From assembly GCA_017474925.1 (NCBI GenBank), contig JAFVGN010000060.1, positions 1 through 64,000 on the forward strand: a DNA stretch of 64,000 nt. The letters run 5' to 3'. Below the pieces are notes generated by a model. That model was not told the DNA's origin, searched no databases, and saw nothing but the letters and a program-made list of their open reading frames with translations. Origin of the DNA: Prevotella sp. Its GTDB lineage: Bacteria > Bacteroidota > Bacteroidia > Bacteroidales > Bacteroidaceae. The position numbers were made by a program, and so were the translations under genes. Shown one piece after another: positions 1-64,000 of this stretch; positions within the stretch are counted from its first letter, which is position 1, and every line of letters starts with the position of its first letter.

Positions 1-14
1 CTATATGCTGTTAG

Positions 15-29
15 CTTACATAATGTAAG
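15..29. promoter_or_regulatory. Perfect 7-bp inverted repeat, possible operator
   Basis: CTTACAT and ATGTAAG flank a single central A. The palindrome lies just downstream of the leftward -7 box at 36-43, about where the leftward transcript would begin. That is a usual place for a repressor site. The gene it would control lies outside the window, so this is inference from position. Confidence 0.35.
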
Positions 30-35
30 TTGCTG

Positions 36-43
36 CAAAGGTA
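36..43 (-). promoter_or_regulatory. Leftward Bacteroidetes -7 box (TACCTTTG)
   Basis: On the minus strand the bases read TACCTTTG, the consensus -7 element of Bacteroidetes housekeeping promoters. It would drive a gene off the left edge. The surrounding 18 bases recur almost unchanged at the minus-strand promoter of the DASS transporter near 20111. Confidence 0.6.
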
Positions 44-135
44 GTCATTTCAAAACCTCCGAGTGACAAATGGGGCAGAAAACAAAGTGTGCATCAGTGA
101 TTCGAGAAATTGTTAACGGATTTTAGTGGACACTA

Positions 136-378
136 GTGGAACTCTTTAAAACGATTGATTCTGTTGTTCGCAAAGAACGGCTTTATGCCAATGTGAACTT
201 GATGCGTGGAGACGTAATGAATCGTTTCGGCATCTGTCGCCATCATCTGAATGACCATCTGAACCAGTATGCTGGCGGATTGTCATTCCCTCAGTACATC
301 AATAATATTCGTTTTGAGGAAGCTCATGAGAATGAAAAGGAGAGGAAAAGTGTAAGGTGGAGCATTAAAAATGTATAA
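136..378 (+). pseudogene. Remnant of an AraC-type helix-turn-helix regulator
   Basis: The 80-residue frame matches the DNA-binding end of the AraC-type regulators common in Prevotella. It keeps the pattern of a first helix (DVMNRFGICRHHLNDHL) and the LSFPQYINNIRFEEA stretch that leads into the second helix-turn-helix. The only start is a GTG directly after an in-frame stop. The protein has no sensor part, and after RFEEAHE it runs into unrelated lysine-rich sequence, so the second helix-turn-helix is lost. It is read as a decayed fragment, although a short expressed peptide cannot be excluded. Confidence 0.6.
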
Positions 379-414
379 AACAGTTAAAAGATGTTATAAT
401 TTCAGTTTGAAGTG

Positions 415-446
415 TTGTGTATATTATTTATTATGTGTACCTTTGC
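415..446 (+). promoter_or_regulatory. Promoter of the rplC ribosomal operon
   Basis: TTG at 415-417 and TACCTTTG at 439-446 are 21 bases apart, matching the Bacteroidetes -33/-7 arrangement. No other promoter-like pair lies closer to rplC. Transcription would start near 453 and leave a leader of about 180 bases. Confidence 0.7.
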
Positions 447-631
447 AGCCGCTAAAATGAGTATTGCGCTGGCCGACAGGCCATCAATACACTGACAAAG
501 AGCGACTTAACCTTCAATTTGGAAGAAGTGAGTGCGTTTCTTTTTAAGTGTATTTTGCAGCGCAGTTCTTATGGCAGCACTTAAAAAGAAACAGAATAAA
601 TTCACATTATTATTTAAATTTTTAAACTGAA
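447..631 (+). promoter_or_regulatory. Long 5' leader of rplC with a 15-bp perfect inverted repeat
   Basis: GTTTCTTTTTAAGTG at 536-550 is exactly complementary to 578-592, closing a 27-base loop. The stem is A/T-rich, has no U-tract after it and lies about 40 bases before the rplC start. It therefore looks more like a control structure than a terminator. Ribosomal operons are often controlled by a ribosomal protein binding such a leader; that role here is inference. A frame open from 456 to 584 without a start codon may be decayed coding sequence. Confidence 0.45.
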
Positions 632-1246
632 ATGCCAGGATTAATTGGAAGAAAAATCGGAATGACATCCGTTTTCAGTGCCGACGGTAAGAATGTGCCG
701 TGCACTGTTATCGAAGCTGGTCCTTGTGTTGTTACTCAGGTGAAGACCATCGAAAAGGATGGTTACAAAGCCCTTCAGCTGGCTTATGGTGAGAAGAAGG
801 AAAAGAACACCACCAAGCCTATGATGGGTATCTTCAGGAAAGCCGGTACAACACCGAAGGCCCACTTGGCCGAGTTCAAGTTTGACGAGGAGCACAACCT
901 CGGAGACACTATCACCGTCGACCTCTTTGCCGACGCAGAGTTTGTCGACGTAGTTGGTACTTCTAAGGGTAAGGGTTTCCAGGGCGTTGTGAAGCGTCAC
1001 GGTTTCGGTGGCGTCGGCCAGAGCACACACGGTCAGGACGACCGCTCTCGTAAGCCGGGTTCTATCGGTGCCTGTTCTTATCCCGCCAAGGTGTTCAAGG
1101 GAATGCGCATGGGTGGCCAGATGGGTGGCGACCGTGTGACAACACAGAACTTGAAAGTGTTAAAGGTCATACCGGAGCACAACCTCATCCTCGTGAAGGG
1201 TAGCTGCGCTGGTTGTAATGGTTCAACTGTTTTAATTGAGAAGTAA
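632..1246 (+). CDS. rplC: 50S ribosomal protein L3
   Basis: This is a full-length L3 of 204 residues. L3 binds the 3' domain of 23S rRNA, starts large-subunit assembly and reaches toward the peptidyl transferase centre. The opening [14 protein letters not shown] and the segment [17 protein letters not shown] are diagnostic. The Gln of GGQMG corresponds to the residue methylated by PrmB in other bacteria. It is the first gene of the cluster; the stop is three bases from the rplD start. In Bacteroidetes rpsJ normally precedes it, but not here. Confidence 0.98.
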
Positions 1247-1249
1247 GCT

Positions 1250-1876
1250 ATGGAAATTAACGTATTGAATATCAAAGGTCAGGAGACCGGAAAAAAGGTT
1301 ACGTTGAACGAGTCTATCTTCGGCATTGAGCCTAATGACCACGTCATCTATCTGGATGTAAAACAGTACATGGCTAATCAGCGTCAGGGTACGTCGAAGG
1401 CTAAGGAACGTAGTGAGCACAAGGGTTCTACCCGCAAGCTGGGTCGCCAGAAGGGCGGCGGCGGTGCTCGTCATGGTGATATCAACTCTCCGCTGTTGCG
1501 TGGTGGTGGTCGCGTGTTTGGTCCCAAGCCCCGTGATTACAGTTTCAAGTTGAATAAGAAGGTCAAGGCTCTGGCTCGTAAGTCGGCTTTGTCGTACAAG
1601 GCTCAGGAAAATGCCATCATCGTTGTTGAGGACTTCAACTTTGAGGCTCCCAAGACGAAAGAGTTCGTGGAGATTGCAAAGAACCTGAAGGTCGACGGCA
1701 AGAAAATTCTGATGGTGCTGCCTGAGTCAAACAAGAATGTATATCTGTCAGCTCGTAACCTGCAGAAGGCTGAGTGTATCATTGCCGCTAACGTGAACAC
1801 CTACAAGGTGCTGAATGCCGATGTGATGGTCATCACTGAGAACTCGCTGAAAGCTATCGATGGTGTGTTGGGTTAA
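1250..1876 (+). CDS. rplD: 50S ribosomal protein L4
   Basis: This is a 208-residue L4. Its long basic loop, roughly residues 45-95 ([19 protein letters not shown]), lines the peptide exit tunnel. The globular part holds the conserved [22 protein letters not shown] region. In some bacteria L4 also represses its own operon through the leader RNA, so it is a candidate ligand for the rplC leader; that link is inference. The stop codon overlaps the first heptad of the repeat that precedes rplW. Confidence 0.98.
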
Positions 1877-1900
1877 ATCGTGAATCGTAAATCGTAAAAT
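1876..1900 (+). repeat. Heptad tandem repeat between rplD and rplW
   Basis: Three 7-base units, AATCGTG, AATCGTA and AATCGTA, begin inside the rplD stop codon. They are followed by a degenerate unit running to the rplW start. It is one of at least eight such arrays in the window, each with a different unit. Confidence 0.75.
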
Positions 1901-1911
1901 TGTAAATAGAC

Positions 1912-2355
1912 ATGGCATTTATTATAAAGCCTCTGATTACAGAGAAGATGACCAACCTGACAGAGAAGTCATCGGTTGAGAAGACGTTTCGTGCCGCCAA
2001 CGAGAAAGCTGCCCAGAAACTGGGTGCCAAGGCTGAGAAATTCACCTATGTCGTTAAGCGTAAGGGCAAGGCAGACGAGACTAAGGAGAAGACAATTTAT
2101 ACTTATACTAAACCCGTCCGTCAGAAGTATGGTTTCATTGTGAAGCCTCAGGCTAACAAGATTGAAATCGCCAAGGAAGTGGAGGCACTTTACAACGTTA
2201 CTGTTGAGAGCGTGAATACTATCCGCTATGCTGGTAAGCGTTCAAGCCGTTATACCAAGGCAGGTCTCGTGAGAGGCCATAAGAATGCGTTCAAGAAGGC
2301 AATTGTTACTCTGAAGGAGGGCGACAGCATTGATTTTTATAGCAATATACAATAA
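1912..2355 (+). CDS. rplW: 50S ribosomal protein L23 with a ~50-residue insertion
   Basis: L23 sits at the tunnel exit and docks signal recognition particle and trigger factor. The start (MAFIIKPLITEKMTNLTEK) and the part from about residue 70 (YGFIVKPQANKIEI to KEGDSIDFYSNI) align with ordinary Bacteroidetes L23, which is about 96 residues. This protein has 147 residues because a Lys/Ala-rich block, about residues 20-68, separates those parts. The insertion is in frame and uses the same codons as its surroundings, so it is probably real protein. Whether relatives share it cannot be seen from here. Confidence 0.95.
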   Translation: MAFIIKPLITEKMTNLTEKSSVEKTFRAANEKAAQKLGAKAEKFTYVVKRKGKADETKEKTIYTYTKPVRQKYGFIVKPQANKIEIAKEVEALYNVTVESVNTIRYAGKRSSRYTKAGLVRGHKNAFKKAIVTLKEGDSIDFYSNIQ

Positions 2356-2361
2356 AAAGAC

Positions 2362-3189
2362 ATGGCAGTACGTAAATTAAAGCCCGTAACACCGGGTCAA
2401 AGACACAAGATTATTGGCACGTTCGAGGATATTACTGCATCCGTGCCAGAGAAGTCTCTCGTTTACGGTAAGCGTTCTACCGGCGGTCGAAACAACACCG
2501 GTAAGATGACTGTCCGCTATATGGGCGGTGGTCACAAGAAGAAGTATCGTCTCATCGACTTCAAGCGAGAGAAAGATGGTGTTCCAGCTGTAGTAAAGAC
2601 TATCGAGTACGATCCTAACCGTTCGGCTCGCATTGCTCTGCTCTACTATGCTGATGGTGAAAAACGTTATATTATTGCTCCTAACGGACTGGAGGTTGGT
2701 GCAACCTTGATGTCGGGTGCAGAGGCAGTGCCTGAGGTAGGTAATGCTCTTCCCCTGGCTAACATCCCCGTGGGTACCGTAATTCATAACATTGAGTTGC
2801 GTCCCGGACAGGGTGCCCTCTTGGTTCGTTCGGCTGGAAATTTCGCTCAGCTGACCTCTCGTGAGGGTAGCTACTGCGTGATTAAGCTTCCTTCTGGTGA
2901 GACACGTCAGGTGCTCTCTTCCTGCAAGGCTACAATCGGAAGTGTTGGTAACTCAGACCATGCACTTGAGCAGTCTGGTAAAGCCGGACGCTCACGCTGG
3001 CTGGGTCGTCGCCCGCACAACCGTGGTGTTGTTATGAACCCGCACGATCACCCGATGGGTGGTGGTGAAGGCCGTCAGTCTGGTGGACATCCCCGTTCAC
3101 GTAAGGGCCTGTACGCTAAGGGTCTCAAGACTCGCGCTCCGAAGAAGCAGTCTAACAAGTACATCATCGAAAGAGCTAACAAGAAGTAA
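2362..3189 (+). CDS. rplB: 50S ribosomal protein L2
   Basis: This is a 275-residue L2 of standard length. It binds 23S rRNA, is needed for subunit joining and lies next to the peptidyl transferase centre. The conserved C-terminal stretch [17 protein letters not shown] holds the histidine (HDHP) linked to peptidyl transferase function. The last residues are the usual basic tail. It follows rplW by six bases. Confidence 0.98.
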
Positions 3190-3214
3190 TCACGAAATTT
3201 AAAGAGTGTAAATT

Positions 3215-3481
3215 ATGAGTCGTTCATTAAAAAAAGGTCCGTACATTAACGTATCGCTCGAGAAGAAGATTCTTGCTATGAATGAGAGCGGTAAGAAGAA
3301 TGTCGTTAAGACTTGGGCCAGAGCTTCAATGATTTCCCCCGATTTCGTGGGACATACTATTGCAGTTCATAATGGTAACAAATTCATCCCTGTCTACATT
3401 ACCGAGAATATGGTAGGACACAAGTTGGGCGAGTTCTCTCCCACACGTCGTTTCGGTGGCCATGCAGGTAACAAGAAATAA
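3215..3481 (+). CDS. rpsS: 30S ribosomal protein S19
   Basis: This is an 88-residue S19, the head protein that pairs with S13 near the A site. [11 protein letters not shown], the [15 protein letters not shown] motif and the basic GHAGNKK end are family signatures. It lies between rplB and rplV as in other bacteria. The gap to rplV is 46 bases and is filled with a heptad array. Confidence 0.98.
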
Positions 3482-3491
3482 TCCCAGGGAA

Positions 3492-3526
3492 AATTAAGAA
3501 TCAAGAATTAAGAATTAAGAATTTAC
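3492..3526 (+). repeat. Heptad tandem repeat between rpsS and rplV
   Basis: Five 7-base units based on AATTAAG (one AATCAAG, last one degenerate) run from 10 bases after the rpsS stop to the rplV start. Confidence 0.8.
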
Positions 3527-3527
3527 A

Positions 3528-3929
3528 ATGGGAGCAAGAAAAAGATTAGTGGCTGAACAAAGAAAAGCAGCCAATAAGACACAGTACTTTGCAAAGCTGA
3601 AGGGCTGCCCCTCTTCACCCCGTAAGATGCGTTATGTTGTCGACATGATTCGCGGGATGGAGGTGAATCGCGCACTTGGTGTGCTGCGTTTCTCGAAGAA
3701 GGCTGCTTCAGAGAATGTAGAGAAGCTTCTCCGCTCGGCTATCGCCAACTGGGAGGCCAAGAATGACCGCAAGGCAGAGGACGGCGAACTGTATGTAAGC
3801 CGTGTCTTCGTCGACGAAGGTGTGACAATGAAACGTATGAGACCGGCACCTCAGGGCCGTGGCTATCGCATCCGCAAGCGTTCCAACCACGTGACTCTGT
3901 TTGTCGACGCTAAAACTAATGATAAGTAA
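3528..3929 (+). CDS. rplV: 50S ribosomal protein L22
   Basis: This is a 133-residue L22. Its beta-hairpin reaches the tunnel constriction, where macrolide-resistance changes occur in other bacteria. The hairpin region ([20 protein letters not shown]) is intact and of normal length. The start directly follows the heptad array. The stop is five bases from rpsC. Confidence 0.97.
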
Positions 3930-3934
3930 AAGTT

Positions 3935-4669
3935 ATGGGACAGAAAGTTAATCCTATTAGCAACCGTCTTGGTATTGTCAAGGGTTGGGATTCAAATTGG
4001 TTCGGAGGCAAGAGCTTCGGTGACAACCTGGTAGAGGATCAGAAAATCCGTAAGTATCTGAACGAGCGTCTGGCCAAAGCCAGCATCTCGAAAATTGTCA
4101 TCGAGCGTACGCTGAAGCTGGTTACCATCACTATTTGCACGGCCCGTCCGGGTCTGGTCATTGGTAAAGGTGGTCAGGATGTCGATAAGCTCAAGGAAGA
4201 GCTGAAGAAACTCTACGATAAGGAGATACAGATTAATATCTTCGAAGTGAAGAAACCTGAGCTCGATGCTACCATCGTAGCCAACAACATCGCTCGCCAG
4301 ATAGAAGGTAAGATTGCTTACCGCCGTGCTATCAAGATGGCTGTGGCTAACACGATGCGTGCAGGGGCAGAAGGTATCAAGGTGCAGATCAGCGGCCGTC
4401 TGAACGGTGCTGAAATTGCACGTAGCGAGATGATCAAGGAAGGACGTACTCCGCTGCACACCTTCCGTGCTGACATCGATTACTGCCAGGCTGAGGCTCT
4501 GACCAAGGTTGGCCTGTTAGGTCTGAAAGTCTGGATTTGCCGTGGTGAAGTGTATGGAAAGGTAGACTTGGCTCCTAACTTCACACAGGAAAAGGGCGCT
4601 GCCCGTTCTAACGGTGCTGGTAATAATGGTGGCAGACGTTTCCGCAACAAGAAGAATAATAACCGTTAA
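3935..4669 (+). CDS. rpsC: 30S ribosomal protein S3
   Basis: This is a 244-residue S3 located at the mRNA entry tunnel. The type II KH domain is marked by the GxxG loop in [16 protein letters not shown], about residues 70-84. The C-terminal S3 domain contains [15 protein letters not shown]. The Asn- and Lys-rich tail ([16 protein letters not shown]) is usual for this phylum. Confidence 0.98.
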
Positions 4670-4683
4670 AAGAAGCATCTATC

Positions 4684-5112
4684 ATGTTACAACCTAAGAG
4701 AGTAAGATATAGAAGACCGCAGGACGGACGTGGCAATAAGGGCAACGCCCACCGCGGTACGCAACTGGCTTTCGGCTCATTCGGCATCAAGACCCTCGAT
4801 GCCAAGTGGATTGACAGCCGCCAGATTGAGGCAGCTCGTGTTGCCATCAACCGTTATATGAACCGTGAAGGTCAGGTTTGGATTCGCATCTTCCCGGACA
4901 AGCCCATTACTCGCAAGCCTGCTGACGTGCGAATGGGTAAAGGTAAGGGTGACCCCGCAGGATGGGTGGCTCCCGTAACACCGGGTCGTATCCTCTTTGA
5001 AGTGGAAGGCGTACCTTTTGATGTGGCCAAGGAGGCTCTTCGCCTCGGTGCTCAGAAGCTGCCCGTTAAGACTAAGTTTGTTGTTAGACGCGATTACGAT
5101 AAAAACGCTTAA
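4684..5112 (+). CDS. rplP: 50S ribosomal protein L16
   Basis: This is a 142-residue L16 that organises the A-site region of the large subunit. It opens with [16 protein letters not shown] and has the conserved [22 protein letters not shown] core. The arginine near residue 80, hydroxylated by YcfD in E. coli, falls in this core. The order rpsC-rplP-rpmC is standard. Confidence 0.98.
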
Positions 5113-5115
5113 GCT

Positions 5116-5310
5116 ATGAAGATGAATGAAATTAAAGGCCTCGAGACCAAGGATTTGGTTGAGAAGCTGGAGACTGAGGTTGCAAACTACAACCAGATGA
5201 AGTTGAACCATGCAGTGACTCCTATGGAGAATCCATCGCAGATTAAGGCCGCTCGTCGTGATATTGCGCGTATGAAGACAGAACTCCGTCAGAGAGAACT
5301 TAACAAATAA
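5116..5310 (+). CDS. rpmC: 50S ribosomal protein L29
   Basis: This is a 64-residue helical hairpin protein at the tunnel exit beside L23. [16 protein letters not shown] is the family signature. Four of the first seven residues are Met or Glu, so a start two codons downstream (MNEIKG) is equally possible. The gap to rpsQ is a few bases. Confidence 0.96.
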
Positions 5311-5321
5311 TAATGGTCCAG

Positions 5322-5579
5322 ATGGAAACAAGAAATTTAAGAAAGACAAGACAGGGTGTCGTTATCAGCAACAAGATGGATAAAACCATTGTTATTGCCG
5401 CTAAGTTCAAGGAGAAGCACCCGATTTATGGTAAGTTTGTCCAGAAGACAAAGAAATACCATGCTCACGATGAGAAGAATGAGTGCAACGTCGGTGACAC
5501 CGTGCTCGTTATGGAGACCCGCCCCCTCTCTAAGACAAAGAGATGGCGTTTAGTACAAATCGTAGAAAAGGCTAAGTAA
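5322..5579 (+). CDS. rpsQ: 30S ribosomal protein S17
   Basis: S17 is an OB-fold primary binder of 16S rRNA. The ATG at 5322 ([12 protein letters not shown]) is chosen because family members begin at this motif. An in-frame ATG at 5313 would add three residues. The core [16 protein letters not shown] and the [18 protein letters not shown] end are diagnostic. The start lies 11 bases after the rpmC stop. Confidence 0.96.
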
Positions 5580-5581
5580 TT

Positions 5582-5947
5582 ATGATACAAACAGAAACAA
5601 GACTTACCGTAGCTGACAATAGCGGTGCTCGCGAGGCTTTGTGCATTCGTGTGCTGGGTGGTACTCGTCGCCGCTATGCTAGCGTAGGTGACGTGATTGT
5701 TGTTGCTATCAAGAACGCAATCCCCACAAGTGACGTTAAAAAAGGTGCAGTTTCTAAGGCTCTGGTTGTTCGCACTAAAAAGGAAATTCGCCGTGCTGAT
5801 GGTTCTTACATCCGTTTCGACGATAATGCCTGCGTGCTGTTGAACAATGCCGGTGAGCTTCGCGGTAGCCGTATTTTCGGCCCTGTAGCCCGTGAACTCC
5901 GTGCAGTAAACATGAAGGTCGTATCACTGGCACCTGAGGTTCTTTAA
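5582..5947 (+). CDS. rplN: 50S ribosomal protein L14
   Basis: This is a 121-residue L14 forming intersubunit bridges with 16S r[21 protein letters not shown] and the end FGPVARELR followed by [10 protein letters not shown] are fully conserved. Spacing to rpsQ is two bases. It heads the part of the cluster that corresponds to the spc operon. Confidence 0.98.
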
Positions 5948-5967
5948 CATTAAAACTGATAAAAGTA

Positions 5968-6285
5968 ATGGCTAAGTTACATATTCGTAAAAACGACACA
6001 GTCATGGTCCTGGCCGGTGAGGACAAGGGCAAGACTGGCAAGGTGCTGAAGGTTCTCATTGAGAAGCAGCGTGCTTTGGTGGAGGGCGTGAATATGGTCT
6101 CCAAGAGCACTAAGCCCAGCGCTAAGAACCCTCAGGGAGGTATTGTGAAACAGGAGGCTCCTATTCACATCTCTAATTTAAGTCTCATTGATCCGAAGAG
6201 CGGTAAGCCTACTCGCGTAGCTATCAAGCACGAAGGCAAGAACGTGATTCGTATTGCTAAAAAATCAGGGGAGGAGATTAAGTAA
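5968..6285 (+). CDS. rplX: 50S ribosomal protein L24
   Basis: This is a 105-residue L24, an assembly-initiating protein with a KOW motif ([16 protein letters not shown], about residues 14-29). The end [22 protein letters not shown] is typical. Its stop overlaps the rplE start (TAATG), suggesting translational coupling. Confidence 0.97.
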
Positions 6286-6842
6286 TGGCAAATACAGCAC
6301 AATTGAAGAAGACTTATGTCGAGCAGATTGCTCCGGCATTGGAGAAGCAGTTCAACTATAGTTCTAAGATGCAGGTTCCCGTCCTGAAGAAGATTGTTGT
6401 CAATCAGGGTCTGGGTGATGCTACTCAGGACAAGAAGATCATTGATGTTGCTATCAACGAGATTACAACCATTTGCGGTCAGAAGGCTGTGGCAACTTAT
6501 TCCAAGAAGGATATCGCCAACTTCAAGCTCCGTAAGAAGATGCCTATCGGTGTCATGGTTACTCTCCGTCGCGAGCGCATGTATGAGTTCCTGGAGAAGC
6601 TGGTTCGCGTGGCTCTGCCCCGTATCCGCGACTTCAAGGGTATTGAGAGCAAGTTCGATGGCCGTGGTAACTATACCCTGGGCGTTCAGGAGCAGATTAT
6701 CTTCCCTGAGATAAACATCGATACTATTGACCGCATTCAGGGTATGAACATCACTTTCGTCACTACCGCTAAGACCGATGAGGAAGGTTATGCACTGCTG
6801 AAAGCTTTCGGTCTGCCGTTTAAAAACGCTAAAAACGATTAA
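6285..6842 (+). CDS. rplE: 50S ribosomal protein L5
   Basis: This is a 185-residue L5 that binds 5S rRNA and contacts the P-site tRNA. The [31 protein letters not shown] and RDFKGI segments are family signatures. Translation is coupled to rplX through the TAATG overlap. Confidence 0.98.
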
Positions 6843-6847
6843 GAGAT

Positions 6848-7150
6848 ATGGCAAAAGAATCAATGAAGGCTCGTGAGGTGAAACGTGCTAAGCTCGTTGC
6901 CCGTTACGCAGAGAAGCGTGCAGCCTTGAAGAAGATTATCGCAACGTCTGAGGATCCTGCAGAAGCATACGAGGCTGCTCGCAAGCTTCAGAGCATTCCC
7001 AAAAATGCCAATCCTATCCGTCTGCACAACCGCTGTAAGATTACTGGCCGTCCCAAAGGATATATGCGCCAGTTCGGTCTCAGCCGTATTCAGTTCCGCG
7101 AGATGGCATCAAACGGTCTGATTCCAGGCGTGAAGAAGGCAAGCTGGTAA
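6848..7150 (+). CDS. rpsN: 30S ribosomal protein S14, zinc-independent form
   Basis: This is a 100-residue S14 in the 30S head. It has no CxxC zinc pairs, so it belongs to the zinc-independent long class. [19 protein letters not shown] and [22 protein letters not shown] are conserved. It is about ten residues longer than Bacteroides S14, the extra part lying around residues 28-45 ([18 protein letters not shown]). Confidence 0.97.
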
Positions 7151-7179
7151 TTAGAGAAGAGAGTTAGTTTTTAATATTG

Positions 7180-7194
7180 TCGGGGTAGTCCCGA
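7180..7194 (+). promoter_or_regulatory. Small hairpin between rpsN and rpsH
   Basis: TCGGG at 7180-7184 pairs with CCCGA at 7190-7194 around a five-base loop. It sits in a 64-base gap that is long for this cluster. There is no U-run, so it is not a convincing terminator. Its position before the S8 gene suggests translational control, which is inference. Confidence 0.3.
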
Positions 7195-7214
7195 TTAATT
7201 AAACAATTTATTTT

Positions 7215-7610
7215 ATGACAGATCCAATAGCAGATTATCTGACCAGACTCAGAAACGCCATCATGGCTAATCACCGTGTTGTTGAGGTTCCTGCGTCTAA
7301 CTTGAAGAAGGAAATCACCAAGATCCTCTTCGAGAAGGGTTACATCCTGAACTACAAGTTCGTTGAGGACGGCCCTCAGGGTACTATCAAGGTTGCCTTG
7401 AAGTACGATCCGGCCACGAAGGCTAATGCCATCAAGTGCCTGAAGCGCGTGTCTACACCAGGTCTCCGTAAGTACACTGGTTACAAGGACATGCCGAGAG
7501 TAATTAACGGATTAGGTATTGCCATCTTATCTACATCCCAAGGTGTAATGACAGACAAAGAGGCTTCACAGCTGAAGATTGGCGGTGAGGTGCTTTGCTA
7601 CGTTTATTAA
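7215..7610 (+). CDS. rpsH: 30S ribosomal protein S8
   Basis: This is a 131-residue S8, a primary 16S rRNA binder in the central domain and, in E. coli, the repressor of the spc operon. TDPIADYLTRLRNAI opens the protein. The C-terminal ILSTSQGVMTDKEASQLKIGGEVLCYVY matches the conserved end, including the STSxG motif. Confidence 0.97.
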   Translation: MTDPIADYLTRLRNAIMANHRVVEVPASNLKKEITKILFEKGYILNYKFVEDGPQGTIKVALKYDPATKANAIKCLKRVSTPGLRKYTGYKDMPRVINGLGIAILSTSQGVMTDKEASQLKIGGEVLCYVY

Positions 7611-7625
7611 TTGGAGGACCTGAAT

Positions 7626-8195
7626 ATGTCAAGAATAGGAAAATTGCCAATTAGTATCCCTGCTGGTGTAACAATTACCCAGGGTCAGGACGGTGTCGTT
7701 ACCGTAAAGGGTCCGAAGGGTGAGCTCTCACAGAAGGTTGACGCTTCCATCAAGATGAAAATCGAGGATGGTCACGTAGTTTTCGAGATTGATGAGAACA
7801 GCCCGGTAAATATTAAGCAGAAGCAGGCTTTCCATGGCCTCTATCGTGCACTTGTCAACAATATGGTTGTCGGTGTCAGCGAGGGTTACAAAAAGCACAT
7901 GGAGCTTGTTGGTGTCGGTTACCGTGTTTCTAACCAGGGCAACATTATTGAGTTCGCGCTCGGTTATACACACCCCATCTTCATCCAGCTTCCTAACGAA
8001 GTGAAAGTCGAGACCAAGATGGAGCGTAACCAGAACCCCCAGATTATCCTGGAGTCCTGTGACAAGCAGCTGCTCGGAATGATTTGTGCTAAGATTCGTT
8101 CTTTCCGTATGCCGGAGCCTTATAAGGGTAAGGGTATCTTGTTCAAGGGCGAGGTTATCCGCCGTAAGTCGGGTAAGTCAGCCTCAGCAAAGTAA
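7626..8195 (+). CDS. rplF: 50S ribosomal protein L6
   Basis: This is a 189-residue L6 located near the factor-binding site. The ATG at 7626 (MSRIGKLPISIPAGV) is chosen over one at 7611 because family members start there. A GGAGG sequence, rare in this phylum, stands 8 bases upstream of 7626. The C-terminal RMPEPYKGKGILFKGEVIRRKSGKSA is conserved. The stop overlaps a heptad array. Confidence 0.96.
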   Translation: MSRIGKLPISIPAGVTITQGQDGVVTVKGPKGELSQKVDASIKMKIEDGHVVFEIDENSPVNIKQKQAFHGLYRALVNNMVVGVSEGYKKHMELVGVGYRVSNQGNIIEFALGYTHPIFIQLPNEVKVETKMERNQNPQIILESCDKQLLGMICAKIRSFRMPEPYKGKGILFKGEVIRRKSGKSASAK

Positions 8196-8221
8196 AGTTT
8201 AAAGTTTAAAGTTAAAAGTTA
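8194..8221 (+). repeat. Heptad tandem repeat between rplF and rplR
   Basis: Four contiguous 7-base units (AAAGTTT twice, AAAGTTA twice) begin inside the rplF stop codon and end seven bases before the rplR start. Confidence 0.85.
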
Positions 8222-8228
8222 AACGATT

Positions 8229-8573
8229 ATGACAACGAAGAAAGTTGAAAGACGAATTAAGATTAAATATAGAATTCGCAAGAACGTTTTCGGCACAGCC
8301 GAGCGTCCTCGTATGAGCGTTTTCCGCTCTAACAAGCAGATTTACGTTCAGGTGATTAATGATTTGGAAGGTAAAACACTTGCATCTGCATCTTCTATCG
8401 GTATGGAGACCATGCCTAAGATTGAGCAGGCTGAAAAGGTCGGTGAGCTGGTGGCAAAGAAGGCTCTGGAAGCTGGCATTACTGCCGTTGTCTTCGACCG
8501 TAACGGATATCTCTATCATGGCCGTGTAAAGTCTCTTGCTGATGCAGCTCGTAAAGGTGGACTTAAATTTTAA
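8229..8573 (+). CDS. rplR: 50S ribosomal protein L18
   Basis: This is a 114-residue L18 that carries 5S rRNA into the large subunit with L5. [30 protein letters not shown] and the end [19 protein letters not shown] are diagnostic. It follows the AAAGTTT heptad array and is six bases from rpsE. Confidence 0.97.
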
Positions 8574-8579
8574 ACGATT

Positions 8580-9092
8580 ATGGCAATGAACAAAGTTAAG
8601 ATTAATAGCGACGTAGAGTTGAAAGACAGACTGGTTGCCATCAACCGTGTTACCAAGGTGACCAAAGGTGGTCGAACCTTTACTTTTGCAGCCATTGTTG
8701 TTGTCGGTGACGGTAATGGTATCATTGGCTGGGGTCTGGGTAAGGCTGGCGAAGTTACTGCTGCCATCGCCAAGGGCGTAGAGGCTGCTAAGAAGAATCT
8801 GGTGAAGGTTCCTGTGCTCAAGGGTACAATTCCTCATGAGATGGAGGCTCGCTTCGGTGGTGCCCATGTATTCCTTCGCCCGGCTGCTGCCGGTACTGGC
8901 TTGGTGGCTGGTGGTGCTATGCGTGCCGTTTTGGAGAGCGTTGGCGTGAAGGACGTGCTTGCTAAGTCGAAGGGTTCTTCTAACCCTCATAACCTGGTAA
9001 AGGCTACCATCGAGGCTCTTAGCCAGATGCGTGATGCCTATACTATTGCAGGTACGCGTGGTATTAGTATGAACAAAGTGTTTAACGGATAA
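8580..9092 (+). CDS. rpsE: 30S ribosomal protein S5
   Basis: This is a 170-residue S5 with an N-terminal double-stranded RNA-binding domain ([23 protein letters not shown]) and a C-terminal S5 domain ([16 protein letters not shown]). It helps control decoding accuracy and mRNA entry. It is followed by an AAAGGAG sequence for rpmD. Confidence 0.98.
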
Positions 9093-9106
9093 AGGAGAAG
9101 ATGACT

Positions 9107-9283
9107 ATGGCAACAATTAAGATTAAGCAGATTAAGAGCAAGATCGGTTATCCTGTTGACCAGAAGCGCACACTCCAGGCGCTGGGTCTTCATAAGATTT
9201 CACAGGTCGTAGAGAAAGAAGATACTCCTGTTATCCGCGGTATGATCCGTAAGGTTCATCACCTCGTGGAAGTTATCGGTTAA
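9107..9283 (+). CDS. rpmD: 50S ribosomal protein L30
   Basis: This is a 58-residue L30, a small alpha-beta protein on the solvent side of the large subunit. The ATG at 9107 ([16 protein letters not shown]) is preferred because it gives the usual start and lies about ten bases after AGGAG. The ATG at 9101 would add two residues and sit only four bases from it. [12 protein letters not shown] is the signature region. Confidence 0.95.
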
Positions 9284-9312
9284 TTTACTCACAATTTAAA
9301 ACAGATTCGATT

Positions 9313-9759
9313 ATGAAACTACATACTTTAAAACCAGCTGAAGGCTCTACACACTCACGTCGTAGAATCGGTCGCGGACCTGGTTCTGGTCTGGGCGGAA
9401 CTTCTACCCGTGGACATAAAGGTGCCAAGGCTCGTTCGGGTTATAAAAAGAAGATAGGTTTCGAAGGTGGTCAGATGCCGTTGCAGCGTCGTGTTCCGAA
9501 GTCCGGTTTCAAGAATATCAACCACAAGGAGTACTTTGCTGTGAACCTTTCAACGCTGCAGAAGCTGGCTGAGGAGAAGAATCTTACCAAGATTGGTATT
9601 GCAGAGCTGGTGGCTGCCGGCCTGACCAATGGTAAGGAACTTGTCAAGATCCTTGGCAATGGCGAGCTGAAGGTTAAGGTTGACGTAGAAGCCAACGCAT
9701 ACTCAAAGACTGCCGAGGAAGCTATCAAGGCAGTAGGTGGTAACGCAACAATTATCTAA
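9313..9759 (+). CDS. rplO: 50S ribosomal protein L15
   Basis: This is a 148-residue L15, a late-assembly protein. The Gly/Arg-rich N-terminal extension (RRRIGRGPGSGLGGTSTRGHKGAKAR) is typical, as is the FEGGQMPLQRRVPKSGF motif. It directly precedes secY, as in nearly all bacteria. Confidence 0.97.
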   Translation: MKLHTLKPAEGSTHSRRRIGRGPGSGLGGTSTRGHKGAKARSGYKKKIGFEGGQMPLQRRVPKSGFKNINHKEYFAVNLSTLQKLAEEKNLTKIGIAELVAAGLTNGKELVKILGNGELKVKVDVEANAYSKTAEEAIKAVGGNATII

Positions 9760-9767
9760 ACAAGACA

Positions 9768-11108
9768 ATGAAGAAGTTAATAGAGACACTAAAGAACATT
9801 TGGAAGATAGAGGACTTGCGTCAGCGTATCCTCATCACGATGCTGTTTGTAGCAATCTACCGTTTTGGCTCGTTCGTCGTGCTGCCCGGTATTAATCCTG
9901 CTTTGCTTGACAAGCTGCAGTCGCAGACCGCTGGTGGCTTGATGTCACTGCTGGACATGTTCTCTGGTGGTGCATTCTCCAACGCATCTATCTTTGCGCT
10001 TGGAATCATGCCTTACATCTCTGCTTCTATCGTTATGCAGCTCCTTGCCGTCGCTGTACCTTATTTCCAGAAGATGCAGCGTGAGGGTGAGAGTGGTCGC
10101 AAGAAGATTATGACTTACACTCGGTATCTGACAGTGGCTATCCTGCTGTTCCAGGCACCGAGTTACCTCATCAATCTGAAAATGCAGGCCGGTGCTGCTT
10201 TGGCATCAGGTATCAGCTGGTCGGTGTTCGTATTCCCCGCCACGATTATCCTTGCTGCCGGCAGTATGTTCATTCTCTGGCTGGGTGAGCGCATTACTGA
10301 TAAGGGTATAGGAAATGGTATCTCACTGATCATTATGATTGGTATTATTGCCCGCCTGCCGCAGGCATTCATTCAGGAGGTGACTTCACGCTTCACCGCT
10401 ATCACTGGTGGTGGTCTTGTGATGTTCCTGGTGGAGATTATCATTCTCTATGCAGTTGTATGTGCAGCTATTGTTTTGGTACAGGGTGTCCGCAAGATTC
10501 CTGTACAGTATGCAAAACGTCTTGTTAACGGCCAGCAGGTTGGCGGTGCACGTCAGTATATCCCGCTGAAACTGTTCGCAGCTAATGTGATGCCTATCAT
10601 CTTTGCTCAGGCTCTGATGTTCATCCCTCTGGCTTTCGTACAGTATGCAGCTCCGGAGAATGCAAACTGGTTTGTTCGTTCCATGCTTGATCATCACAGC
10701 TGGACTTACAATATCATCTTTGCTTTCCTGATCATTGCATTCACCTACTTCTATACGGCTATCACACTCAATCCTACGCAGATGGCTGAGGATATGAAGC
10801 GTAACAATGGCTTCATCCCCGGCATCAAGCCAGGCAAACCAACAGCTGACTTTATCGATGAAGTGATGTCACGCATTACTTTACCCGGCTCGTTGTTCAT
10901 TGCATTCATCGCAGTGATGCCTGCTTTTGCTAGTCTGTTGAATGTGCAAGACGCCTTCTCTCAGTTCTTCGGTGGTACCTCCCTGCTGATTCTTGTGGGT
11001 GTCGTGCTCGACACACTCCAGCAGATTGAGAGCCATCTGCTCATGCGCCACTATGACGGTCTGCTCAACTCAGGCCGTATCCACGGACGTGGAATGAGTG
11101 CGTACTAA
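9768..11108 (+). CDS. secY: Protein translocase subunit SecY
   Basis: This is a 446-residue SecY with about ten membrane segments, the channel of the Sec translocon. The plug and lateral-gate helices are in the usual places. IPVQYAKR, about residues 244-251, marks the cytosolic loop that binds SecA and the ribosome. YFYTAITLNPTQMAEDMKRNNGFIPGIKPG is the conserved C5 loop region. It sits inside the ribosomal operon, which ties its supply to ribosome production. Confidence 0.98.
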   Translation: MKKLIETLKNIWKIEDLRQRILITMLFVAIYRFGSFVVLPGINPALLDKLQSQTAGGLMSLLDMFSGGAFSNASIFALGIMPYISASIVMQLLAVAVPYFQKMQREGESGRKKIMTYTRYLTVAILLFQAPSYLINLKMQAGAALASGISWSVFVFPATIILAAGSMFILWLGERITDKGIGNGISLIIMIGIIARLPQAFIQEVTSRFTAITGGGLVMFLVEIIILYAVVCAAIVLVQGVRKIPVQYAKRLVNGQQVGGARQYIPLKLFAANVMPIIFAQALMFIPLAFVQYAAPENANWFVRSMLDHHSWTYNIIFAFLIIAFTYFYTAITLNPTQMAEDMKRNNGFIPGIKPGKPTADFIDEVMSRITLPGSLFIAFIAVMPAFASLLNVQDAFSQFFGGTSLLILVGVVLDTLQQIESHLLMRHYDGLLNSGRIHGRGMSAY

Positions 11109-11114
11109 GCCGTT

Positions 11115-11915
11115 ATGAAGATATTTCTGAAGACTGAAGACGAAATAGAGCTGATGCGCCAGGCCAACCAACTTGTTGGAAGGACACTTGGCGAATTGGC
11201 AAAACATATCAAGCCTGGCACAACGACCCTCCAGTTGGATAAAATTGCCGACGAGTTCATTCGCGACAATGGAGCAATCCCAACCTTTAAGGGTTTCCCC
11301 AATCCCCATGGAGGGCCGTTTCCTGCCAGTATCTGCACCTCGGTGAATGATGTTGTGGTACATGGAGTACCCAACGCGCAAACAGTACTCAAGGAAGGAG
11401 ACATCATCTCCATTGACTGCGGTACTTTGCTCAATGGCTTTTGCGGTGATTCATGCTACACGTTTTGTGTGGGCGAGGTGAGTGAAGAAGTCAAGGAGTT
11501 GCTCCGTACTACCAAGGAGTCTCTCTATAAGGGTATAGAGCAGGCGGTAGCAGGCAGACACCTGGGTGATATCAGCTATGCCGTGCAGAGTCATTGTGAA
11601 GCACATGGCTACGGCATCGTCCGCGAACTTACCGGACATGGCATTGGTCATCAGATGCACGAGGACCCACAGGTCCCTAACTACGGACGTCGTGGTAATG
11701 GTGTTATGCTGAAGAACTCGATGTGTATCGCTATCGAACCAATGGTCACGATGGGCAAACGCGATATCTGGCTCGACCAGGATCGATGGACCATCCGTAC
11801 CCGCGATGGTAAACCGGCTGCCCATTTCGAGCATACCGTTGCTGTCAGGAAAGGTCAGGCTGAGATATTGTCTTCATTCGAAGAAGTACAAAACATAGAA
11901 GGTAAATTATATTAG
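11115..11915 (+). CDS. map: Methionine aminopeptidase, type I
   Basis: This 266-residue enzyme removes the initiator Met from new proteins. The five metal ligands of the family are all present: Asp in SIDCGT, Asp in GDSCYTF, His in [10 protein letters not shown], Glu in IEPMVTMG and Glu in HFEHTVAV. There is no N-terminal zinc-finger extension, so it is type Ia. Location between secY and infA is standard in this phylum. Confidence 0.98.
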
Positions 11916-11916
11916 A

Positions 11917-12135
11917 ATGGCAAAACAAGGTGCTATTGAGCAAGACGGAACAATCGTAGAGGCATTGTCTAATGCCATGTTTCGCGTAGAGTTGGAGAAC
12001 GGTGTGCCCATCATCGCGCACATCTCTGGTAAGATGCGTATGCATTATATCAAAATCCTCCCTGGCGACAAGGTAAAGGTGGAGATGAGTCCCTACGACT
12101 TGACTAAAGGAAGAATTGTATTCAGATACAAATAA
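11917..12135 (+). CDS. infA: Translation initiation factor IF-1
   Basis: This is a 72-residue S1/OB-fold protein that blocks the A site during initiation. [29 protein letters not shown] and the end [15 protein letters not shown] are almost invariant. Its start is one base after the map stop codon, so the two are likely coupled. Confidence 0.98.
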
Positions 12136-12149
12136 ATCAAGGTTATATT

Positions 12150-12266
12150 ATGAAGACTAGAGCATCATTGAAGAAGCGTACCCCCGATTGCAAGATTGTA
12201 CGTCGCAAGGGCCGTCTTTTCGTTATCAACAAGAAGAACCCCAAGTACAAGATGCGTCAGGGTTAA
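12150..12266 (+). CDS. rpmJ: 50S ribosomal protein L36
   Basis: This 38-residue protein begins [20 protein letters not shown] and ends [10 protein letters not shown], the usual end of L36. It keeps the Cys of DCKIVRR but has no CxxC pair, so it is a zinc-independent form. It lies between infA and rpsM, the expected place. The end is followed by the promoter of the rpsM group. Confidence 0.95.
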
Positions 12267-12318
12267 TGATTTATGTTAAATAAGCATAACAAGGTGCCAG
12301 AATATCAGAAATTCTGTG

Positions 12319-12326
12319 TACCTTTG
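12319..12326 (+). promoter_or_regulatory. Internal promoter before rpsM (TACCTTTG)
   Basis: A consensus -7 box stands 57 bases before rpsM in a 116-base gap, the second largest gap in the cluster after the leader. No clear TTG is present at the -33 position. It would let the S13-S11-S4-alpha-L17 group be expressed separately from the upstream genes. Confidence 0.5.
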
Positions 12327-12382
12327 CATGCTTTTTAGCGAAAATTCGAATTTTTTTACATTATTATTTTTTAGTTTAACAA

Positions 12383-12763
12383 ATGGCAATAAGAATTGTT
12401 GGAGTAGATTTGCCCCAGGAGAAGCGTGGCGAAATCGCATTGACCTATATCTTTGGTATTGGTCGAAGTAGTTCAGCAAAGATTTTGGACAAGGCCGGCG
12501 TGAGCCGCGACCTGAAAGTCAAGGAATGGAGTGACGACCAGGCTGCCAAGATCCGTGAAATCATCGGTGCTGAATTCAAAGTAGAAGGTGATCTCCGCAG
12601 TGAGATCCAGTTGAACATCAAGCGACTGATGGATATTGGTTGCTATCGTGGAGTCCGTCATCGTAACGGTCTGCCCGTGCGTGGTCAGAGCACCAAGAAC
12701 AATGCTCGTACCCGTAAAGGTAAGAAGAAGACTGTTGCTAACAAGAAGAAGGCCACAAAGTAA
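12383..12763 (+). CDS. rpsM: 30S ribosomal protein S13
   Basis: This is a 126-residue S13 at the top of the 30S head, contacting S19 and the P-site tRNA. It opens [20 protein letters not shown] and has the conserved [21 protein letters not shown] with a basic tail. The stop overlaps the heptad array before rpsK. Confidence 0.98.
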
Positions 12764-12795
12764 AGTTTAACGTTTAAGGTTTAAAGTTTAAAGTT
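12762..12795 (+). repeat. Heptad tandem repeat between rpsM and rpsK
   Basis: Four full 7-base units (AAAGTTT, AACGTTT, AAGGTTT, AAAGTTT) and six bases of a fifth fill the whole gap from the rpsM stop to the rpsK ATG. The unit is the same as before rplR. Confidence 0.85.
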
Positions 12796-13185
12796 ATGGC
12801 AAAGAAAACAGTCACTTCAAAGAAGAGAAACGTGAAAGTCACCGCTATCGGTCAGCTTCACGTACATAGTTCATTCAATAATGTCATCGTTTCACTCGCT
12901 AACGAGGAGGGTCAGGTTATTTCTTGGTCTTCTGCTGGTAAGATGGGCTTCCGTGGTTCTAAGAAGAATACTCCTTATGCTGCCCAGATGGCCGCTGAAG
13001 ATTGCGCCAAGGTTGCTTTTGATCTGGGTCTGCGCAAGGTTAAGGCTTATGTGAAGGGTCCCGGTAACGGACGTGAGTCTGCTATCCGTGCCTGCCACGG
13101 AGCTGGTATCGAGGTTATTGAGATTGTCGACGTTACACCGCTGCCACACAATGGCTGCCGTCCCCCGAAGCGCCGCAGAGTTTAA
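12796..13185 (+). CDS. rpsK: 30S ribosomal protein S11
   Basis: This is a 129-residue S11 on the 30S platform near the mRNA exit. [21 protein letters not shown] and the C-terminal [17 protein letters not shown] are fully conserved. The ATG directly abuts the heptad array. The gap to rpsD is filled by the TCTAGA array. Confidence 0.98.
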
Positions 13186-13187
13186 TT

Positions 13188-13238
13188 TCTAGAAAATCTA
13201 GAGTTTCTAGACAATCTAGACTTTCTAGAATATCTAGA
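13188..13238. repeat. Six TCTAGA palindromes at exact 9-base period
   Basis: TCTAGA occurs at 13188, 13197, 13206, 13215, 13224 and 13233, each followed by three variable A/T-rich bases. Every unit is self-complementary, and neighbours can pair with each other, so the transcript could fold in several registers. CTAG is usually among the rarest tetranucleotides in bacteria. It lies between rpsK and rpsD. S4, the product of rpsD, is a known autoregulator in other bacteria. Confidence 0.9.
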
Positions 13239-13273
13239 AAAAAGAATAGTAACGAAAATTTTTATTTTATATT

Positions 13274-13882
13274 ATGGCAAGATATATTGGACCGAAATCA
13301 AAAATTGCCCGCCGTTTTGGAGAAGCCATTTACGGCCCGGACAAAGTTTTGTCCCGTAGGAACTTCCCCCCGGGACAGCATGGCAATAACCGCCGCCGTA
13401 AGCAGTCGGAGTATGCAGTCATGCTGGCAGAGAAGCAGAAGGCCAAGTACACCTATGGTGTGCTCGAGCGTCAGTTCCGTAATTTGTTTGAGAAGGCTGC
13501 TAAGGCAGAGGGTATCACCGGTGAGGTGCTGCTTCAGCTCTTGGAGAGCCGTCTCGACAATGTTGTGTTCCGTCTCGGTATCGCTCCGACGCGTGCTGCA
13601 GCCCGTCAGATGGTTAGCCACAAGCATATTGTCGTCGATGGCCAGGTAGTTAATATCCCCTCATACAGCATTAAGCCTGGACAGATTATTGGTGTTCGCG
13701 AGAAGGCCAAGTCTCTCGAGGTAATCGAGGCAGCCCTTGCAGGTTTCAACCACAGCAAGTATCCTTGGATTGAGTGGGACGAGCAGACCAAGAGCGGTAA
13801 GTTCCTGCACATGCCGGAGCGTGCCGACATCCCCGAGAATATTAAGGAACAGTCAATCGTTGAGTTGTACTCTAAGAACTAA
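13274..13882 (+). CDS. rpsD: 30S ribosomal protein S4
   Basis: This is a 202-residue S4, a primary 16S rRNA binder. It starts [21 protein letters not shown]. The S4 RNA-binding domain spans roughly residues 90-155 ([29 protein letters not shown]). It has no zinc-binding cysteines at the N terminus. In E. coli S4 represses this group of genes, so the TCTAGA array upstream is worth testing as its target. Confidence 0.98.
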
Positions 13883-13896
13883 AATCATTTAAATTA

Positions 13897-14889
13897 ATGG
13901 CGATATTAGCATTTCAAAAACCTGATAAAGTCGTAATGTTGGAGGCTTCGGGTAAGTTCGGCAAGTTCGAATTCCGCCCTTTGGAGCCCGGCTTCGGTGT
14001 TACCATCGGTAATGCCCTGCGCCGCATTCTTCTTTCATCGCTTGAGGGCTATGCTATTAACACTATCCGTATTGCTGGTGTTGAGCATGAGTTCTCTTCT
14101 GTACCCGGTGTCAAGGAAGACGTAACCAACATTATCTTGAATCTGAAGCAAGTAAGGTTCAAGCAAGTAGTGGAAGAATTCGAGAACGAGAAAGTCTCAA
14201 TCACCGTTGAGAATTCTACCGAGTTTAAAGCCGGTGATATAGGCAAGTATCTGACTGGATTTGAAGTGTTAAATCCCGATTTGGTGATTTGTCATTTAGA
14301 TTCCAAAGCTTCGATGCAGATTGACCTGACTATCAACAAAGGCCGCGGTTATGTTCCTGCCGATGAGAATCGCGAGTTCTGTACCGATGTCAATGTGATA
14401 GCCATCGACTCAATCTACACCCCAATCCGTAACGTCAAGTATACAGTGGAACCTTATCGTGTTGAGCAGAAGACCGACTATGACAAGCTGATACTTGAAG
14501 TGACGACGGATGGTTCCATTCACCCGAAGGATGCCTTGAAGGAGGCTGCCAAAATCCTCATCTATCACTTCATGCTCTTCTCCGACGAGAAGATCACATT
14601 GGAGAATACGGAGGCAGAAGGCAACCAGGAGTTCGACGAGGAAGTTCTGCACATGCGCCAGTTGCTGAAGACCAAGCTGACTGACATGAACCTCTCGGTT
14701 CGTGCACTCAACTGTCTGAAAGCTGCTGATGTGGAGACACTCGGTGACCTTGTTCAGTACAACAAGACCGACCTTCTCAAGTTCCGCAACTTCGGTAAGA
14801 AATCGCTCACTGAGCTTGATGATTTGCTCGAGAGTCTGAATCTGTCGTTTGGAACCGATATTTCAAAGTATAAATTGGACAAGGAGTAA
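13897..14889 (+). CDS. rpoA: RNA polymerase alpha subunit
   Basis: This is a 330-residue alpha subunit. The N-terminal dimerisation domain includes [22 protein letters not shown], about residues 29-50. The C-terminal DNA-binding domain ([19 protein letters not shown] and [16 protein letters not shown]) follows a Glu-rich linker around residue 240. It is followed closely by rplQ. Confidence 0.98.
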
Positions 14890-14922
14890 AGTAACGTTGT
14901 CCGCAAAAAGAAAAAACGAAAA

Positions 14923-15435
14923 ATGAGACACGGAAGAAAATTCAATCATCTGGGCCGTACTGCTGACCACCGTCGTGCCATGCTTGCCAACATGGCCATT
15001 TCGCTGATCATGCACAAAAGAATCACTACGACTCTCGCCAAGGCAAAGGAACTCAAGAAATATGTTGAGCCGCTCATCACGCGCTCGAAGGACGATAGCA
15101 CCAACTCACGTCGTGTGGTCTTCAGCTATCTGCAGAACAAGGAGGCTCTGAAGGAGCTCTTTGGTCCGGTAGCTCAGAAGGTAGGTGACCGTCCCGGTGG
15201 CTATACACGTATTATCAAGCTTGGTAGCCGTCAGGGCGATGCTGCTGACGTAGCTTTTATCGAGCTGGTAGACTTCGATGAGAACATGCTCAAGACTCCG
15301 AAGGCAGAAAAGAAGACTCGTCGTTCACGCAAGTCATCTGCTCCCAAGGCTGAGGCTCCTGCTGAAGAAGCAAAGACTCCTGCAGCAGAAGAGGCTCCCA
15401 AGGCTGAAGCTGCTGAAGAGGCAAAAGCTGAGTAA
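14923..15435 (+). CDS. rplQ: 50S ribosomal protein L17 with an Ala/Glu/Lys-rich tail
   Basis: L17 lies near the tunnel exit. The first ~115 residues are the standard fold ([24 protein letters not shown]). The remaining part, from about residue 125, is a low-complexity tail of [10 protein letters not shown]-like units ending in AEEAKAE. Such tails occur in Bacteroidetes L17. It is the last gene of the cluster and is followed by a terminator. Confidence 0.97.
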
Positions 15436-15462
15436 GAATCAGCGTATTTCCCAAGATAGAGT

Positions 15463-15490
15463 GGGGCACTGTTTACAGTGCCCTCTTTTT
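15463..15490 (+). terminator. Intrinsic terminator of the ribosomal cluster
   Basis: GGGCACTGT at 15464-15472 pairs with ACAGTGCCC at 15475-15483 around TT, followed by TCTTTTT. This is a strong nine-pair stem with a U-run, 28 bases after the rplQ stop. Confidence 0.9.
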
Positions 15491-15588
15491 ATGGTCCATA
15501 GCCTCTGTCACCTGCGCTCCTTTTTTGTTTGTTTTTCCCTTTTATCCCTTGTAGGGTTTCCCCTATGTAAGTTTCGGGGATTTCCCTT

Positions 15589-15618
15589 TTGTAATTTGCC
15601 GGAAAGTTTGTACATTTG
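15589..15618 (+). promoter_or_regulatory. Promoter of the glycine-zipper lipoprotein gene
   Basis: TTG at 15589-15591 and TACATTTG at 15611-15618 are 19 bases apart. The box overlaps a possible TTG start at 15616 and thereby excludes it, supporting the ATG at 15640. Confidence 0.65.
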
Positions 15619-15639
15619 CATCGGTTAATTAATAAGAAA

Positions 15640-16467
15640 ATGGCTATGAAGAAGATTTGTTTATTGCTGATGTGTCCTTTGTTGCTATTGACTGGCTGTG
15701 CAACCTATACCGGACAAGGGGCAGCCATGGGTGGATCATTTGGCGCCATTCTGGGTTCTGCTATTGGAGGTATCTCCGGTGGACGACGTGGCAGTGATAT
15801 CGGTACCTTGATTGGGGTGGCCAGCGGTGCTGCTATTGGTGCTGCCGTGGGTTCGGCTGCAGATCGTCAGGTGGCTGAAGAAAAGGCTGAATACCGCCGC
15901 CGTCAGGCTCAGCGCGATTATGAATCGGGACGTGTGCCCGAAAGTGCACCCTACAATGTTGACGATTCAGGATTCGACGCGCAGAACCGAGGCGACGATC
16001 GCATCGATTTTGACGGGGCAGGGCCTCGAAATGGTCGCGGCACGTATTCGGCTGCCAGTCCGCGTGTCTATACTCCTACGGATGGAGCCGATCCCGGATA
16101 TAGCGTCAAATACAATTCGCTCATCGAGATCCGTAATGCCCGCGTTATCGATGCCGACCACAATGGCGTATTGCGTGCAGGTGAGGAGTGTAAGGTGACT
16201 TTCGAGATAATGAACAATTCGTCAAAGACCCTTTATGACGTCCAGCCTACGGTGTTTGACGTGACGGGCAACAAGCACATCCATATCTCTCCCAATTTGC
16301 ATGTCGAGAGTATTGCGCCCAATAGCGGCATCCGCTATACAGCCTCTATCCTGGCTGGTCCGAAGTTGAAGGATGGTACAATCGTTATTCGTATTGCCGT
16401 GGCGCAGGGTAACCGCGAGATAACCTCGCAGGTACAAGAGTTCACCGTACGTACGGCCCGTCAATAG
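15640..16467 (+). CDS. Glycine-zipper lipoprotein
   Basis: This 275-residue protein opens with a lipoprotein signal (MAMKKICLLLMCPLLLLTGC), with the lipidated Cys at residue 20. Residues ~25-75 are a Gly/Ala-rich glycine zipper (GGSFGAILGSAIGG, GAAIGAAVGSAAD), a membrane-inserting or pore-like hairpin. A charged linker follows. Residues ~160-275 form a beta-rich domain (LIEIRNARVIDADHNGVLRAGEECKVTFEIMNNS) resembling CARDB-type adhesion domains. It is probably anchored in the outer membrane. No specific function is known. Starts at 15640 and 15646 are equally possible. Confidence 0.8.
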   Translation: MAMKKICLLLMCPLLLLTGCATYTGQGAAMGGSFGAILGSAIGGISGGRRGSDIGTLIGVASGAAIGAAVGSAADRQVAEEKAEYRRRQAQRDYESGRVPESAPYNVDDSGFDAQNRGDDRIDFDGAGPRNGRGTYSAASPRVYTPTDGADPGYSVKYNSLIEIRNARVIDADHNGVLRAGEECKVTFEIMNNSSKTLYDVQPTVFDVTGNKHIHISPNLHVESIAPNSGIRYTASILAGPKLKDGTIVIRIAVAQGNREITSQVQEFTVRTARQ

Positions 16468-16487
16468 ACGTCGTATTGCTTGAAAGA

Positions 16488-17054
16488 TTATTGGGCCTGC
16501 AGGGCTTCCTGCTGGTCCTTTTTCATGTCTTGCCAGAAAGGTATCATGTCAGTCTTGCCTTCGTTGGTTTCCAGTTCCAGTTCCGGAATCTCTATCTCGT
16601 CGGTTGGCTTATATGGTATAATGATATTGTCTGCCTTCTGGACGATGACCATGGCTACGCCCTTTGAAATAATGTCCAGTTCCTTGGCCGCGCGCCATGA
16701 GAGGTCGATGACGCGTCCGCGGACAAAGGGACCGCGGTCTGTGACACGGACAATCACCGATCTTCCGTTTGCCGGGTTGATGACTTTCAACAGCGTACCG
16801 AAGGGGTATGTCCGATGGGCGCACGTCAGCGAATCGTTGTGCAGCCGTTCTCCGCTGGCCGTCTTGTGTCCGGCAAACTTACGCGCATAGAAAGAAGCCT
16901 TTCCTGTCTGCTGGTCTTGGGCGCTTACATAAGAATCGTGAAGCGTGAATAGCGAAGAATTTGCTCCCGCCATCATCAGAAGGCAGAAAGTAAGCATCAA
17001 ACGTCTGGTTTTTGTGCTTAGTCTTATGGCGTCAGCAAATTCTTCACCGGTCAC
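16488..17054 (-). CDS. rlpA: RlpA-like septal ring lytic transglycosylase
   Basis: The 188-residue protein has a signal segment near residues 20-45 and then a double-psi beta-barrel domain ([21 protein letters not shown] to [23 protein letters not shown]). This is the RlpA fold that cleaves denuded peptidoglycan. It keeps the conserved HRTYPFGT and the aspartate in VTDRGPF. There is no SPOR domain. The start is uncertain: a GTG at 17054 keeps the basic KTRR before the hydrophobic core, while the ATG at 16997 would remove it. It lies 41 bases downstream of gdhA. Confidence 0.85.
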
Positions 17055-17095
17055 GCTTTACTTGTTATGGTTCACTTGTTAGGTTTATTCTTCAC

Positions 17096-18433
17096 TTAGA
17101 CGATGCCCTGTGCCATCATGGCGTTGGCAACCTTCATGAAGCCGGCCACATTGGCTCCCTTGACATAGTCGATGTAGCCATCCGGCTGTTTGCCATACTT
17201 GACACACTGTTCGTGGATGCTTGCCATGATCTGGTGCAGCTTCTGGTCTACTTCGGCCTCACTCCATCCTAAGCGCATCGAGTTCTGGGTCATCTCCAGG
17301 CCACTGGTGGCCACTCCGCCTGCATTTACTGCCTTGCCGGGAGCAAACAGCTGGCGGGCGGCAATGAACTTCTCGGCAGCCTCTGCCGTGCATCCCATGT
17401 TCGACACTTCTGCCACACACAGCGGCTTGTTGCTCAATATGCTGTCGGCATCAGCACCGTTCAGCTCGTTCTGCGTAGCACAAGGCAGATAGATGTCGGC
17501 CTTCTGCTCCCACGGCTTCTTGTCGGCAAAGAACTGTGCACCGTCGAAATCCTCCGCATAGGGCGAGCAGATGTCATTGCCCGAGGCACGCAGCTCCAGC
17601 AGATAGTCTATCTTCTCGTCGTCCAGACCTGCCGGGTCGTAGATGTAGCCGTCTGGGCCGCTGATGGTGATGACTTTTGCTCCCAGCTCCGTAGCTTTCT
17701 TGGCGGCACCCCAGGCCACATTGCCGAAACCGCTCATCGCAATGGTCTTTCCCTTGATGTCAAGACCGTGGGTCTGCAGCATCTGGTTGACAAAGTATAA
17801 AGCGCCGTAGCCCGTGGCTTCGGGACGTATCTTCGAACCGCCCCATTCGATACCCTTGCCTGTCAGGACCCCTTGGAACTGGTGCGTCAGCTTCTTGTAC
17901 TGACCATATAGGTAGCCGATTTCACGCGCACCGACACCGATGTCGCCCGCAGGGACGTCCTCGTCAGGGCCGATGTGACGATACAGCTCGTTCATAAAAG
18001 CCTGACAGAACCGCATCACTTCATTGTCAGAGCGCCCGCGGATGCTGAAGTCGGCACCGCCCTTGCCGCCACCCATAGGCAGTGTCGTCAGCGAGTTCTT
18101 GAATGTCTGTTCGAATCCCAGGAACTTCAGAATGCTGAGATTCACGGACGGGTGGAAGCGTAAACCGCCTTTATAGGGACCTATGGCACTGTTGAACTGT
18201 ACACGATATCCCAGGTTGACGTGTACCTCGCCCTTGTCGTCTACCCAGGGCACACGGAACGTAATGATACGCTCTGGCTCTACAATGCGCTCAATGAGCT
18301 TGGCTTTCTCGAATTCGGGGTGCTGGTTGTACACGTCCTCAATCGAGATTAACACTTCACGTACTGCTTGCAGGTATTCCAATTCTCCCGGATGCTTGTG
18401 CTCCAGGTCCTGCATAATCTTTTCTACATTCAT
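17096..18433 (-). CDS. gdhA: Glutamate dehydrogenase, NADP-type hexameric
   Basis: This is a 445-residue enzyme interconverting glutamate and 2-oxoglutarate plus ammonia, the main ammonium assimilation route in Prevotella-type gut bacteria. The catalytic Lys lies in LPMGGGKGGADF (about residues 120-131) and the Rossmann motif is GFGNVAWGAAKKATELGAKV. Length and the start (MNVEKIMQDLEHKHPGELEYLQAV) match the small hexameric class. The gene has its own promoter, whose -7 box overlaps the end of the terminator of the upstream transporter gene. Confidence 0.97.
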   Translation of the reverse strand: MNVEKIMQDLEHKHPGELEYLQAVREVLISIEDVYNQHPEFEKAKLIERIVEPERIITFRVPWVDDKGEVHVNLGYRVQFNSAIGPYKGGLRFHPSVNLSILKFLGFEQTFKNSLTTLPMGGGKGGADFSIRGRSDNEVMRFCQAFMNELYRHIGPDEDVPAGDIGVGAREIGYLYGQYKKLTHQFQGVLTGKGIEWGGSKIRPEATGYGALYFVNQMLQTHGLDIKGKTIAMSGFGNVAWGAAKKATELGAKVITISGPDGYIYDPAGLDDEKIDYLLELRASGNDICSPYAEDFDGAQFFADKKPWEQKADIYLPCATQNELNGADADSILSNKPLCVAEVSNMGCTAEAAEKFIAARQLFAPGKAVNAGGVATSGLEMTQNSMRLGWSEAEVDQKLHQIMASIHEQCVKYGKQPDGYIDYVKGANVAGFMKVANAMMAQGIV

Positions 18434-18490
18434 AGTAATATTAAGATATTAAGTTAATAGATAAAATGTCATTATGTTAGTATTACAACG

Positions 18491-18531
18491 CAAAAATAGG
18501 GAATTTCCTTTAAATGACAAAGGAAATTCCC
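18491..18531 (-). promoter_or_regulatory. gdhA promoter merged with a 13-bp perfect inverted repeat
   Basis: On the minus strand the -7 box TATTTTTG occupies 18498-18491 and a TTG occupies 18520-18518, 19 bases apart. GGGAATTTCCTTT at 18499-18511 is exactly complementary to 18519-18531, around a 7-base loop. Read on the minus strand, the stem followed by TATTTTT is a good intrinsic terminator for the DASS transporter gene that ends at 18573. The same bases therefore look like terminator and promoter at once, and the stem covers the -33 to -7 spacer. Confidence 0.7.
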
Positions 18532-18572
18532 GAATATTTTCCGTAAAAAGTTACGGTTTGTTAAATATGGGC

Positions 18573-20078
18573 CTAAAAAACGTGCATGGTGCCCAACAGG
18601 TAGAGTAGGGCATAGCCCAGAACCATGCTCAGCACACCCATGATAAGTCCCATTTTCGACATGTCTTTCTGCTGCACCAGGTTGGTGGCGTACGCCAGTG
18701 CATTCGGTGGGGTGGAGATGGGCAGTACCATGGCTGTCGATGCTGCGATGGCCACGCCAATCAGTACTGTCGGTGTTCCGCCTATGGCATCCAACTTGTC
18801 ACCCATTGCCGCACAGACTACCGACAGGATAGGCATCAGCAGGGCTGCGGTGGCCGAGTTCGAGATGAAGTTCGACAGCAGATAGCAGATGAAGCCCGAC
18901 AGCAGCAGGATGAGCATGGGTGAGAAATCTCCGAACGGTATGCTCTTCACGGCATTGGCTGCCAGTCCAGAGGCATTCAGGCCATAGCCCAGTGCAAAAC
19001 CGCCTGCTACCATCCATATCACCGACCAGTTGATTTGTTCCAGGTCGCGCTTGTTGATAACGCCTGTCAGGGCAAATATCACGAAAGGTACCAGTGCCAC
19101 GGTGTACGAGTTGATACCAGTCACCGAGTCCAGCAACCACAGGGCTACCGTCAGGAAGAAGGTCACAATGACAATATAGGTGTGGGCGTCTTTCTTCATC
19201 TCACCTTCAATCTCCAGCTCTACGGTCTTCTGCGAGAAGGGGAAGATGGTCTTCAGCAACCACCAGCCGATAAGCAGCAGCACGACGACCAACGGTGTCA
19301 TGAACATCATCCATTCACCGAATCCCATGCCCATATTCAGCCCTTCCGGGTCGTTCAGGTATTTCAGCGCTATCGTGTTGGGAGGGGTGCCGATGGGTGT
19401 ACCCATACCGCCTAAGTTGGCTGCCAGGGGAATCGACAGCGCCATGGATATACGGCCCTTGCCCTCAGGGGGCAGCTGGCGGAAGACAGGGGTCAGGAAT
19501 GTCAGCATCATGGCCGCTGTGGCTGTGTTCGACACGAACATCGAGAACAGGCCGGTAATGAGGATGAATCCCAACAGCACATTGTCACTCTTGTTGCCGA
19601 AAGGCTTCAGCAACACCTTTGCCAGTTGGGCGTCCAGTCCCGTCTTGGTGGCGGCAATAGCCAGTATGAAACCGCCAATGAACAGCATGATGACAGGGTC
19701 GGCAAAGGTTGCCATCACCGATTTGTAGCTCAGCAGTTGGCCTACCTCTTCCGGGTCGCACATCCATTTGACGCCTGAGTCTGAGGCAAACAGCAGCAGC
19801 AGTCCGATAATGGTCACCGACGTGGCCCATGACGATACCACTTCCAGAATCCACATCAGCGTGGCAAAGACAAAAATGGCAATGATGCGCTGCTGCACTA
19901 CTGTCAGCCCGTCAATACCGAAAATCTCAGCTGGGGCATTCCACAACAATAGGGTGAAAATTGCTACGATAACGGCCTGAACGGTCTTCTTGAACCCTCC
20001 GCTGGGATGAAAGCGGCGGCCCATTCTCATTTGGTGGTAGGCTTCTACAAGCTCATACCCTTTGTAAATATGAAACAT
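18573..20078 (-). CDS. DASS family sodium/dicarboxylate symporter
   Basis: This is a 501-residue inner-membrane carrier with about 11-13 hydrophobic segments. The two divalent-anion:sodium symporter signatures are visible: VSNTATAAMML with NLGGMGTPIGTPPN, and SNFISNSATAALLMPI. Both provide the Ser-Asn-Thr/Ser sodium and carboxylate sites. The family imports succinate, malate or related acids; the substrate here cannot be read. The ATG at 20078 (MFHIYKGYEL) is chosen because a promoter -7 box lies at 20118-20111, inside the longer frame that would start at 20240. Confidence 0.88.
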   Translation of the reverse strand: MFHIYKGYELVEAYHQMRMGRRFHPSGGFKKTVQAVIVAIFTLLLWNAPAEIFGIDGLTVVQQRIIAIFVFATLMWILEVVSSWATSVTIIGLLLLFASDSGVKWMCDPEEVGQLLSYKSVMATFADPVIMLFIGGFILAIAATKTGLDAQLAKVLLKPFGNKSDNVLLGFILITGLFSMFVSNTATAAMMLTFLTPVFRQLPPEGKGRISMALSIPLAANLGGMGTPIGTPPNTIALKYLNDPEGLNMGMGFGEWMMFMTPLVVVLLLIGWWLLKTIFPFSQKTVELEIEGEMKKDAHTYIVIVTFFLTVALWLLDSVTGINSYTVALVPFVIFALTGVINKRDLEQINWSVIWMVAGGFALGYGLNASGLAANAVKSIPFGDFSPMLILLLSGFICYLLSNFISNSATAALLMPILSVVCAAMGDKLDAIGGTPTVLIGVAIAASTAMVLPISTPPNALAYATNLVQQKDMSKMGLIMGVLSMVLGYALLYLLGTMHVF

Positions 20079-20411
20079 CTTTCTATTGGTTAGGTTTGAA
20101 TAAGCGGTTGCAAAGGTAGTCATTTCCTTCGAACTACAGGGGCTTCTGCACCTGTTTTTTGACGCCCATGAATGCAAAAATGCCTGATAGTCATTTCTTG
20201 ACGATAACACTCTTCGCTCTTTGCAAAGTCGATGTTGCAAAATGCCTGCCTTCTCTTGTCACCTCATCCTGCATCGGCAAAAGACTTTTGTAGCGCTGAA
20301 ATTTTGCAGAGTGGGGAATAATTTGTACCTTTGCAGCCGACAGCGTGTCCTTGCTTCTCTCCTGGGAAGGGTCGGGCATGTTAAAAACAAGTAAAATCTG
20401 AAATACTAATT
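20079..20411. promoter_or_regulatory. Divergent intergenic region with two promoters
   Basis: The minus-strand -7 box (TACCTTTG at 20118-20111) faces the DASS gene. The plus-strand pair TTG at 20304-20306 and TACCTTTG at 20326-20333 (19 bases apart) faces the phosphoesterase gene. Between about 20135 and 20300 nothing recognisable was seen. Confidence 0.65.
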
Positions 20412-21899
20412 ATGATGAAGATGAATGGTAGAAAGATGATGAAGACAGCTCTGTTGTGGGCTGCTTTGCTTGTGGCTGCCGTGACGCAGGCACAGACCAA
20501 GATTGTAGTGCTCACCGATACCCATGTCATGGCACCCGAACTTTTAGTGAATGACGGATCGGCCTGGCAGCACTACCTGGAGTATGACCCCAAGTTGGAA
20601 GACTATAGTCAGCAGTTGTTCGACGCAATGATTGAACAGCTCAAGACGGAAACGAAGCCCGATATGGTGTTCATTACTGGCGACTTGACGAAGGACGGCG
20701 AACTGCTGAGCCATCAGTATGTGGTTAGTAAGCTGGAAGAACTGCGTCAGGCAGGCATAAAAGTACTCGTCGTTCCCGGCAATCATGACTATGGTACGGA
20801 CGGTGCTGTGTACTTTGATGGTTCGGAAACCTATCCGGCAACCACAGCCTCCCGGTCGGAGATAGAACAACTCTACAGCAACTTCGGCTTTGGCAGCGCA
20901 TTCGAGCGGGAACCCACCACGATGACCTATGCCTGCCAACCTTTTCCTGGCCTTACGGTCATTGGCATTGATTCCGGTGTTTATGGCGAGTTGTCGTCTA
21001 CGACGCTCAATTGGGTGTGTAACAAGGCTTCCGAGGCCTATGCTGCCACCGACAGGGTGATAGCCCTCATGCACCATGCGCTGATTCCCCACGTCACAGG
21101 CATCGATAAGATTCCCAGTCTGGAGGCCGCGGTGGTTGATCATGAGACCGTTCGTGACCGCCTGATTGCTGCTGGCGTGAGTATGGTGTTTACCGGACAC
21201 CTCCATATTGGCGACATTGCCAAGGACTACGCCCAGGACCCCTCGGTGCTGATTTACGATGTTGCCACAGGAGCTCTGGTGGACTATCCAAACTACTACC
21301 GTGAGGTGACCATCTCCGAGGACCTTCAGGAAATCCAGGTCAAGACCAATCAGATCCGTTCGATTCCCGGCAGCGACTTCTCCAACTCCATTGCCCGTAA
21401 TCGGCTGCAGGACGCCATACGCAACTTCCTTCGCCAATATACGGGCGAGGGCAATATCCTCACACGTAGAATCATCAATGAAGCCCTAAACCTCGCAGCC
21501 AATGCAGCGACCTATTTTGCCGAGGGCAATGAGGATCAGTCTTCGAATGCGGCTCAAGCGCTTACACGCCTCATCGAGCTTTTCAACCTTGCCTCGCAGT
21601 TCGTTGATTTGGACAGTCTGCTGGAAGAGGCAGGCCTGACCAAGGACGATATCACGACGATGATCCATAGCGCATTGGAGAACAAGACTTGCTATGGCAT
21701 GTATGGACACGAGAGCGTGACCGACGATCTGACACTGACCGTCCCCTTGAGGGGATTGCCCAGGCACGATACCGGCATTACCAGCATCCAGTCGTCCGAG
21801 GTTCCGACACCCTACTATTCCCTGCAGGGCGTCAAGGTCGACAAGCCTTCAGCTGGCGTCTATGTCAAGGACGGCCGTCTGGTCATCATCCGGCGCTGA
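20412..21899 (+). CDS. Secreted calcineurin-like metallophosphoesterase
   Basis: This 495-residue protein has a signal peptide (cleavage near AVTQAQ, residues ~25-30). The metallophosphoesterase domain has all five motif blocks: VLTDTHV, ITGDLTKDG, VPGNHDYG, LMHHALIPH and TGHLHIGD. These bind the di-metal centre. A helical region follows to about residue 440. The protein ends with YYSLQGVKVDKPSAGVYVKDGR, the short Prevotella-type C-terminal tail shared with three other proteins in the window. It is probably exported and acts on a phosphomono- or diester; the substrate is unknown. Confidence 0.88.
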   Translation: MMKMNGRKMMKTALLWAALLVAAVTQAQTKIVVLTDTHVMAPELLVNDGSAWQHYLEYDPKLEDYSQQLFDAMIEQLKTETKPDMVFITGDLTKDGELLSHQYVVSKLEELRQAGIKVLVVPGNHDYGTDGAVYFDGSETYPATTASRSEIEQLYSNFGFGSAFEREPTTMTYACQPFPGLTVIGIDSGVYGELSSTTLNWVCNKASEAYAATDRVIALMHHALIPHVTGIDKIPSLEAAVVDHETVRDRLIAAGVSMVFTGHLHIGDIAKDYAQDPSVLIYDVATGALVDYPNYYREVTISEDLQEIQVKTNQIRSIPGSDFSNSIARNRLQDAIRNFLRQYTGEGNILTRRIINEALNLAANAATYFAEGNEDQSSNAAQALTRLIELFNLASQFVDLDSLLEEAGLTKDDITTMIHSALENKTCYGMYGHESVTDDLTLTVPLRGLPRHDTGITSIQSSEVPTPYYSLQGVKVDKPSAGVYVKDGRLVIIRR

Positions 21900-21902
21900 T
21901 AT

Positions 21903-21916
21903 TTCTGCCGGCAGAA
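21903..21916. repeat. 14-bp perfect palindrome
   Basis: TTCTGCCGGCAGAA is fully self-complementary. It lies four bases after the stop of the phosphoesterase gene and just before a heptad array. It could be a protein-binding site; as a terminator it lacks a loop. Confidence 0.4.
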
Positions 21917-21917
21917 C

Positions 21918-21938
21918 ATTCCTCGTTCCTCATTCCTC
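21918..21938 (+). repeat. Heptad tandem repeat before the receiver/PEP-binding gene
   Basis: Three 7-base units (ATTCCTC, GTTCCTC, ATTCCTC) are followed by an A-run leading to the ATG at 21949. Unlike the other arrays this unit is C/T-rich. Confidence 0.75.
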
Positions 21939-21948
21939 GTAAAAAAAA

Positions 21949-24900
21949 ATGAGTACACCAGCAGCCAACATACCCAAGGAGTTCAATAACTTCTTCCTGA
22001 AGGATGTGTCGTTTGTCAACCTGATGACCAAGCGCATCTTCAACATCTTGATTGTGGCTAATCCCTACGATGCCTTCATGCTCGAGGACGACGGCCGTAT
22101 CGATGAAAAGCTCTTCGACGAGTATATGGAACTGGGGCTGCGCTATCCACCGACCTTTACCCAGGTGTCGACGACTGAGGAGGCTAACCGTGTCTTGGAA
22201 ACCACCGACATCGACCTGGTCATCTGTATGCCGGGTAATGCCGACAACGATGCCTTTGCCGTTGCCCGCGACGTCAAGATGATGGCTCCCCACATCCCTT
22301 GCGTGGTGCTGACGCCTTTCTCGCATGGCATCACCAAGCGTATTGAGCACGAGGACATGACTATTTTTGACTTTGTGTTCTGTTGGCTGGGCAATACCAA
22401 TCTCATCCTCTCCATCATCAAGCTGATTGAGGACCAGATGAACATCGAGCACGACATCAGCGAGGCTGGCGTGCAGATGATACTGTTGGTCGAGGACAAC
22501 ATCCGTTTCTATTCCAGCGTGCTGCCCAACTTGTATAACTATATTCTGGCACAGTCCAAGAATTTCTCTACCGAGGCGCTCAACCCGCATGCCGCTGCAC
22601 AGCGCAAGCGCGGCCGTCCCAAGGTGGTGCTGGCTACTACCTACGAGGAGGCTATTCATTGGTATGACTTGTACCACGACAACGTCCTGGGGGTTATCTC
22701 AGACACCCGTTTCCCGATGATGGGGAATAATGGCCGTCTGGCACACGTGGAAGAGGGCGACCCGGAGGCAGGTCTCAAGCTGTTGCGCGAAATCAGGAAG
22801 CGCGACGAATACGTGCCGCTCATCCTGCAGAGCTCGGAGATCGAGAACAAGGCCAAGGCCGAGGCTGAGGGTTTCCGCTTTGTTGACAAGAATTCCAAGA
22901 AGATGAACGTCGACTTGCGACGGCTCATCGAGGAACATATGGGCTTTGGCGATTTCGTGTTCCGTGACCCGACGACCCATGCCGAGATTGCCCGTGTATC
23001 GTCGTTGAAGGAGCTGCAGGACATCATCTTCAAGATTCCTAACGATTCCATGCTCTACCATATCTCGCGCAACAACATGAGCCGCTGGCTCTGTGCGCGG
23101 GCCATCTTCCCAGTCTCGGCATTCCTGAAGAATGTCACCTGGCATAAGTTGAAGGATGTCGATGCCCACCGCCAGATTATCTTCGATGCCATCGTGCAGT
23201 ACCGTCACATGAAGAACATTGGTGTCGTGGCCGTCTTCGACCGTCTCAAGTTCGACCGCTATGCCCACTTTGCACGCATCGGTGACGGCTCTTTGGGAGG
23301 CAAGGGACGCGGCCTCGCATTCCTCGACAACATCATCAAGCGCCATCCGGAACTTAACCGCTTCGACAATGCCACCGTGCAGATTCCCAAGACTGTCGTG
23401 CTCTGTACCGACTTCTTCGACGAGTTCATGGACAAGAACAATCTTTGGTCCGTTGCCCTCAGCGACATGCCTGACGAGGTCATTCTCCAGCATTTCATGC
23501 GGGCACAGCTGCCCGACTCGCTCATTGCCGACTTCTTCACCTTCTTCGATGCCGTCAAGGCACCCATTGCCGTGCGCTCTTCGTCGCTGCTCGAGGACTC
23601 TCACTACCAGCCTTTTGCCGGCATCTATTCCACCTATATGATTCCCTACCTGGAAGACAAGTACGAAATGCTGCGCATGCTGGCTTGTGCCATCAAGGGG
23701 GTCTATGCCTCGGTCTACTATCGTGACTCCAAGGCTTACATGACTGCTACCAGCAATGTCATCGACCAGGAGAAGATGGCTGTCATCCTGCAGGAGGTCG
23801 TTGGCCGCCAGTACGGCATGCGGTTCTATCCTACGTTCTCAGGCGTGCTGCGCTCGCTCAACTACTATCCCATTGGTGACGAGCAGGCCGAGGAGGGCAT
23901 TGCCTCACTGGCTCTCGGACTGGGCAAGTATATCGTCGATGGCGGACAGACGCTCCGCGTGTCGCCTTATCATCCGCGACAGGTGCTGCAGACTTCGGAG
24001 ATGGAAACGGCACTCAAGGAGACGCAGACGCGTTTCTATGCCCTCGACATGTCCCATATCGGTGGCGATTTCAAGGTTGACGACGGCTTCAACATCCTTA
24101 ACCTGCGGGTCAAGGAGGCCGACAAGGACCATTCGTTGAACGGCATTGCCTCCACCTACGACCCCAACGACCAGATTATCCGCGACGGCATCTATGAGGG
24201 TGGGCGCAAAGTCATTTCTTTCGCAGGCGTCCTGCAGTACGATGTCTTCCCGTTGCCCGAAATACTCCGTCTGGCGCAGAAATACGGCTCCGAGGAGATG
24301 CGTCGTCCCGTAGAGATAGAGTTTGCCTGTAATCTCAATACCCAGCAGTCCTCCTCCCAGAATGTCACGGGCGATTTCTATCTGCTTCAGATTCGTCCCA
24401 TTGTCGATTCCAAGCAGGTGCTTGACGAGGACCTGGCGGCCATTCCCGACTCACAGTGCCTGTTGCGTTCCAACAACTCGCTGGGACACGGCATCAGCGA
24501 GGATGTCTGCGACGTGGTCTATGTCAAGGCTGGCGACGACTTCACGGCGGCCAACAATCCCGCCATTGCCGACCAGATAGAACAGCTTAACCGCAAGTTC
24601 CTGGCTGCCGACAAGAACTATGTGCTCATCGGACCTGGACGCTGGGGAAGCAGCGACTACTGGCTGGGCATTCCCGTCAAGTGGCCGCATATCTCGGCTG
24701 CCAAGGTCATCGTCGAGGCCGGACTGAAAAACTATCATGTCGATCCGTCGCAGGGCACGCACTTCTTCCAGAACCTCACCTCTTTCGGTGTGGGCTATTT
24801 CACCGTCAACACCTATACAGGTGACGGCATCATGCAAACCGCCCTCCTTGACAGCATGCCTGCCGTCGAGGAGACCGACTTTGTGCGTCACGTCCGTTTC

Positions 24901-24963
24901 GACCGTCCGCTGAAAATCATGATGGACGGCAAGAAACAGCATGGTGTCGTACTGCTTCCGTGA
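21949..24963 (+). CDS. Double receiver-domain protein fused to a PEP/pyruvate-binding domain
   Basis: This 1004-residue protein has three parts. Residues ~28-165 look like a degenerate receiver (ILIVANPYDAF) without the phospho-acceptor Asp. Residues ~175-330 are a second receiver with all key residues: the acidic pair in LVEDN, Asp in GVISDTRFP, Ser in LILQSSE and Lys in FVDKN. Residues ~430-850 match the ATP-binding half of PEP synthase and pyruvate phosphate dikinase (GDGSLGGKGRGLAF; AVRSSSLLEDS). A C-terminal part (LIGPGRWGSSDYWLG) follows. The swivelling phospho-histidine domain and PEP-binding barrel are absent, so it cannot be a complete PEP synthase. It probably couples a signal to ATP-driven phosphotransfer; that is inference. 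Confidence 0.8.
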   Translation: MSTPAANIPKEFNNFFLKDVSFVNLMTKRIFNILIVANPYDAFMLEDDGRIDEKLFDEYMELGLRYPPTFTQVSTTEEANRVLETTDIDLVICMPGNADNDAFAVARDVKMMAPHIPCVVLTPFSHGITKRIEHEDMTIFDFVFCWLGNTNLILSIIKLIEDQMNIEHDISEAGVQMILLVEDNIRFYSSVLPNLYNYILAQSKNFSTEALNPHAAAQRKRGRPKVVLATTYEEAIHWYDLYHDNVLGVISDTRFPMMGNNGRLAHVEEGDPEAGLKLLREIRKRDEYVPLILQSSEIENKAKAEAEGFRFVDKNSKKMNVDLRRLIEEHMGFGDFVFRDPTTHAEIARVSSLKELQDIIFKIPNDSMLYHISRNNMSRWLCARAIFPVSAFLKNVTWHKLKDVDAHRQIIFDAIVQYRHMKNIGVVAVFDRLKFDRYAHFARIGDGSLGGKGRGLAFLDNIIKRHPELNRFDNATVQIPKTVVLCTDFFDEFMDKNNLWSVALSDMPDEVILQHFMRAQLPDSLIADFFTFFDAVKAPIAVRSSSLLEDSHYQPFAGIYSTYMIPYLEDKYEMLRMLACAIKGVYASVYYRDSKAYMTATSNVIDQEKMAVILQEVVGRQYGMRFYPTFSGVLRSLNYYPIGDEQAEEGIASLALGLGKYIVDGGQTLRVSPYHPRQVLQTSEMETALKETQTRFYALDMSHIGGDFKVDDGFNILNLRVKEADKDHSLNGIASTYDPNDQIIRDGIYEGGRKVISFAGVLQYDVFPLPEILRLAQKYGSEEMRRPVEIEFACNLNTQQSSSQNVTGDFYLLQIRPIVDSKQVLDEDLAAIPDSQCLLRSNNSLGHGISEDVCDVVYVKAGDDFTAANNPAIADQIEQLNRKFLAADKNYVLIGPGRWGSSDYWLGIPVKWPHISAAKVIVEAGLKNYHVDPSQGTHFFQNLTSFGVGYFTVNTYTGDGIMQTALLDSMPAVEETDFVRHVRFDRPLKIMMDGKKQHGVVLLP

Positions 24964-24981
24964 CATAAAACAAAATATCAG

Positions 24982-25017
24982 ATAAGGGCCGGGTATGATG
25001 CAATACTCGGCCCTTAT
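24982..25017 (+). terminator. Hairpin terminator after the receiver/PEP-binding gene
   Basis: ATAAGGGCCGGGTAT pairs with ATACTCGGCCCTTAT, one G-U pair, around a six-base loop. It begins 19 bases after the stop codon. A short TTTG follows. Confidence 0.8.
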
Positions 25018-25076
25018 TTGGCAATAAGGCTTGGTTATTGTAGGATAAGGGAGGGTTATTGAAAAATACTCCAAGA

Positions 25077-25118
25077 GTAATTTCAATTACTCCGAAAGTA
25101 ATTTTAATTATTCCGAAA
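25077..25118. repeat. Two tandem 21-base repeats upstream of the AAA ATPase
   Basis: The 21-base unit at 25077-25097 is repeated at 25098-25118 with two changes. Each unit contains GTAATTTxAATTAxTCCGAAA, itself partly palindromic around the AATT. They lie about 75 bases upstream of the promoter at 25168-25199, a place for an activator or repressor. Confidence 0.6.
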
Positions 25119-25167
25119 GAAATGGCAGCTTTTCCTAAAACTTTGTTATGCGATTTGCATTATTTAA

Positions 25168-25199
25168 TTTGCATAATTGCGATAATTGTTGTATCTTTG
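25168..25199 (+). promoter_or_regulatory. Promoter of the AAA ATPase gene
   Basis: TTTG at 25168-25171 and TATCTTTG at 25192-25199 are 20 bases apart, the Bacteroidetes -33/-7 arrangement. The start codon is 24 bases downstream. Confidence 0.7.
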
Positions 25200-25223
25200 C
25201 ACCAGATTTAGAAGGGAAAAAAG

Positions 25224-26372
25224 ATGATTGATATACTTAAAAACCCATTTGTCGTCATAGGCGACATTCCTGAGCCCTACTTCTGCGACAGAGAAGATGA
25301 GACTCAGAAAATCATCCGTACCATCACGAATGAGGGTAATATTGTTCTCATGTCACCGCGACGCATGGGGAAATCACGACTGGTGAAGCACGTATTCAAA
25401 CAGCCAGAGGTTTCAAAGCATTTCCAAACCTTTTATATAGACCTGCTTCACACCAGCAGCATCCGTGAATTCGCATACACTTTCGGAAAGACTGTATTTG
25501 AACAGTTAAAGTCCAAGAATGAAAAAAGACTCCAATCACTCGTCCTTGCATTGAAGTCAATTGCTGGCACGTTTGGTTTTGACCCAATAACTGGTTTGCC
25601 AACCTTTACATTGGAAATGGGCAGAATACAATCCCCAGAATACACCATTCAGGAGGTTATGGGATGGCTGGAGGAAAGCGAGATACCCTGTATCGTATGT
25701 TTTGATGAGTTCCAGCGTATCAACAAATACCCCGACAACAAGCAAGGACAGGTTGAAGCCATGCTCAGGGGAATCATCCAGCATTTGCGTAATGTCAACT
25801 TCATCTTTGCAGGCAGCGAGCAGCATCTGCTCTCAGAAATGTTTTTCTCTTCTGCAAAACCATTTTACAATAGCGCAGACCAGTTGAATCTGAAATCCCT
25901 AAAGATAGACATCTATTCTGACTTTGTCAGGTCTTGGATGGAACGATATGAGAAAGCTATTGACATAGAAGCGTTCAGGTTCTACTATGAGAAATTCGAG
26001 GGCACTACATATTACCTCCAGAAATTGATGCACGAAGCATTTATCGACTGCGATGCAGGAGACGTATGTGACAAGACGCTTCTAGACAAGACATACGCCA
26101 ACATGCTGGAAGAGGCTCGCGAAAACACCTCCAAACTGTTAGGTGCACTGACAGAGCATCAGAAGAATGCCCTATACGCCATTGCCAGAGAAGGAAAAGC
26201 CGAACGGGTGTTAAGTGCAAGCTTCATCAAGAGGCATGCACTGGTATCATCGAGTTCTATGCAATCCGCCATCAAAAAACTCATAGAGATGGAACTCATA
26301 TCTGCACATAACAGCACCTACAGTGTGTCAGACATTATGATGCGTCTGTATATCACAGAGGGTATGGATTGA
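25224..26372 (+). CDS. AAA ATPase of the archaeal ATPase_2 type
   Basis: This is a 382-residue P-loop ATPase. Walker A is SPRRMGKSRL (about residues 44-53) and Walker B is IVCFDEFQRI (about residues 157-166). FIFAGSEQHLL fits sensor 1. The C-terminal ~90 residues resemble a winged helix (ALVSSSSMQSAIKKLIEMELI). The family is abundant in Bacteroidetes, usually as single genes like this one, and its role is not established; proposals include DNA-linked and defence functions. It stands alone with its own promoter and an upstream repeat pair. Confidence 0.85.
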   Translation: MIDILKNPFVVIGDIPEPYFCDREDETQKIIRTITNEGNIVLMSPRRMGKSRLVKHVFKQPEVSKHFQTFYIDLLHTSSIREFAYTFGKTVFEQLKSKNEKRLQSLVLALKSIAGTFGFDPITGLPTFTLEMGRIQSPEYTIQEVMGWLEESEIPCIVCFDEFQRINKYPDNKQGQVEAMLRGIIQHLRNVNFIFAGSEQHLLSEMFFSSAKPFYNSADQLNLKSLKIDIYSDFVRSWMERYEKAIDIEAFRFYYEKFEGTTYYLQKLMHEAFIDCDAGDVCDKTLLDKTYANMLEEARENTSKLLGALTEHQKNALYAIAREGKAERVLSASFIKRHALVSSSSMQSAIKKLIEMELISAHNSTYSVSDIMMRLYITEGMD

Positions 26373-26401
26373 CTCGGCTCAAATGATTGATTGCCCCGAG
26401 G

Positions 26402-27397
26402 CTATTGGCCGCCGAGGTGTGAGAAGTACTCGATGATGTCCTCCCAGGTCTTGAAGGTATCGCTGCCGTATTCCAGAAGCGTCGCCATCGTGTCGTCTGA
26501 GCCTTGGCCGGTGTAGCCGAACCCCTGGATCAGGTAGTCGCCGTAGAGCAGGTCGCGGCGATAGGTATAGATGGTATGGTGCCAGGCAGGCACATTGACG
26601 TACTCAGCGAGCCACTGACCGACGGCAGACTCCTTCTCGCCCACGAAATACACCTGGTATTGCTCGATGAGCAGCCTGACCGCCTTCATCATCGAACTGA
26701 CCGGCTTGCGGTAGCTGTCCATCAGCGTCTCTACACCGATATATATCAGAGGCCGCTCGCGCCGTTCCTGCCGGTCGTCAATCCAACGGATGACGGGAAC
26801 CACCGAGTGCATGAAACTCTGGTCGTTCATGCGGTGTTCGCCGTGGAAGTGCAGCGCCATCGGATAGACACTGTGAAACAGGTCGTAGGTGTCCACCGTC
26901 GTGTCCTCGTCGCCGAAGAGGCCGTAGACGCGCCTGCGGTCTTCGTCCGTGACACCCTCGAAGCGGTGTTCCGACTGCACGCGGTATTCCTTGATGAGCG
27001 TCTTGTCCACATAGAACTCCTGAACGCCGTCCAGTCGCGGGTTCTGGAACTGCTGCGTCCCCGTCATGCCGTGCGCCCGCATCGTCTCGCCCATCTCCAG
27101 GGCCGGATTGACGCAGATGCGGTCGTAGCCACGGAGCTGTTCGGCATACATGCCCCCCATTGACGTGCCGATGATGAGGTCGGGCTTCTCCTGCCGGCAC
27201 ACCTCATGCAGCAGGGCGATGGCCTCTTCGGGGTGTACGGGAATGTCGGGTGCCACCACTTTCGCCTGGGGCATCACCTCGCGCAGGCGCTTCACCGTCC
27301 CCGACTGTCCGCTGCTGGCAAAGCCGTGGACATACAGGACGGTCTTTCCGGCCATCAGGTCGGGAAACTGCTTGATATATGGATTCTCTGTCATCAT
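26402..27397 (-). CDS. YqiA-like esterase fused to a degenerate HAD-like domain
   Basis: Residues ~15-185 are an alpha/beta hydrolase of the YqiA/YcfP type. It has VLYVHGFASSGQSGT at the start and the nucleophile elbow GTSMGGM. A charge-relay Asp is possible in GLFGDEDTTVD, and a His in HFHGEHRM. Residues ~215-331 (LIYIGVETLMDS, VYFVGEKESA, DYLIQGFG) resemble a HAD-type phosphatase fold, but the DxDxT nucleophile motif is replaced by YIGVETL. That half is probably catalytically dead. The protein is cytosolic, with no signal peptide. The substrate is unknown. Confidence 0.7.
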   Translation of the reverse strand: MMTENPYIKQFPDLMAGKTVLYVHGFASSGQSGTVKRLREVMPQAKVVAPDIPVHPEEAIALLHEVCRQEKPDLIIGTSMGGMYAEQLRGYDRICVNPALEMGETMRAHGMTGTQQFQNPRLDGVQEFYVDKTLIKEYRVQSEHRFEGVTDEDRRRVYGLFGDEDTTVDTYDLFHSVYPMALHFHGEHRMNDQSFMHSVVPVIRWIDDRQERRERPLIYIGVETLMDSYRKPVSSMMKAVRLLIEQYQVYFVGEKESAVGQWLAEYVNVPAWHHTIYTYRRDLLYGDYLIQGFGYTGQGSDDTMATLLEYGSDTFKTWEDIIEYFSHLGGQ

Positions 27398-27440
27398 GGC
27401 TGCGAAATTACAAAATTTTAGTCAAAAAGCCAAATTTTAT

Positions 27441-27471
27441 TTGCAGAAGTAAAATAAAATTTCTACCTTTG
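27441..27471 (+). promoter_or_regulatory. Promoter of the aquaporin gene
   Basis: TTG at 27441-27443 and TACCTTTG at 27464-27471 are 20 bases apart. A leader of about 95 A/T-rich bases follows. Confidence 0.7.
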
Positions 27472-27569
27472 CGTTTAAATTTAATAATGAATACATTATT
27501 TAATATAGAGACAAGCCGAATTTAATAAAGATTCAAACCGTATATTAATCACTTAAAACAAAAACGCGT

Positions 27570-28247
27570 ATGAAAAAGTATTTCGCAGAAATGGTGGGCA
27601 CCATGGTGCTCGTACTCATGGGCTGCGGCGTGGCCGTCAGCCTCGGTTGTGACCCTGTCAACAACATTCCCGCTGTCGTAGGCACAGCGCTGGCATTCGG
27701 CCTGGCTGTCGTAGCCATGGCCTATACCATTGGCGGCATCTCCGGTTGCCACATCAACCCCGCCATCACTCTGGGCTGCATCATCGCCGGACGTATGAGT
27801 GCCAAGGAGGGATGCATGTACATCGTCTTCCAGTGCATCGGTGCCTTCATCGGCAGCGCCCTGCTGGCCATCCTTACTGCCAACGTTCCCGGACTCGAGG
27901 GTACCGGAGCCAACGACCTGCAGGCCAACGTGTCGGTCCTTGGCGGTCTGCTGGCTGAAATCATCTTCACCTGCGTCTTCGTACTCGTGGTACTCGGTGC
28001 CACAGCCAAGACCAACGGCGCCACCAACAACTTCGCCGGACTGGCCATCGGTCTCAGCCTCGTTCTCGTACACCTCGTCTGCATCCGCTATACCGGCACA
28101 TCCGTCAATCCCGCCCGTTCGCTCGCTCCCGCCATCTTCCAAGGCGGCACGGCCCTGGCCAACCTCTGGATTTTCATCATCGGTCCCTTCGTCGGTGGCG
28201 CATTGGCTGCAGGCATCTGGAAATTCATCGAACCCAGCGAGAAATAA
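27570..28247 (+). CDS. aqpZ: Aquaporin of the AqpZ type
   Basis: This is a 225-residue, six-helix channel protein. Both pore half-helices keep the NPA boxes (CHINPAITLG and TSVNPARSLAP). The Arg after the second NPA and the His in VLVHLVCIRYTG fit the narrow filter of water-specific channels rather than glycerol facilitators. It probably balances water across the inner membrane. The gene is single, with its own promoter. Confidence 0.9.
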   Translation: MKKYFAEMVGTMVLVLMGCGVAVSLGCDPVNNIPAVVGTALAFGLAVVAMAYTIGGISGCHINPAITLGCIIAGRMSAKEGCMYIVFQCIGAFIGSALLAILTANVPGLEGTGANDLQANVSVLGGLLAEIIFTCVFVLVVLGATAKTNGATNNFAGLAIGLSLVLVHLVCIRYTGTSVNPARSLAPAIFQGGTALANLWIFIIGPFVGGALAAGIWKFIEPSEK

Positions 28248-28288
28248 ATATTTACCCATAATTATTTTTCTATTTCAAAAGAAATTGC

Positions 28289-28296
28289 TACCTTTG
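28289..28296 (+). promoter_or_regulatory. -7 box of the aldolase promoter (TACCTTTG)
   Basis: A consensus -7 element stands 41 bases before the aldolase ATG. The -33 position has only T-rich sequence without a clear TTG. Confidence 0.6.
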
Positions 28297-28337
28297 CAAT
28301 CTGAAACGAATAATTACTATTATTAATATTTAAAATT

Positions 28338-29336
28338 ATGGTAAACTACAAGGATTTAGGTCTCGTTAATACCCGCGAGATGTTCAAGAGAGCAGTAGCC
28401 GGTGGTTATGCTATTCCCGCATTCAACTTCAACACCATGGAGCAGATGCAGGCTATTGTGCAGGCTGCCGTGGAAACAAAGTCACCCGTCATCATGCAGG
28501 TTTCAAAGGGCGCCCGCAACTATGCCAACGCCACCATCCTGCGCTACATGGCCGAAGGTGCCGTGGCATATGCCAAGGAGTTGGGTTGTGCACATCCTGA
28601 GATTGTGCTCCACCTCGACCACGGCGACAGCTTCGAGCTCTGCAAGGACTGTATCGACATGGGCTTCTCTTCTGTGATGATCGACGGTTCTCACCTGCCT
28701 TACGAGGAGAACATCGCACTGGCTAAGAAGGTGGTTGACTACGCTCACCAGTTTGACGTGACCGTTGAGGCCGAGCTCGGTGTGCTGGCCGGTGTTGAGG
28801 ACGAGGTCAGTGCTGCTGAGTCACACTACACCAAGCCCGAGGAGGTTATCGACTTCTCTACCCGCACAGGCTGCGACTCGCTGGCTATCTCCATCGGTAC
28901 TTCCCATGGTGCCCACAAGTTCACTCCCGCACAGTGTACCCTCATCAACGGTGTGCTCGTTCCGCCTCCCTTGGCATTCGACATCCTGCACGAGATCGAG
29001 AAGAAGCTTCCCGGATTCCCCATCGTGCTCCACGGCTCGTCTTCAGTTCCCATGGAAGAGGTCGAGACCATCAACAAGTACGGTGGTCACCTCGAGGCCG
29101 CTATCGGTATCCCCGAGGAGCAGCTGCGTGAGGCATCGAAGAGCGCTGTCTGCAAGATCAACATCGACTCTGACTCTCGTCTGGCCATGACCGCTGCTGT
29201 CCGCAAGCACCTGGCCGAGCATCCTGGAGACTTCGATCCCCGTCAGTATCTGAAGCCCGCTCGCGAGAACATGAAGAAGATGTACATCCACAAGATTGTC
29301 AACGTGCTTGGCTCTGACGGCAAGCTGGCTGAATAA
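28338..29336 (+). CDS. fbaA: Fructose-bisphosphate aldolase, class II
   Basis: This 332-residue zinc enzyme of glycolysis and gluconeogenesis splits fructose 1,6-bisphosphate into two triose phosphates. The zinc and substrate sites are visible: HLDHGDS (about residues 92-98), VEAELGVLAG, GTSHGAHKF and VLHGSSSVP. Codon use is strongly biased toward the codons of the ribosomal genes, as expected for a highly expressed enzyme. It is followed by a long hairpin. Confidence 0.97.
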   Translation: MVNYKDLGLVNTREMFKRAVAGGYAIPAFNFNTMEQMQAIVQAAVETKSPVIMQVSKGARNYANATILRYMAEGAVAYAKELGCAHPEIVLHLDHGDSFELCKDCIDMGFSSVMIDGSHLPYEENIALAKKVVDYAHQFDVTVEAELGVLAGVEDEVSAAESHYTKPEEVIDFSTRTGCDSLAISIGTSHGAHKFTPAQCTLINGVLVPPPLAFDILHEIEKKLPGFPIVLHGSSSVPMEEVETINKYGGHLEAAIGIPEEQLREASKSAVCKINIDSDSRLAMTAAVRKHLAEHPGDFDPRQYLKPARENMKKMYIHKIVNVLGSDGKLAE

Positions 29337-29371
29337 GAATCCTACTGTAAGCCGATGAAACCGGCTGACTA

Positions 29372-29430
29372 ACCCGCTTATATATAATGTACGGGTGCGC
29401 CCGTACATTATATTAATATAAGAGGCGGGT
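29372..29430 (+). terminator. Long nested hairpin after the aldolase gene
   Basis: ATATAATGTACGGG (29382-29395) pairs perfectly with 29400-29413 around TGCG. A flanking ACCCGC (29372-29377) matches GCGGGT (29425-29430), and CTTATAT matches ATATAAG, so the structure can reach nearly 60 bases. There is no U-run. It probably ends or stabilises the aldolase mRNA. Confidence 0.6.
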
Positions 29431-29547
29431 GGAGTGTCTGCCGGCGTTTCTACTCACGACAAGTAGCTGTAATCATGAACCAGACAACTGAAATTGTTAA
29501 AGGCATTTAATAGGTAATTTTTAATAAAATCGCGATGGATAGAGGGT

Positions 29548-29583
29548 TTTTTGTCACTTTTTCGCCAAAAAGTGAAAAAAAAA
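29548..29583. promoter_or_regulatory. A/T-rich hairpin upstream of the surface-protein operon
   Basis: TCACTTTTT (29554-29562) pairs with AAAAAGTGA (29567-29575) around CGCC. T- and A-runs on either side extend the stem. It lies 12 bases before the TTG of the operon promoter, so it could be an operator or the end of an upstream transcript. Confidence 0.4.
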
Positions 29584-29594
29584 GCTCAAAAAAC

Positions 29595-29625
29595 TTGCAT
29601 GGTATTAATAATTATCGTATATTTG
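29595..29625 (+). promoter_or_regulatory. Promoter of the surface-protein operon
   Basis: TTG at 29595-29597 and TATATTTG at 29618-29625 are 20 bases apart. The first start codon downstream is that of the 40-residue peptide at 29695. Confidence 0.7.
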
Positions 29626-29694
29626 CAGCTGCAATTGGTATGAAATAGCAATAAATAACAATATTAATTAATTTTTTTAACTATTAGAAGTATT

Positions 29695-29817
29695 ATGAAA
29701 ATGAAAGATTTGAAGATGTATGTATCTCCCGAGACCGAGATATTGGACATGGAAATCGAGGAGCCGCTGCTGGACGTCTCCATTACCCAGCCAGACGATC
29801 CGATTATTTATGATTAG
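29695..29817 (+). CDS. Small acidic peptide (40 residues), function unknown
   Basis: The frame starts at an ATG 70 bases after the promoter and ends with TAG. The peptide opens MKMKDLKMYVSPETEILDME, continues through IEEPLLDVSITQ and ends PDDPIIYD. It is rich in Asp and Glu, with no signal peptide and no cysteine. The KxYxxPExEIxxxE start resembles short Prevotella peptides found next to fimbrillin-like genes, from memory of the group. It is the first gene of the transcript carrying the 1288-residue lipoprotein, 47 bases upstream of it. A leader, structural or precursor peptide are all possible. Confidence 0.6.
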   Translation: MKMKDLKMYVSPETEILDMEIEEPLLDVSITQPDDPIIYD

Positions 29818-29864
29818 CGAATTATATTCTCTTTATTTTTTTTATTAACTTAATTATTAATTTT

Positions 29865-32800
29865 ATGAAAGGTTTAATTAAATTGTTTTCTGCAGTTGCC
29901 TTTGTAGGTGCATTGGCAAGCTGCTCTGACGACCTCTCACTCAGCAAGGCCAATCTTGACCCCAATGCTGACCTTTATGCAACTCTTCCTACTGAAGAGA
30001 CTACCCGTATGGGTGTTCTTGAGCAAGGTAAGGTTGTATGGAGCGAGGGTGACATTATCAATGTGTACAGCGCAAACGCTCTGAAGTTCAACATTTATGG
30101 ACTCACCTCTGGCGCTGGTGAAAGCACGGCTTCGTTCGATGTCATCACTGACAATGGCGTTGCCAGCAAGGGTGAGTTGGTAGCAGTATCTTCTAGCCAG
30201 TTCCTGAAGGGTGTTCATGCTACTGAGAACAACGAAATGCAGCTGATTGCCAAGATTCCCGCTAACTTCACTCAGAATGAAGAAGTTGGTGATGATCAAG
30301 AGACCGTTTACTGGCCTTTGGCTATTCCCTACTGGGCTAACAATGTCAGCTTCACTGGCTCACAGCTGAATGCTAACATGAAGGCTCTGACTGGTCTGTT
30401 GAAGATTAACATCAAGGATCTTCCTGCTGGAACTACAGCTATTGTGCTGAACACTCACCACTTTGCTTACACCTCTGAGGCCGATTATGCTGCTAAGACC
30501 AATATGCTTGGCGGTAGCGACGAGGCTCTGTCTGGTACACTGACCACTATCCTTGAGGACGGTGCTGCTCTGCAGGTTGACGAGGACTATCGCCACGCTG
30601 ACACGCTGCGCGTAGACATCGACCAGCTGCTGGATAAGAATAGCGACGACAGCAAGACTATCTTCATTCCCGTCATTGCCGGTCACTATGACAAGCTGAG
30701 CGTTCTCGCTATTTCTGAAGACAGCAAGTATGACTATGTATGGCCCAATGCTGAGGTTCTGCGTGTATTCGAGGATCTTGACGTAACTACACAATGGTTC
30801 GGTCAAATTGCTCAGAGCGTTACCTACGAGTGCGCATTTGACGATGCTACAGATCTGTCTCAGTTTATTGCTGAGAAGATTCTCAACGATGGAACATGGA
30901 CTTCTGATGGCAGAAGAATCAATGGCCACACCATTAAGGTAAAGAACTTGTTGCCTATTACCAGTGGTACACTGTACATTGCCAACAATATTCCTGGCCA
31001 GAGTTCTGTTGACATTGAGCTTGCACAGAGCGATGTTGATTTCGACATTCTTGAGGCAAGAGCTAACTATAACGATGTAATGTCTGAATGGATTACTCTG
31101 AGCGGTTCTACACAATGGTTGAAGATTCCTGTCAAGGGTAGCAGAGGTTACAACGATGAGACCTCACAGGATAAGGCTCGTACTGTTACGATTACATTCG
31201 CTGACGGTACACAGGGTGAGCACTACATCATTCTGCCGACCTCTAATGTTATTCTGAAGACCGACGGTGTCGTAACTGGCAAGAATATTATTCTGAGTGC
31301 TAACACCCGTCAGGTATCTGGTTACACTGATTATTATGTCTGGAGCAACTATCGTAACTTCAGAAACGCCGGTATTGTTCTCCGTGGTAGCTGGGGTCGT
31401 GTTGATATCCACCAGAACCAGTTCGGTCACGTTTATGCAAACGGTGATGGCGTAGACGATGAGATTAATCTGCTCTACTTCCTCGGTGAGTTTGATCGTA
31501 TCCCTGAGAGTTCTACAAACACTGAAACAACTCCGTTGATGCAGGGTCATGACACCAACATCGATCTGCGTGTGACTGATATGCTGATTAAGAAGATCAG
31601 ATATTACAGAATTGGCGAGAATGGATTTACCAATGTTTACACTACTGGTAACTCAGGTATTAAGGAGATCGTTGAGGATAATCCTAACCTGGAGAACAGA
31701 ATCAGCGTACACGCTTCATGGACTGGCCAGAAGCTGTCTGACTTTGCTCTTGCTAATGGTTATGACCAGAGTGAGATCTTCACAGCTGCTCAGGTTTCAA
31801 GTATGGGTCTGGCCAGCAAGACTACCTTAGGTGTTTCACCTTATGACTACTTCATGTCTGCTTACGTACGTAGCGTATGGCTCGGTGGTCAGCTGTTCCC
31901 ATGGATTGGTGCTGACGTAACTGATCCTAACGATAATTCTATTGCTGAAGCATTCACATTCGACGGTAAGAACACTAACTTCCGCAACATGTACTTCTCT
32001 CTGTACGAGCCTGCTCTGCCCGTTGAGTGCTGCTGTGATGGTCCTCAGAAGATTGCTATTGACGAGGGTCTGGGTCTTATCCGCCGTATCGACACCCAGT
32101 CAACTGTTGACATTAAGAATGTTGACCTGACTGACGCTTTGATGGATGCTCACAAGTTCTATATCCCCAACATCGGTTCTATCTGCGGTCGCGTATCTGC
32201 TGATGATGCTATCACACTGACCGACAACCGTGCAGACTGCATCCGTGTTGACGCTAACGGCCGTAACATCGGTGGTGCCTTTGGTTGGCTGAACTCTCTT
32301 ACATCAGTTACCATTAAGAATCTGGCCGTCAAGGAGAACAGCTCTATCTACGGACAGACATGGGTTGCTTCTAAGGATGTTAACGTCGGTGGTGCTATCG
32401 GTCTTATTTCCGCTGATCCACTCATCCCAAGTAGTACAGCTATGTATAACACAGGTGTTGAAGAGTGGGGTATCGATTGGGATTTCTGTCCTACTGTTAA
32501 AGCTACTGGTGTTGACGTTTATGGTGAGTATGTTACTTCTGAGTCAGACAATGTCGGTGGCCAGGCTGGTTACGTTTGTGCAAGAAACCTGACTTGGGGT
32601 GACGGCGGCTTAGGCAGCATGAAGACCCACATGAACGATCAGATCTTCACTATCGGTTCTAATGTCGGTGGTCTGATTGGTCACGCTTGGTATCAGGATA
32701 ATGCAACACTCGTTCGTGGTACGGTTGCTGTTAAGAACCAGATTTATGCTCAATTCGATGAGTCTCGCAAGAAGGTCAACGGCTCTAACAATTCTGGTAA

Positions 32801-33731
32801 GAATGTTGGTGGTCTTGTTGGTCGTATGTGGATTTACAGGGCACTCAATACACAGAACAATACCACTGAGGTTGAGGGTAATGTCCGTGTTGATGGCCAG
32901 GTTGTTGCTGAGAGCAAGAATGCCGGTGGTTTCGTTGGTTACTATCAGGCTAACAAACTGAAAACTGGTGCTTCTACCAATGACAACAAGGTAGCTATTA
33001 AGAATCTGCTTTTGGCTAATGAAGGTTACACTGGCGGTTTGTATGGTATGCTGGCTACTGCTAAGGAAGCTCAAATTGGTGATGTTGCTGGTAAGGGATC
33101 TATCACTGTTGAGATTGGTGAGATTGCTGGTGCTGCAGCTGTTGGTGGTCTGATTGGTTCTAACGCAAACGGTTCTTCTACCGATGCTAATGACAAGCAG
33201 CTCCAGATTCTCTCTGCTGCTGGTTCTAATCCTTATCCCATCAAGATTACGATTCCTAAGTGGTCCAACACCAAGACTTCTAACCCCTGGTGGTATTCTA
33301 ACACTGGTCAGGCTAAGTTGGCTGGTTCGTTCGGTACTATCGACGGTTACATGGACAATGTCATTAAGATTGTTGACAACAATATTACTGTTGCTGCATC
33401 TGATGGTATTCTGAAGATCTTCGAGCGCAAGGATTCTGAATTCTGGGGTCCCGGTAACTTCAAGAGCAAGAACCCGATCTTCACAGATCTGAAGAAGATT
33501 GACCTGCTGTTCGTTCTGCAGGGTGTTTCTCAGTCTACCGAAGTTGAGCAGGCTCTTACTGGTCAGGGTTATTACTTCTGGGGTGATGAAAATGGTTACG
33601 TAGGCGTTGTTGCCAATAGCGGAGCCGGTGGTGGTGCTTATATCCTCGATGGCAACATCTTGAAGGGTGACACCAACTACAACCTCTACTATGACTGGTC
33701 TACAATCATTCAGCCCAAAGTTACTTGGTAA
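29865..33731 (+). CDS. Large surface lipoprotein: fimbrillin-like domain plus GLUG-like repeats
   Basis: This 1288-residue protein has a lipoprotein signal ending in LASC (lipidated Cys20). Residues ~30-320 resemble the fimbrillin-like fold (TTRMGVL, VVWSEGDIINVYSA). The middle part is unrecognised beta-rich sequence. Residues ~800-1100 hold at least eight GG-x-x-G turns (NIGGAFGW, NVGGAIGL, NVGGQAGY, NVGGLIGH, NVGGLVGR, NAGGFVGY, TGGLYGML, VGGLIGSN), the pattern of GLUG-type adhesin repeats that stack as a beta-solenoid. Cysteines are few (VECCCDG near 720). It is likely an outer-membrane adhesin or matrix protein. Codon use is biased toward common codons, suggesting high expression. Confidence 0.8.
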   Translation: MKGLIKLFSAVAFVGALASCSDDLSLSKANLDPNADLYATLPTEETTRMGVLEQGKVVWSEGDIINVYSANALKFNIYGLTSGAGESTASFDVITDNGVASKGELVAVSSSQFLKGVHATENNEMQLIAKIPANFTQNEEVGDDQETVYWPLAIPYWANNVSFTGSQLNANMKALTGLLKINIKDLPAGTTAIVLNTHHFAYTSEADYAAKTNMLGGSDEALSGTLTTILEDGAALQVDEDYRHADTLRVDIDQLLDKNSDDSKTIFIPVIAGHYDKLSVLAISEDSKYDYVWPNAEVLRVFEDLDVTTQWFGQIAQSVTYECAFDDATDLSQFIAEKILNDGTWTSDGRRINGHTIKVKNLLPITSGTLYIANNIPGQSSVDIELAQSDVDFDILEARANYNDVMSEWITLSGSTQWLKIPVKGSRGYNDETSQDKARTVTITFADGTQGEHYIILPTSNVILKTDGVVTGKNIILSANTRQVSGYTDYYVWSNYRNFRNAGIVLRGSWGRVDIHQNQFGHVYANGDGVDDEINLLYFLGEFDRIPESSTNTETTPLMQGHDTNIDLRVTDMLIKKIRYYRIGENGFTNVYTTGNSGIKEIVEDNPNLENRISVHASWTGQKLSDFALANGYDQSEIFTAAQVSSMGLASKTTLGVSPYDYFMSAYVRSVWLGGQLFPWIGADVTDPNDNSIAEAFTFDGKNTNFRNMYFSLYEPALPVECCCDGPQKIAIDEGLGLIRRIDTQSTVDIKNVDLTDALMDAHKFYIPNIGSICGRVSADDAITLTDNRADCIRVDANGRNIGGAFGWLNSLTSVTIKNLAVKENSSIYGQTWVASKDVNVGGAIGLISADPLIPSSTAMYNTGVEEWGIDWDFCPTVKATGVDVYGEYVTSESDNVGGQAGYVCARNLTWGDGGLGSMKTHMNDQIFTIGSNVGGLIGHAWYQDNATLVRGTVAVKNQIYAQFDESRKKVNGSNNSGKNVGGLVGRMWIYRALNTQNNTTEVEGNVRVDGQVVAESKNAGGFVGYYQANKLKTGASTNDNKVAIKNLLLANEGYTGGLYGMLATAKEAQIGDVAGKGSITVEIGEIAGAAAVGGLIGSNANGSSTDANDKQLQILSAAGSNPYPIKITIPKWSNTKTSNPWWYSNTGQAKLAGSFGTIDGYMDNVIKIVDNNITVAASDGILKIFERKDSEFWGPGNFKSKNPIFTDLKKIDLLFVLQGVSQSTEVEQALTGQGYYFWGDENGYVGVVANSGAGGGAYILDGNILKGDTNYNLYYDWSTIIQPKVTW

Positions 33732-33765
33732 TCATTAGCAAGTATTGTAAATACGAATTATCATC

Positions 33766-33802
33766 ACGAGGGTGCGCAAGCAACGAGGCTGCGCACCCTC
33801 GT
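33766..33802 (+). terminator. 13-bp perfect hairpin after the large lipoprotein gene
   Basis: ACGAGGGTGCGCA (33766-33778) pairs with TGCGCACCCTCGT (33790-33802) around 11 bases. Only a short T-run follows, so some readthrough into the next lipoprotein gene, whose ATG is 24 bases away, is likely. Confidence 0.75.
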
Positions 33803-33825
33803 TTCACTCACAAAAAGAAAATCAT

Positions 33826-34695
33826 ATGGATCGTTTAATTTATATATCGGCTTGCTGCCTTGTTCTGTCACTGACAGCCTGTGGCGATGACCATCAGGAT
33901 GAACCTGCAGTCGTGAAAGACGGCTCCCGTTTAAGTGCTACGATGCCTACCCAGCCATCAGCTCAATGGTTTGCAGGCGACGAAGTCGATGTGCTCAACC
34001 TTGCATCTATCAAGCCTAACCGCTATGTTGCCGACGCAACATCCGTTGGTACGACGGCACTACTTCCACTGCAAGAAGGTTCCGCGCAGCTCGTCACCGG
34101 TGACGATGACCTGTATGCATATACCCCCAACGTCCATATTAAGGGGATTTGGGCCTCAAATGATAACAGAGCATTCCTGGCACAGCGTATCCCGCATGCC
34201 TATGAAGCTGCTGAAGTCGGGATTCTCGGCACACATGTCCCCCGGCCTGTATCACTATGGTCTACCGTCACTTTCAACAAGGATGGTCTGATGTCTGCAC
34301 AACTGCAGCATCTGACAGCACTGCTCAACATCCCGTCATCCACAATCCCTGAAGGCGTACGTGCCTTGCTGCTCGTTACGCATTCTACCTTCAAACTGAA
34401 TGATGAAATCCTAAAAGGTGGTCAAGGCGAGAGCCTTTCAGGTCTTTACCAGACCGTCCTTGCCGGTTCGGCCGTTCTTGCTCCTGACGAGGATGAAGTT
34501 ACCTGCGATACACTACGTATCAATCTGGACCCCAAGAAAAACTACGACAGCTATTGCATTCCCATTATAGAAGGAACCTATTCGAGCCTGCATGTCCTGG
34601 CCCTTACTGGTGACCGGTTCTCGACCTATGACTGGATAGGCAAAGAACTGCTTCATTTCAACAACAAGACTTTTACAGCCGGTGTCGTTTACTGA
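33826..34695 (+). CDS. Fimbrillin-like lipoprotein, free-standing copy of the upstream N domain
   Basis: This 289-residue protein has a lipoprotein signal ending in LTAC (Cys19). The ATG at 33826 is chosen because it starts the signal peptide; an in-frame start at 33772 lies inside the terminator hairpin. The whole mature part parallels residues ~30-320 of the preceding 1288-residue lipoprotein. Matching blocks include WFAGDEVDVLN with WSEGDIINVYS, LTALLNI with LTGLLKI, LVTHSTF with LNTHHFA, GESLSGLYQTVL with DEALSGTLTTIL, and IPIIEGTYSSLHVLAL with IPVIAGHYDKLSVLAI. It may co-assemble with or cap that protein; this is inference. Confidence 0.75.
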   Translation: MDRLIYISACCLVLSLTACGDDHQDEPAVVKDGSRLSATMPTQPSAQWFAGDEVDVLNLASIKPNRYVADATSVGTTALLPLQEGSAQLVTGDDDLYAYTPNVHIKGIWASNDNRAFLAQRIPHAYEAAEVGILGTHVPRPVSLWSTVTFNKDGLMSAQLQHLTALLNIPSSTIPEGVRALLLVTHSTFKLNDEILKGGQGESLSGLYQTVLAGSAVLAPDEDEVTCDTLRINLDPKKNYDSYCIPIIEGTYSSLHVLALTGDRFSTYDWIGKELLHFNNKTFTAGVVY

Positions 34696-34787
34696 CACCC
34701 TCTTACGCAGAAAACAATGCGCTTACCATTTTTAGCGCTCTATATAATCAGAAAGTGTAATCAAACAATACAGTAAACAAATCGTAT

Positions 34788-36065
34788 ATGAAACATCGGA
34801 TAATCAGAACAACCCTGTTTCTCGGCTTGCTTGCAGCAGTGTCCCTGACGGCAAAGGCAGCCGACGACGTTGTCATCGCCAGGTTCGATGCCAGCATGGT
34901 TACCGGCGCAGCAGCCGACAACCCATACTATCCCTTCGCTGCCGATGCGGTGTTCGACGACAGCCGCAATGCCACGGCATCCATCGTCAAGCAGGACGAC
35001 GGGACGCTGGTCAGCGGAGACTTCGGCACGCCCATCATACGCAACCGTAAGGACAATGCCGTCGTCAGTGGCCTCAATGGCCTGTTCCAGAACGGCTACC
35101 ATACGGCAGACATCGCCTGGCAGTACCAGTTCTCAACTATCGGCTTCGTCAGCGCCACCTTCCAGTTTGGCATGGTTGCCAAAAATGCCGCCACGAAAAA
35201 GTGGAAGGCCCAGTGGTCTGCCGACGGCACCACGTTTGCCGATCTGGGCGAAAGCTGGATGTTGACTGCTGAGACCTTGAAGGAGGTGAGCCTGACACTG
35301 CCTGCAGGAGCCATCGGCAAGGATGTCGTCTACATCCGCATCATGGGTGTGGGCAAGGAGCTGACCGACCTGTTAGGGGAATACACCGAGGATCCCTTTA
35401 CGGCAGGCACTTCTGCCGAGGGGCTGAAATACTGCAAAAACTCGGAGAGCCAGGTGGGCAACGTCACGGTGCTGGGTACCCCCGAGCCAGACATCACGCT
35501 GACCGTACCAGCCAAGAGCTATGCCACCTATATACTGGACCAGCGCCTCAAACTGCATGCCAACAATGCCAGCGGCGTACAGCTGCTGACGGTGACTGAC
35601 GTCACGGGCGAGAGCGTCACCACGGCAGCAGTCACCGTGGCCGAAGCCAGCCAGCCCCTGCTTATCTATAACGACACCGAGACGACGCAGACCGTCAAGC
35701 TGGTCAAGGCCTATACGGAGGCCGAAGGCCCCGAGACCTTCAGTGGCTTCAAGGGTACCCTGACGGAAGCGAAGATGGAGGCCAGCAGTTTCGCAATGGA
35801 CTACTACATCTGCAACGGCAAGGCCTTTGCCCGCGTCAGGGAGACCGGCACCATCGCTGCCAACCGCTGCTGGCTGGAGCTGACCAAGAGTGCCTCGGCA
35901 CCGCAGCTGCGAAACATCTCTGCCGCCACGACATCGCTCCGTGAAAGTGTCAAGAGGAGTCATGAGAATATCAATGATGACTACTATAACCTGCAGGGCC
36001 AGCGCATCGCACAGCCCGCAAAAGGTATCTGCATTGTGAATGGCAGGAAAGTAGTGATTAAGTAA
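34788..36065 (+). CDS. Secreted beta-rich protein with Prevotella-type C-terminal tail
   Basis: This 425-residue protein has a signal peptide cut near AKAAD (residue ~24). Residues ~25-230 (WQYQFSTIGF, WKAQWSADGTTFADLGES, DVVYIRIMGVG) look like a jelly-roll carbohydrate- or ligand-binding domain. Residues ~235-390 are another beta region (VPAKSYATYILDQRLKL). The end, YYNLQGQRIAQPAKGICIVNGR followed by KVVIK, is the short tail also seen on three other exported proteins here. It is followed 21 bases later by the repeat protein gene, probably the same transcript. Function not recognised. Confidence 0.7.
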   Translation: MKHRIIRTTLFLGLLAAVSLTAKAADDVVIARFDASMVTGAAADNPYYPFAADAVFDDSRNATASIVKQDDGTLVSGDFGTPIIRNRKDNAVVSGLNGLFQNGYHTADIAWQYQFSTIGFVSATFQFGMVAKNAATKKWKAQWSADGTTFADLGESWMLTAETLKEVSLTLPAGAIGKDVVYIRIMGVGKELTDLLGEYTEDPFTAGTSAEGLKYCKNSESQVGNVTVLGTPEPDITLTVPAKSYATYILDQRLKLHANNASGVQLLTVTDVTGESVTTAAVTVAEASQPLLIYNDTETTQTVKLVKAYTEAEGPETFSGFKGTLTEAKMEASSFAMDYYICNGKAFARVRETGTIAANRCWLELTKSASAPQLRNISAATTSLRESVKRSHENINDDYYNLQGQRIAQPAKGICIVNGRKVVIK

Positions 36066-36086
36066 CGACAGGAAGGAGTACAAGAC

Positions 36087-39000
36087 ATGAAACAGAAGAT
36101 GATAACCCTGCTCGCACTCGTCATGACGGCCATGACGGCAAGTGCCTATGACCTGACCGCGGGCACGACGGCCCACGGCAGCATCGCCTTCACGGTAAAC
36201 AACGTCTCTGCCACTACAGCCGAGGCCAACAGCACCGTCACTGTCACCATTACCCCGGACCCGGGCTATGCCACGGCAGGAGCAACGGGCGAAACCTACG
36301 GATCGTGGGGCGAGGCCCAGGCTCCCGCCCGCCGTGCACCGGGACTGGCCAGCGTCACACTGACCAAGGTGGATGCCAACACCTACACCTTCGTGATGCC
36401 TGAGGCCCATGTTGCAGTGAGCGCTACCTACTCCAAGCTGGTGCAGGATGCGTGGATAACCATCGCCGGAGGACCGTTCACCTATACGGGCAAGGCCCTG
36501 GAGCCTGCCGTCACGGTAAAGGACGGCACGACAACGCTGAGTGCTGAGACAGACTATGACGTAGCGTATTCAGACAATATCAACGCAGGCCAGGCCACCG
36601 TCACCGTGACGGGCAAGGGTGCGTACAGCGGCACGGCACAGGCAAAGTTCACCATCGGCAAGGCCACGCCTACGGTGACGGCTCCGGAAGCCATAGCGAA
36701 CCTCAAGTATACGGGTCAGGCGCAGACGCTCATCACTGCCGGCACGACGACTGGCGGCACACTAAAGTATTCGCTGGACAACATGACCTATAGCACGACG
36801 CTGCCCAAAGGCACCGACGCCAAGACCTACAGCGTCTACTACCGCGTCGAGGGCAACACCAACTACGAGGACGTTGCCGTGAAGAGCATCATGGTGCCCA
36901 TCGCCAAGGGCACCCCCACGGTGACGGCTCCGAAGGCTGTGACGGGACTGAAATATACGGGACAGGCACAGACGCTCATCACTGCCGGCACGACGACGGG
37001 CGGCACACTGCAGTATTCGCTGGACAACAGCACCTACGGCACAACGCTGCCCACCGGCACCGATGTCAAGACCTATACCGTCTGGTACCGCGTCAAGGGC
37101 AACGCCAACTACGAGGACGTTGCAGCGAAGAGCATCACGGTGACCATCAGCAAGGGTACCCCTACGGTGACGGCCCCGACGGCTGTGACGGGACTGAAAT
37201 ATACGGGTCAGGCACAGACGCTCATCACTGCTGCCAAGGTGACGACGCCCACGACGGGTGTCACGGCGCAGTACTCACTGAACGGCACGGAATGGACGAC
37301 AACGCTGCCACAGGGCACCAATGCGGGAGAATATACCGTCAGGTACCGCTTTACGAGCACCAATGCGAACTATGACGGCATCAGTGCCCAGAGCCTGAAA
37401 GTGACCATAGCCAAGGCCACACCGACGGTGACGGCCCCGAAGGCCATTGCCGGCCTATCCTATACGGGACAGGCACAGACACTTATCGAGGCTGGCAGCA
37501 CGACGGGCGGAACCATGGAATATTCGCTGAACGGTACGACGTACTCTACAGCTTTGCCTACGGCTACTAATATAGGGAACTATACCGTCTACTACCGCGT
37601 AAAAGGCGACCAGAACTACAGCGACGTGGCCGCCAAGACCCTGAAGGTGAGCATTGGCAAAGCCAACCCTGTTGTAACGGCTCCTATAGCACGGGACGGG
37701 TTGGTATATAACGATAAGAGTTTAGATCTGCTTTCCAAGCCTGCAACGACAACATTAGGTACAGTGGAGTACTCGTTGGACAACAAAGACTACAGTACAT
37801 TTACTCCCAGTGTCTACGATGCAGGAAACTATACGGTCTACTATAGAGTACCTGCAGGTGACGACTACAATGCCTGGGGTCCGGGAAAGATTTCCGTCAT
37901 AGTCCAAAAAGCTTATCCTACCATCCTTGAGCCACAGCCCTGGACAGACCTGGTTTATAACGGTAGTCCACAGGAACTGGCCTATGAGGGCTGGGTATCC
38001 ATCGGCTCGCTGGAATACTCGCTGGACAAGACGAACTGGTCTTGGTTTGTGCCTTCAGCCACGAATGCCGGAACGTACACCCTGTGGTATCGTGTACAAC
38101 CAGACCCGAACATCGAGGAGGTGCCGGTAGCTTCGGTCACCTGTAAGATTGCCAAGGTGACACCCACGCTGACTGCTCCGAAAGGCAAGGCCGGACTGGT
38201 GTATAACGGACAGGCGCAGGTACTCGTCGAAGCAGGCACGACTACTGCCGGCACGATGGAATACTCGCTGGACGGCAAGACCTATGCTGCCGCCATCCCA
38301 ACGGGTACGAATGCCGGAGTGTACAATGTATATTACCGTGTCAACGGCGGCACCAACTACGAGACGGTGACGGGCAAGGAACCCGTCAGCGTGACCATTG
38401 CCAAGGCTGTGCCTCAGGTGACGGCTCCCAAGGCCAAGACAGACCTTGTCTATACCGGCCAGCCGCAGGCACTCGTTGAAGCAGGCAGTACCACTGCCGG
38501 CACGCTGGAGTATTCGCTGGACGGCAAGACCTATACTACCCAGATACCTACGGGTACGGCAGCCGGCGGCTATTCCGTCTACTACCGCGTCAGTGGCGGC
38601 ACCAACTATGAGGATGTCGAAGCGAAGTCCATCAGTGTGACCATCAGCAAGGCCATCTCCGGTGTGACTCCTCCCACGGCAAAGGAGAACCTGGTGTACA
38701 ACGGCCAGCGACAGGTACTGGTTAATGCAGGAAGCGTACAGGGCGGTACGATGGAGTACTCGCTGGACGGCAAGACGTTTGGGACGGCACTGCCAGAAGC
38801 CATCGATGCAGGTTCTTATATAGTCTATTACCGTGTCAGTGGCGGCGGCAACTACGAGGACGTCGGCATACAGTCGCTCAGCGCAACCATCAACAAGGCT
38901 GTTCCTGTCGTGACGGCTCCCATCGTCCGCATGGGACTCGTCTATAATGGCAATCCGCAGACGCTCATTTTGGCAGGCAGTACCACGGGCGGCACGCTGC

Positions 39001-40199
39001 AGTATTCGCTTGATGGAAACCACTATGGCACACAGCTGCCTGAGGCCACTGATGCCGGTACGCATACGGTGTACTACCGCGTGGAAGGCAATGGCAACTA
39101 CGAGAGTACTGGTGTGGTCATGCTCAATGTAGACATTGCCAAGGCCACTCCTGTTGTGACGGCACCCACGGCCCGCGAGGGACTCGTCTATCATGGTGAA
39201 CCGCAGACGCTCATCGAAGCTGGCCGGACTACGGGCGGTACGCTGGAGTATTCACAGGACGGCAACCGCTATGGCACGTCGCTGCCTGAGGGTGTGGCTG
39301 CAGACACCTATACCATCTATTATCGCGTGACTGGCGACGACAACTACGAGAGCGTCGGTGTGGTCATGCTCAAAGTGACCATCGCCAAGGCCAATCCTGT
39401 CGTGACGGCACCCACAGCCCGCGAGGGACTTGTCTACAATGGTGGATCGCAAGTGCTCATCGAGGCAGGCAGTACCACTGGCGGAACGCTTGAGTATTCG
39501 CTGGACGGCAACCACTATGACACGGCGCTACCGGAAGCCGTCGAAGTCGGCACCTATACGGTATATTACCGCGTGTCGGGCGACAACAACTACAACGACG
39601 TGGAAGCCGAAATGTTGCAGGTGACCATCAAGGAGAACACCATCCCGCTGAACGATGACCAAGATCCCGTCATATATGCCGGCGGCGAGTATTACTATTC
39701 ACTGGACGTCAGCGAGGAAGAACTGCCGTATGTCAAGGACATTTGTGTGAACATGGCCGCAAAGGACCGTCTGGTCCTGGAAGACGGGGTCCTGCACATC
39801 CTGCAGGGTAACGACGTCCGCTTTGCGGTGACGGGGCTTAAGAAGGGCAACACGGTCCTATTCAACTTCAAAGGAAAGATTGTCTGTTACCAGCCCGTGC
39901 TACAGCCTAAGGTGCAGCAGGCTCCGAACCGCTCGGCAAACGACGACATGGAACTGGTTGACGGGCAGGAATATGTCGTTCTGGAGGACTGCGACCTCAT
40001 CGTGGAAATCCAAACCACTCAAGAGCCTGTGGACATCTACAGCATCATCGTCAACAGAGAGGCGACGGGCATTTCAACGGTAACAGGAGAGAAACAGGGA
40101 GTAGAAGGCATCTACGACCTGCATGGACGCAAGCTCGATCATGTTCCTGCCGCCAAGGGCATCTATATCATCAACGGCAAAAAGACCGTTGTCAAATGA
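36087..40199 (+). CDS. Giant secreted protein with twelve ~82-residue MBG-like repeats
   Basis: This 1370-residue protein has a signal peptide (cut near TASAYD, residue ~20). Residues ~22-115 resemble a bacterial InlB/Listeria-Bacteroides-type repeat. Residues ~120-190 are a divergent MBG unit (FTYTGKALEP). From residue 192 to about 1181 come twelve units following the pattern K-x-x-P-x-V-T-A-P, L-x-Y-x-G, YSLDG, YTVYYRV, NY and V-T-I-x. Units 5 and 6 are the most diverged. The end EGIYDLHGRKLDHVPAAKGI with IINGKKTVVK is the Prevotella-type tail. AGGAAGGAG stands ten bases before the ATG, a strong ribosome site for this phylum. It is probably a long surface stalk or adhesin. Confidence 0.82.
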   Translation: MKQKMITLLALVMTAMTASAYDLTAGTTAHGSIAFTVNNVSATTAEANSTVTVTITPDPGYATAGATGETYGSWGEAQAPARRAPGLASVTLTKVDANTYTFVMPEAHVAVSATYSKLVQDAWITIAGGPFTYTGKALEPAVTVKDGTTTLSAETDYDVAYSDNINAGQATVTVTGKGAYSGTAQAKFTIGKATPTVTAPEAIANLKYTGQAQTLITAGTTTGGTLKYSLDNMTYSTTLPKGTDAKTYSVYYRVEGNTNYEDVAVKSIMVPIAKGTPTVTAPKAVTGLKYTGQAQTLITAGTTTGGTLQYSLDNSTYGTTLPTGTDVKTYTVWYRVKGNANYEDVAAKSITVTISKGTPTVTAPTAVTGLKYTGQAQTLITAAKVTTPTTGVTAQYSLNGTEWTTTLPQGTNAGEYTVRYRFTSTNANYDGISAQSLKVTIAKATPTVTAPKAIAGLSYTGQAQTLIEAGSTTGGTMEYSLNGTTYSTALPTATNIGNYTVYYRVKGDQNYSDVAAKTLKVSIGKANPVVTAPIARDGLVYNDKSLDLLSKPATTTLGTVEYSLDNKDYSTFTPSVYDAGNYTVYYRVPAGDDYNAWGPGKISVIVQKAYPTILEPQPWTDLVYNGSPQELAYEGWVSIGSLEYSLDKTNWSWFVPSATNAGTYTLWYRVQPDPNIEEVPVASVTCKIAKVTPTLTAPKGKAGLVYNGQAQVLVEAGTTTAGTMEYSLDGKTYAAAIPTGTNAGVYNVYYRVNGGTNYETVTGKEPVSVTIAKAVPQVTAPKAKTDLVYTGQPQALVEAGSTTAGTLEYSLDGKTYTTQIPTGTAAGGYSVYYRVSGGTNYEDVEAKSISVTISKAISGVTPPTAKENLVYNGQRQVLVNAGSVQGGTMEYSLDGKTFGTALPEAIDAGSYIVYYRVSGGGNYEDVGIQSLSATINKAVPVVTAPIVRMGLVYNGNPQTLILAGSTTGGTLQYSLDGNHYGTQLPEATDAGTHTVYYRVEGNGNYESTGVVMLNVDIAKATPVVTAPTAREGLVYHGEPQTLIEAGRTTGGTLEYSQDGNRYGTSLPEGVAADTYTIYYRVTGDDNYESVGVVMLKVTIAKANPVVTAPTAREGLVYNGGSQVLIEAGSTTGGTLEYSLDGNHYDTALPEAVEVGTYTVYYRVSGDNNYNDVEAEMLQVTIKENTIPLNDDQDPVIYAGGEYYYSLDVSEEELPYVKDICVNMAAKDRLVLEDGVLHILQGNDVRFAVTGLKKGNTVLFNFKGKIVCYQPVLQPKVQQAPNRSANDDMELVDGQEYVVLEDCDLIVEIQTTQEPVDIYSIIVNREATGISTVTGEKQGVEGIYDLHGRKLDHVPAAKGIYIINGKKTVVK

Positions 40200-40247
40200 G
40201 ACATGCCCTGAAGAGGAAATCATCAACAGTTTAAAGGATCCATCAAT

Positions 40248-40287
40248 AAAAACTGGCAGCTTTTCCTACGAGAAGCTGCCAGTTTTT
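40248..40287. terminator. Bidirectional 15-bp hairpin terminator
   Basis: AAAAACTGGCAGCTT (40248-40262) pairs perfectly with 40273-40287, around a ten-base loop. A- and T-runs on opposite ends make it work in both directions. It separates the convergent repeat-protein gene and the capsule operon. Confidence 0.92.
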
Positions 40288-40307
40288 GTACTGCTTGCAC
40301 TATTCAG

Positions 40308-41516
40308 TTAATTCTTCATGGTCGAAGTGCCATCAACAAGAGCTTGTAACATACGCCATAAAGATCCTTTCTCCTTATGGGTCCAAAGACCCAGTCTGCA
40401 GGCTGCATGCCAAAATGGAGTCCCTTGCGGTTTACCATCCTCGCCTAAAGGACCGCTGTGTTGCTGCCATCTCATTAGCTTATAGAAGCCAAAAGTCACC
40501 ATGACACCCAAAAACACCACCACACACACCTGAATAGTGTTTGATACCCCACACTGCCACATCATAAGCCAAACTACCATGACTGCGAGGTTGAGTGACA
40601 GAATGAACAATGCCGCCCCAAGGTGTGAGAATCCCATGTCGATAAACAGGTGGTGCAGATGCGTCTTATCAGGTTTAAACGGCGAGCAGCCCCTTACTAT
40701 CCTCGCTGTCATTACCCGTAGTGTGTCAAAGATTGGAATACAAAGGATGGCCAATGCCAACGCTATTGGACTTGCTCCCGCAGCCTCCAACCTGGCACCT
40801 GTATTCGACGAAAGCACTCCAAACTCAAAGATAGTCATCATAAAGCCCAGCATCATGGTCCCACCATCGCCTATAAACATCTTCGATTTCCGTCCAAAGA
40901 CATTGTGCATAAAGAAAGGAAGCAGTGCCGAAGCCGTAATCACAGCCAGACACGACCATACTGAGCGGTCAAGTGCTATGAAGATGGCAGCAAAACTGAC
41001 ATTGGCCATCATCCCATAGCCTGATGAATACCCGTCAACACCGTCAATCATGTTGATGGCGTTGATGGTGCCCACACCAGCCACTAATGACAGCGGTATG
41101 GCCAGCCACGGGCTTATATCCTGAAGACCGAAAAATCCGTAGAAGCTGTTGATGAAGTGGCCTGTGAAAACCATATAGAAACCGACGATTCCGAACTGTA
41201 TGATGAGTCTCAATATGGCCGACAGGTTTTTCATATCATCCCACACACCGAGCATCAGCATGATTGTCAACGCCATGATGCTCCATCTTATGCTGGCTCC
41301 GCTGACGAGTAATGACATGCCAAGACATCCTGCAAGAATACCGGCATACACTGCTACACCTCCCATGGTGGGAATGGGTTTGCGATGTAGCTTGCGTATA
41401 TCGGGATTGTCAACGACATGATGGCTAAGTGCATAGCGCAAGATGAAAGGGTAGCACACTACAGTCGCTGTCATCGACACCAACGCCAAGATGATGATTA
41501 TTTGTAAGGTATTCAT
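40308..41516 (-). CDS. WecA/MraY-type polyprenyl-phosphate sugar-1-phosphate transferase
   Basis: This 402-residue integral membrane enzyme of the glycosyltransferase-4 (UDP-GlcNAc to undecaprenyl phosphate) family would load the first sugar of the capsule repeat onto the lipid carrier. Its motifs are present: LHRKPIPTMGG, the Asp pair in LGVWDDMKNL, NAINMIDGVDG and PDKTHLHHLF. About ten membrane helices are visible. It is the last gene of the operon. Its start overlaps the stop of the preceding glycosyltransferase gene (TAATG). Confidence 0.9.
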   Translation of the reverse strand: MNTLQIIIILALVSMTATVVCYPFILRYALSHHVVDNPDIRKLHRKPIPTMGGVAVYAGILAGCLGMSLLVSGASIRWSIMALTIMLMLGVWDDMKNLSAILRLIIQFGIVGFYMVFTGHFINSFYGFFGLQDISPWLAIPLSLVAGVGTINAINMIDGVDGYSSGYGMMANVSFAAIFIALDRSVWSCLAVITASALLPFFMHNVFGRKSKMFIGDGGTMMLGFMMTIFEFGVLSSNTGARLEAAGASPIALALAILCIPIFDTLRVMTARIVRGCSPFKPDKTHLHHLFIDMGFSHLGAALFILSLNLAVMVVWLMMWQCGVSNTIQVCVVVFLGVMVTFGFYKLMRWQQHSGPLGEDGKPQGTPFWHAACRLGLWTHKEKGSLWRMLQALVDGTSTMKN

Positions 41517-42643
41517 TAATTCCTCAGTTCGTTGTAAATCCGAAGATGCTTCTCGATGACTTTCTCAATAGCAAATTCGCGTTCAGCCTTTGTGCGTGAA
41601 GCCCTTCCCATTCGCTTACGCAGGTCCCCGTCTTCCAACAAGACTCTTATCTTTTCTGCCAGAGCCTCGCTATCCCTTGCAGGAACCAGAAATCCGTTCA
41701 CGTTGTCATCCACCGCATCCTTACAGCCGATGGAGTTCGTGGTGACAATAGGTCTGCCTACGGCACAGGCATCGATCAGCGATTTGGGCAAGCCTTCACG
41801 GTAGTAGCTCGGGAATGCCATGATGTGACATTGTTCCAATATCGACTTGATGTCCTTCTGAAAATCCAGCCATTTGATATATTTTCCATCACAGCGTCGT
41901 TCAAGTTCCTCATGCGGCACGGCATCGGCATTCACAGCCAGGCGACCGCAGAGCCAGAACTCCACTCGCCCTTCGTACTCCTTACGCAGACTTTCGGCAG
42001 CTTCTATCACCTCTATCACGCCCTTCTCTTTGACCATTCTGGCGGAAAATACCACCTTCAGCGTCTCACTTTCCGGCTCTGGCACATACTTGAATTCATT
42101 CAGATTTACGCCAGAACCCTTTATGAACTCTGCCTGATCTTCTGTGACGACTCCATGTCGTAGGAACAGGTTTCTGTCCTCCTGATTCTGGAATATCACC
42201 TTTACCCTTTTTCTCCTGTTAGCAAACTTCATCATTGCCAAGATTCCTTTTGCCGTCATTCCCATTTTGTCACCAGAGAAGATAGCACCCAGTCCGCTCA
42301 CGGCATTCAACACGCCTCGGACTCCTGTCAGCTTGGCAGCAAGGCCTCCCCACAGGATGTTCTTCAGACCCACGTGATGAACTACGGCATCCCTATTCTT
42401 TATATATAAGGTGAAGAGGAACCACCAAGTCCTCAACTCCTGCAGGAGGTTCATGCCCGTGGGATTGATGGGTAACTCCAGCACCTTCAGCCCCAAAGCC
42501 TTCACTTCCTGCCAACGCCCCGTGTCCTTGCACACCACGGTTACATCCCACCCGGCCTTCTGTGCAGCCAAGGCTATCTCCTTCCTGTGTGACAGGAAGA
42601 AGCGGTCCTCATTGACAATTATAAATAGTTTCATGTTTTTCAA
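41516..42643 (-). CDS. Glycosyltransferase family 4 (GT-B fold)
   Basis: This 375-residue cytosolic glycosyltransferase has the N-terminal acceptor domain start (LFIIVNEDRFFLSHRKEIALAA). The C-terminal nucleotide-sugar domain has the E-x7-E motif in EGLPKSLIDACAVGRPIV (about residues 280-300). The sugar cannot be read. It begins within a two-unit heptad repeat overlapping the stop of the gene before it and ends in a TAATG overlap with the next. Confidence 0.88.
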   Translation of the reverse strand: MKNMKLFIIVNEDRFFLSHRKEIALAAQKAGWDVTVVCKDTGRWQEVKALGLKVLELPINPTGMNLLQELRTWWFLFTLYIKNRDAVVHHVGLKNILWGGLAAKLTGVRGVLNAVSGLGAIFSGDKMGMTAKGILAMMKFANRRKRVKVIFQNQEDRNLFLRHGVVTEDQAEFIKGSGVNLNEFKYVPEPESETLKVVFSARMVKEKGVIEVIEAAESLRKEYEGRVEFWLCGRLAVNADAVPHEELERRCDGKYIKWLDFQKDIKSILEQCHIMAFPSYYREGLPKSLIDACAVGRPIVTTNSIGCKDAVDDNVNGFLVPARDSEALAEKIRVLLEDGDLRKRMGRASRTKAEREFAIEKVIEKHLRIYNELRN

Positions 42644-42653
42644 TTTTCAATTT
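42640..42653 (-). repeat. Two-unit heptad repeat at a gene junction
   Basis: On the minus strand AAATTGA occurs twice in a row, overlapping the stop of the acetyltransferase gene and the ATG region of the next glycosyltransferase. Confidence 0.5.
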
Positions 42654-43218
42654 CCTTCACTACTCGGGCCGGTACGCCAGTGGCTATCGTCCAGGCCGGT
42701 ACATCCTTGGTGACGAGGGCACAACTGCCAATCACAGCCCCTTCACCGATATGCACACCGGGCAATATCGTCACATTGATACCGATGTAGCAACCTCTTG
42801 CCAAATGAATTCCGTCATATTGTATTGGCTGTTCTGTAGCCCTCATTCCTTTTTTGTAATTCTTCATGTCCCGTTTGTGGCACAACAGAGTTACACCGTT
42901 TGCGATGAGCACATTGTCTTCTACGGTGATTCTTTCCGCATTGCCGAAGTCAAGCCTCACCTGATGGCCAATCTGAACATTCTTACCCACTTTACAGCCC
43001 AATCCTCTCCAGATGGCAGGCCTCAAGTTTTTCTTATATAGAAACTCAAAAATATATGCTTTGAAAGCAAAGTTGAAGATAAAGCGTCGCCACAGTGTGC
43101 TAAACGCGAAAGCTATCAAGGAAAAGGGATTGATTCTGCCGTGTTTCTCCTCATCATTAATCAGATGGAGTTTATTAAGTAAACGAAATGTCAGTGTGGT
43201 CTTTTGCGTATTACTCAT
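42640..43218 (-). CDS. Hexapeptide-repeat O-acetyltransferase (LbH family)
   Basis: This 192-residue protein has left-handed beta-helix hexapeptides from about residue 85 (VGKNVQIGHQVRLDFG, GCYIGINVTILPGVHIGEGAVIGS) and the VTKDVPAWTIATGVPARVV end of the maltose/colanic-type acetyltransferases. It probably acetylates the capsule repeat unit with acetyl-CoA. Its start overlaps the end of the preceding glycosyltransferase gene by eight bases. Confidence 0.88.
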   Translation of the reverse strand: MSNTQKTTLTFRLLNKLHLINDEEKHGRINPFSLIAFAFSTLWRRFIFNFAFKAYIFEFLYKKNLRPAIWRGLGCKVGKNVQIGHQVRLDFGNAERITVEDNVLIANGVTLLCHKRDMKNYKKGMRATEQPIQYDGIHLARGCYIGINVTILPGVHIGEGAVIGSCALVTKDVPAWTIATGVPARVVKEIEN

Positions 43219-44344
43219 TGCTTAAATATAGTTTTAAAGTCTCTTTTGCATTATTCTCCCAAGAGAACTTAGCCAACTGGCTTTCAAGTTTTTGTTTTTT
43301 CTCTTGAATGGCGGCTTCGTTGTTCAGCGCTGCGGCAATCACCTTGCTCATGTCGTCCACATCGTAGGGGTCAAAATAGAACGCACAGTCGCCGCATACC
43401 TCAGGAACCGACGACACATTTCCAACAGCAGAGACCGTACCAAGACTGGCTGCCTCTAAAGGCGGGAAGCCGAAGCCCTCATAATAAGATGGATAGACGA
43501 ACAAGGTAGCATGATAGGAGAGCCACTGCATCATCTCCGTCGGAACATAATTCAAATATACCACATCGGGTGTTTCGGCAATAGCCTTCAGAACAGGTTT
43601 AGCATTTAATTTCTGATGTCCGGCCAATACCAGACGCACATCATCGAACCCACCTTGTGCCTTCATGGCCGAAAAGGCTTTGATGAGGCGTAAATGGTTT
43701 TTGCGGGGCTCTATCTGACTTAAACAGAACAGAAATCGGCCTTCCTTCAGGTAAGCATATTCTTTTGGAAACTCGTAATTCTTAATTCTATCAACAGAGA
43801 AGGACGAGCGGTTGATAGCCTCATGGATAACGGTCACCTTGTCAGGGGAGACACCGCAAGTGTCAATCATCTCGTCTTTCGTGAACTGTGAGATGGCTAT
43901 AATGCGGTCAACCCTGGCTATCGACTCCTTCACGGCATGTTTCAGGAACTGATACCTGAGGAAAGAGTAAGTCTTCGGATAGCGGTAGAGGCGCAAGTCA
44001 TGAACCGTCATCAACAGCCTGGCATGTTTCATCTTAGGGGCATGGAAGAAGGGTGAGTGGAATACGTCGAATTGCTCAATTTCTTCCTCCTTGCTCCAGA
44101 AACGTTGGGCAAACAGGCTACGGAATATTTTCGACACCAGACTCCTGTGATAGGGAATCGGCTTCAATTTAAACCTGGCAGGAAGGACGGTCTTGCAATA
44201 CTCAAACTGGTCTTCTAAGACGTAGAGCACATAGTCGTTGTCGTGATCCACCTTCGCCAGATGGTTGGTCAACTGGATGATATACTCTTTGATGCCGCCG
44301 CCACCCTTAGCAAAGCAGAATTGGCAGTTGATTGCTATTTTCAT
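43211..44344 (-). CDS. Glycosyltransferase family 4 (GT-B fold)
   Basis: This 377-residue protein begins MKIAINCQFCFAKGGGGIKEYI, the usual glycine-rich acceptor-domain start. The C-terminal domain has the YEGFGFPPLEAASLGT motif (about residues 285-300) with the two catalytic glutamates. SQIEPRKNHLRLIKAF lies between the domains. It is one of only two classical glycosyltransferases in the operon, with the initiating transferase last. Confidence 0.9.
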   Translation of the reverse strand: MKIAINCQFCFAKGGGGIKEYIIQLTNHLAKVDHDNDYVLYVLEDQFEYCKTVLPARFKLKPIPYHRSLVSKIFRSLFAQRFWSKEEEIEQFDVFHSPFFHAPKMKHARLLMTVHDLRLYRYPKTYSFLRYQFLKHAVKESIARVDRIIAISQFTKDEMIDTCGVSPDKVTVIHEAINRSSFSVDRIKNYEFPKEYAYLKEGRFLFCLSQIEPRKNHLRLIKAFSAMKAQGGFDDVRLVLAGHQKLNAKPVLKAIAETPDVVYLNYVPTEMMQWLSYHATLFVYPSYYEGFGFPPLEAASLGTVSAVGNVSSVPEVCGDCAFYFDPYDVDDMSKVIAAALNNEAAIQEKKQKLESQLAKFSWENNAKETLKLYLSNE

Positions 44345-44367
44345 GTTGTTTCTTTATTAAAGTTGAA

Positions 44368-45369
44368 TTACTTATTTGGAAATAAATACTTCTCAGTCAC
44401 TTTTTTCATAACTGAATGCAAAATGTATGATAAAATAAGGCAGAGAATAAATGCCCCTAATACTAACATCCCGCTGTCTTTAATAAAATGACTTAAAAGG
44501 AATTGAGGCCTACGATGTCCGTGAATTAAATAAAATTCCAAACTGATGGTACCAACGAATGCAAGAAATACTTCAATATACCGAATATATTTAAAAGATA
44601 AAATGAAACTTAATATACCAATAATAATGGGTAATAATGGAGCAGCTTGAATGACATCAGGTACCTTCCAAAAGAAAGAAAAGACAAATATGTAAATGAA
44701 AAGAGTGATGCAGGTAATCAGGAAAAGATGATGTTTGTTCTGTTCTAAATCCTTAAAGAAGAGAATACCTAATAGAAATACAGGAATACGAATAATTGAT
44801 ATAGAGAGATAAGGCAGGAATCCGCTTCCTTTATACAACAAAATAAGAGGAATAGATAAAAGAATCATCAACAACACTTGATTCCTCGATAATCTATAAA
44901 CTACGGGAATCAGCAAATAAAAGAACAAAAGCGTAGGAATATACCATTCATAAGAACATGTATTGAAAAAATACCCTAATCCTGTATACCAATAAAACAT
45001 ATCAACGGCAGAATGGGGATAGTCAAAATTGTCAAATTTACCCCCCACGAATATGCCAATCAGATGTATCAAGAATAATACTACCCACCAAGTTGGTACG
45101 ATTCTTTTAAACCGGTTAAAATAGAATCTCTTGATGGTATTTTTCTTTAAAGAGAAACATAGACCAAATGCTGACAAAAACAAAAATATATCAACACCCA
45201 GATTGAAATACTTAAATAAATCCCCCCAAAAGCCAGTTGGCATAAAGCCGAGTTTTTCAGATCGTGCGTGATACAAAAACACCAAAATCATAGAAAAGCC
45301 CATTAATGCGGACCTGTATTTCCCGATATGGTCAAATAGCTCTTTTGTTAATATTGCAGCTGTCTTCAT
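44368..45369 (-). CDS. Acyltransferase family 3 membrane protein (OatA-like)
   Basis: This 333-residue protein has about ten membrane segments. It carries the early Arg/His region typical of acyltransferase 3 (FLYHARSEKLGF, RFKRIVPTWW), which moves acyl groups across the membrane onto sugars. It is more distant from the two neighbouring acyltransferases than they are from each other. It is visibly A/T-rich compared with the flanking glycosyltransferase genes. Confidence 0.82.
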   Translation of the reverse strand: MKTAAILTKELFDHIGKYRSALMGFSMILVFLYHARSEKLGFMPTGFWGDLFKYFNLGVDIFLFLSAFGLCFSLKKNTIKRFYFNRFKRIVPTWWVVLFLIHLIGIFVGGKFDNFDYPHSAVDMFYWYTGLGYFFNTCSYEWYIPTLLFFYLLIPVVYRLSRNQVLLMILLSIPLILLYKGSGFLPYLSISIIRIPVFLLGILFFKDLEQNKHHLFLITCITLFIYIFVFSFFWKVPDVIQAAPLLPIIIGILSFILSFKYIRYIEVFLAFVGTISLEFYLIHGHRRPQFLLSHFIKDSGMLVLGAFILCLILSYILHSVMKKVTEKYLFPNK

Positions 45370-45379
45370 ATTCCATTTT

Positions 45380-46366
45380 CTATTTTTTACCCAAAACGTA
45401 AAGTCTGATGTACTTGCTATTGGATAGGAATTTTATGAATATCAGGCAAAGCCCTGTTATCGCTACCGTATAGAGCATTGATACAAGGTGAACTGTCGGC
45501 ATATTGAGCCCATCGAACCATTCTGGCCGGGGCTGGAATTGAGGCAGGAAGAAATAATCTATCAAGTAGATGGCTAATGAGTTCTGCCCAATTAAGTTAA
45601 TCAGCGAGTTGAACTTTGTCTGAGTCTGAAAACTATTCTCATGACAGACAAAGAACGAGACAATGGCAAAGGTGGCGAAGTATCGCAGGGCGACATCGCG
45701 TAGGAAATGATGGAGCACTGACGGCATGTCGTAAGTCAACAGAAAAAGCACAATAAAGTAAAATATCAGGAATGTTGCCTTAAACACCTCGTTGTGCATC
45801 AGTGATTCATATTTTGGACGGAATTTCATCGCCAGTGTTCCTAAGACAAAGAATTGGAAGAACTTGGTCACCCGTCGCAGGTCGAAGATTGCTGGTCCGA
45901 AGTCCTTGTCGATAGCCAACATTCCGATGCCCGCTACTGAAAGAGCCAACAGCACGCCAATTCTCCATTTCTCGTTCTTGATGACCAGTGTAATCAGATA
46001 ATAAACAAGGAAACATTCAAACAAAACAATTGTAAACCAATAGCCATGCATACCTCCTGTAATAAAACTGAAGAGACTTTTTTGATTCATCAGATCCGTT
46101 GCGACACGGAACACCAGTGCGGGGATGACGAGGAATACAAATTTTTTACGGATGTTGACCCAAGCATCTTTGATGCTCATGCTTTGCTTATAAGCCAAGA
46201 AACCGCTTACAAAGAAGAACAAAGGCATCACGGGTGCATACATCATCTGTGATGCTAAGTTCTCGTATGGTTTGAATCCGTTTACGGCCATTATATGAAG
46301 GTCTATGACCAGCAGTATAGCCAGACATTTCAGAGCATCAAGATAAGCGATTCTTTTCTTTTCCAT
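45380..46366 (-). CDS. Acyltransferase family 3 membrane protein, copy A
   Basis: This 328-residue, ten-helix protein starts MEKKRIAYLDALKCLAILLV and has the catalytic-type His in VIDLHIMAVNG. It shares most residues, including FFFVSGFLAY, KNEKWRIGVLL and FGPAIFDLRR, with the next protein encoded at 46378. The conserved C-terminal YLIH of the family reads YLID here. It probably O-acylates the capsule repeat. The 11-base spacing shows co-transcription. Confidence 0.82.
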   Translation of the reverse strand: MEKKRIAYLDALKCLAILLVIDLHIMAVNGFKPYENLASQMMYAPVMPLFFFVSGFLAYKQSMSIKDAWVNIRKKFVFLVIPALVFRVATDLMNQKSLFSFITGGMHGYWFTIVLFECFLVYYLITLVIKNEKWRIGVLLALSVAGIGMLAIDKDFGPAIFDLRRVTKFFQFFVLGTLAMKFRPKYESLMHNEVFKATFLIFYFIVLFLLTYDMPSVLHHFLRDVALRYFATFAIVSFFVCHENSFQTQTKFNSLINLIGQNSLAIYLIDYFFLPQFQPRPEWFDGLNMPTVHLVSMLYTVAITGLCLIFIKFLSNSKYIRLYVLGKK

Positions 46367-46377
46367 TTCTAACTTTT

Positions 46378-47367
46378 TTATTTGTGCCCTAAAGCATATT
46401 TCCTAATGTATTTGCTATTAGAAAGAAACTTAATGAATACCAAGCATAAACCAGTTATTGCTATGGTATAGAGTATTGATACAAGGTGAACGGTCACCAT
46501 GTTAAGCCCAGCAAACCACTCAGGCAATGGACGGAAATGAGGCAGGAAGAAATAATGAATTAAGTAGATTGCCAATGAGTTCTGTCCTATGTGGTTAATG
46601 ATAGAGTTAACTTTTGATTCCTGCTGAAAATAGTCAGCATGACAGGCAAAGAATGATATAACTGCAAAAGTTCCCCAATAGCGTAATACCACATCTCGCA
46701 TGAAGTGATATAATGCTACAGGGTTAATGTCATAACTTGTGAGAAACAACACAATGAAAAATAAAAGTAACACAGTAGCCTTTATAATTTCGTTATTTAT
46801 CAACAACTCATATTTGGGTCTAAATTTCATGGCCAATGTTCCCAACACAAAGAACTGGAAATATTTGGTAAGCCGTCGAAGATCGAAAATCGCTGGCCCG
46901 AAGTCCTTGTCAATAGCAAGAATTCCGATACCCGCCATCGAAAGGCTCAATAGCACGCAAATTCTCCACTTCTCGTTCTTGATGGCTAGTGTAATCAGAT
47001 AGTAAACAAGAAAACATTCAAACAGAACCACTGTGAACCAATAATCACTCATACCGTCGGTCAAGAAATGGAGTGGGGCATAGTGCTTCATAAGGTCCAT
47101 ACAAAGTCGGAACACGACAGCAGGAATAACAAGAAACACGAATTTCTTGCGTATGTTGCTAAATACCTCCTTGACACTCATGCTTACACGGTAAGCCAAA
47201 AAACCGCTTACAAAGAAAAAGATAGGTAAGGCAAATGAATAAATCATAAGTGCTGATAGTGAACCGTAAGGCTTAAAGCCATTGCCACTTCTCACGTGCC
47301 AATCTATTACCATCAAAATTCCCAGACATTTCAGAGCATCAAGGTATGCAATTCTTTTCTTCTCCAT
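46378..47367 (-). CDS. Acyltransferase family 3 membrane protein, copy B
   Basis: This 329-residue protein is the tandem paralogue of the gene at 45380, almost the same length. The catalytic-type His is in VIDWHVRSGNG, and the C-terminal YLIHYFF is intact. A duplication with divergence is clear from the matching start, middle and end. A three-unit heptad array precedes its ATG. Confidence 0.82.
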   Translation of the reverse strand: MEKKRIAYLDALKCLGILMVIDWHVRSGNGFKPYGSLSALMIYSFALPIFFFVSGFLAYRVSMSVKEVFSNIRKKFVFLVIPAVVFRLCMDLMKHYAPLHFLTDGMSDYWFTVVLFECFLVYYLITLAIKNEKWRICVLLSLSMAGIGILAIDKDFGPAIFDLRRLTKYFQFFVLGTLAMKFRPKYELLINNEIIKATVLLLFFIVLFLTSYDINPVALYHFMRDVVLRYWGTFAVISFFACHADYFQQESKVNSIINHIGQNSLAIYLIHYFFLPHFRPLPEWFAGLNMVTVHLVSILYTIAITGLCLVFIKFLSNSKYIRKYALGHK

Positions 47368-47388
47368 TAATTCTCAATTGTCAATTAT
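47368..47388 (-). repeat. Heptad tandem repeat before the copy-B acyltransferase
   Basis: On the minus strand the units ATAATTG, ACAATTG and AGAATTA run from the stop of the Stealth gene to the ATG at 47367. Confidence 0.7.
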
Positions 47389-48395
47389 CATTTTTCAAAT
47401 GAAGATTTCTCTGGCAATATGGCATCGAATGCCGCGTTTATCTGAGCCACCAATGCTTTAAAATCAGATACATTATCCGAATCTGCTGTAACTAGGATGT
47501 CGCATTTCTGCGATTTGATGGCAGCCGAGAGCTTTTCTACGCTGTCATCTGATATGGTATATCTGCACGTCCCCTTGGCGATATTAGTCGGATGGAACTT
47601 TCCAGACATCAGCTGCCAGAAACGGAACATATACTGGTTGACGTCGGTGATGTCGCGGAAACGATGGCTTGACACTTCGCGGAGCAAGGGCTCTTCGACC
47701 TCCCATACTTCACGGATGGTGCTCTTCAGGAAGGCCTGCGGCATGTGGTGGTTTCTGAATCCTGGGAACACCGAGAAAGGCAGCAGAGCTACGGTGCGCA
47801 AAAGTTGTGAACCATAGATGGGATTTAGCCATTTCATGGGATTGGCTTTCAGCACTGCATTTTTCCTGAAATGGCTGTTCACTACGTTCACATCGTTCAT
47901 CAGCATGTGTCCTCGAGGACCGCCCATCGGCAATGTGTCGAGTACTGCCATGTCGCAGGGCAGACCATTACGGAAGAAACGTTCAGGACGGACAGGGCGA
48001 AGTATGAAATAGTCGTCATTGAAATAAATGAACTGCTCTGCCAGTCCCTCTACGCGGTGAAGGTTCAACTCTATCGGCCGTACGCTGAACGTGGGCAGGA
48101 ACTCCTTCGGGATGAAGTCTTCATGGCGGACGAAGTTTAGCTTTGGGGCATACATGTTCAGCCACTTCGGCTTCTGGCCTGTAGTGATAAGATGTACCTT
48201 GCGCACCCATGGCGCGAATTTCTCTATGCCCCGGAACAGATACTGCATATTGTCCCAGTCACGGTAACGTATCTCCGTGTTGTTGTCGCGCCCCATCTCT
48301 ATGGCAGCATATTTCTTATATGCTTGCTGCCATTCCGGGTCGCTGCCATCTACCCAGGGAATGACGATGTCTATGTCGTGTTCCTTGTCTTTCAT
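47388..48395 (-). CDS. Stealth-family sugar-1-phosphate transferase
   Basis: This 335-residue protein starts with the Stealth CR1 block (DIDIVIPWVDGSDPEWQQ, residues 6-23). It contains the CR2 block around FIYFNDDYFIL (about residues 122-132) and the later RFFRNG/H-rich CR3 region. Stealth proteins make phosphodiester links between sugars in capsules, for example of Neisseria. It implies that the polymer of this locus contains hexose-1-phosphate bridges. It fits the glycerol-phosphate genes TagD and TagF upstream. Confidence 0.88.
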   Translation of the reverse strand: MKDKEHDIDIVIPWVDGSDPEWQQAYKKYAAIEMGRDNNTEIRYRDWDNMQYLFRGIEKFAPWVRKVHLITTGQKPKWLNMYAPKLNFVRHEDFIPKEFLPTFSVRPIELNLHRVEGLAEQFIYFNDDYFILRPVRPERFFRNGLPCDMAVLDTLPMGGPRGHMLMNDVNVVNSHFRKNAVLKANPMKWLNPIYGSQLLRTVALLPFSVFPGFRNHHMPQAFLKSTIREVWEVEEPLLREVSSHRFRDITDVNQYMFRFWQLMSGKFHPTNIAKGTCRYTISDDSVEKLSAAIKSQKCDILVTADSDNVSDFKALVAQINAAFDAILPEKSSFEK

Positions 48396-48405
48396 TAAAG
48401 AACAG

Positions 48406-49338
48406 TTATTTGTAAATCACTTGATTGTTCTTTTCCGATAGGTTGCCAACCTTGCGTGAAAGAATCGGCTTTTCACCCTTGCGGGTCTCAATGAAACAAT
48501 CTTCTACTACTCCCTGTTCGCATCCGGCAAAGTGGATGGTATGCCTCGACTTGGCCATCACACGGCAGTTGCGTATCTCGACCTTACCGATGCGTGCATT
48601 GCCGAATCCTTTCTTTCCGATGACTGCCCTGAAACCTCCCTCGCAGCCAGTCACAGTGACATTCTTAATCAGCACGTTATCTACCGTACATCGTTTGTTA
48701 GGCTCGATATCAATGGCATATTGAGGATTAGTGCCACTGATGTTGGCGATTTTGCAATTGCTGACTATAACGCCATTGGCCTTCGTAATAGAAATCCCCT
48801 GCCTGCGACTTCCACGCAACAGACAATTGGATATCTGAGTTTTTCTACTATTGCCGCCAATATAGATGCAGTCGCCCCAACAGTCAGCAATGCTCAATCC
48901 ACTTATTGTCACATTGCTGGAACCGTGAAGACGGATACCCATGCCCCATTCGCCTTCACGGCCAGAATGTTTAGACTTATCCCCGATAATACTGCCCTTG
49001 CCATGAATCTTGACATTGCTGCCAACAACTCGAATCATATCATAACTTTTGAAACCATTAGGTGCCAATTGGAGGGTGCCGTCAATGACAAGTTCCGTGT
49101 TGTCGCCAACTATTAGGCAGGCTCCTTTTTCTTTTTTGACTCGGAGAAGATAGTTTCCTTCAGAGATGACAAACGTACCGTTCTTGATTTCACGCCCATC
49201 GAACATCGACACGTCACCATCAGAAATATAAAAGTTCTTTCCCTGAAGGTCTTGGTCATTGTTGATTCCCGTCACGTTTAAGAACAGACAGCAAAGTGAA
49301 AATATGAAAGTCGTCATCATCCAATTCTCAATCTCCAT
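48406..49338 (-). CDS. Exported parallel beta-helix protein
   Basis: This 310-residue protein has an N-terminal hydrophobic segment (MTTFIFSLCCLFLNVTG), so it is probably exported. From about residue 85 it is a right-handed parallel beta-helix (IHGKGSIIG, VTISGLSIADCWGDCIYIGG, VIVSNCKIANISG, VLIKNVTVTG), like polysaccharide lyases and pectate-lyase-type epimerases. No catalytic residues could be assigned. The ATG at 49338 follows the previous stop directly; ATGs six and seven codons in are possible. It may trim or modify the polymer. Confidence 0.75.
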   Translation of the reverse strand: MEIENWMMTTFIFSLCCLFLNVTGINNDQDLQGKNFYISDGDVSMFDGREIKNGTFVISEGNYLLRVKKEKGACLIVGDNTELVIDGTLQLAPNGFKSYDMIRVVGSNVKIHGKGSIIGDKSKHSGREGEWGMGIRLHGSSNVTISGLSIADCWGDCIYIGGNSRKTQISNCLLRGSRRQGISITKANGVIVSNCKIANISGTNPQYAIDIEPNKRCTVDNVLIKNVTVTGCEGGFRAVIGKKGFGNARIGKVEIRNCRVMAKSRHTIHFAGCEQGVVEDCFIETRKGEKPILSRKVGNLSEKNNQVIYK

Positions 49339-50448
49339 CTATTGGGCATTAATAAATCGTACACTGCTTGATATCACGGCAAGTATCATCATTATCAAGA
49401 ACTGCTTCTTTGTGAAATAACGCTGGTAATAACCGTAGGCTGTCAGGAGCGCCAATGGAATCATCGTAATATACATAACACGATAGGCATATATGCTTCT
49501 TAGTCCAAACACAACCATAAAAGCCACAGAAGCCATCAGAATTCCATAGGTTATCCGATATATTCCAATGACAGAATTGGGAACTCTTTTTCTCCAAAAG
49601 ATTTTCATTAAAAGATAAAACGGATAAAAGTATTTGAGATAACCGATAATTGTACTTATTCGTATCGCCCCTTGCCCCTTGTCGCTAAATTCTTCTATCT
49701 TTGAAGAGATGTCGTCATTATCAAACATTTCATCTAGGAACTGAAGATTGGAACTGACGAAATAAATGGCAATAATAGCAAAGAGTAGCAAAAATATGGA
49801 AATAAATGAAAAACTTTTTCTTTCGAAAGGAATGGAAAGACAAGGCAATATAACAATACCTATGAGCAACTCACGATGAAAATAAAACGAAGACAATGCA
49901 ATTCCGATACCCAACAGTTTAAATATCTTTCCATTGTGAAGCAGAAAAAATGCGATTCCAAAGAAATAGATTGCCATTGCCAAAGAAGCACGGGCATAGC
50001 AAAAAGTACCGGCATTAAAAACGAACAATAGCAGTAAAGTAAAGCCTGGCAATAATAGCCCTCGATACATTCGGAATGAATAATAAGCTATAAAGACGGC
50101 TCCTCCCCATACTATCAGGCGAAACACTTCGAAAGGATAGTCGAAAGGCAAACTTCGGCAAAAGAGAACAGTATAGATATAAAACTTCTCTTTTGCCCAA
50201 AAGTCGATATTTGTCACATGTAGCCATTCCCGATACCTGAAATAGTCTGGGTTGATGCAATAGAATACGGCATACAAAGCAAAGAAGACAGCGAACAAGC
50301 CTGTGACCTCCTTCTGCTGTTTGAACTTAGGTGTCGATAATAGCGTCTTCCATACAGCATAGACGAAAACTGTCATATAGAGCCCCCAATACAGAACTCT
50401 AATCCAATAAGGTATGGAGAATTCGTCAAAACTGTAGAAGTACTTCAT
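49339..50448 (-). CDS. EpsG/Wzy-like polysaccharide polymerase
   Basis: This 369-residue protein has about 11 hydrophobic helices and a charged central loop (DISSKIEEFSDKGQGAIR). It resembles the EpsG family (YRVMYITMIPLALLTAYGYYQRYFTKK) and fills the role of Wzy, joining lipid-linked repeats in the periplasm. It is A/T-rich like the acyltransferase genes. Its stop and the start of the beta-helix gene abut (TAGATG). Confidence 0.78.
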   Translation of the reverse strand: MKYFYSFDEFSIPYWIRVLYWGLYMTVFVYAVWKTLLSTPKFKQQKEVTGLFAVFFALYAVFYCINPDYFRYREWLHVTNIDFWAKEKFYIYTVLFCRSLPFDYPFEVFRLIVWGGAVFIAYYSFRMYRGLLLPGFTLLLLFVFNAGTFCYARASLAMAIYFFGIAFFLLHNGKIFKLLGIGIALSSFYFHRELLIGIVILPCLSIPFERKSFSFISIFLLLFAIIAIYFVSSNLQFLDEMFDNDDISSKIEEFSDKGQGAIRISTIIGYLKYFYPFYLLMKIFWRKRVPNSVIGIYRITYGILMASVAFMVVFGLRSIYAYRVMYITMIPLALLTAYGYYQRYFTKKQFLIMMILAVISSSVRFINAQ

Positions 50449-50474
50449 TTCTTATACTTTGGCGTTTTAACTTA

Positions 50475-51374
50475 CTAAATACTAATATGACTCCCCCAGA
50501 TCTCATCCCATTCATCAGGAGAGAATAGCCCAAAACCACTTGCCGTAAAAAAAGTAAGTTCACCGAAATACACTCTGGAATTTACTTCGTAAAAATCGAC
50601 TCGGAGGTGTGGATGCCCTTTGGCGAGTTTTGCTGCCAATAAGCGCATCGTTTCAAACGTCTGTGGTTTTATAGGCAAATTCTCTGCAAATGGCACTTTT
50701 TTTCGGGTGAATGGCAGATGTGACCACTCCATGTCAAAAAAGTCAGCTCTCATCTCGTCCCAGCGGTTTGAGTAAACGCCGCAGTATAACGGTTTGCCGT
50801 TGAAACAAAAGAACTTGTAGTCCTTTATCCCTCCCTCTCCCGATTCAGGATCAGAAAGGAATACCTCGGCTATCACTCTGGGCTGCACATCCTTGTATGG
50901 CCATTCCTTAAATCGCTTGTACGCGTCTTGTTTCATAGCCTTACCCAGACGTTTCACAACATCGTTTCGATCAAGTTTGGCTTTGTTGTGGCAAATGATT
51001 ACTCCTTTACCGCCACCACCGATGGTGGTCTTCAAAACAAACTGCCGGGGCAGGTCGTCCCAGACGATTTCTTCCGGACTGTTCCATATGCCCAAGGTGG
51101 GGATGACATATTCTTGTCCAATGATGTCAGCCACATAGTCTTTTACAGCATACTTATCAACCATAGTGGAGTACTCGGGCTTGCGGTCATACAGTTTCAA
51201 CCATTGCAACTTCTCGTTGAAAGTTATAGGGTGTTTCAGATGCAATCTCTTTCCCGTTTGGAAATAGTACATCAACTTGAGGTAGAGGGAATCTGAGAAA
51301 AGATTACCGAAATGGTACAAAAACGACTTGCCAATGGCTCGCGGTTCTTGAATATAGTATGTGAAAGCTTGCAT
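50475..51374 (-). CDS. TupA-like ATP-grasp protein
   Basis: This 299-residue protein matches TupA-like ATP-grasp proteins of capsule loci: HPITFNEKLQWLKLYDR, MVDKYAVKDYV, the ATP-contacting FVLKTTIGGGGKGVIICH, the KDYKFFCFNGKP block and LRVDFYEV near the end. TupA-like enzymes add amino acids to polysaccharides in some bacteria. The amino acid cannot be read. It lies between tagF and the polymerase gene in the same transcript. Confidence 0.85.
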   Translation of the reverse strand: MQAFTYYIQEPRAIGKSFLYHFGNLFSDSLYLKLMYYFQTGKRLHLKHPITFNEKLQWLKLYDRKPEYSTMVDKYAVKDYVADIIGQEYVIPTLGIWNSPEEIVWDDLPRQFVLKTTIGGGGKGVIICHNKAKLDRNDVVKRLGKAMKQDAYKRFKEWPYKDVQPRVIAEVFLSDPESGEGGIKDYKFFCFNGKPLYCGVYSNRWDEMRADFFDMEWSHLPFTRKKVPFAENLPIKPQTFETMRLLAAKLAKGHPHLRVDFYEVNSRVYFGELTFFTASGFGLFSPDEWDEIWGSHISI

Positions 51375-51381
51375 CCTTATT

Positions 51382-52542
51382 TTATCGTTTAAGCTCTGTT
51401 ATGATTCTTTGAGCTATAGTCTCAGAGGCATGTCCACTTTCACTTGTTCCATAAAACTGAAGAACCTTCTTGTTGATATGCTTATGGTCATAGGTATCTA
51501 TTCTCTTTAATATATCATTCAGCTCTTGCTGGTTCCCTGCCACAAGGTATCCGGCCTTTTCTGGATCTACCCAGAGCAAGCGGTTTTTCGATTCATAACT
51601 TTCTTTGTCGAAATGAGCAAGAATTAAGGGCTTTCCTGTCAGGAGAAAATCTCCAGCGCAACTGCTATAGTCTGTAATAAGCAAATCTGTTACTAATAGT
51701 AAATCTGCCATATCAGGATAGTCCGACACATTCCGACACACTGCCTCTTTCTGTGTTACTTTGAGCTGTTTTGTAAGCGAGTGAGAACGGATCAGGCATA
51801 TCCACTTATTCCCATTGGTTTCCAGACTGGCAATAGTCTGACTGATGTCTATCTGGCATTGGAGCTCGTCACCAGCCTCTCTGTATGTGGGTGCATATAG
51901 CAGAATGTTTGTGTTGCTGTCTATACCTAAACGCTTTCTTATCTCGGCAGCTTCCTCCTTGTAGGCCTGAAGGTTCGTCAACTTATCGTTCCGAGGCATT
52001 CCTGCCGTCATTACCTCACCCTCGTATCTTAGCCCTTTGTGGGCTTTCATGACACCATAGTCAGAAGCAGCGATAAACAGGTCGCAGTCGGACATCAAAT
52101 AGCCATTTCTATTTTTAGCCTTTTTTCTCTTCTTCCTGCTTAGTTCATCAGCATATCCTATTGTCTTTAGGCCTCGGTCGCCATGCCACGTCTGGATATA
52201 AAACTGGTTGGGGCTTTTGTAAATACCAGTGTTGGGCCTGTAAACATAGTTCAGCACCCACACCTTGGCCTGTGCCTGAGCCTTCAATGCCAAACGGAGG
52301 GTTGGCGGAACAACTGTGACATAGTCGGGCACATATTTCTTGAACTGGGGCTTTACGAGCCAAACTATCTTCACGTCGGGAGCCATCTTATGCAGGCACT
52401 CACTGATTGCACGGGGATTGTCGGAGTATTGTCCCCTGAACGAGGCAAAGAAAACGCTCTTGACATCCCGTGGCCGTGTTGCATAGCACAGATACATATA
52501 GGCCTTTCTGATCCATTTCTTGATGATGACAGTTTTCTTCAT
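51382..52542 (-). CDS. CDP-glycerol glycerophosphotransferase (TagB/TagF-like)
   Basis: This 386-residue enzyme has the features of the CDP-glycerol:glycerophosphate glycerophosphotransferase family: FASFRGQYSDNPRAISECL, FYIQTWHGDRGLKTIG with the catalytic His, and TDLLITDYSSCAGDFLL (about residues 280-300). It transfers glycerol phosphate from CDP-glycerol. The N-terminal helix is amphipathic, suggesting membrane association. Three bases separate it from tagD, which makes the donor. Confidence 0.9.
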   Translation of the reverse strand: MKKTVIIKKWIRKAYMYLCYATRPRDVKSVFFASFRGQYSDNPRAISECLHKMAPDVKIVWLVKPQFKKYVPDYVTVVPPTLRLALKAQAQAKVWVLNYVYRPNTGIYKSPNQFYIQTWHGDRGLKTIGYADELSRKKRKKAKNRNGYLMSDCDLFIAASDYGVMKAHKGLRYEGEVMTAGMPRNDKLTNLQAYKEEAAEIRKRLGIDSNTNILLYAPTYREAGDELQCQIDISQTIASLETNGNKWICLIRSHSLTKQLKVTQKEAVCRNVSDYPDMADLLLVTDLLITDYSSCAGDFLLTGKPLILAHFDKESYESKNRLLWVDPEKAGYLVAGNQQELNDILKRIDTYDHKHINKKVLQFYGTSESGHASETIAQRIITELKR

Positions 52543-52545
52543 GCT

Positions 52546-52974
52546 TCAATCTATAATCTTTTTGTTTTCCATTTCCCGCAGGAGCGAGGAACTTACGCCA
52601 TTGGTGTGTTGCAGATAGACCACCTCGGCTCCTAATGGCTGCAGGTCTCGCTCCGTCTGTAGCCAACGCTCGTTACCCTTCCAGTCGCTGCCGATGAATA
52701 CGGCATCAAAATGCAGCTGCTGCCATGCATCGGTCTTGCTCAGCGTGTCGCATAGCACCACCTTGTCTACACACCGCATTTCACCAATAATAGCAGCACG
52801 GTCATGCTCATTGACTACAGGCTTCTTGTGCTTGTATTCGTTTACCAGCTGGTCGGTATTCACTCCGACAATCAGGCTGTCACACAACTCGCTTGCCTGA
52901 TGGAGGAGGTTCAGGTGTCCGATGTGGAACATATCAAATGTTCCCTGCGTATATCCTATCTTGTATTTTTTCAT
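52546..52974 (-). CDS. tagD: Glycerol-3-phosphate cytidylyltransferase
   Basis: This 142-residue nucleotidyltransferase has the YTQGTFDMFHIGHLNLL block with the HxGH motif, and WKGNERW plus GVSSSLLRE at the end. It makes CDP-glycerol from CTP and glycerol 3-phosphate, the donor for the adjacent TagF-like enzyme. The ATG overlaps the stop of a short acetyltransferase remnant. A broken second copy of its 5' end lies at 54260-54376. Confidence 0.93.
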   Translation of the reverse strand: MKKYKIGYTQGTFDMFHIGHLNLLHQASELCDSLIVGVNTDQLVNEYKHKKPVVNEHDRAAIIGEMRCVDKVVLCDTLSKTDAWQQLHFDAVFIGSDWKGNERWLQTERDLQPLGAEVVYLQHTNGVSSSLLREMENKKIID

Positions 52975-53096
52975 TTGGTCTGTTTATATTTGTCAGGTAT
53001 CTCCTCAGGCCGCTTAGGACGTACCAGATTCAAACCTTTTACCACGCTATGTGAGAGAACATCCTTGGTAACGAAGGCGCAGGCCTCGGTGTTCAT
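52971..53096 (-). pseudogene. Remnant of a hexapeptide acetyltransferase
   Basis: A 41-residue frame begins MNTEACAFVTKDVLSHSVV and ends PEEIPDKYKQTK. It resembles only the last turn and C-terminal hook of hexapeptide acetyltransferases; compare CALVTKDVPAW in the intact one at 42640. The beta-helix part is missing. Its stop overlaps the tagD start (ATGA), so it may still be translated and coupled to tagD. Confidence 0.55.
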
Positions 53097-53113
53097 TTTC
53101 TTTATTCACTATT

Positions 53114-53134
53114 TTACTTTAAACTTTGAACTTT
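53114..53134 (-). repeat. Heptad repeat at the 3' end of the sugar-transfer ATP-grasp gene
   Basis: On the minus strand three units (AAAGTTC, AAAGTTT, AAAGTAA) cover the last codons and the stop of the gene. This shows that the repeats can start inside coding sequence. Confidence 0.65.
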
Positions 53135-54258
53135 GCTTGCAACGCAACACTCTTGTTGCGACGGCAATAGTCTATCACTTCATCGGTATATTTACCAAAA
53201 ACTTCTTGGTTAGTGTACATATATGCGCTATAGCTGAATCCGTTAATATTATATTCTATGAGTACAGGTTTCCCATTTTCATTCAGTGCGATATCAAGAG
53301 CTATTAATCGATGATGATGAATGCTTGATCCTATGTATTTGGAGAATGAGATCACGTCATTCCAATGAGGAACGGTAAAGACATTCTTAGAATAATCAAT
53401 TCCATTCCAAGAGTCTTGTTTGTTTCCGTATTGATCAACAACATACTTTCCCAATTCGCCAGTTGCAACATCAATGCCAACACGCATCCCCCCAGCATGT
53501 ATGTTATCTACAAATGAGCCATCTTTTCCTATTCTGATTATACCAGCAGTAACTACGGATTCTTCGTTGGCAACTGAACGATAGAGGCAAAGCCGCATGG
53601 TATTTACAGACGTAGGACATAGCTTTTTCATAAAACTATGTTGGGTTATCATTTCTTGTAAGCAGAAATCTTTCTGATACGATAGCAGGAAGGCTTTTGA
53701 CAAAGTAATATCCCCCCTAACGGAAACGAAATCCTTACCTTTCTTTTCAAATTTCATGATACCTCTTCCAGAACTTGAATTGACAGAGGGCTTTAATATT
53801 AAACTTGTTGCGTTGCCAATATATTTTGAGAGGTCATCACTTGCATTCTTATATTCAGCATCAAGCAAATTGCTTCCATTAATCCTACAAACGATGGTAC
53901 GGGCGACATGCTCTTTCCCAACAATCTCTGGAAATAAATTTTTGTCCGAATAAGTCGGACGGTATTCTATCGGATTAAGAACGGGTTCAATGAAAGAACG
54001 GCCGATGTCTTCAGGAACGATATTCGGATTATTTCCACAAAAATGACTAAAGAATCGATAGGAATAGGGTTCGACACGAGGACATAGGACTTCCCATTTC
54101 TTCATGTAGAGATCCTCACCTATGGCTTTCTTGTTTTCGAAATGCTGTTGTTTCAGATAGCATTTATATTGATTTGAATAGCGTCGATATCTGCGATAGT
54201 GCCTTACAGAGACAAAGGCCCCCATGACACATGATTTTATACTTGAAATTATACTCAT
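53119..54258 (-). CDS. Sugar-transfer-associated ATP-grasp protein
   Basis: This 379-residue protein has ATP-grasp features of the capsule-associated family: SLILKPSVNSSSGRGIMKF, LCPTSVNTMRLCLYR, NIHAGGMRVGID and, near the end, RLIALDIALNENGKPVLIEYNINGF with the metal-binding Asp/Glu/Asn. These enzymes occur in polysaccharide clusters and probably ligate amino acids or similar groups to sugars. The gene lies exactly between the tagD fragment and the acetyltransferase remnant, which suggests it was inserted there. Confidence 0.82.
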   Translation of the reverse strand: MSIISSIKSCVMGAFVSVRHYRRYRRYSNQYKCYLKQQHFENKKAIGEDLYMKKWEVLCPRVEPYSYRFFSHFCGNNPNIVPEDIGRSFIEPVLNPIEYRPTYSDKNLFPEIVGKEHVARTIVCRINGSNLLDAEYKNASDDLSKYIGNATSLILKPSVNSSSGRGIMKFEKKGKDFVSVRGDITLSKAFLLSYQKDFCLQEMITQHSFMKKLCPTSVNTMRLCLYRSVANEESVVTAGIIRIGKDGSFVDNIHAGGMRVGIDVATGELGKYVVDQYGNKQDSWNGIDYSKNVFTVPHWNDVISFSKYIGSSIHHHRLIALDIALNENGKPVLIEYNINGFSYSAYMYTNQEVFGKYTDEVIDYCRRNKSVALQAKFKV

Positions 54259-54259
54259 C

Positions 54260-54376
54260 TTAACTTGTTGGTTGAATTGCGCTTGATTTTCTTGCCTGAT
54301 GGAGCAAGTTCAAGTGACCGATGTGTAACATATCGAAAATGCCTTACGTGGAGCCTATCTTATGCGTCTTCTTCAT
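54260..54376 (-). pseudogene. Broken 5' copy of tagD
   Basis: From the ATG at 54376 the frame reads MKKTHKIGST, then a TAA stop, then GIFDMLHIGHLNLLHQA, then unrelated residues to a second stop. The intact tagD starts MKKYKIGYTQGTFDMFHIGH with NLLHQA following. The copy thus covers only about the first 28 codons of tagD, with one nonsense change. It sits one base after the stop of the ATP-grasp gene at 54378 and one base before the start of the next gene. Confidence 0.85.
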
Positions 54377-54377
54377 A

Positions 54378-55571
54378 TTATTTTATGCGAAAACATTTTT
54401 TTACAAATGTCATGACTCTGCGTTTTAGTGTACTCAATTTTAATTGCGAATATGGCTTGTTGTCTGTATCATCCAAAATGAATGTAACATTAGCTTTCGC
54501 CAATTCTTCTGAAAATCGGCTAAAAGTCCATTGTCCAGCGAAAACCTTTGATAGTGCAGTTTTCTCATTTATAAAATGATATTGGGGGAATGAACGTTCA
54601 AATTCTGCCTTCGGATTTATTCCCAAAAGAGTGTTTATGAGGACTCCTGGCAGATTAATGATTGATTTAGTGATGGCATAGCCACTGGCTCCTAACCTGA
54701 GATTGAGTTCGTTGAAATAAATCGTCCCATTGCTGACGAATAAATCTATGTCGAAAAGTCCTGTTAGGTTTATCTTTTCCATAAATGCGGTCAACTTTTC
54801 TTCAAGTCCGGGATATGACGTTATGGAACAAACAGTTCCTGTGGCAGCAACCCCCAAGAAATGTTCCTTGATGCTTATTATACCAGGAATAATGGATTTC
54901 CCATCGACAGACACTCCAAGTACGGCAATCTCTTGATCTATATCGATGAGCTCCTCTATCAAGATGTCGTCTTTGGAAATCTCTGAAATTCTTTTCAGTT
55001 GAAGTGCTAACTCGCGCTCGTTGTTACATCTTGTCATCAAGCGTTTTAGGGCTCTTTTGAAACTTTCCTTGGGCTTTATGAAACAAGGATAAGAAATGCC
55101 ATCGGGAATTATATAATTCGCCTCATCGCAATGAGCCACCCAGCCATCAGCAACTCTAAGCCCCGCGTCTTTTGCTGTTTGCTTGACCCGATACTTGTTC
55201 ATCATGCTTACCAGCTCTCCTTGTCTTCTCGACACATTGGGCATCATGAAATTTTGCGTTAGCTCGTCAAGATGCAGGTCAATCACAGAAGCAGTATAGT
55301 CATCGGTTGGTAGAAGTATCCTCTTTTCTCCAACATTTTCTAAACTTTTGATAATATTAACCAACTTTGCATGGTCAGGCTCTTTTGCTATGAATGTTTT
55401 CAAAACATATTTGCTACTTGCGTCGATTCTACACTTAGTATTCCTTCCTGTCTGTATAACTATAACGTCACAGCCTGATTCAGCAGCTGCCCTTATCATA
55501 CCCAGTCGCGAGGCATAATTGCGCCCCATGACTATCGCTATGTGTTTGAGATTGTGCACTTTTGTCCTCAT
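54378..55571 (-). CDS. ATP-grasp ligase (carbamoyl-phosphate-synthase-like)
   Basis: This 397-residue protein has a Rossmann-like N domain (IAIVMGRNYASRLGMIRAA) and the ATP-grasp body: YPCFIKPKESF, ILIEELIDIDQEIAVLG, FDIDLFVSNGTIYFNELNLRLGASG with the terminal acidic metal ligands. Such enzymes join a carboxylate to an amine using ATP. It is the third ATP-grasp type in the operon and the first in transcript order. A GNAT gene precedes it. Confidence 0.85.
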   Translation of the reverse strand: MRTKVHNLKHIAIVMGRNYASRLGMIRAAAESGCDVIVIQTGRNTKCRIDASSKYVLKTFIAKEPDHAKLVNIIKSLENVGEKRILLPTDDYTASVIDLHLDELTQNFMMPNVSRRQGELVSMMNKYRVKQTAKDAGLRVADGWVAHCDEANYIIPDGISYPCFIKPKESFKRALKRLMTRCNNERELALQLKRISEISKDDILIEELIDIDQEIAVLGVSVDGKSIIPGIISIKEHFLGVAATGTVCSITSYPGLEEKLTAFMEKINLTGLFDIDLFVSNGTIYFNELNLRLGASGYAITKSIINLPGVLINTLLGINPKAEFERSFPQYHFINEKTALSKVFAGQWTFSRFSEELAKANVTFILDDTDNKPYSQLKLSTLKRRVMTFVKKCFRIK

Positions 55572-55592
55572 TTGAAAGATTAAGACAAGATT

Positions 55593-56198
55593 TCAGATAC
55601 CAAACCTTTTCACATGTCCAGGTTTGTATCTGAGTTTTTTATACCATTTACGAATCAGAAACTGACATTTGATATACCAGTTAGAATAAGGGCAGCCATT
55701 CAACCATTTTACCATCATAACATCATAATGGTCAGTAGAGGTTACTTTTAAATCAACAAATTTATATCCTGCTTTTTTTGCGATATCAAGTCTATGTTTA
55801 TTGTTCTCATGAGTTTCGCCGAGCATTCTTGTCAACTGCATAGATAAAGCAAGCTCTTCTCTCTTAAGATCTAAGGCTTTATAAATACCTTTACCATTGT
55901 ACTCTGGAAGGACTGAAGCAAAACAGCAATAAGCATAGTCACCCTTTCCGCACCAAAGACGACCCGCTTTTACAATTATTGCTGCTGTTCCTACGATTTT
56001 CTGCCCATCCATGGCAACAAGCATCTTTCCGTGTCCCTCAATTTTTTTCCTTATTTTCTCCCCCGGAAGTGCAGGGAATGCCATATTCATTCCTTTCTGA
56101 CGGTTCTGCTCATGTGCTTTCCATAGCACATTGTGAATCTCATCCCATGATACCCAGTCGGGCTTTTCTATGATTATTATACTTGCATCGTTTTTCAT
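55593..56198 (-). CDS. GNAT-family N-acyltransferase
   Basis: This 201-residue protein shows the GNAT core: KMLVAMDGQKIVGTAAIIV, then VLPEYNGKGIYKALDLKREE with the acyl-CoA-binding G-K-G turn, and NKHRLDIAKKAGYKFVDLKV. It probably acetylates an amine on a nucleotide sugar or amino-acid substituent for the polymer. It lies between the flippase and the ATP-grasp gene. Confidence 0.82.
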   Translation of the reverse strand: MKNDASIIIIEKPDWVSWDEIHNVLWKAHEQNRQKGMNMAFPALPGEKIRKKIEGHGKMLVAMDGQKIVGTAAIIVKAGRLWCGKGDYAYCCFASVLPEYNGKGIYKALDLKREELALSMQLTRMLGETHENNKHRLDIAKKAGYKFVDLKVTSTDHYDVMMVKWLNGCPYSNWYIKCQFLIRKWYKKLRYKPGHVKRFGI

Positions 56199-56220
56199 TA
56201 TTACCTACGAATGTTTAAAC

Positions 56221-57702
56221 TTATATACCAAGACGTTTAACCCTTCCCCCTTTTTTATGATAGATGGACACAACTATCTCTTTTATGTTTACGTAACTTT
56301 CCGGCTTGAAGACAAAAGACCAAATCAAATAAACAGAAACAAAGCAGACAAATTTTAGGATTCCATCCAAATACAATGACAAGTTAGCATACATGCCAAC
56401 AAAATAGGTAACTGTAAATATAACTAATGAAACGATTAGAATTGGGAAGATATCTGCCAATTGTCTTGTCCACGTGTATCCGATATATTTGGAAACTAAA
56501 CAGATATTCACAAAATACGAAAACCATGTCGTGAAAACCAGACAGATAAGCAGTCCCTTCATTCCATAGAAATAGATGCTGCAAAACAACAGAGTGATAC
56601 CAACCATACGTTTAAAAACTGTCCATTTAAACATCACCTTACTCTTCCCTATTGCGGCAATAGAATGGTTGTTAACCCCTTGTAGACAATATGCCAGACC
56701 GGACAGACACAAAAACTGGAAATAAGGGACACTATCAATCCATCTTTCAGAGTATAATAATACGAATAAAGGTTTTGCACATAGTAAAAGGATAAACATC
56801 AGCGGAAAGGTGATATACGAAAGAGAGATGGTTAACTTTCGAATAGTATCCGATAGACGAGACTTGTCATCTTGCAACTCTGCATATAGGGGATAAGTTA
56901 CCTGTGTTAGCACCTGAGAAATACTTAAAGAGGCCAATCTTTCCGTACTCTGGGCTCTTGAATAGTATCCCATTGTGGCAGGATTATAGAATTTACCGAT
57001 CAAAAGCCCCTGAATCTGTCGGCCAAACTGATTCAACATATGTGTCAGAAACATGTAGAACCCAAAACTGAAAAGTTCCCTAAGTGACTGCCATGAGAAA
57101 ACTAACTGGGGACGCCACTTGACATAGAACCAGAATGCAATGGCAGGAATGGCTGCAGTCAGGATGTGTTGAGCCACCAAAGCCCACACACCAAAGCCTT
57201 GATATGCCATCACGATGGTGACAGTCAGTGCAGTGACCGATGTAAAAATAGTTACAACGGAAAGCGTCTTGAAGTTCATCTTCTTCCGCAACTGATTGCG
57301 CTGGACAATGTTAAAAGCATAGATAAACAGGATGACTCCCTGCACCCGCAAAACATCACTAAGCAAAGGAATATCATAGAACCGTGCAATGGCAGGAGCT
57401 GAGAAATACAGAATGACATACAATAACACTGCCATTCCAAGATTCCAAAAGAATATCGTGGAATAATCTTCCTGTGTGGGACGCTTCTTCTGTATCAATG
57501 CTGAGCCGAAGCCACCGTCGATGAACGCCTCTGCCAAGACCATGAAGATCATCAACATGCCTATGCAACCATAATCATATGGAGTCAACAAACGGGCAAG
57601 AATTATACCAGAAATGAATTGGATGAACATCGTAGAGTATTTCTGCAATGCTGTCCATATCATCCCCGATACTGTCTTCTGTTTGAGATTCTTATTTGAC
57701 AT
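56221..57702 (-). CDS. wzx: Polysaccharide flippase of the MOP family (Wzx-like)
   Basis: This 493-residue protein has about 14 hydrophobic helices. The opening SNKNLKQKTVSGMIWTALQKY and GIILARLLTPYDYGCIGMLM are typical of flippases that carry lipid-linked repeats across the inner membrane. The start codon lies inside the last codons of the DUF4886 gene. The first 35 bases of this gene recur at the start of that gene. Confidence 0.9.
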   Translation of the reverse strand: MSNKNLKQKTVSGMIWTALQKYSTMFIQFISGIILARLLTPYDYGCIGMLMIFMVLAEAFIDGGFGSALIQKKRPTQEDYSTIFFWNLGMAVLLYVILYFSAPAIARFYDIPLLSDVLRVQGVILFIYAFNIVQRNQLRKKMNFKTLSVVTIFTSVTALTVTIVMAYQGFGVWALVAQHILTAAIPAIAFWFYVKWRPQLVFSWQSLRELFSFGFYMFLTHMLNQFGRQIQGLLIGKFYNPATMGYYSRAQSTERLASLSISQVLTQVTYPLYAELQDDKSRLSDTIRKLTISLSYITFPLMFILLLCAKPLFVLLYSERWIDSVPYFQFLCLSGLAYCLQGVNNHSIAAIGKSKVMFKWTVFKRMVGITLLFCSIYFYGMKGLLICLVFTTWFSYFVNICLVSKYIGYTWTRQLADIFPILIVSLVIFTVTYFVGMYANLSLYLDGILKFVCFVSVYLIWSFVFKPESYVNIKEIVVSIYHKKGGRVKRLGI

Positions 57703-58813
57703 TAGCTATAACTTTCTTGGTCTTACCATCACTCATACGAATCATGTTCAATCCTTTCTGAGGATGGCCTATTCTACGCCCTTGCATATCATAGACAATA
57801 GTTCTTGGCGAATCATTGACTGCACCATATACAATAGAAGTGTAATCTTCAGGATTCTGGCATTGATACATATTCTGTGTTGCCAAATAAGCAGCCTCTT
57901 GAGCTATGAGGGCATTTTCATCAGTTACATTCACTGATGGATACTTCGAGTCTTTATCAGATACATCTATACGAGCGGAATTGCCAACTACCGATATACC
58001 ACAACGCGGTGCAATGAGCGATTCATAATAGCTGCAGGCAGCCGTATATTCTGCCAGTCCATATCCGCAATGTGTCCCATCTCGTGTCAAATCATATTCA
58101 TTGTTGAGCGAACTCGACCTTAAATTCTGAATGGCAGTTCCGTATGGAATTACGAAATCTACACCATAATCTTCACAAAAGGACTTGGTAGAATTGGCTA
58201 TCAACTGCCATCGGTCATAAGAAGATTTCTCCGTGTTTTTCTCATACCCGCTCCAATAACTATGTACAAGGAGGAAACCAAGCTTTGCGTTCGGTTGATG
58301 CTCCTTGATGATAGAGATCAACTCATCCAAATAACCAGCTGCACTATTGGTGTTCCATGTTGAATAATAGGGTGCATACAAACTATACTGATGGATAATG
58401 ATTAAATCCCAAGTCTCGTTGGTCAACAAATCTCTGAATAACTTGCCATCTCCAGCTTCTCCTTCACCTGTTTGTACATTGGCTGACAGCCTACCTACGA
58501 CCTTTGTAATAGAATAGATTTTAGAGTCCTTATCATTATAAATATCAACCCAGTTCTTGAAGGAGGCTCCCCCCCGAGAGCATTGATATAGACACATCGT
58601 ACTGAGGTCGGCCTTACTCGCCTTTGCAATGAGAGGCAGAAGATGGGTCGCTCCAGCTGTATAACTATTCCCTATATCAAGAACCCTCAGTTCCGCCTTC
58701 TTTAAGACAGCATTCTCTGCAGTTACTGGCAAACTTAAAAGGATGCTAGCTATAAAACAATAGAAACACCTCATAATAGATACCGCCTTCTGTTTTTTAT
58801 TCTTATTTGACAT
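57692..58813 (-). CDS. Exported DUF4886 (SGNH-like) protein
   Basis: This 373-residue protein has a signal peptide (RCFYCFIASILLSLPVTAENA). The N-terminal block LRVLDIGNSYTAGATHLLP holds the Ser of an SGNH-type hydrolase, and DLIIIHQYSLYAPYY and TRDGTHCGYGLAEY follow with the terminal Asp and His. It may remove acetyl or other ester groups from polysaccharide. It ends in a Prevotella-type tail (YDMQGRRIGHPQKGLNMI) which runs into the flippase start. The first 12 codons copy the flippase 5' end, so the original start may be the ATG at 58774. Confidence 0.8.
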   Translation of the reverse strand: MSNKNKKQKAVSIMRCFYCFIASILLSLPVTAENAVLKKAELRVLDIGNSYTAGATHLLPLIAKASKADLSTMCLYQCSRGGASFKNWVDIYNDKDSKIYSITKVVGRLSANVQTGEGEAGDGKLFRDLLTNETWDLIIIHQYSLYAPYYSTWNTNSAAGYLDELISIIKEHQPNAKLGFLLVHSYWSGYEKNTEKSSYDRWQLIANSTKSFCEDYGVDFVIPYGTAIQNLRSSSLNNEYDLTRDGTHCGYGLAEYTAACSYYESLIAPRCGISVVGNSARIDVSDKDSKYPSVNVTDENALIAQEAAYLATQNMYQCQNPEDYTSIVYGAVNDSPRTIVYDMQGRRIGHPQKGLNMIRMSDGKTKKVIANVK

Positions 58814-58841
58814 TACTTATAAACGTGATTTAAACATTATT

Positions 58842-59516
58842 TCATTGTTCTATCACTTGTATAAAAGCCGTTGGAATATAGGCCGTAGAAACAAGTCCGA
58901 CTTGGGACAATGTTAATACAACCCGCTGCTGGCCTGAAACCCGGGCAACCCTTCCTTCGACACCCTTGAATGCTCCATCTTTTATCCTCACTAACTCTCC
59001 GCCTTTGAAATGACATCGTGATTCATCAACGAACTTCAGATGTTCACTTTTGTTGCATGTGGCAATGATGAAATTCTCCATCTCCTTACAGGAGACAGTC
59101 AATGGGGGATTCTTCAGGGTTACGCTTTGTTCAAAATGATTGTAATAATAGGTAAGGTATGAGAGGGCTGGCGTGTTCTTCACATACTCATCTGCCTTGT
59201 CCTCGGTGGTATATACAAAAAGGAGGTTAGGGATAAGTGTCTCCAGAACCTTCTTTTGCTTGCCATTTACCGACTTGCGCGCATATCTTTTTGCTATATA
59301 GACAAACGTGCCATCTTCAACAATGTAATCAGCTGCCTTGTCTTCTCGTCCGTATGATGCCCGGAAAACATACCAGTTTTTATCTTTGTCATGTACATAT
59401 CTTACCGACACCCCTGTCTTTGAGCTCTTGGCTTCGGGGATGGTATCAGGGGTAAGCCTGACACATGGAGGATTAGCCTCGCCTCGTCGAGTTTCCACAT
59501 TAGACAATGTGCTCAT
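58842..59516 (-). CDS. upxY: UpxY-family transcription antiterminator (NusG-like)
   Basis: This protein has about 224 residues. A NusG N-terminal domain (KNWYVFRASYGREDKAADYI to LIPNLLFVYTTEDKADEYV) and a KOW-type C-terminal part (GGELVRIKDGAFKGVEGRVARV) match UpxY. UpxY loads on RNA polymerase at the 5' leader and allows transcription of the long capsule operon. It is the first gene of the minus-strand transcript, as usual. The ATG at 59516 is chosen; a GTG at 59570 would add 18 residues. No UpxZ-type partner was seen. Confidence 0.88.
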   Translation of the reverse strand: MSTLSNVETRRGEANPPCVRLTPDTIPEAKSSKTGVSVRYVHDKDKNWYVFRASYGREDKAADYIVEDGTFVYIAKRYARKSVNGKQKKVLETLIPNLLFVYTTEDKADEYVKNTPALSYLTYYYNHFEQSVTLKNPPLTVSCKEMENFIIATCNKSEHLKFVDESRCHFKGGELVRIKDGAFKGVEGRVARVSGQQRVVLTLSQVGLVSTAYIPTAFIQVIEQ

Positions 59517-59626
59517 ATCGGACCATCTCGCGTTTTGGTCGACGCTCGGCTCGATGCTTGATGTAAACACTTATTGTACACATCCGACGTTTGTACCCAA
59601 AGGCTCACATCTTCGAGAATCGGCTG

Positions 59627-59634
59627 CAAAAGTA
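59627..59634 (-). promoter_or_regulatory. Promoter -7 box of the capsule operon (TACTTTTG)
   Basis: On the minus strand TACTTTTG lies about 57 bases before the GTG and 111 bases before the ATG of upxY. A T-run stands just upstream, but no clear TTG at -33. No inverted repeats of the invertible-promoter kind were seen around it. Confidence 0.55.
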
Positions 59635-59716
59635 CAAAAAAAAAAGGAATTATATGCCCTTTTAGACGAAAAAACATAAAATTGCCTTTTCTTGGTGAAT
59701 ATTTACCATCAGATGG

Positions 59717-59739
59717 GATATACTTAATAGAAGTATATC
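59717..59739. terminator. 9-bp inverted repeat between the DUF4831 gene and the capsule promoter
   Basis: GATATACTT pairs with AAGTATATC around five bases, 31 bases after the DUF4831 stop on the minus strand. There is no U-run in that direction, so the assignment as a terminator is weak. Confidence 0.35.
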
Positions 59740-59769
59740 TTTATAGGTTGTATATAGCAGATATTATAT

Positions 59770-60774
59770 TTACGGGTGGCAGGAGATGACAGCTCCTGTG
59801 GCGGGATGGAGTTGCAGGGACATGTTGTAGCGCTTGAAAAGGCTGGCCTCCCGAAGCTCAACGAAACCGAACTGCGCCATGGGAATCTGGAAGGTTGCCA
59901 ATGGGAGGTCTTCCTGTTGGAGTGTTAGTTCTGCAGTGCCTGGTACGTTGGCATAAAGTCCCTCGCCCTTTTTGTTTTCAGGCAAGGGAATGTCATCGAC
60001 TGGATGCAGGCTACGGAGCGTTATATAATAAGGTATACCAGAAAGGTCGTCCTTGTCGACCAGTCCCAAACGGCGTGAGAGACGGAAGGCGACTTCGCGT
60101 TCAAGCTCCTTCACGGGACAAAGGGTTACGACGTGTACGAGTGTGTCGCACAGGGTGATTCCTGTGAAGAGGCTAGTCAGTGCCTGACACTGGCTGTCGA
60201 GCTCGTTCAGCATCAGCTGGAGCTGTCGCTCGTCCTGGGGCATGTTGTCTGCCTCTCCGGTAGCTAAAAGCTGGCGGCGCTCACGGAGATCGGTAATCTG
60301 CTGTGCCGTCAGTTCCGCCATCTTGGCTTTGCTGCCTGCTGCCAGTACTTCAGCAGAGAGACTGGCCACCCGTGGAGAGCGTGACGCTTTGGGGGAACTG
60401 GCCGAAGAAACCAGCGAGGAACGGGCTGGCGCCAGTGGATCTGCATTGATGGACAAGAGCACCCCGTCATCGCTGAGACGAATGTCGGCCGCCTCGCTCT
60501 TGCCTTTCAGGTGGAGGGTGAAGCACTTGGTGGTGTCGCGCATGCCGATGGTGGTGATGTCGCAACCGATGATACGGTGAGTGGCATGAGATTCCTGACT
60601 GACTCCCGCCACGTGCAGGTATTTGTCAGCGTAACGGGCAAACTCGCCCGGAGTATAGCTTTTTTTCTCGACCAACAGGTGGATTTGCAGAACCGTCTTG
60701 GGCAGATAGTAGGTCTGTGCCCGTAAGGGAAGGATGCCCAGAATGGAAAAAAGCAGGATAAACCGTGTTTTCAT
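59770..60774 (-). CDS. DUF4831 family exported protein
   Basis: This 334-residue protein has a signal peptide (MKTRFILLFSILGILPLRAQ). The start TYYLPKTVLQIHLLVEKKSYTPGEFARYADKYL matches the Bacteroidales DUF4831 family. The rest is predicted beta-rich with a charged central helix (AKMAELTAQQITDLRERRQLL). No function is known. It follows nnrDE by six bases, so the two are probably one transcript. Confidence 0.8.
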   Translation of the reverse strand: MKTRFILLFSILGILPLRAQTYYLPKTVLQIHLLVEKKSYTPGEFARYADKYLHVAGVSQESHATHRIIGCDITTIGMRDTTKCFTLHLKGKSEAADIRLSDDGVLLSINADPLAPARSSLVSSASSPKASRSPRVASLSAEVLAAGSKAKMAELTAQQITDLRERRQLLATGEADNMPQDERQLQLMLNELDSQCQALTSLFTGITLCDTLVHVVTLCPVKELEREVAFRLSRRLGLVDKDDLSGIPYYITLRSLHPVDDIPLPENKKGEGLYANVPGTAELTLQQEDLPLATFQIPMAQFGFVELREASLFKRYNMSLQLHPATGAVISCHP

Positions 60775-60780
60775 ACGTAC

Positions 60781-62295
60781 TTACTCTTTAAGTCTTTGGT
60801 AGGCCTTGGGCAGGTAATGAATGATGTCGCTGGCTATGAGGCTCTCTTCGCCCAGGTCGTGTGCTGCCAGGTCGCCAGCCAGTCCATGCAGGTAAACGCC
60901 CAGAATGCAGGCCTCTTGTGGCTTGTAGCCCCGTGCCAGCAGACCCGTAAGGATGCCTGTCAGCACGTCGCCGCTTCCGGCTGTCGCCATGCCGCCATTG
61001 CCGGTAGAATTGAACAGAATCTGCCCGTTGGGTGTACAAATGGCCGTATAATGGCCTTTCAGAATGACATATCCCTTCAATCGCATGGCCATGTTGCGGG
61101 CCTTGGTAAGCCGCTCGTAACTATCGGCAGCATGTCCTTCAATACGGTCGAACTCCTTGGGATGAGGCGTGAGGATGATGCCCTGGGGCAGTTGTTGGAC
61201 CCAGGCGGGGTGATTGCTGAGGATGTTCAGGGCATCGGCATCGGCCACGATGGGACACTGTGTACGTCGCAGCTGGGCTATCAGGGCGATAGCCGTCTGC
61301 TCGCTTTGTCCGATGCCCGGTCCGATGCCCAAGGCATTGAAATATTCCGTATCGACAGCCTCTGCAAAGATGGTCTCCTCGTTGCCGTTCTGGATGATGG
61401 CCTCTGGTACCGCAGTCTGCAGGATGGCTATGTTGCGCTTGGGAGAATTGACGGTGACCTTACCGGCTCCGGCACGCAGACAAGCCTTCGTTGCAAGGAT
61501 GGCAGCACCAGCCATGCCATAGCTGCCGGCTATGAGCAAGGCGTGTCCCATCTGTCCCTTATGGGCGAAAGGACTGCGCGGCAGCAGCAATTGGCGTACC
61601 TCGCTCTCCTCGACGATGCTGTAGGCGGTGTCCAACTGGTTGATGCCTTCCTGGCTTAGCCGGATGTCAAGGATGCGCAGTTGTCCGATGAACTGCTGAT
61701 TCTCGGGGAAAAGGAAAGAGAGCTTGGGCTGCTGCAGGGTCAGCGTATAGTTGGCGCGGATGATGTTGGCGCGGATGTTATAGGAATTATCCTCGGTCAT
61801 CAATCCTGAAGGTACATCGATGCTGACAACCTGTGCCGGTGAGGCATTGATGTACTTGACCAGCGAGGCAAAGCCGCCCGCCAAGGGTTTGCTGATGCCC
61901 GAACCGAAAAGCCCGTCGATTACCACCATGTCGTTTTTCAATGCGGGAGGATCGAACTCGTCGACCACTTCGACGAAACTGTGGATGTGCTTGCACTCCT
62001 GCAACCGTGTCTTGTTGGCTACGCAGTCAGGGGAGAGCTTGTTGCTGATGTTGAAAAGATAGACGCTGACCTGATAGTCCTTCTCTGCCAGCATCCGGGC
62101 CACGGCCAGTGCGTCGCCGCCATTGTTGCCGTGACCAGCAAAGACAACGACGGGCGTCGTCGGGGTATATAATTTCGTGAAGGCCTGAGTCAAGGCCCTG
62201 GCCGCACGCTCCATGAGATCGAGACTGGGAATGGGCTCGTTTTCAATGGTAAATTTGTCCAGCTCATGTATCTGAGCACTTGTAAATATCTTCAT
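60781..62295 (-). CDS. nnrDE: Bifunctional NAD(P)H-hydrate epimerase/dehydratase
   Basis: This 504-residue protein repairs hydrated NADH and NADPH. The N-terminal epimerase half (residues ~1-215) contains VVFAGHGNNGGDALAVARML and the catalytic-type Asp in VIDGLFGSGIS. The C-terminal ADP-dependent dehydratase half, of the ribokinase-like fold, contains ALLIAGSYGMAGAAILA, ILTPHPKEF and NGGMATAGSGDVLTGIL with the conserved Asp. The fusion is standard in bacteria. Confidence 0.95.
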   Translation of the reverse strand: MKIFTSAQIHELDKFTIENEPIPSLDLMERAARALTQAFTKLYTPTTPVVVFAGHGNNGGDALAVARMLAEKDYQVSVYLFNISNKLSPDCVANKTRLQECKHIHSFVEVVDEFDPPALKNDMVVIDGLFGSGISKPLAGGFASLVKYINASPAQVVSIDVPSGLMTEDNSYNIRANIIRANYTLTLQQPKLSFLFPENQQFIGQLRILDIRLSQEGINQLDTAYSIVEESEVRQLLLPRSPFAHKGQMGHALLIAGSYGMAGAAILATKACLRAGAGKVTVNSPKRNIAILQTAVPEAIIQNGNEETIFAEAVDTEYFNALGIGPGIGQSEQTAIALIAQLRRTQCPIVADADALNILSNHPAWVQQLPQGIILTPHPKEFDRIEGHAADSYERLTKARNMAMRLKGYVILKGHYTAICTPNGQILFNSTGNGGMATAGSGDVLTGILTGLLARGYKPQEACILGVYLHGLAGDLAAHDLGEESLIASDIIHYLPKAYQRLKE

Positions 62296-62302
62296 TTGAC
62301 TG

Positions 62303-62310
62303 CAAAAATA
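62303..62310 (-). promoter_or_regulatory. -7 box of nnrDE (TATTTTTG)
   Basis: This -7 type element on the minus strand lies just upstream of the nnrDE ATG at 62295, leaving almost no leader. A possible TTG at 62329-62327 is 16 bases away, short of the usual 19-21. Confidence 0.4.
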
Positions 62311-62354
62311 CGAAAAATATGCTAATCAATAGCCATTCTTTGCCGAAAATTTAG

Positions 62355-62362
62355 TAATTTTG
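62355..62362 (+). promoter_or_regulatory. -7 box of the hpt-adk-obgE operon (TAATTTTG)
   Basis: TAATTTTG lies 28 bases before the hpt ATG on the plus strand. No good -33 TTG was found at the usual distance. It is divergent from the nnrDE promoter. Confidence 0.45.
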
Positions 62363-62389
62363 CATCAAATTATTAAATCAAGCTAATCT

Positions 62390-62929
62390 ATGGGCATCAT
62401 AAAAATCAAGGACAAGACGTTTAAGACGTCGATTTCGGAAGCGGAAATCAGACAGCGCGTCAAGGAGCTGGCTGCCAGGATCAGCAGTGATATGGAGGGC
62501 ATGAATCCTATTTTCCTGGTTGTGCTGAACGGCTCATTCATCTTTGCTGCCGATTTGTTGCGTGAGTTGACCATTCCCTGTGAGGTGTCGTTCGTGAAGC
62601 TGGCATCGTATGAAGGTACAGACTCGACGGGGGTCGTCAAGGAAGTGATAGGCCTGACGACAGACCTGACGGGGCGTAACCTGGTGATAGTAGAGGATAT
62701 TGTAGATACCGGGCGTACGATGAAGCAGATGCTGGAATCACTGGGTACCCACCATCCTGCAACGGTGAGCATCTGTACGCTGTTTGTCAAACCCGAGAAG
62801 CTGGTGGTGCCACTGGATATTGACTATGCAGCCTTCTCCATCCCCAATGACTTCATTGTGGGCTATGGTCTGGACTACGACCAGCAGGGGAGAGGGCTGA
62901 AAGAGATTTACTCCTTAGCAGAAGACTGA
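62390..62929 (+). CDS. hpt: Hypoxanthine phosphoribosyltransferase
   Basis: This 179-residue purine salvage enzyme makes IMP/GMP from hypoxanthine or guanine and PRPP. The PRPP-binding motif LVIVEDIVDTGRTM (about residues 104-117) is perfect. FLVVLNGSFIFAADLLREL is the pyrophosphate loop region, and FIVGYGLDYDQQGRGL closes the active site. The hpt-adk-obgE order is conserved in Bacteroidales. Confidence 0.96.
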   Translation: MGIIKIKDKTFKTSISEAEIRQRVKELAARISSDMEGMNPIFLVVLNGSFIFAADLLRELTIPCEVSFVKLASYEGTDSTGVVKEVIGLTTDLTGRNLVIVEDIVDTGRTMKQMLESLGTHHPATVSICTLFVKPEKLVVPLDIDYAAFSIPNDFIVGYGLDYDQQGRGLKEIYSLAED

Positions 62930-63063
62930 TTATGAGAGAAGTTAAGTTACCCCATTTACCGAGTGATGTAGAGTCGCGTCAGAGCGACTTGATGCCAGAC
63001 TTATGGTATGGCAAGGGAAAAGAGGCACAAAAGAAACAAGATGAACAAAAAATAAAGATACAT

Positions 63064-63636
63064 ATGAAGAATATTGTAATTTTCGGTGCCCCTGGTTCCG
63101 GCAAGGGCACACAAAGCGACCTGATGATAGCGCACTACGGACTGGGACATATCTCGACGGGTGATGTGCTACGTAATGAAATCAAGCAAGGTACAGAGCT
63201 GGGAAAGACAGCCCAGAGTTACATTGACAAGGGCAACCTGATTCCCGACGATTTGATGATATCCATCCTGGCGAATGTCTATGACTCGTATGGCCGCGGA
63301 CACAAGGGTGTCATTTTTGACGGTTTCCCCCGCACCATCCCGCAGGCTGAGGCCCTGAAGAAGATGCTGGATGAGCGTGGTGACAAGGTGGCTGCCATGA
63401 TAGAACTGGAAGTACCTGAGGACGAGCTGATGAAACGCCTGCTGAAGCGTGGCCTGGAAAGCGGTCGTGCAGATGACAACGAGGAAACCATCAAGAAGCG
63501 CCTGGAGGTTTACCATTCCCAGACACAGCCGCTGATAGAGTGGTACAAGCAGGAAGGCCTGCATCACCATGTCTTTGGCTTGGGTACCTTGGAGCGTATC
63601 TTTGCAGATATTAAGAACGTTATTGATAACCTATAA
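63064..63636 (+). CDS. adk: Adenylate kinase
   Basis: This 190-residue enzyme interconverts AMP, ADP and ATP. It has the P-loop GAPGSGKGTQ, the AMP-binding STGDVLRNE, DGFPRTIPQAEA and the LID region RGLESGRADDNEETI; there is no zinc-binding LID. The ATG at 63064 (MKNIVIFGAPGSGKG) is the family start. The same frame is open back to an ATG at 62932, two bases after hpt, which would add 44 residues (MREVKLPHLPSDVESRQ...) of no known kind. Confidence 0.95.
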   Translation: MKNIVIFGAPGSGKGTQSDLMIAHYGLGHISTGDVLRNEIKQGTELGKTAQSYIDKGNLIPDDLMISILANVYDSYGRGHKGVIFDGFPRTIPQAEALKKMLDERGDKVAAMIELEVPEDELMKRLLKRGLESGRADDNEETIKKRLEVYHSQTQPLIEWYKQEGLHHHVFGLGTLERIFADIKNVIDNL

Positions 63637-63653
63637 TAGTTGCAGCGGACGAC

Positions 63654-64000
63654 ATGCCAGAAAGCAACTTCGTAGACTACGTGAAAATCCTGTGCCGTTC
63701 GGGCAAGGGCGGGCGAGGGTCGATGCACCTCCGTCATGTGAAGTATAATCCCAACGGCGGTCCTGACGGCGGCGATGGCGGAAAGGGCGGTAGCATCATT
63801 TTGCGCGGCAACCACAACTACTGGACGTTGCTGCACTTGAAGTATGAACGCCACATCTTTGCCGAGCACGGTGGAAACGGAGGTCGTGACAAATGTCACG
63901 GTACGGACGGAAAGGATGTCTATATTGACGTCCCCTGTGGTACGGTGGTCTACGATGCGGAGACGGGTAAATATGTCTGTGACGTTACCTACGACGGTCA
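63654..64000 (+). CDS. obgE: GTPase ObgE/CgtA, 5' part
   Basis: The first 115 or so residues (MPESNFVDYVKILCRSGKGG) form the glycine-rich Obg fold: GGPDGGDGGKGGSIIL, KYERHIFAEHGGNGGRDKCHG and GTDGKDVYIDVPCGT. The GTPase domain lies beyond the right edge. The protein assists ribosome assembly and the stress response. It follows adk by 17 bases. Confidence 0.95.
   Translation, partial: MPESNFVDYVKILCRSGKGGRGSMHLRHVKYNPNGGPDGGDGGKGGSIILRGNHNYWTLLHLKYERHIFAEHGGNGGRDKCHGTDGKDVYIDVPCGTVVYDAETGKYVCDVTYDG

Follow-up and report, generated by a model that had tools for sequence, protein, structure and literature searches.

A Bacteroidales capsule locus with teichoic-type alditol-phosphate genes and a putatively swapped-in GNAT/ATP-grasp decoration cassette

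Introduction

Which genes of a Gram-negative capsule locus build its backbone, and which merely decorate it, when teichoic-acid-type genes stand among several different ATP-grasp ligases? The question is raised by a locus on the minus strand of the window (the whole 64,000-nt stretch of Prevotella sp. DNA analyzed here), where Pfam and NCBIfam profiles delineate a single polysaccharide locus of the Wzx/Wzy type at 40308-59570, with UpxY at the head of its 19 genes and all 19 reading frames open. The host of these capsule genes looks like a rumen-type bacterium. The original prediction listed TagD-like, TagF-like, Stealth, GNAT, and three ATP-grasp genes, each of which has a profile match above its Pfam cut-off, and proposed that the repeat may be short and mostly non-sugar and that the combination could define a new capsule chemistry. 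The reading that we favor, with moderate confidence, is that of a Wzx/Wzy capsule operon encoding an alditol phosphate plus modular decorations, with one decoration cassette having been swapped in.

Results

The operon's first gene encodes a UpxY-type antiterminator (58842..59570; NF033644, 124 bits, cut-off 100), followed by genes for a DUF4886 protein (57692..58813; PF16227, 95 bits), which had no match in the examined stretches of eight sister loci, and a Wzx flippase (56221..57702; PF13440, 311 bits). An invertible promoter is typical of UpxY capsule operons, though not of every locus; between 58700 and 60800 we found no invertible-promoter repeats beyond a single inverted pair of 12 nt, its arms 529 nt apart. 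At the far end lie genes for a WecA-type initiating sugar-phosphate transferase (40308..41516; PF00953, 98 bits), the GT4 glycosyltransferases gt4a (41516..42643; PF00534, 106 bits) and gt4b (43211..44344; PF00534/PF13439), and, between these two, a hexapeptide-type acyltransferase (42640..43218; PF00132, 49 bits). Three membrane acyltransferases of the Acyl_transf_3 type span 44368-47367 (44368..45369, 45380..46366, and 46378..47367; PF01757, 61, 79, and 96 bits), followed by a Stealth sugar-phosphate transferase (47388..48395), a right-handed beta-helix protein, possibly epimerase/lyase-like, whose N-terminus is helical and hydrophobic (48406..49338), and an EpsG/Wzy-type polymerase (49339..50448; PF14897, 46 bits). 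The acyltransferases of both types, the polymerase, Wzx, the beta-helix protein, and DUF4886 all lie beyond the genes listed originally. Stealth phosphotransferases have conserved regions that include a CR4; here CR1, CR2 (141 bits), and CR3 exceeded the Pfam cut-offs (PF11380, PF17101, and PF17102), and CR4 was not listed at E 0.01.

The two classical glycosyltransferases and the WecA-type starter named in the original prediction are thus borne out by Pfam. The short, mostly non-sugar repeat is unsupported, because the starter, the GT4 pair, and Stealth are each capable of placing a sugar, giving up to four sugar-placing enzymes beside at least four acyltransferases.

The alditol-phosphate unit would depend on adjoining genes for a TagF-like transferase (51382..52542) and a TagD-like nucleotidyltransferase (52546..52974; PF01467, CTP_transf_like, 77 bits). 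The TagF-like protein (386 aa) matches PF04464 with 218 bits (217.6; cut-off 22.1) over residues 18-381, covering profile positions 4-366 of 367, and it matches no other Pfam family, hence carrying no fused glycosyltransferase domain. Its H120 and H254, invariant in four orthologues, align with H444 and H584 of Staphylococcus epidermidis TagF, given as the two catalytic histidines in the excerpted text of PMC5974469. It remained below all NCBIfam equivalog cut-offs (TarF 173 of 550, TarB 72.6 of 500, and TarL 70.3 of 1000 bits). A teichoic-type alditol-phosphate transferase within a Gram-negative capsule locus is therefore a supported prediction for TagF, as had been claimed for both enzymes; for TagD the claim held only in part. 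TagD has the HxGH nucleotide motif as HIGH, invariant in six sequences, and falls below both NCBIfam cut-offs considered, scoring 72.5 bits for glycerol-3-phosphate cytidylyltransferase (cut-off 165.4) and 88 bits for the heptose-1-phosphate adenylyltransferase domain (cut-off 181.5). The RTxGISTT motif was not found in it; where TagD of Bacillus subtilis and Staphylococcus aureus reads RTEGIS, it has HTNGVSSS. It is an outlying member of its group. The fetched loci hold 39 TagD-like proteins between 100 and 260 aa long, and 26 of these have tagF as a neighbor (four loci counted twice).

This outlying position bears on the identity of the alditol. TagD and TagF might instead add the phosphate of another alcohol, such as ribitol or ethanolamine, to give a capsule without glycerol, which would be in line with the higher of the two subthreshold TagD scores being that for the heptose-1-phosphate domain, with an H/Y-type motif in place of RTEGISTT, and with the top Protein Data Bank match of TagD by total score, an ethanolamine-phosphate cytidylyltransferase (78 bits summed over two domains). 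However, the best single-stretch matches of TagD, near full length, are the glycerol-3-phosphate cytidylyltransferases of S. aureus and B. subtilis (63 and 57 bits). TagF is likewise closest to glycerol-phosphate transferases, both in its best structural match (3l7i, E 1.3e-29, 106 bits, versus 58 bits for the ribitol-phosphate polymerase TarL) and in its NCBIfam scores for TarF versus TarL, and no gene for another alditol was seen among the Pfam matches of the locus. We therefore regard a glycerol-free capsule as unlikely. Glycerol is the likely alditol, albeit unproven, because TagF retains both catalytic histidines while TagD is outlying.

Comparison with relatives points to which genes belong to the core. 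The backbone genes recur in eight sister loci found in other genomes of Bacteroidales. In L094, identities to the window reach 92% for gt4b, 92% for stealth, 90% for tagD, and 71% for wzx; across the sisters, gt4a is 74-84% identical in seven of eight where it aligns (a stretch of just 97 residues in L092 and 127 in L098), and gt4b is 74-92% identical in six of eight. L097, whose TagF is 50% identical and whose neighbors differ, was not counted as a sister. The gap between wzx and tagD holds a hexapeptide acyltransferase in all seven sisters in which it can be read (the eighth, L093, has masked bases there), called by PF00132 in L094 and L099, where this profile was applied, and by similarity in the rest; GNAT or ATP-grasp genes occur there in none of the seven. 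In the window, this gap instead contains a GNAT acyltransferase (55593..56198; PF00583, 36 bits) and two ATP-grasp genes, agCPS, of the carboxylate-amine ligase type (54378..55571; PF02222, 34 bits, cut-off 27), and agST (ATPgrasp_ST; 53119..54258; PF14397, 129 bits). Because all seven readable sisters hold a single hexapeptide acyltransferase at this place, we consider these three to be side-group rather than backbone genes.

Two scars, both on the minus strand, mark the exchange. First, a 113-nt remnant (52972..53084) corresponds to the 3' end of the hexapeptide acyltransferase gene kept intact in sister loci; 98 of its 113 bases are identical to L094, with a score of 83 versus at most 17 in 300 shuffles. 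Second, between agCPS and agST lies a broken tagD start with an in-frame stop (54291..54361), which aligns without gaps over 71 bases to the tagD 5' end, scores 43 versus at most 19 in 500 shuffles, and is also detected by PF01467. The intergenic gaps on either side of agST measure 144 and 119 nt; of the 18 gaps in the locus, the remaining 16 are below 30. Since the cassette adjoins the remains of an acyltransferase kept whole in sisters, the side-group genes of this lineage have evidently been changed by recombination. Thus, GNAT and two of the three ATP-grasp genes are, judging from gene content and scars, a swapped-in decoration cassette and not core, and the comparison shows the replacement of one side-group enzyme gene by genes for putative amide-forming enzymes.

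The same scars and wide gaps could be read as signs of a decaying hybrid, in which recombination left a useless cassette and no amide is formed. We think this improbable, given that all 19 reading frames are open, that no cassette frame is short relative to its homologues, that the ATP-grasp residues E288, N290, and R292 are retained, and that agST is 60% identical to its homologue at G083:C511.

The third ATP-grasp protein is TupA-like (50475..51374; PF14305, 200 bits [199.5]), a likely amide ligase with D260 and E272 invariant in five sequences; four of the eight sister loci have such a gene. According to the excerpted PMC11800397, the C-terminal TupA-like domain of Campylobacter jejuni Cj1438 amidates glucuronate, and by this precedent the TupA/ATP-grasp genes probably specify an amide-forming decoration. 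The original prediction of amino-acid or acyl-amine groups is therefore supported as far as a probable amide is concerned, while amino acids themselves are plausible but unproven.

Alternatively, the ATP-grasp enzymes may attach small amino alcohols of the serinol or ethanolamine type or make a free amide, a possibility of some substance though not our preferred one. In the same excerpted source (PMC11800397), the Cj1438 domain uses serinol phosphate or ethanolamine phosphate to amidate glucuronate. Against this, aminotransferase and decarboxylase families are absent from the matches of the 19 genes; a single common amine is less likely, we reason, with three different ATP-grasp families; and agST-type genes pair with CapA-like genes, whose Pfam family is named for poly-gamma-glutamate capsule synthesis. 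CapA-like genes (PF09587) occur in the sisters L093 and L096 and also accompany agST at other loci; none was found in the window or in its incomplete genome. Counting against our favored reading, the Pfam matches of the 19 genes included no uronic-acid dehydrogenase, aminotransferase, or amino-acid gene, and the sole PF03721 dehydrogenase match in the genome (64% complete) lies on a different contig. Iyer et al. reportedly worked on amidoligases in 2009.

Parts of the cassette recur elsewhere. In favor of our reading, agST, GNAT, and agCPS occur jointly in L172, L173, and L174, and the distant locus L081 has the window's order, wzx-gnat-agCPS-tagD-tagF, with its GNAT, ATP-grasp, CTP_transf_like, and Glyphos_transf genes confirmed by Pfam. 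Against it, a GNAT relative is present without agCPS in L196, and agCPS was not enriched near tagF (2/60) or near agST (5/20 versus 7/40 controls, p 0.51, relatedness ignored and controls not random); the TagD motif, the subthreshold TagD scores, and the lack of invertible-promoter repeats between 58700 and 60800 weigh on the same side.

The combination was predicted to be unusual and, as sampled, it is: apart from the window, all three ATP-grasp kinds occurred together in 0 of 220 fetched loci, and even two of the three in 0 of 60 TagF-anchored loci (same family) and 0 of 80 genome-contig loci. The fetched stretches reached at most about 10 kb either side of the anchor and, because many stop at contig ends, these absences are lower bounds. 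The tagF set comprised 60 stretches covering 66 places at E 1e-36 or below, excluding the window, its twin contig G311:C20, and G201:C313, with three further places lying inside fetched stretches. The agCPS set comprised 20 stretches from the better matches of its search, the agST set 20 stretches (41 of 399 genomes matched) minus places fetched earlier, and the control set rows 3 to 42 of the wzx list by score, not randomly drawn. Sets overlap by contig (L058=L099, L059=L098, L061=L092, and further L031 with L249 and L069 with L228), L199 and L200 are near-identical judging by scores, and p-values across locus sets ignore relatedness.

Discussion

In the pathway that we propose, the chemistry of every step of which is inferred, the WecA-type enzyme would start the repeat on undecaprenyl phosphate, and sugars would be added by the two GT4 enzymes and by Stealth, the latter through a phosphodiester. 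TagD would supply an alditol phosphate in activated form, with CDP-glycerol the likeliest product, from which the single-domain TagF would add one alditol-phosphate unit. Wzx would flip the repeat, EpsG/Wzy would then polymerize it, and the exported beta-helix protein may trim or epimerize the polymer. Modular decorations would comprise O-acyl groups from the hexapeptide and Acyl_transf_3 enzymes, an amide that TupA forms with a residue bearing a carboxyl group, and a further, possibly N-acylated, amide group from the GNAT/ATP-grasp cassette. More speculatively, one repeat may carry both teichoic-type glycerol phosphate and N-acylated amino acids in teichuronopeptide-type amide linkage, with TupA, ATPgrasp_ST, the third ATP-grasp, and GNAT (and CapA in relatives) forming a mobile toolkit that replaces O-acyl genes and alters surface charge and antigen.

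The locus thereby offers a concrete case, with scars still readable, of Bacteroidales exchanging a capsule side group and leaving the backbone genes in place. Capsule ATP-grasp enzymes that can be tested singly also come to light, namely ATPgrasp_ST next to CapA-like genes and agCPS next to GNAT. Should the amide prove to be an amino acid, a Bacteroidales commensal would have capsule chemistry regarded as typical of Gram-positive bacteria.

Comparison with known systems

Bacteroides UpxY-type capsule loci begin with UpxY, contain Wzx, Wzy, and glycosyltransferases, and end with the starter enzyme. The window shares this layout but differs in its TagD/TagF pair, its GNAT/ATP-grasp cassette, and the lack of a visible invertible promoter. 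The teichuronopeptide (TupA) and poly-gamma-glutamate (CapA) systems are Gram-positive; here, the TupA-like gene is alike, whereas CapA-like genes occur only in relatives and we see no evidence of poly-glutamate. Gram-negative TagF-like capsule polymerases, as portrayed in the excerpts of PMC5974469, resemble the window in TagF-type phosphate transfer, two catalytic histidines, and a Gram-negative capsule setting, but are large proteins that join glycosyltransferase and TagF domains and make group 2 polymers, in contrast to the single-domain TagF, separate glycosyltransferases, and Wzx/Wzy locus found here. The C. jejuni HS:2 capsule amide (PMC11800397 and PMC11800379, likewise in excerpt) also involves a TupA-like ATP-grasp within a capsule locus, although there the domain is fused to a glycosyltransferase and amine-making genes lie in the cluster, whereas the window's TupA is unfused and without amine genes. 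Among the literature matches listed, no title brings together ATP-grasp ligases and TagF-type transfer for a capsule of Bacteroidales, although such work may exist. To call the locus a potential new capsule chemistry was thus an overstatement, since teichoic-like Gram-negative capsules have been published (PMC5974469, in the part available) and the cassette appears to consist of side-group genes. Such capsules were known already; what seems new here is the presence of three ATP-grasp kinds in one such locus, among 220 loci.

Organization and content of the locus

The region at 40308-59570 (minus strand) is a Wzx/Wzy capsule locus that combines a teichoic-type unit with an exchanged, predicted amide cassette, the scars of which are still legible; the groups attached by the amide-forming enzymes may be amino acids, as the original prediction proposed. 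Its 19 genes all run in the same direction, and 16 of the 18 gaps between them are shorter than 30 nt. Read 5' to 3', the order is upxY, whose product exceeds its NCBIfam cut-off, then DUF4886, wzx, GNAT, an ATP-grasp gene of the carboxylate-amine ligase type (agCPS), an ATPgrasp_ST gene (agST), tagD, tagF, tupA, an EpsG-type polymerase, a beta-helix protein, Stealth, three Acyl_transf_3 genes, GT4b, a hexapeptide transferase, GT4a and a WecA-type starter. The original prediction was correct for the genes that it named but did not mention four that encode acyltransferases or the one for the beta-helix protein. Its further suggestion, that the repeat is largely free of sugar, is not supported: judging from gene content, the starter, the two GT4 enzymes and Stealth can place up to four sugars per repeat against one alditol phosphate.

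Two very large proteins adjoin the locus. The first (29865-33731; 1288 aa) has no Pfam match at 1e-5, and the second (36087-40199; 1370 aa) matches only CopC and an F5/8 type C domain. Elsewhere in the same genome (G000, completeness 63.65%), another contig (L184, G000:C52:80000-99900, and G000:C52:78013) carries a PF03721 sugar dehydrogenase, near which lie two further agCPS relatives with glycosyltransferase-like genes; this region is probably a second polysaccharide locus.

Sister loci sharing the backbone

A scan with a four-sequence TagF alignment returned 80 loci, among which eight (L091-L096, L098 and L099), from other Bacteroidales genomes, share the backbone of the window's locus; L097 was excluded from this count because its TagF is more distant and its neighbours differ. 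Three of the eight sisters are labelled as coming from red deer or goat reticulum, four belong to genomes with the RUG prefix (rumen uncultured genomes), and the remaining one, L093, is UBA2939. In L094, taken as an example, the proteins most identical to those of the window are GT4b and Stealth (both 92%), followed by TagD (90%), the first Acyl_transf_3 protein (acyl3a, 85%), GT4a (84%), Wzx (71%), TagF (68%) and the polymerase (59%). TupA was found in four of the eight sister loci, and in L093 and L096 a CapA-like gene (PF09587) lies between tagF and tupA. CapA-like (PF09587) genes are also paired with ATPgrasp_ST genes in capsule-type loci from genomes of the window's own taxonomic family (L172, L174, L195, L196, L197, L199, L200 and L207); the pairing occurs in 6 of 20 loci collected for agST, versus 0 of 40 control loci taken from rows 3 to 42, by score, of a list of wzx matches.

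An exchanged cassette and its scars

Wherever the gap between wzx and tagD is readable in the sisters (7/7 cases), it holds a gene for a hexapeptide acyltransferase about 182 aa long, L093 falling outside the seven owing to masked bases. The encoded protein matches Pfam PF00132 in L094 and L099, the two tested, and in L096 other open frames adjoin the gene. Within the fetched stretches, none of the eight sister loci contains agST, agCPS or the GNAT gene. In the window itself, the last 113 nt of the gap before tagD correspond to the 3' terminus of the sisters' acyltransferase gene (98/113 identical to L094; score 83, versus 17 reached in 300 shuffles). The agCPS and agST genes are separated by a second, 71-base copy of the tagD start, which includes an in-frame stop (score 43, versus 19 reached in 500 shuffles) and was also recovered by a genome search with the Pfam model PF01467. 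In L081, a distant locus, the genes run wzx-gnat-agCPS-tagD-tagF, and Pfam confirms the families of the last four.

In the simplest history, a stretch of the L081 type, gnat-agCPS-tagD, would have arrived beside wzx, and agST would have come together with it or afterwards, the order of events being inferred. What would remain of these events is the interrupted tagD copy and the 3' end of the acyltransferase gene that had stood there before. DUF4886, for which the sister stretches gave no match, looks to have been inserted too, between upxY and wzx by recombination, given that the start of the gene (58779-58822) is a 44-base near-copy of the start of wzx (57668-57711; score 30, with shuffles reaching 18).

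The teichoic-type pair

TagF is a protein of 386 aa with a single Pfam domain, PF04464. Its best sequence match in the PDB is the TagF of Staphylococcus epidermidis (E 1.3e-29), relative to which both catalytic histidines are present, and these are invariant across four orthologues. Clostridial MAG loci (L100-L108, L110, L111 and L113-L115) have two or three tagF-like genes near one another, with no tagD match within the fetched stretches, and L112 (Clostridiales MAG SIG349) clusters TupA, a Wzx-like protein, TagF, a 385-aa TagD-like ORF and a UDP-sugar-dehydrogenase relative at 7552-14501.

The identity of TagD is less certain than that of TagF. In the PDB, the best matches that span nearly all of the protein are to two glycerol-3-phosphate cytidylyltransferases, at 63 and 57 bits; in NCBIfam, heptose-1-phosphate adenylyltransferase (88 bits) outscores glycerol-3-phosphate cytidylyltransferase (72.5 bits), both below cut-off. 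We compared 39 TagD-like proteins of 100-260 aa from the fetched loci, a set in which four loci are counted twice and from which longer fused ORFs were excluded, and found that 26 adjoin tagF. At the position of the R of classical TagD, these 26 have H in 15 cases, Y in six and R in one, with four lacking the motif. As H or Y mostly replaces R next to tagF, the window's TagD is, by this sequence comparison, a member of a TagF-linked variant group that departs from the classical enzyme, and our best guess for its product is CDP-glycerol.
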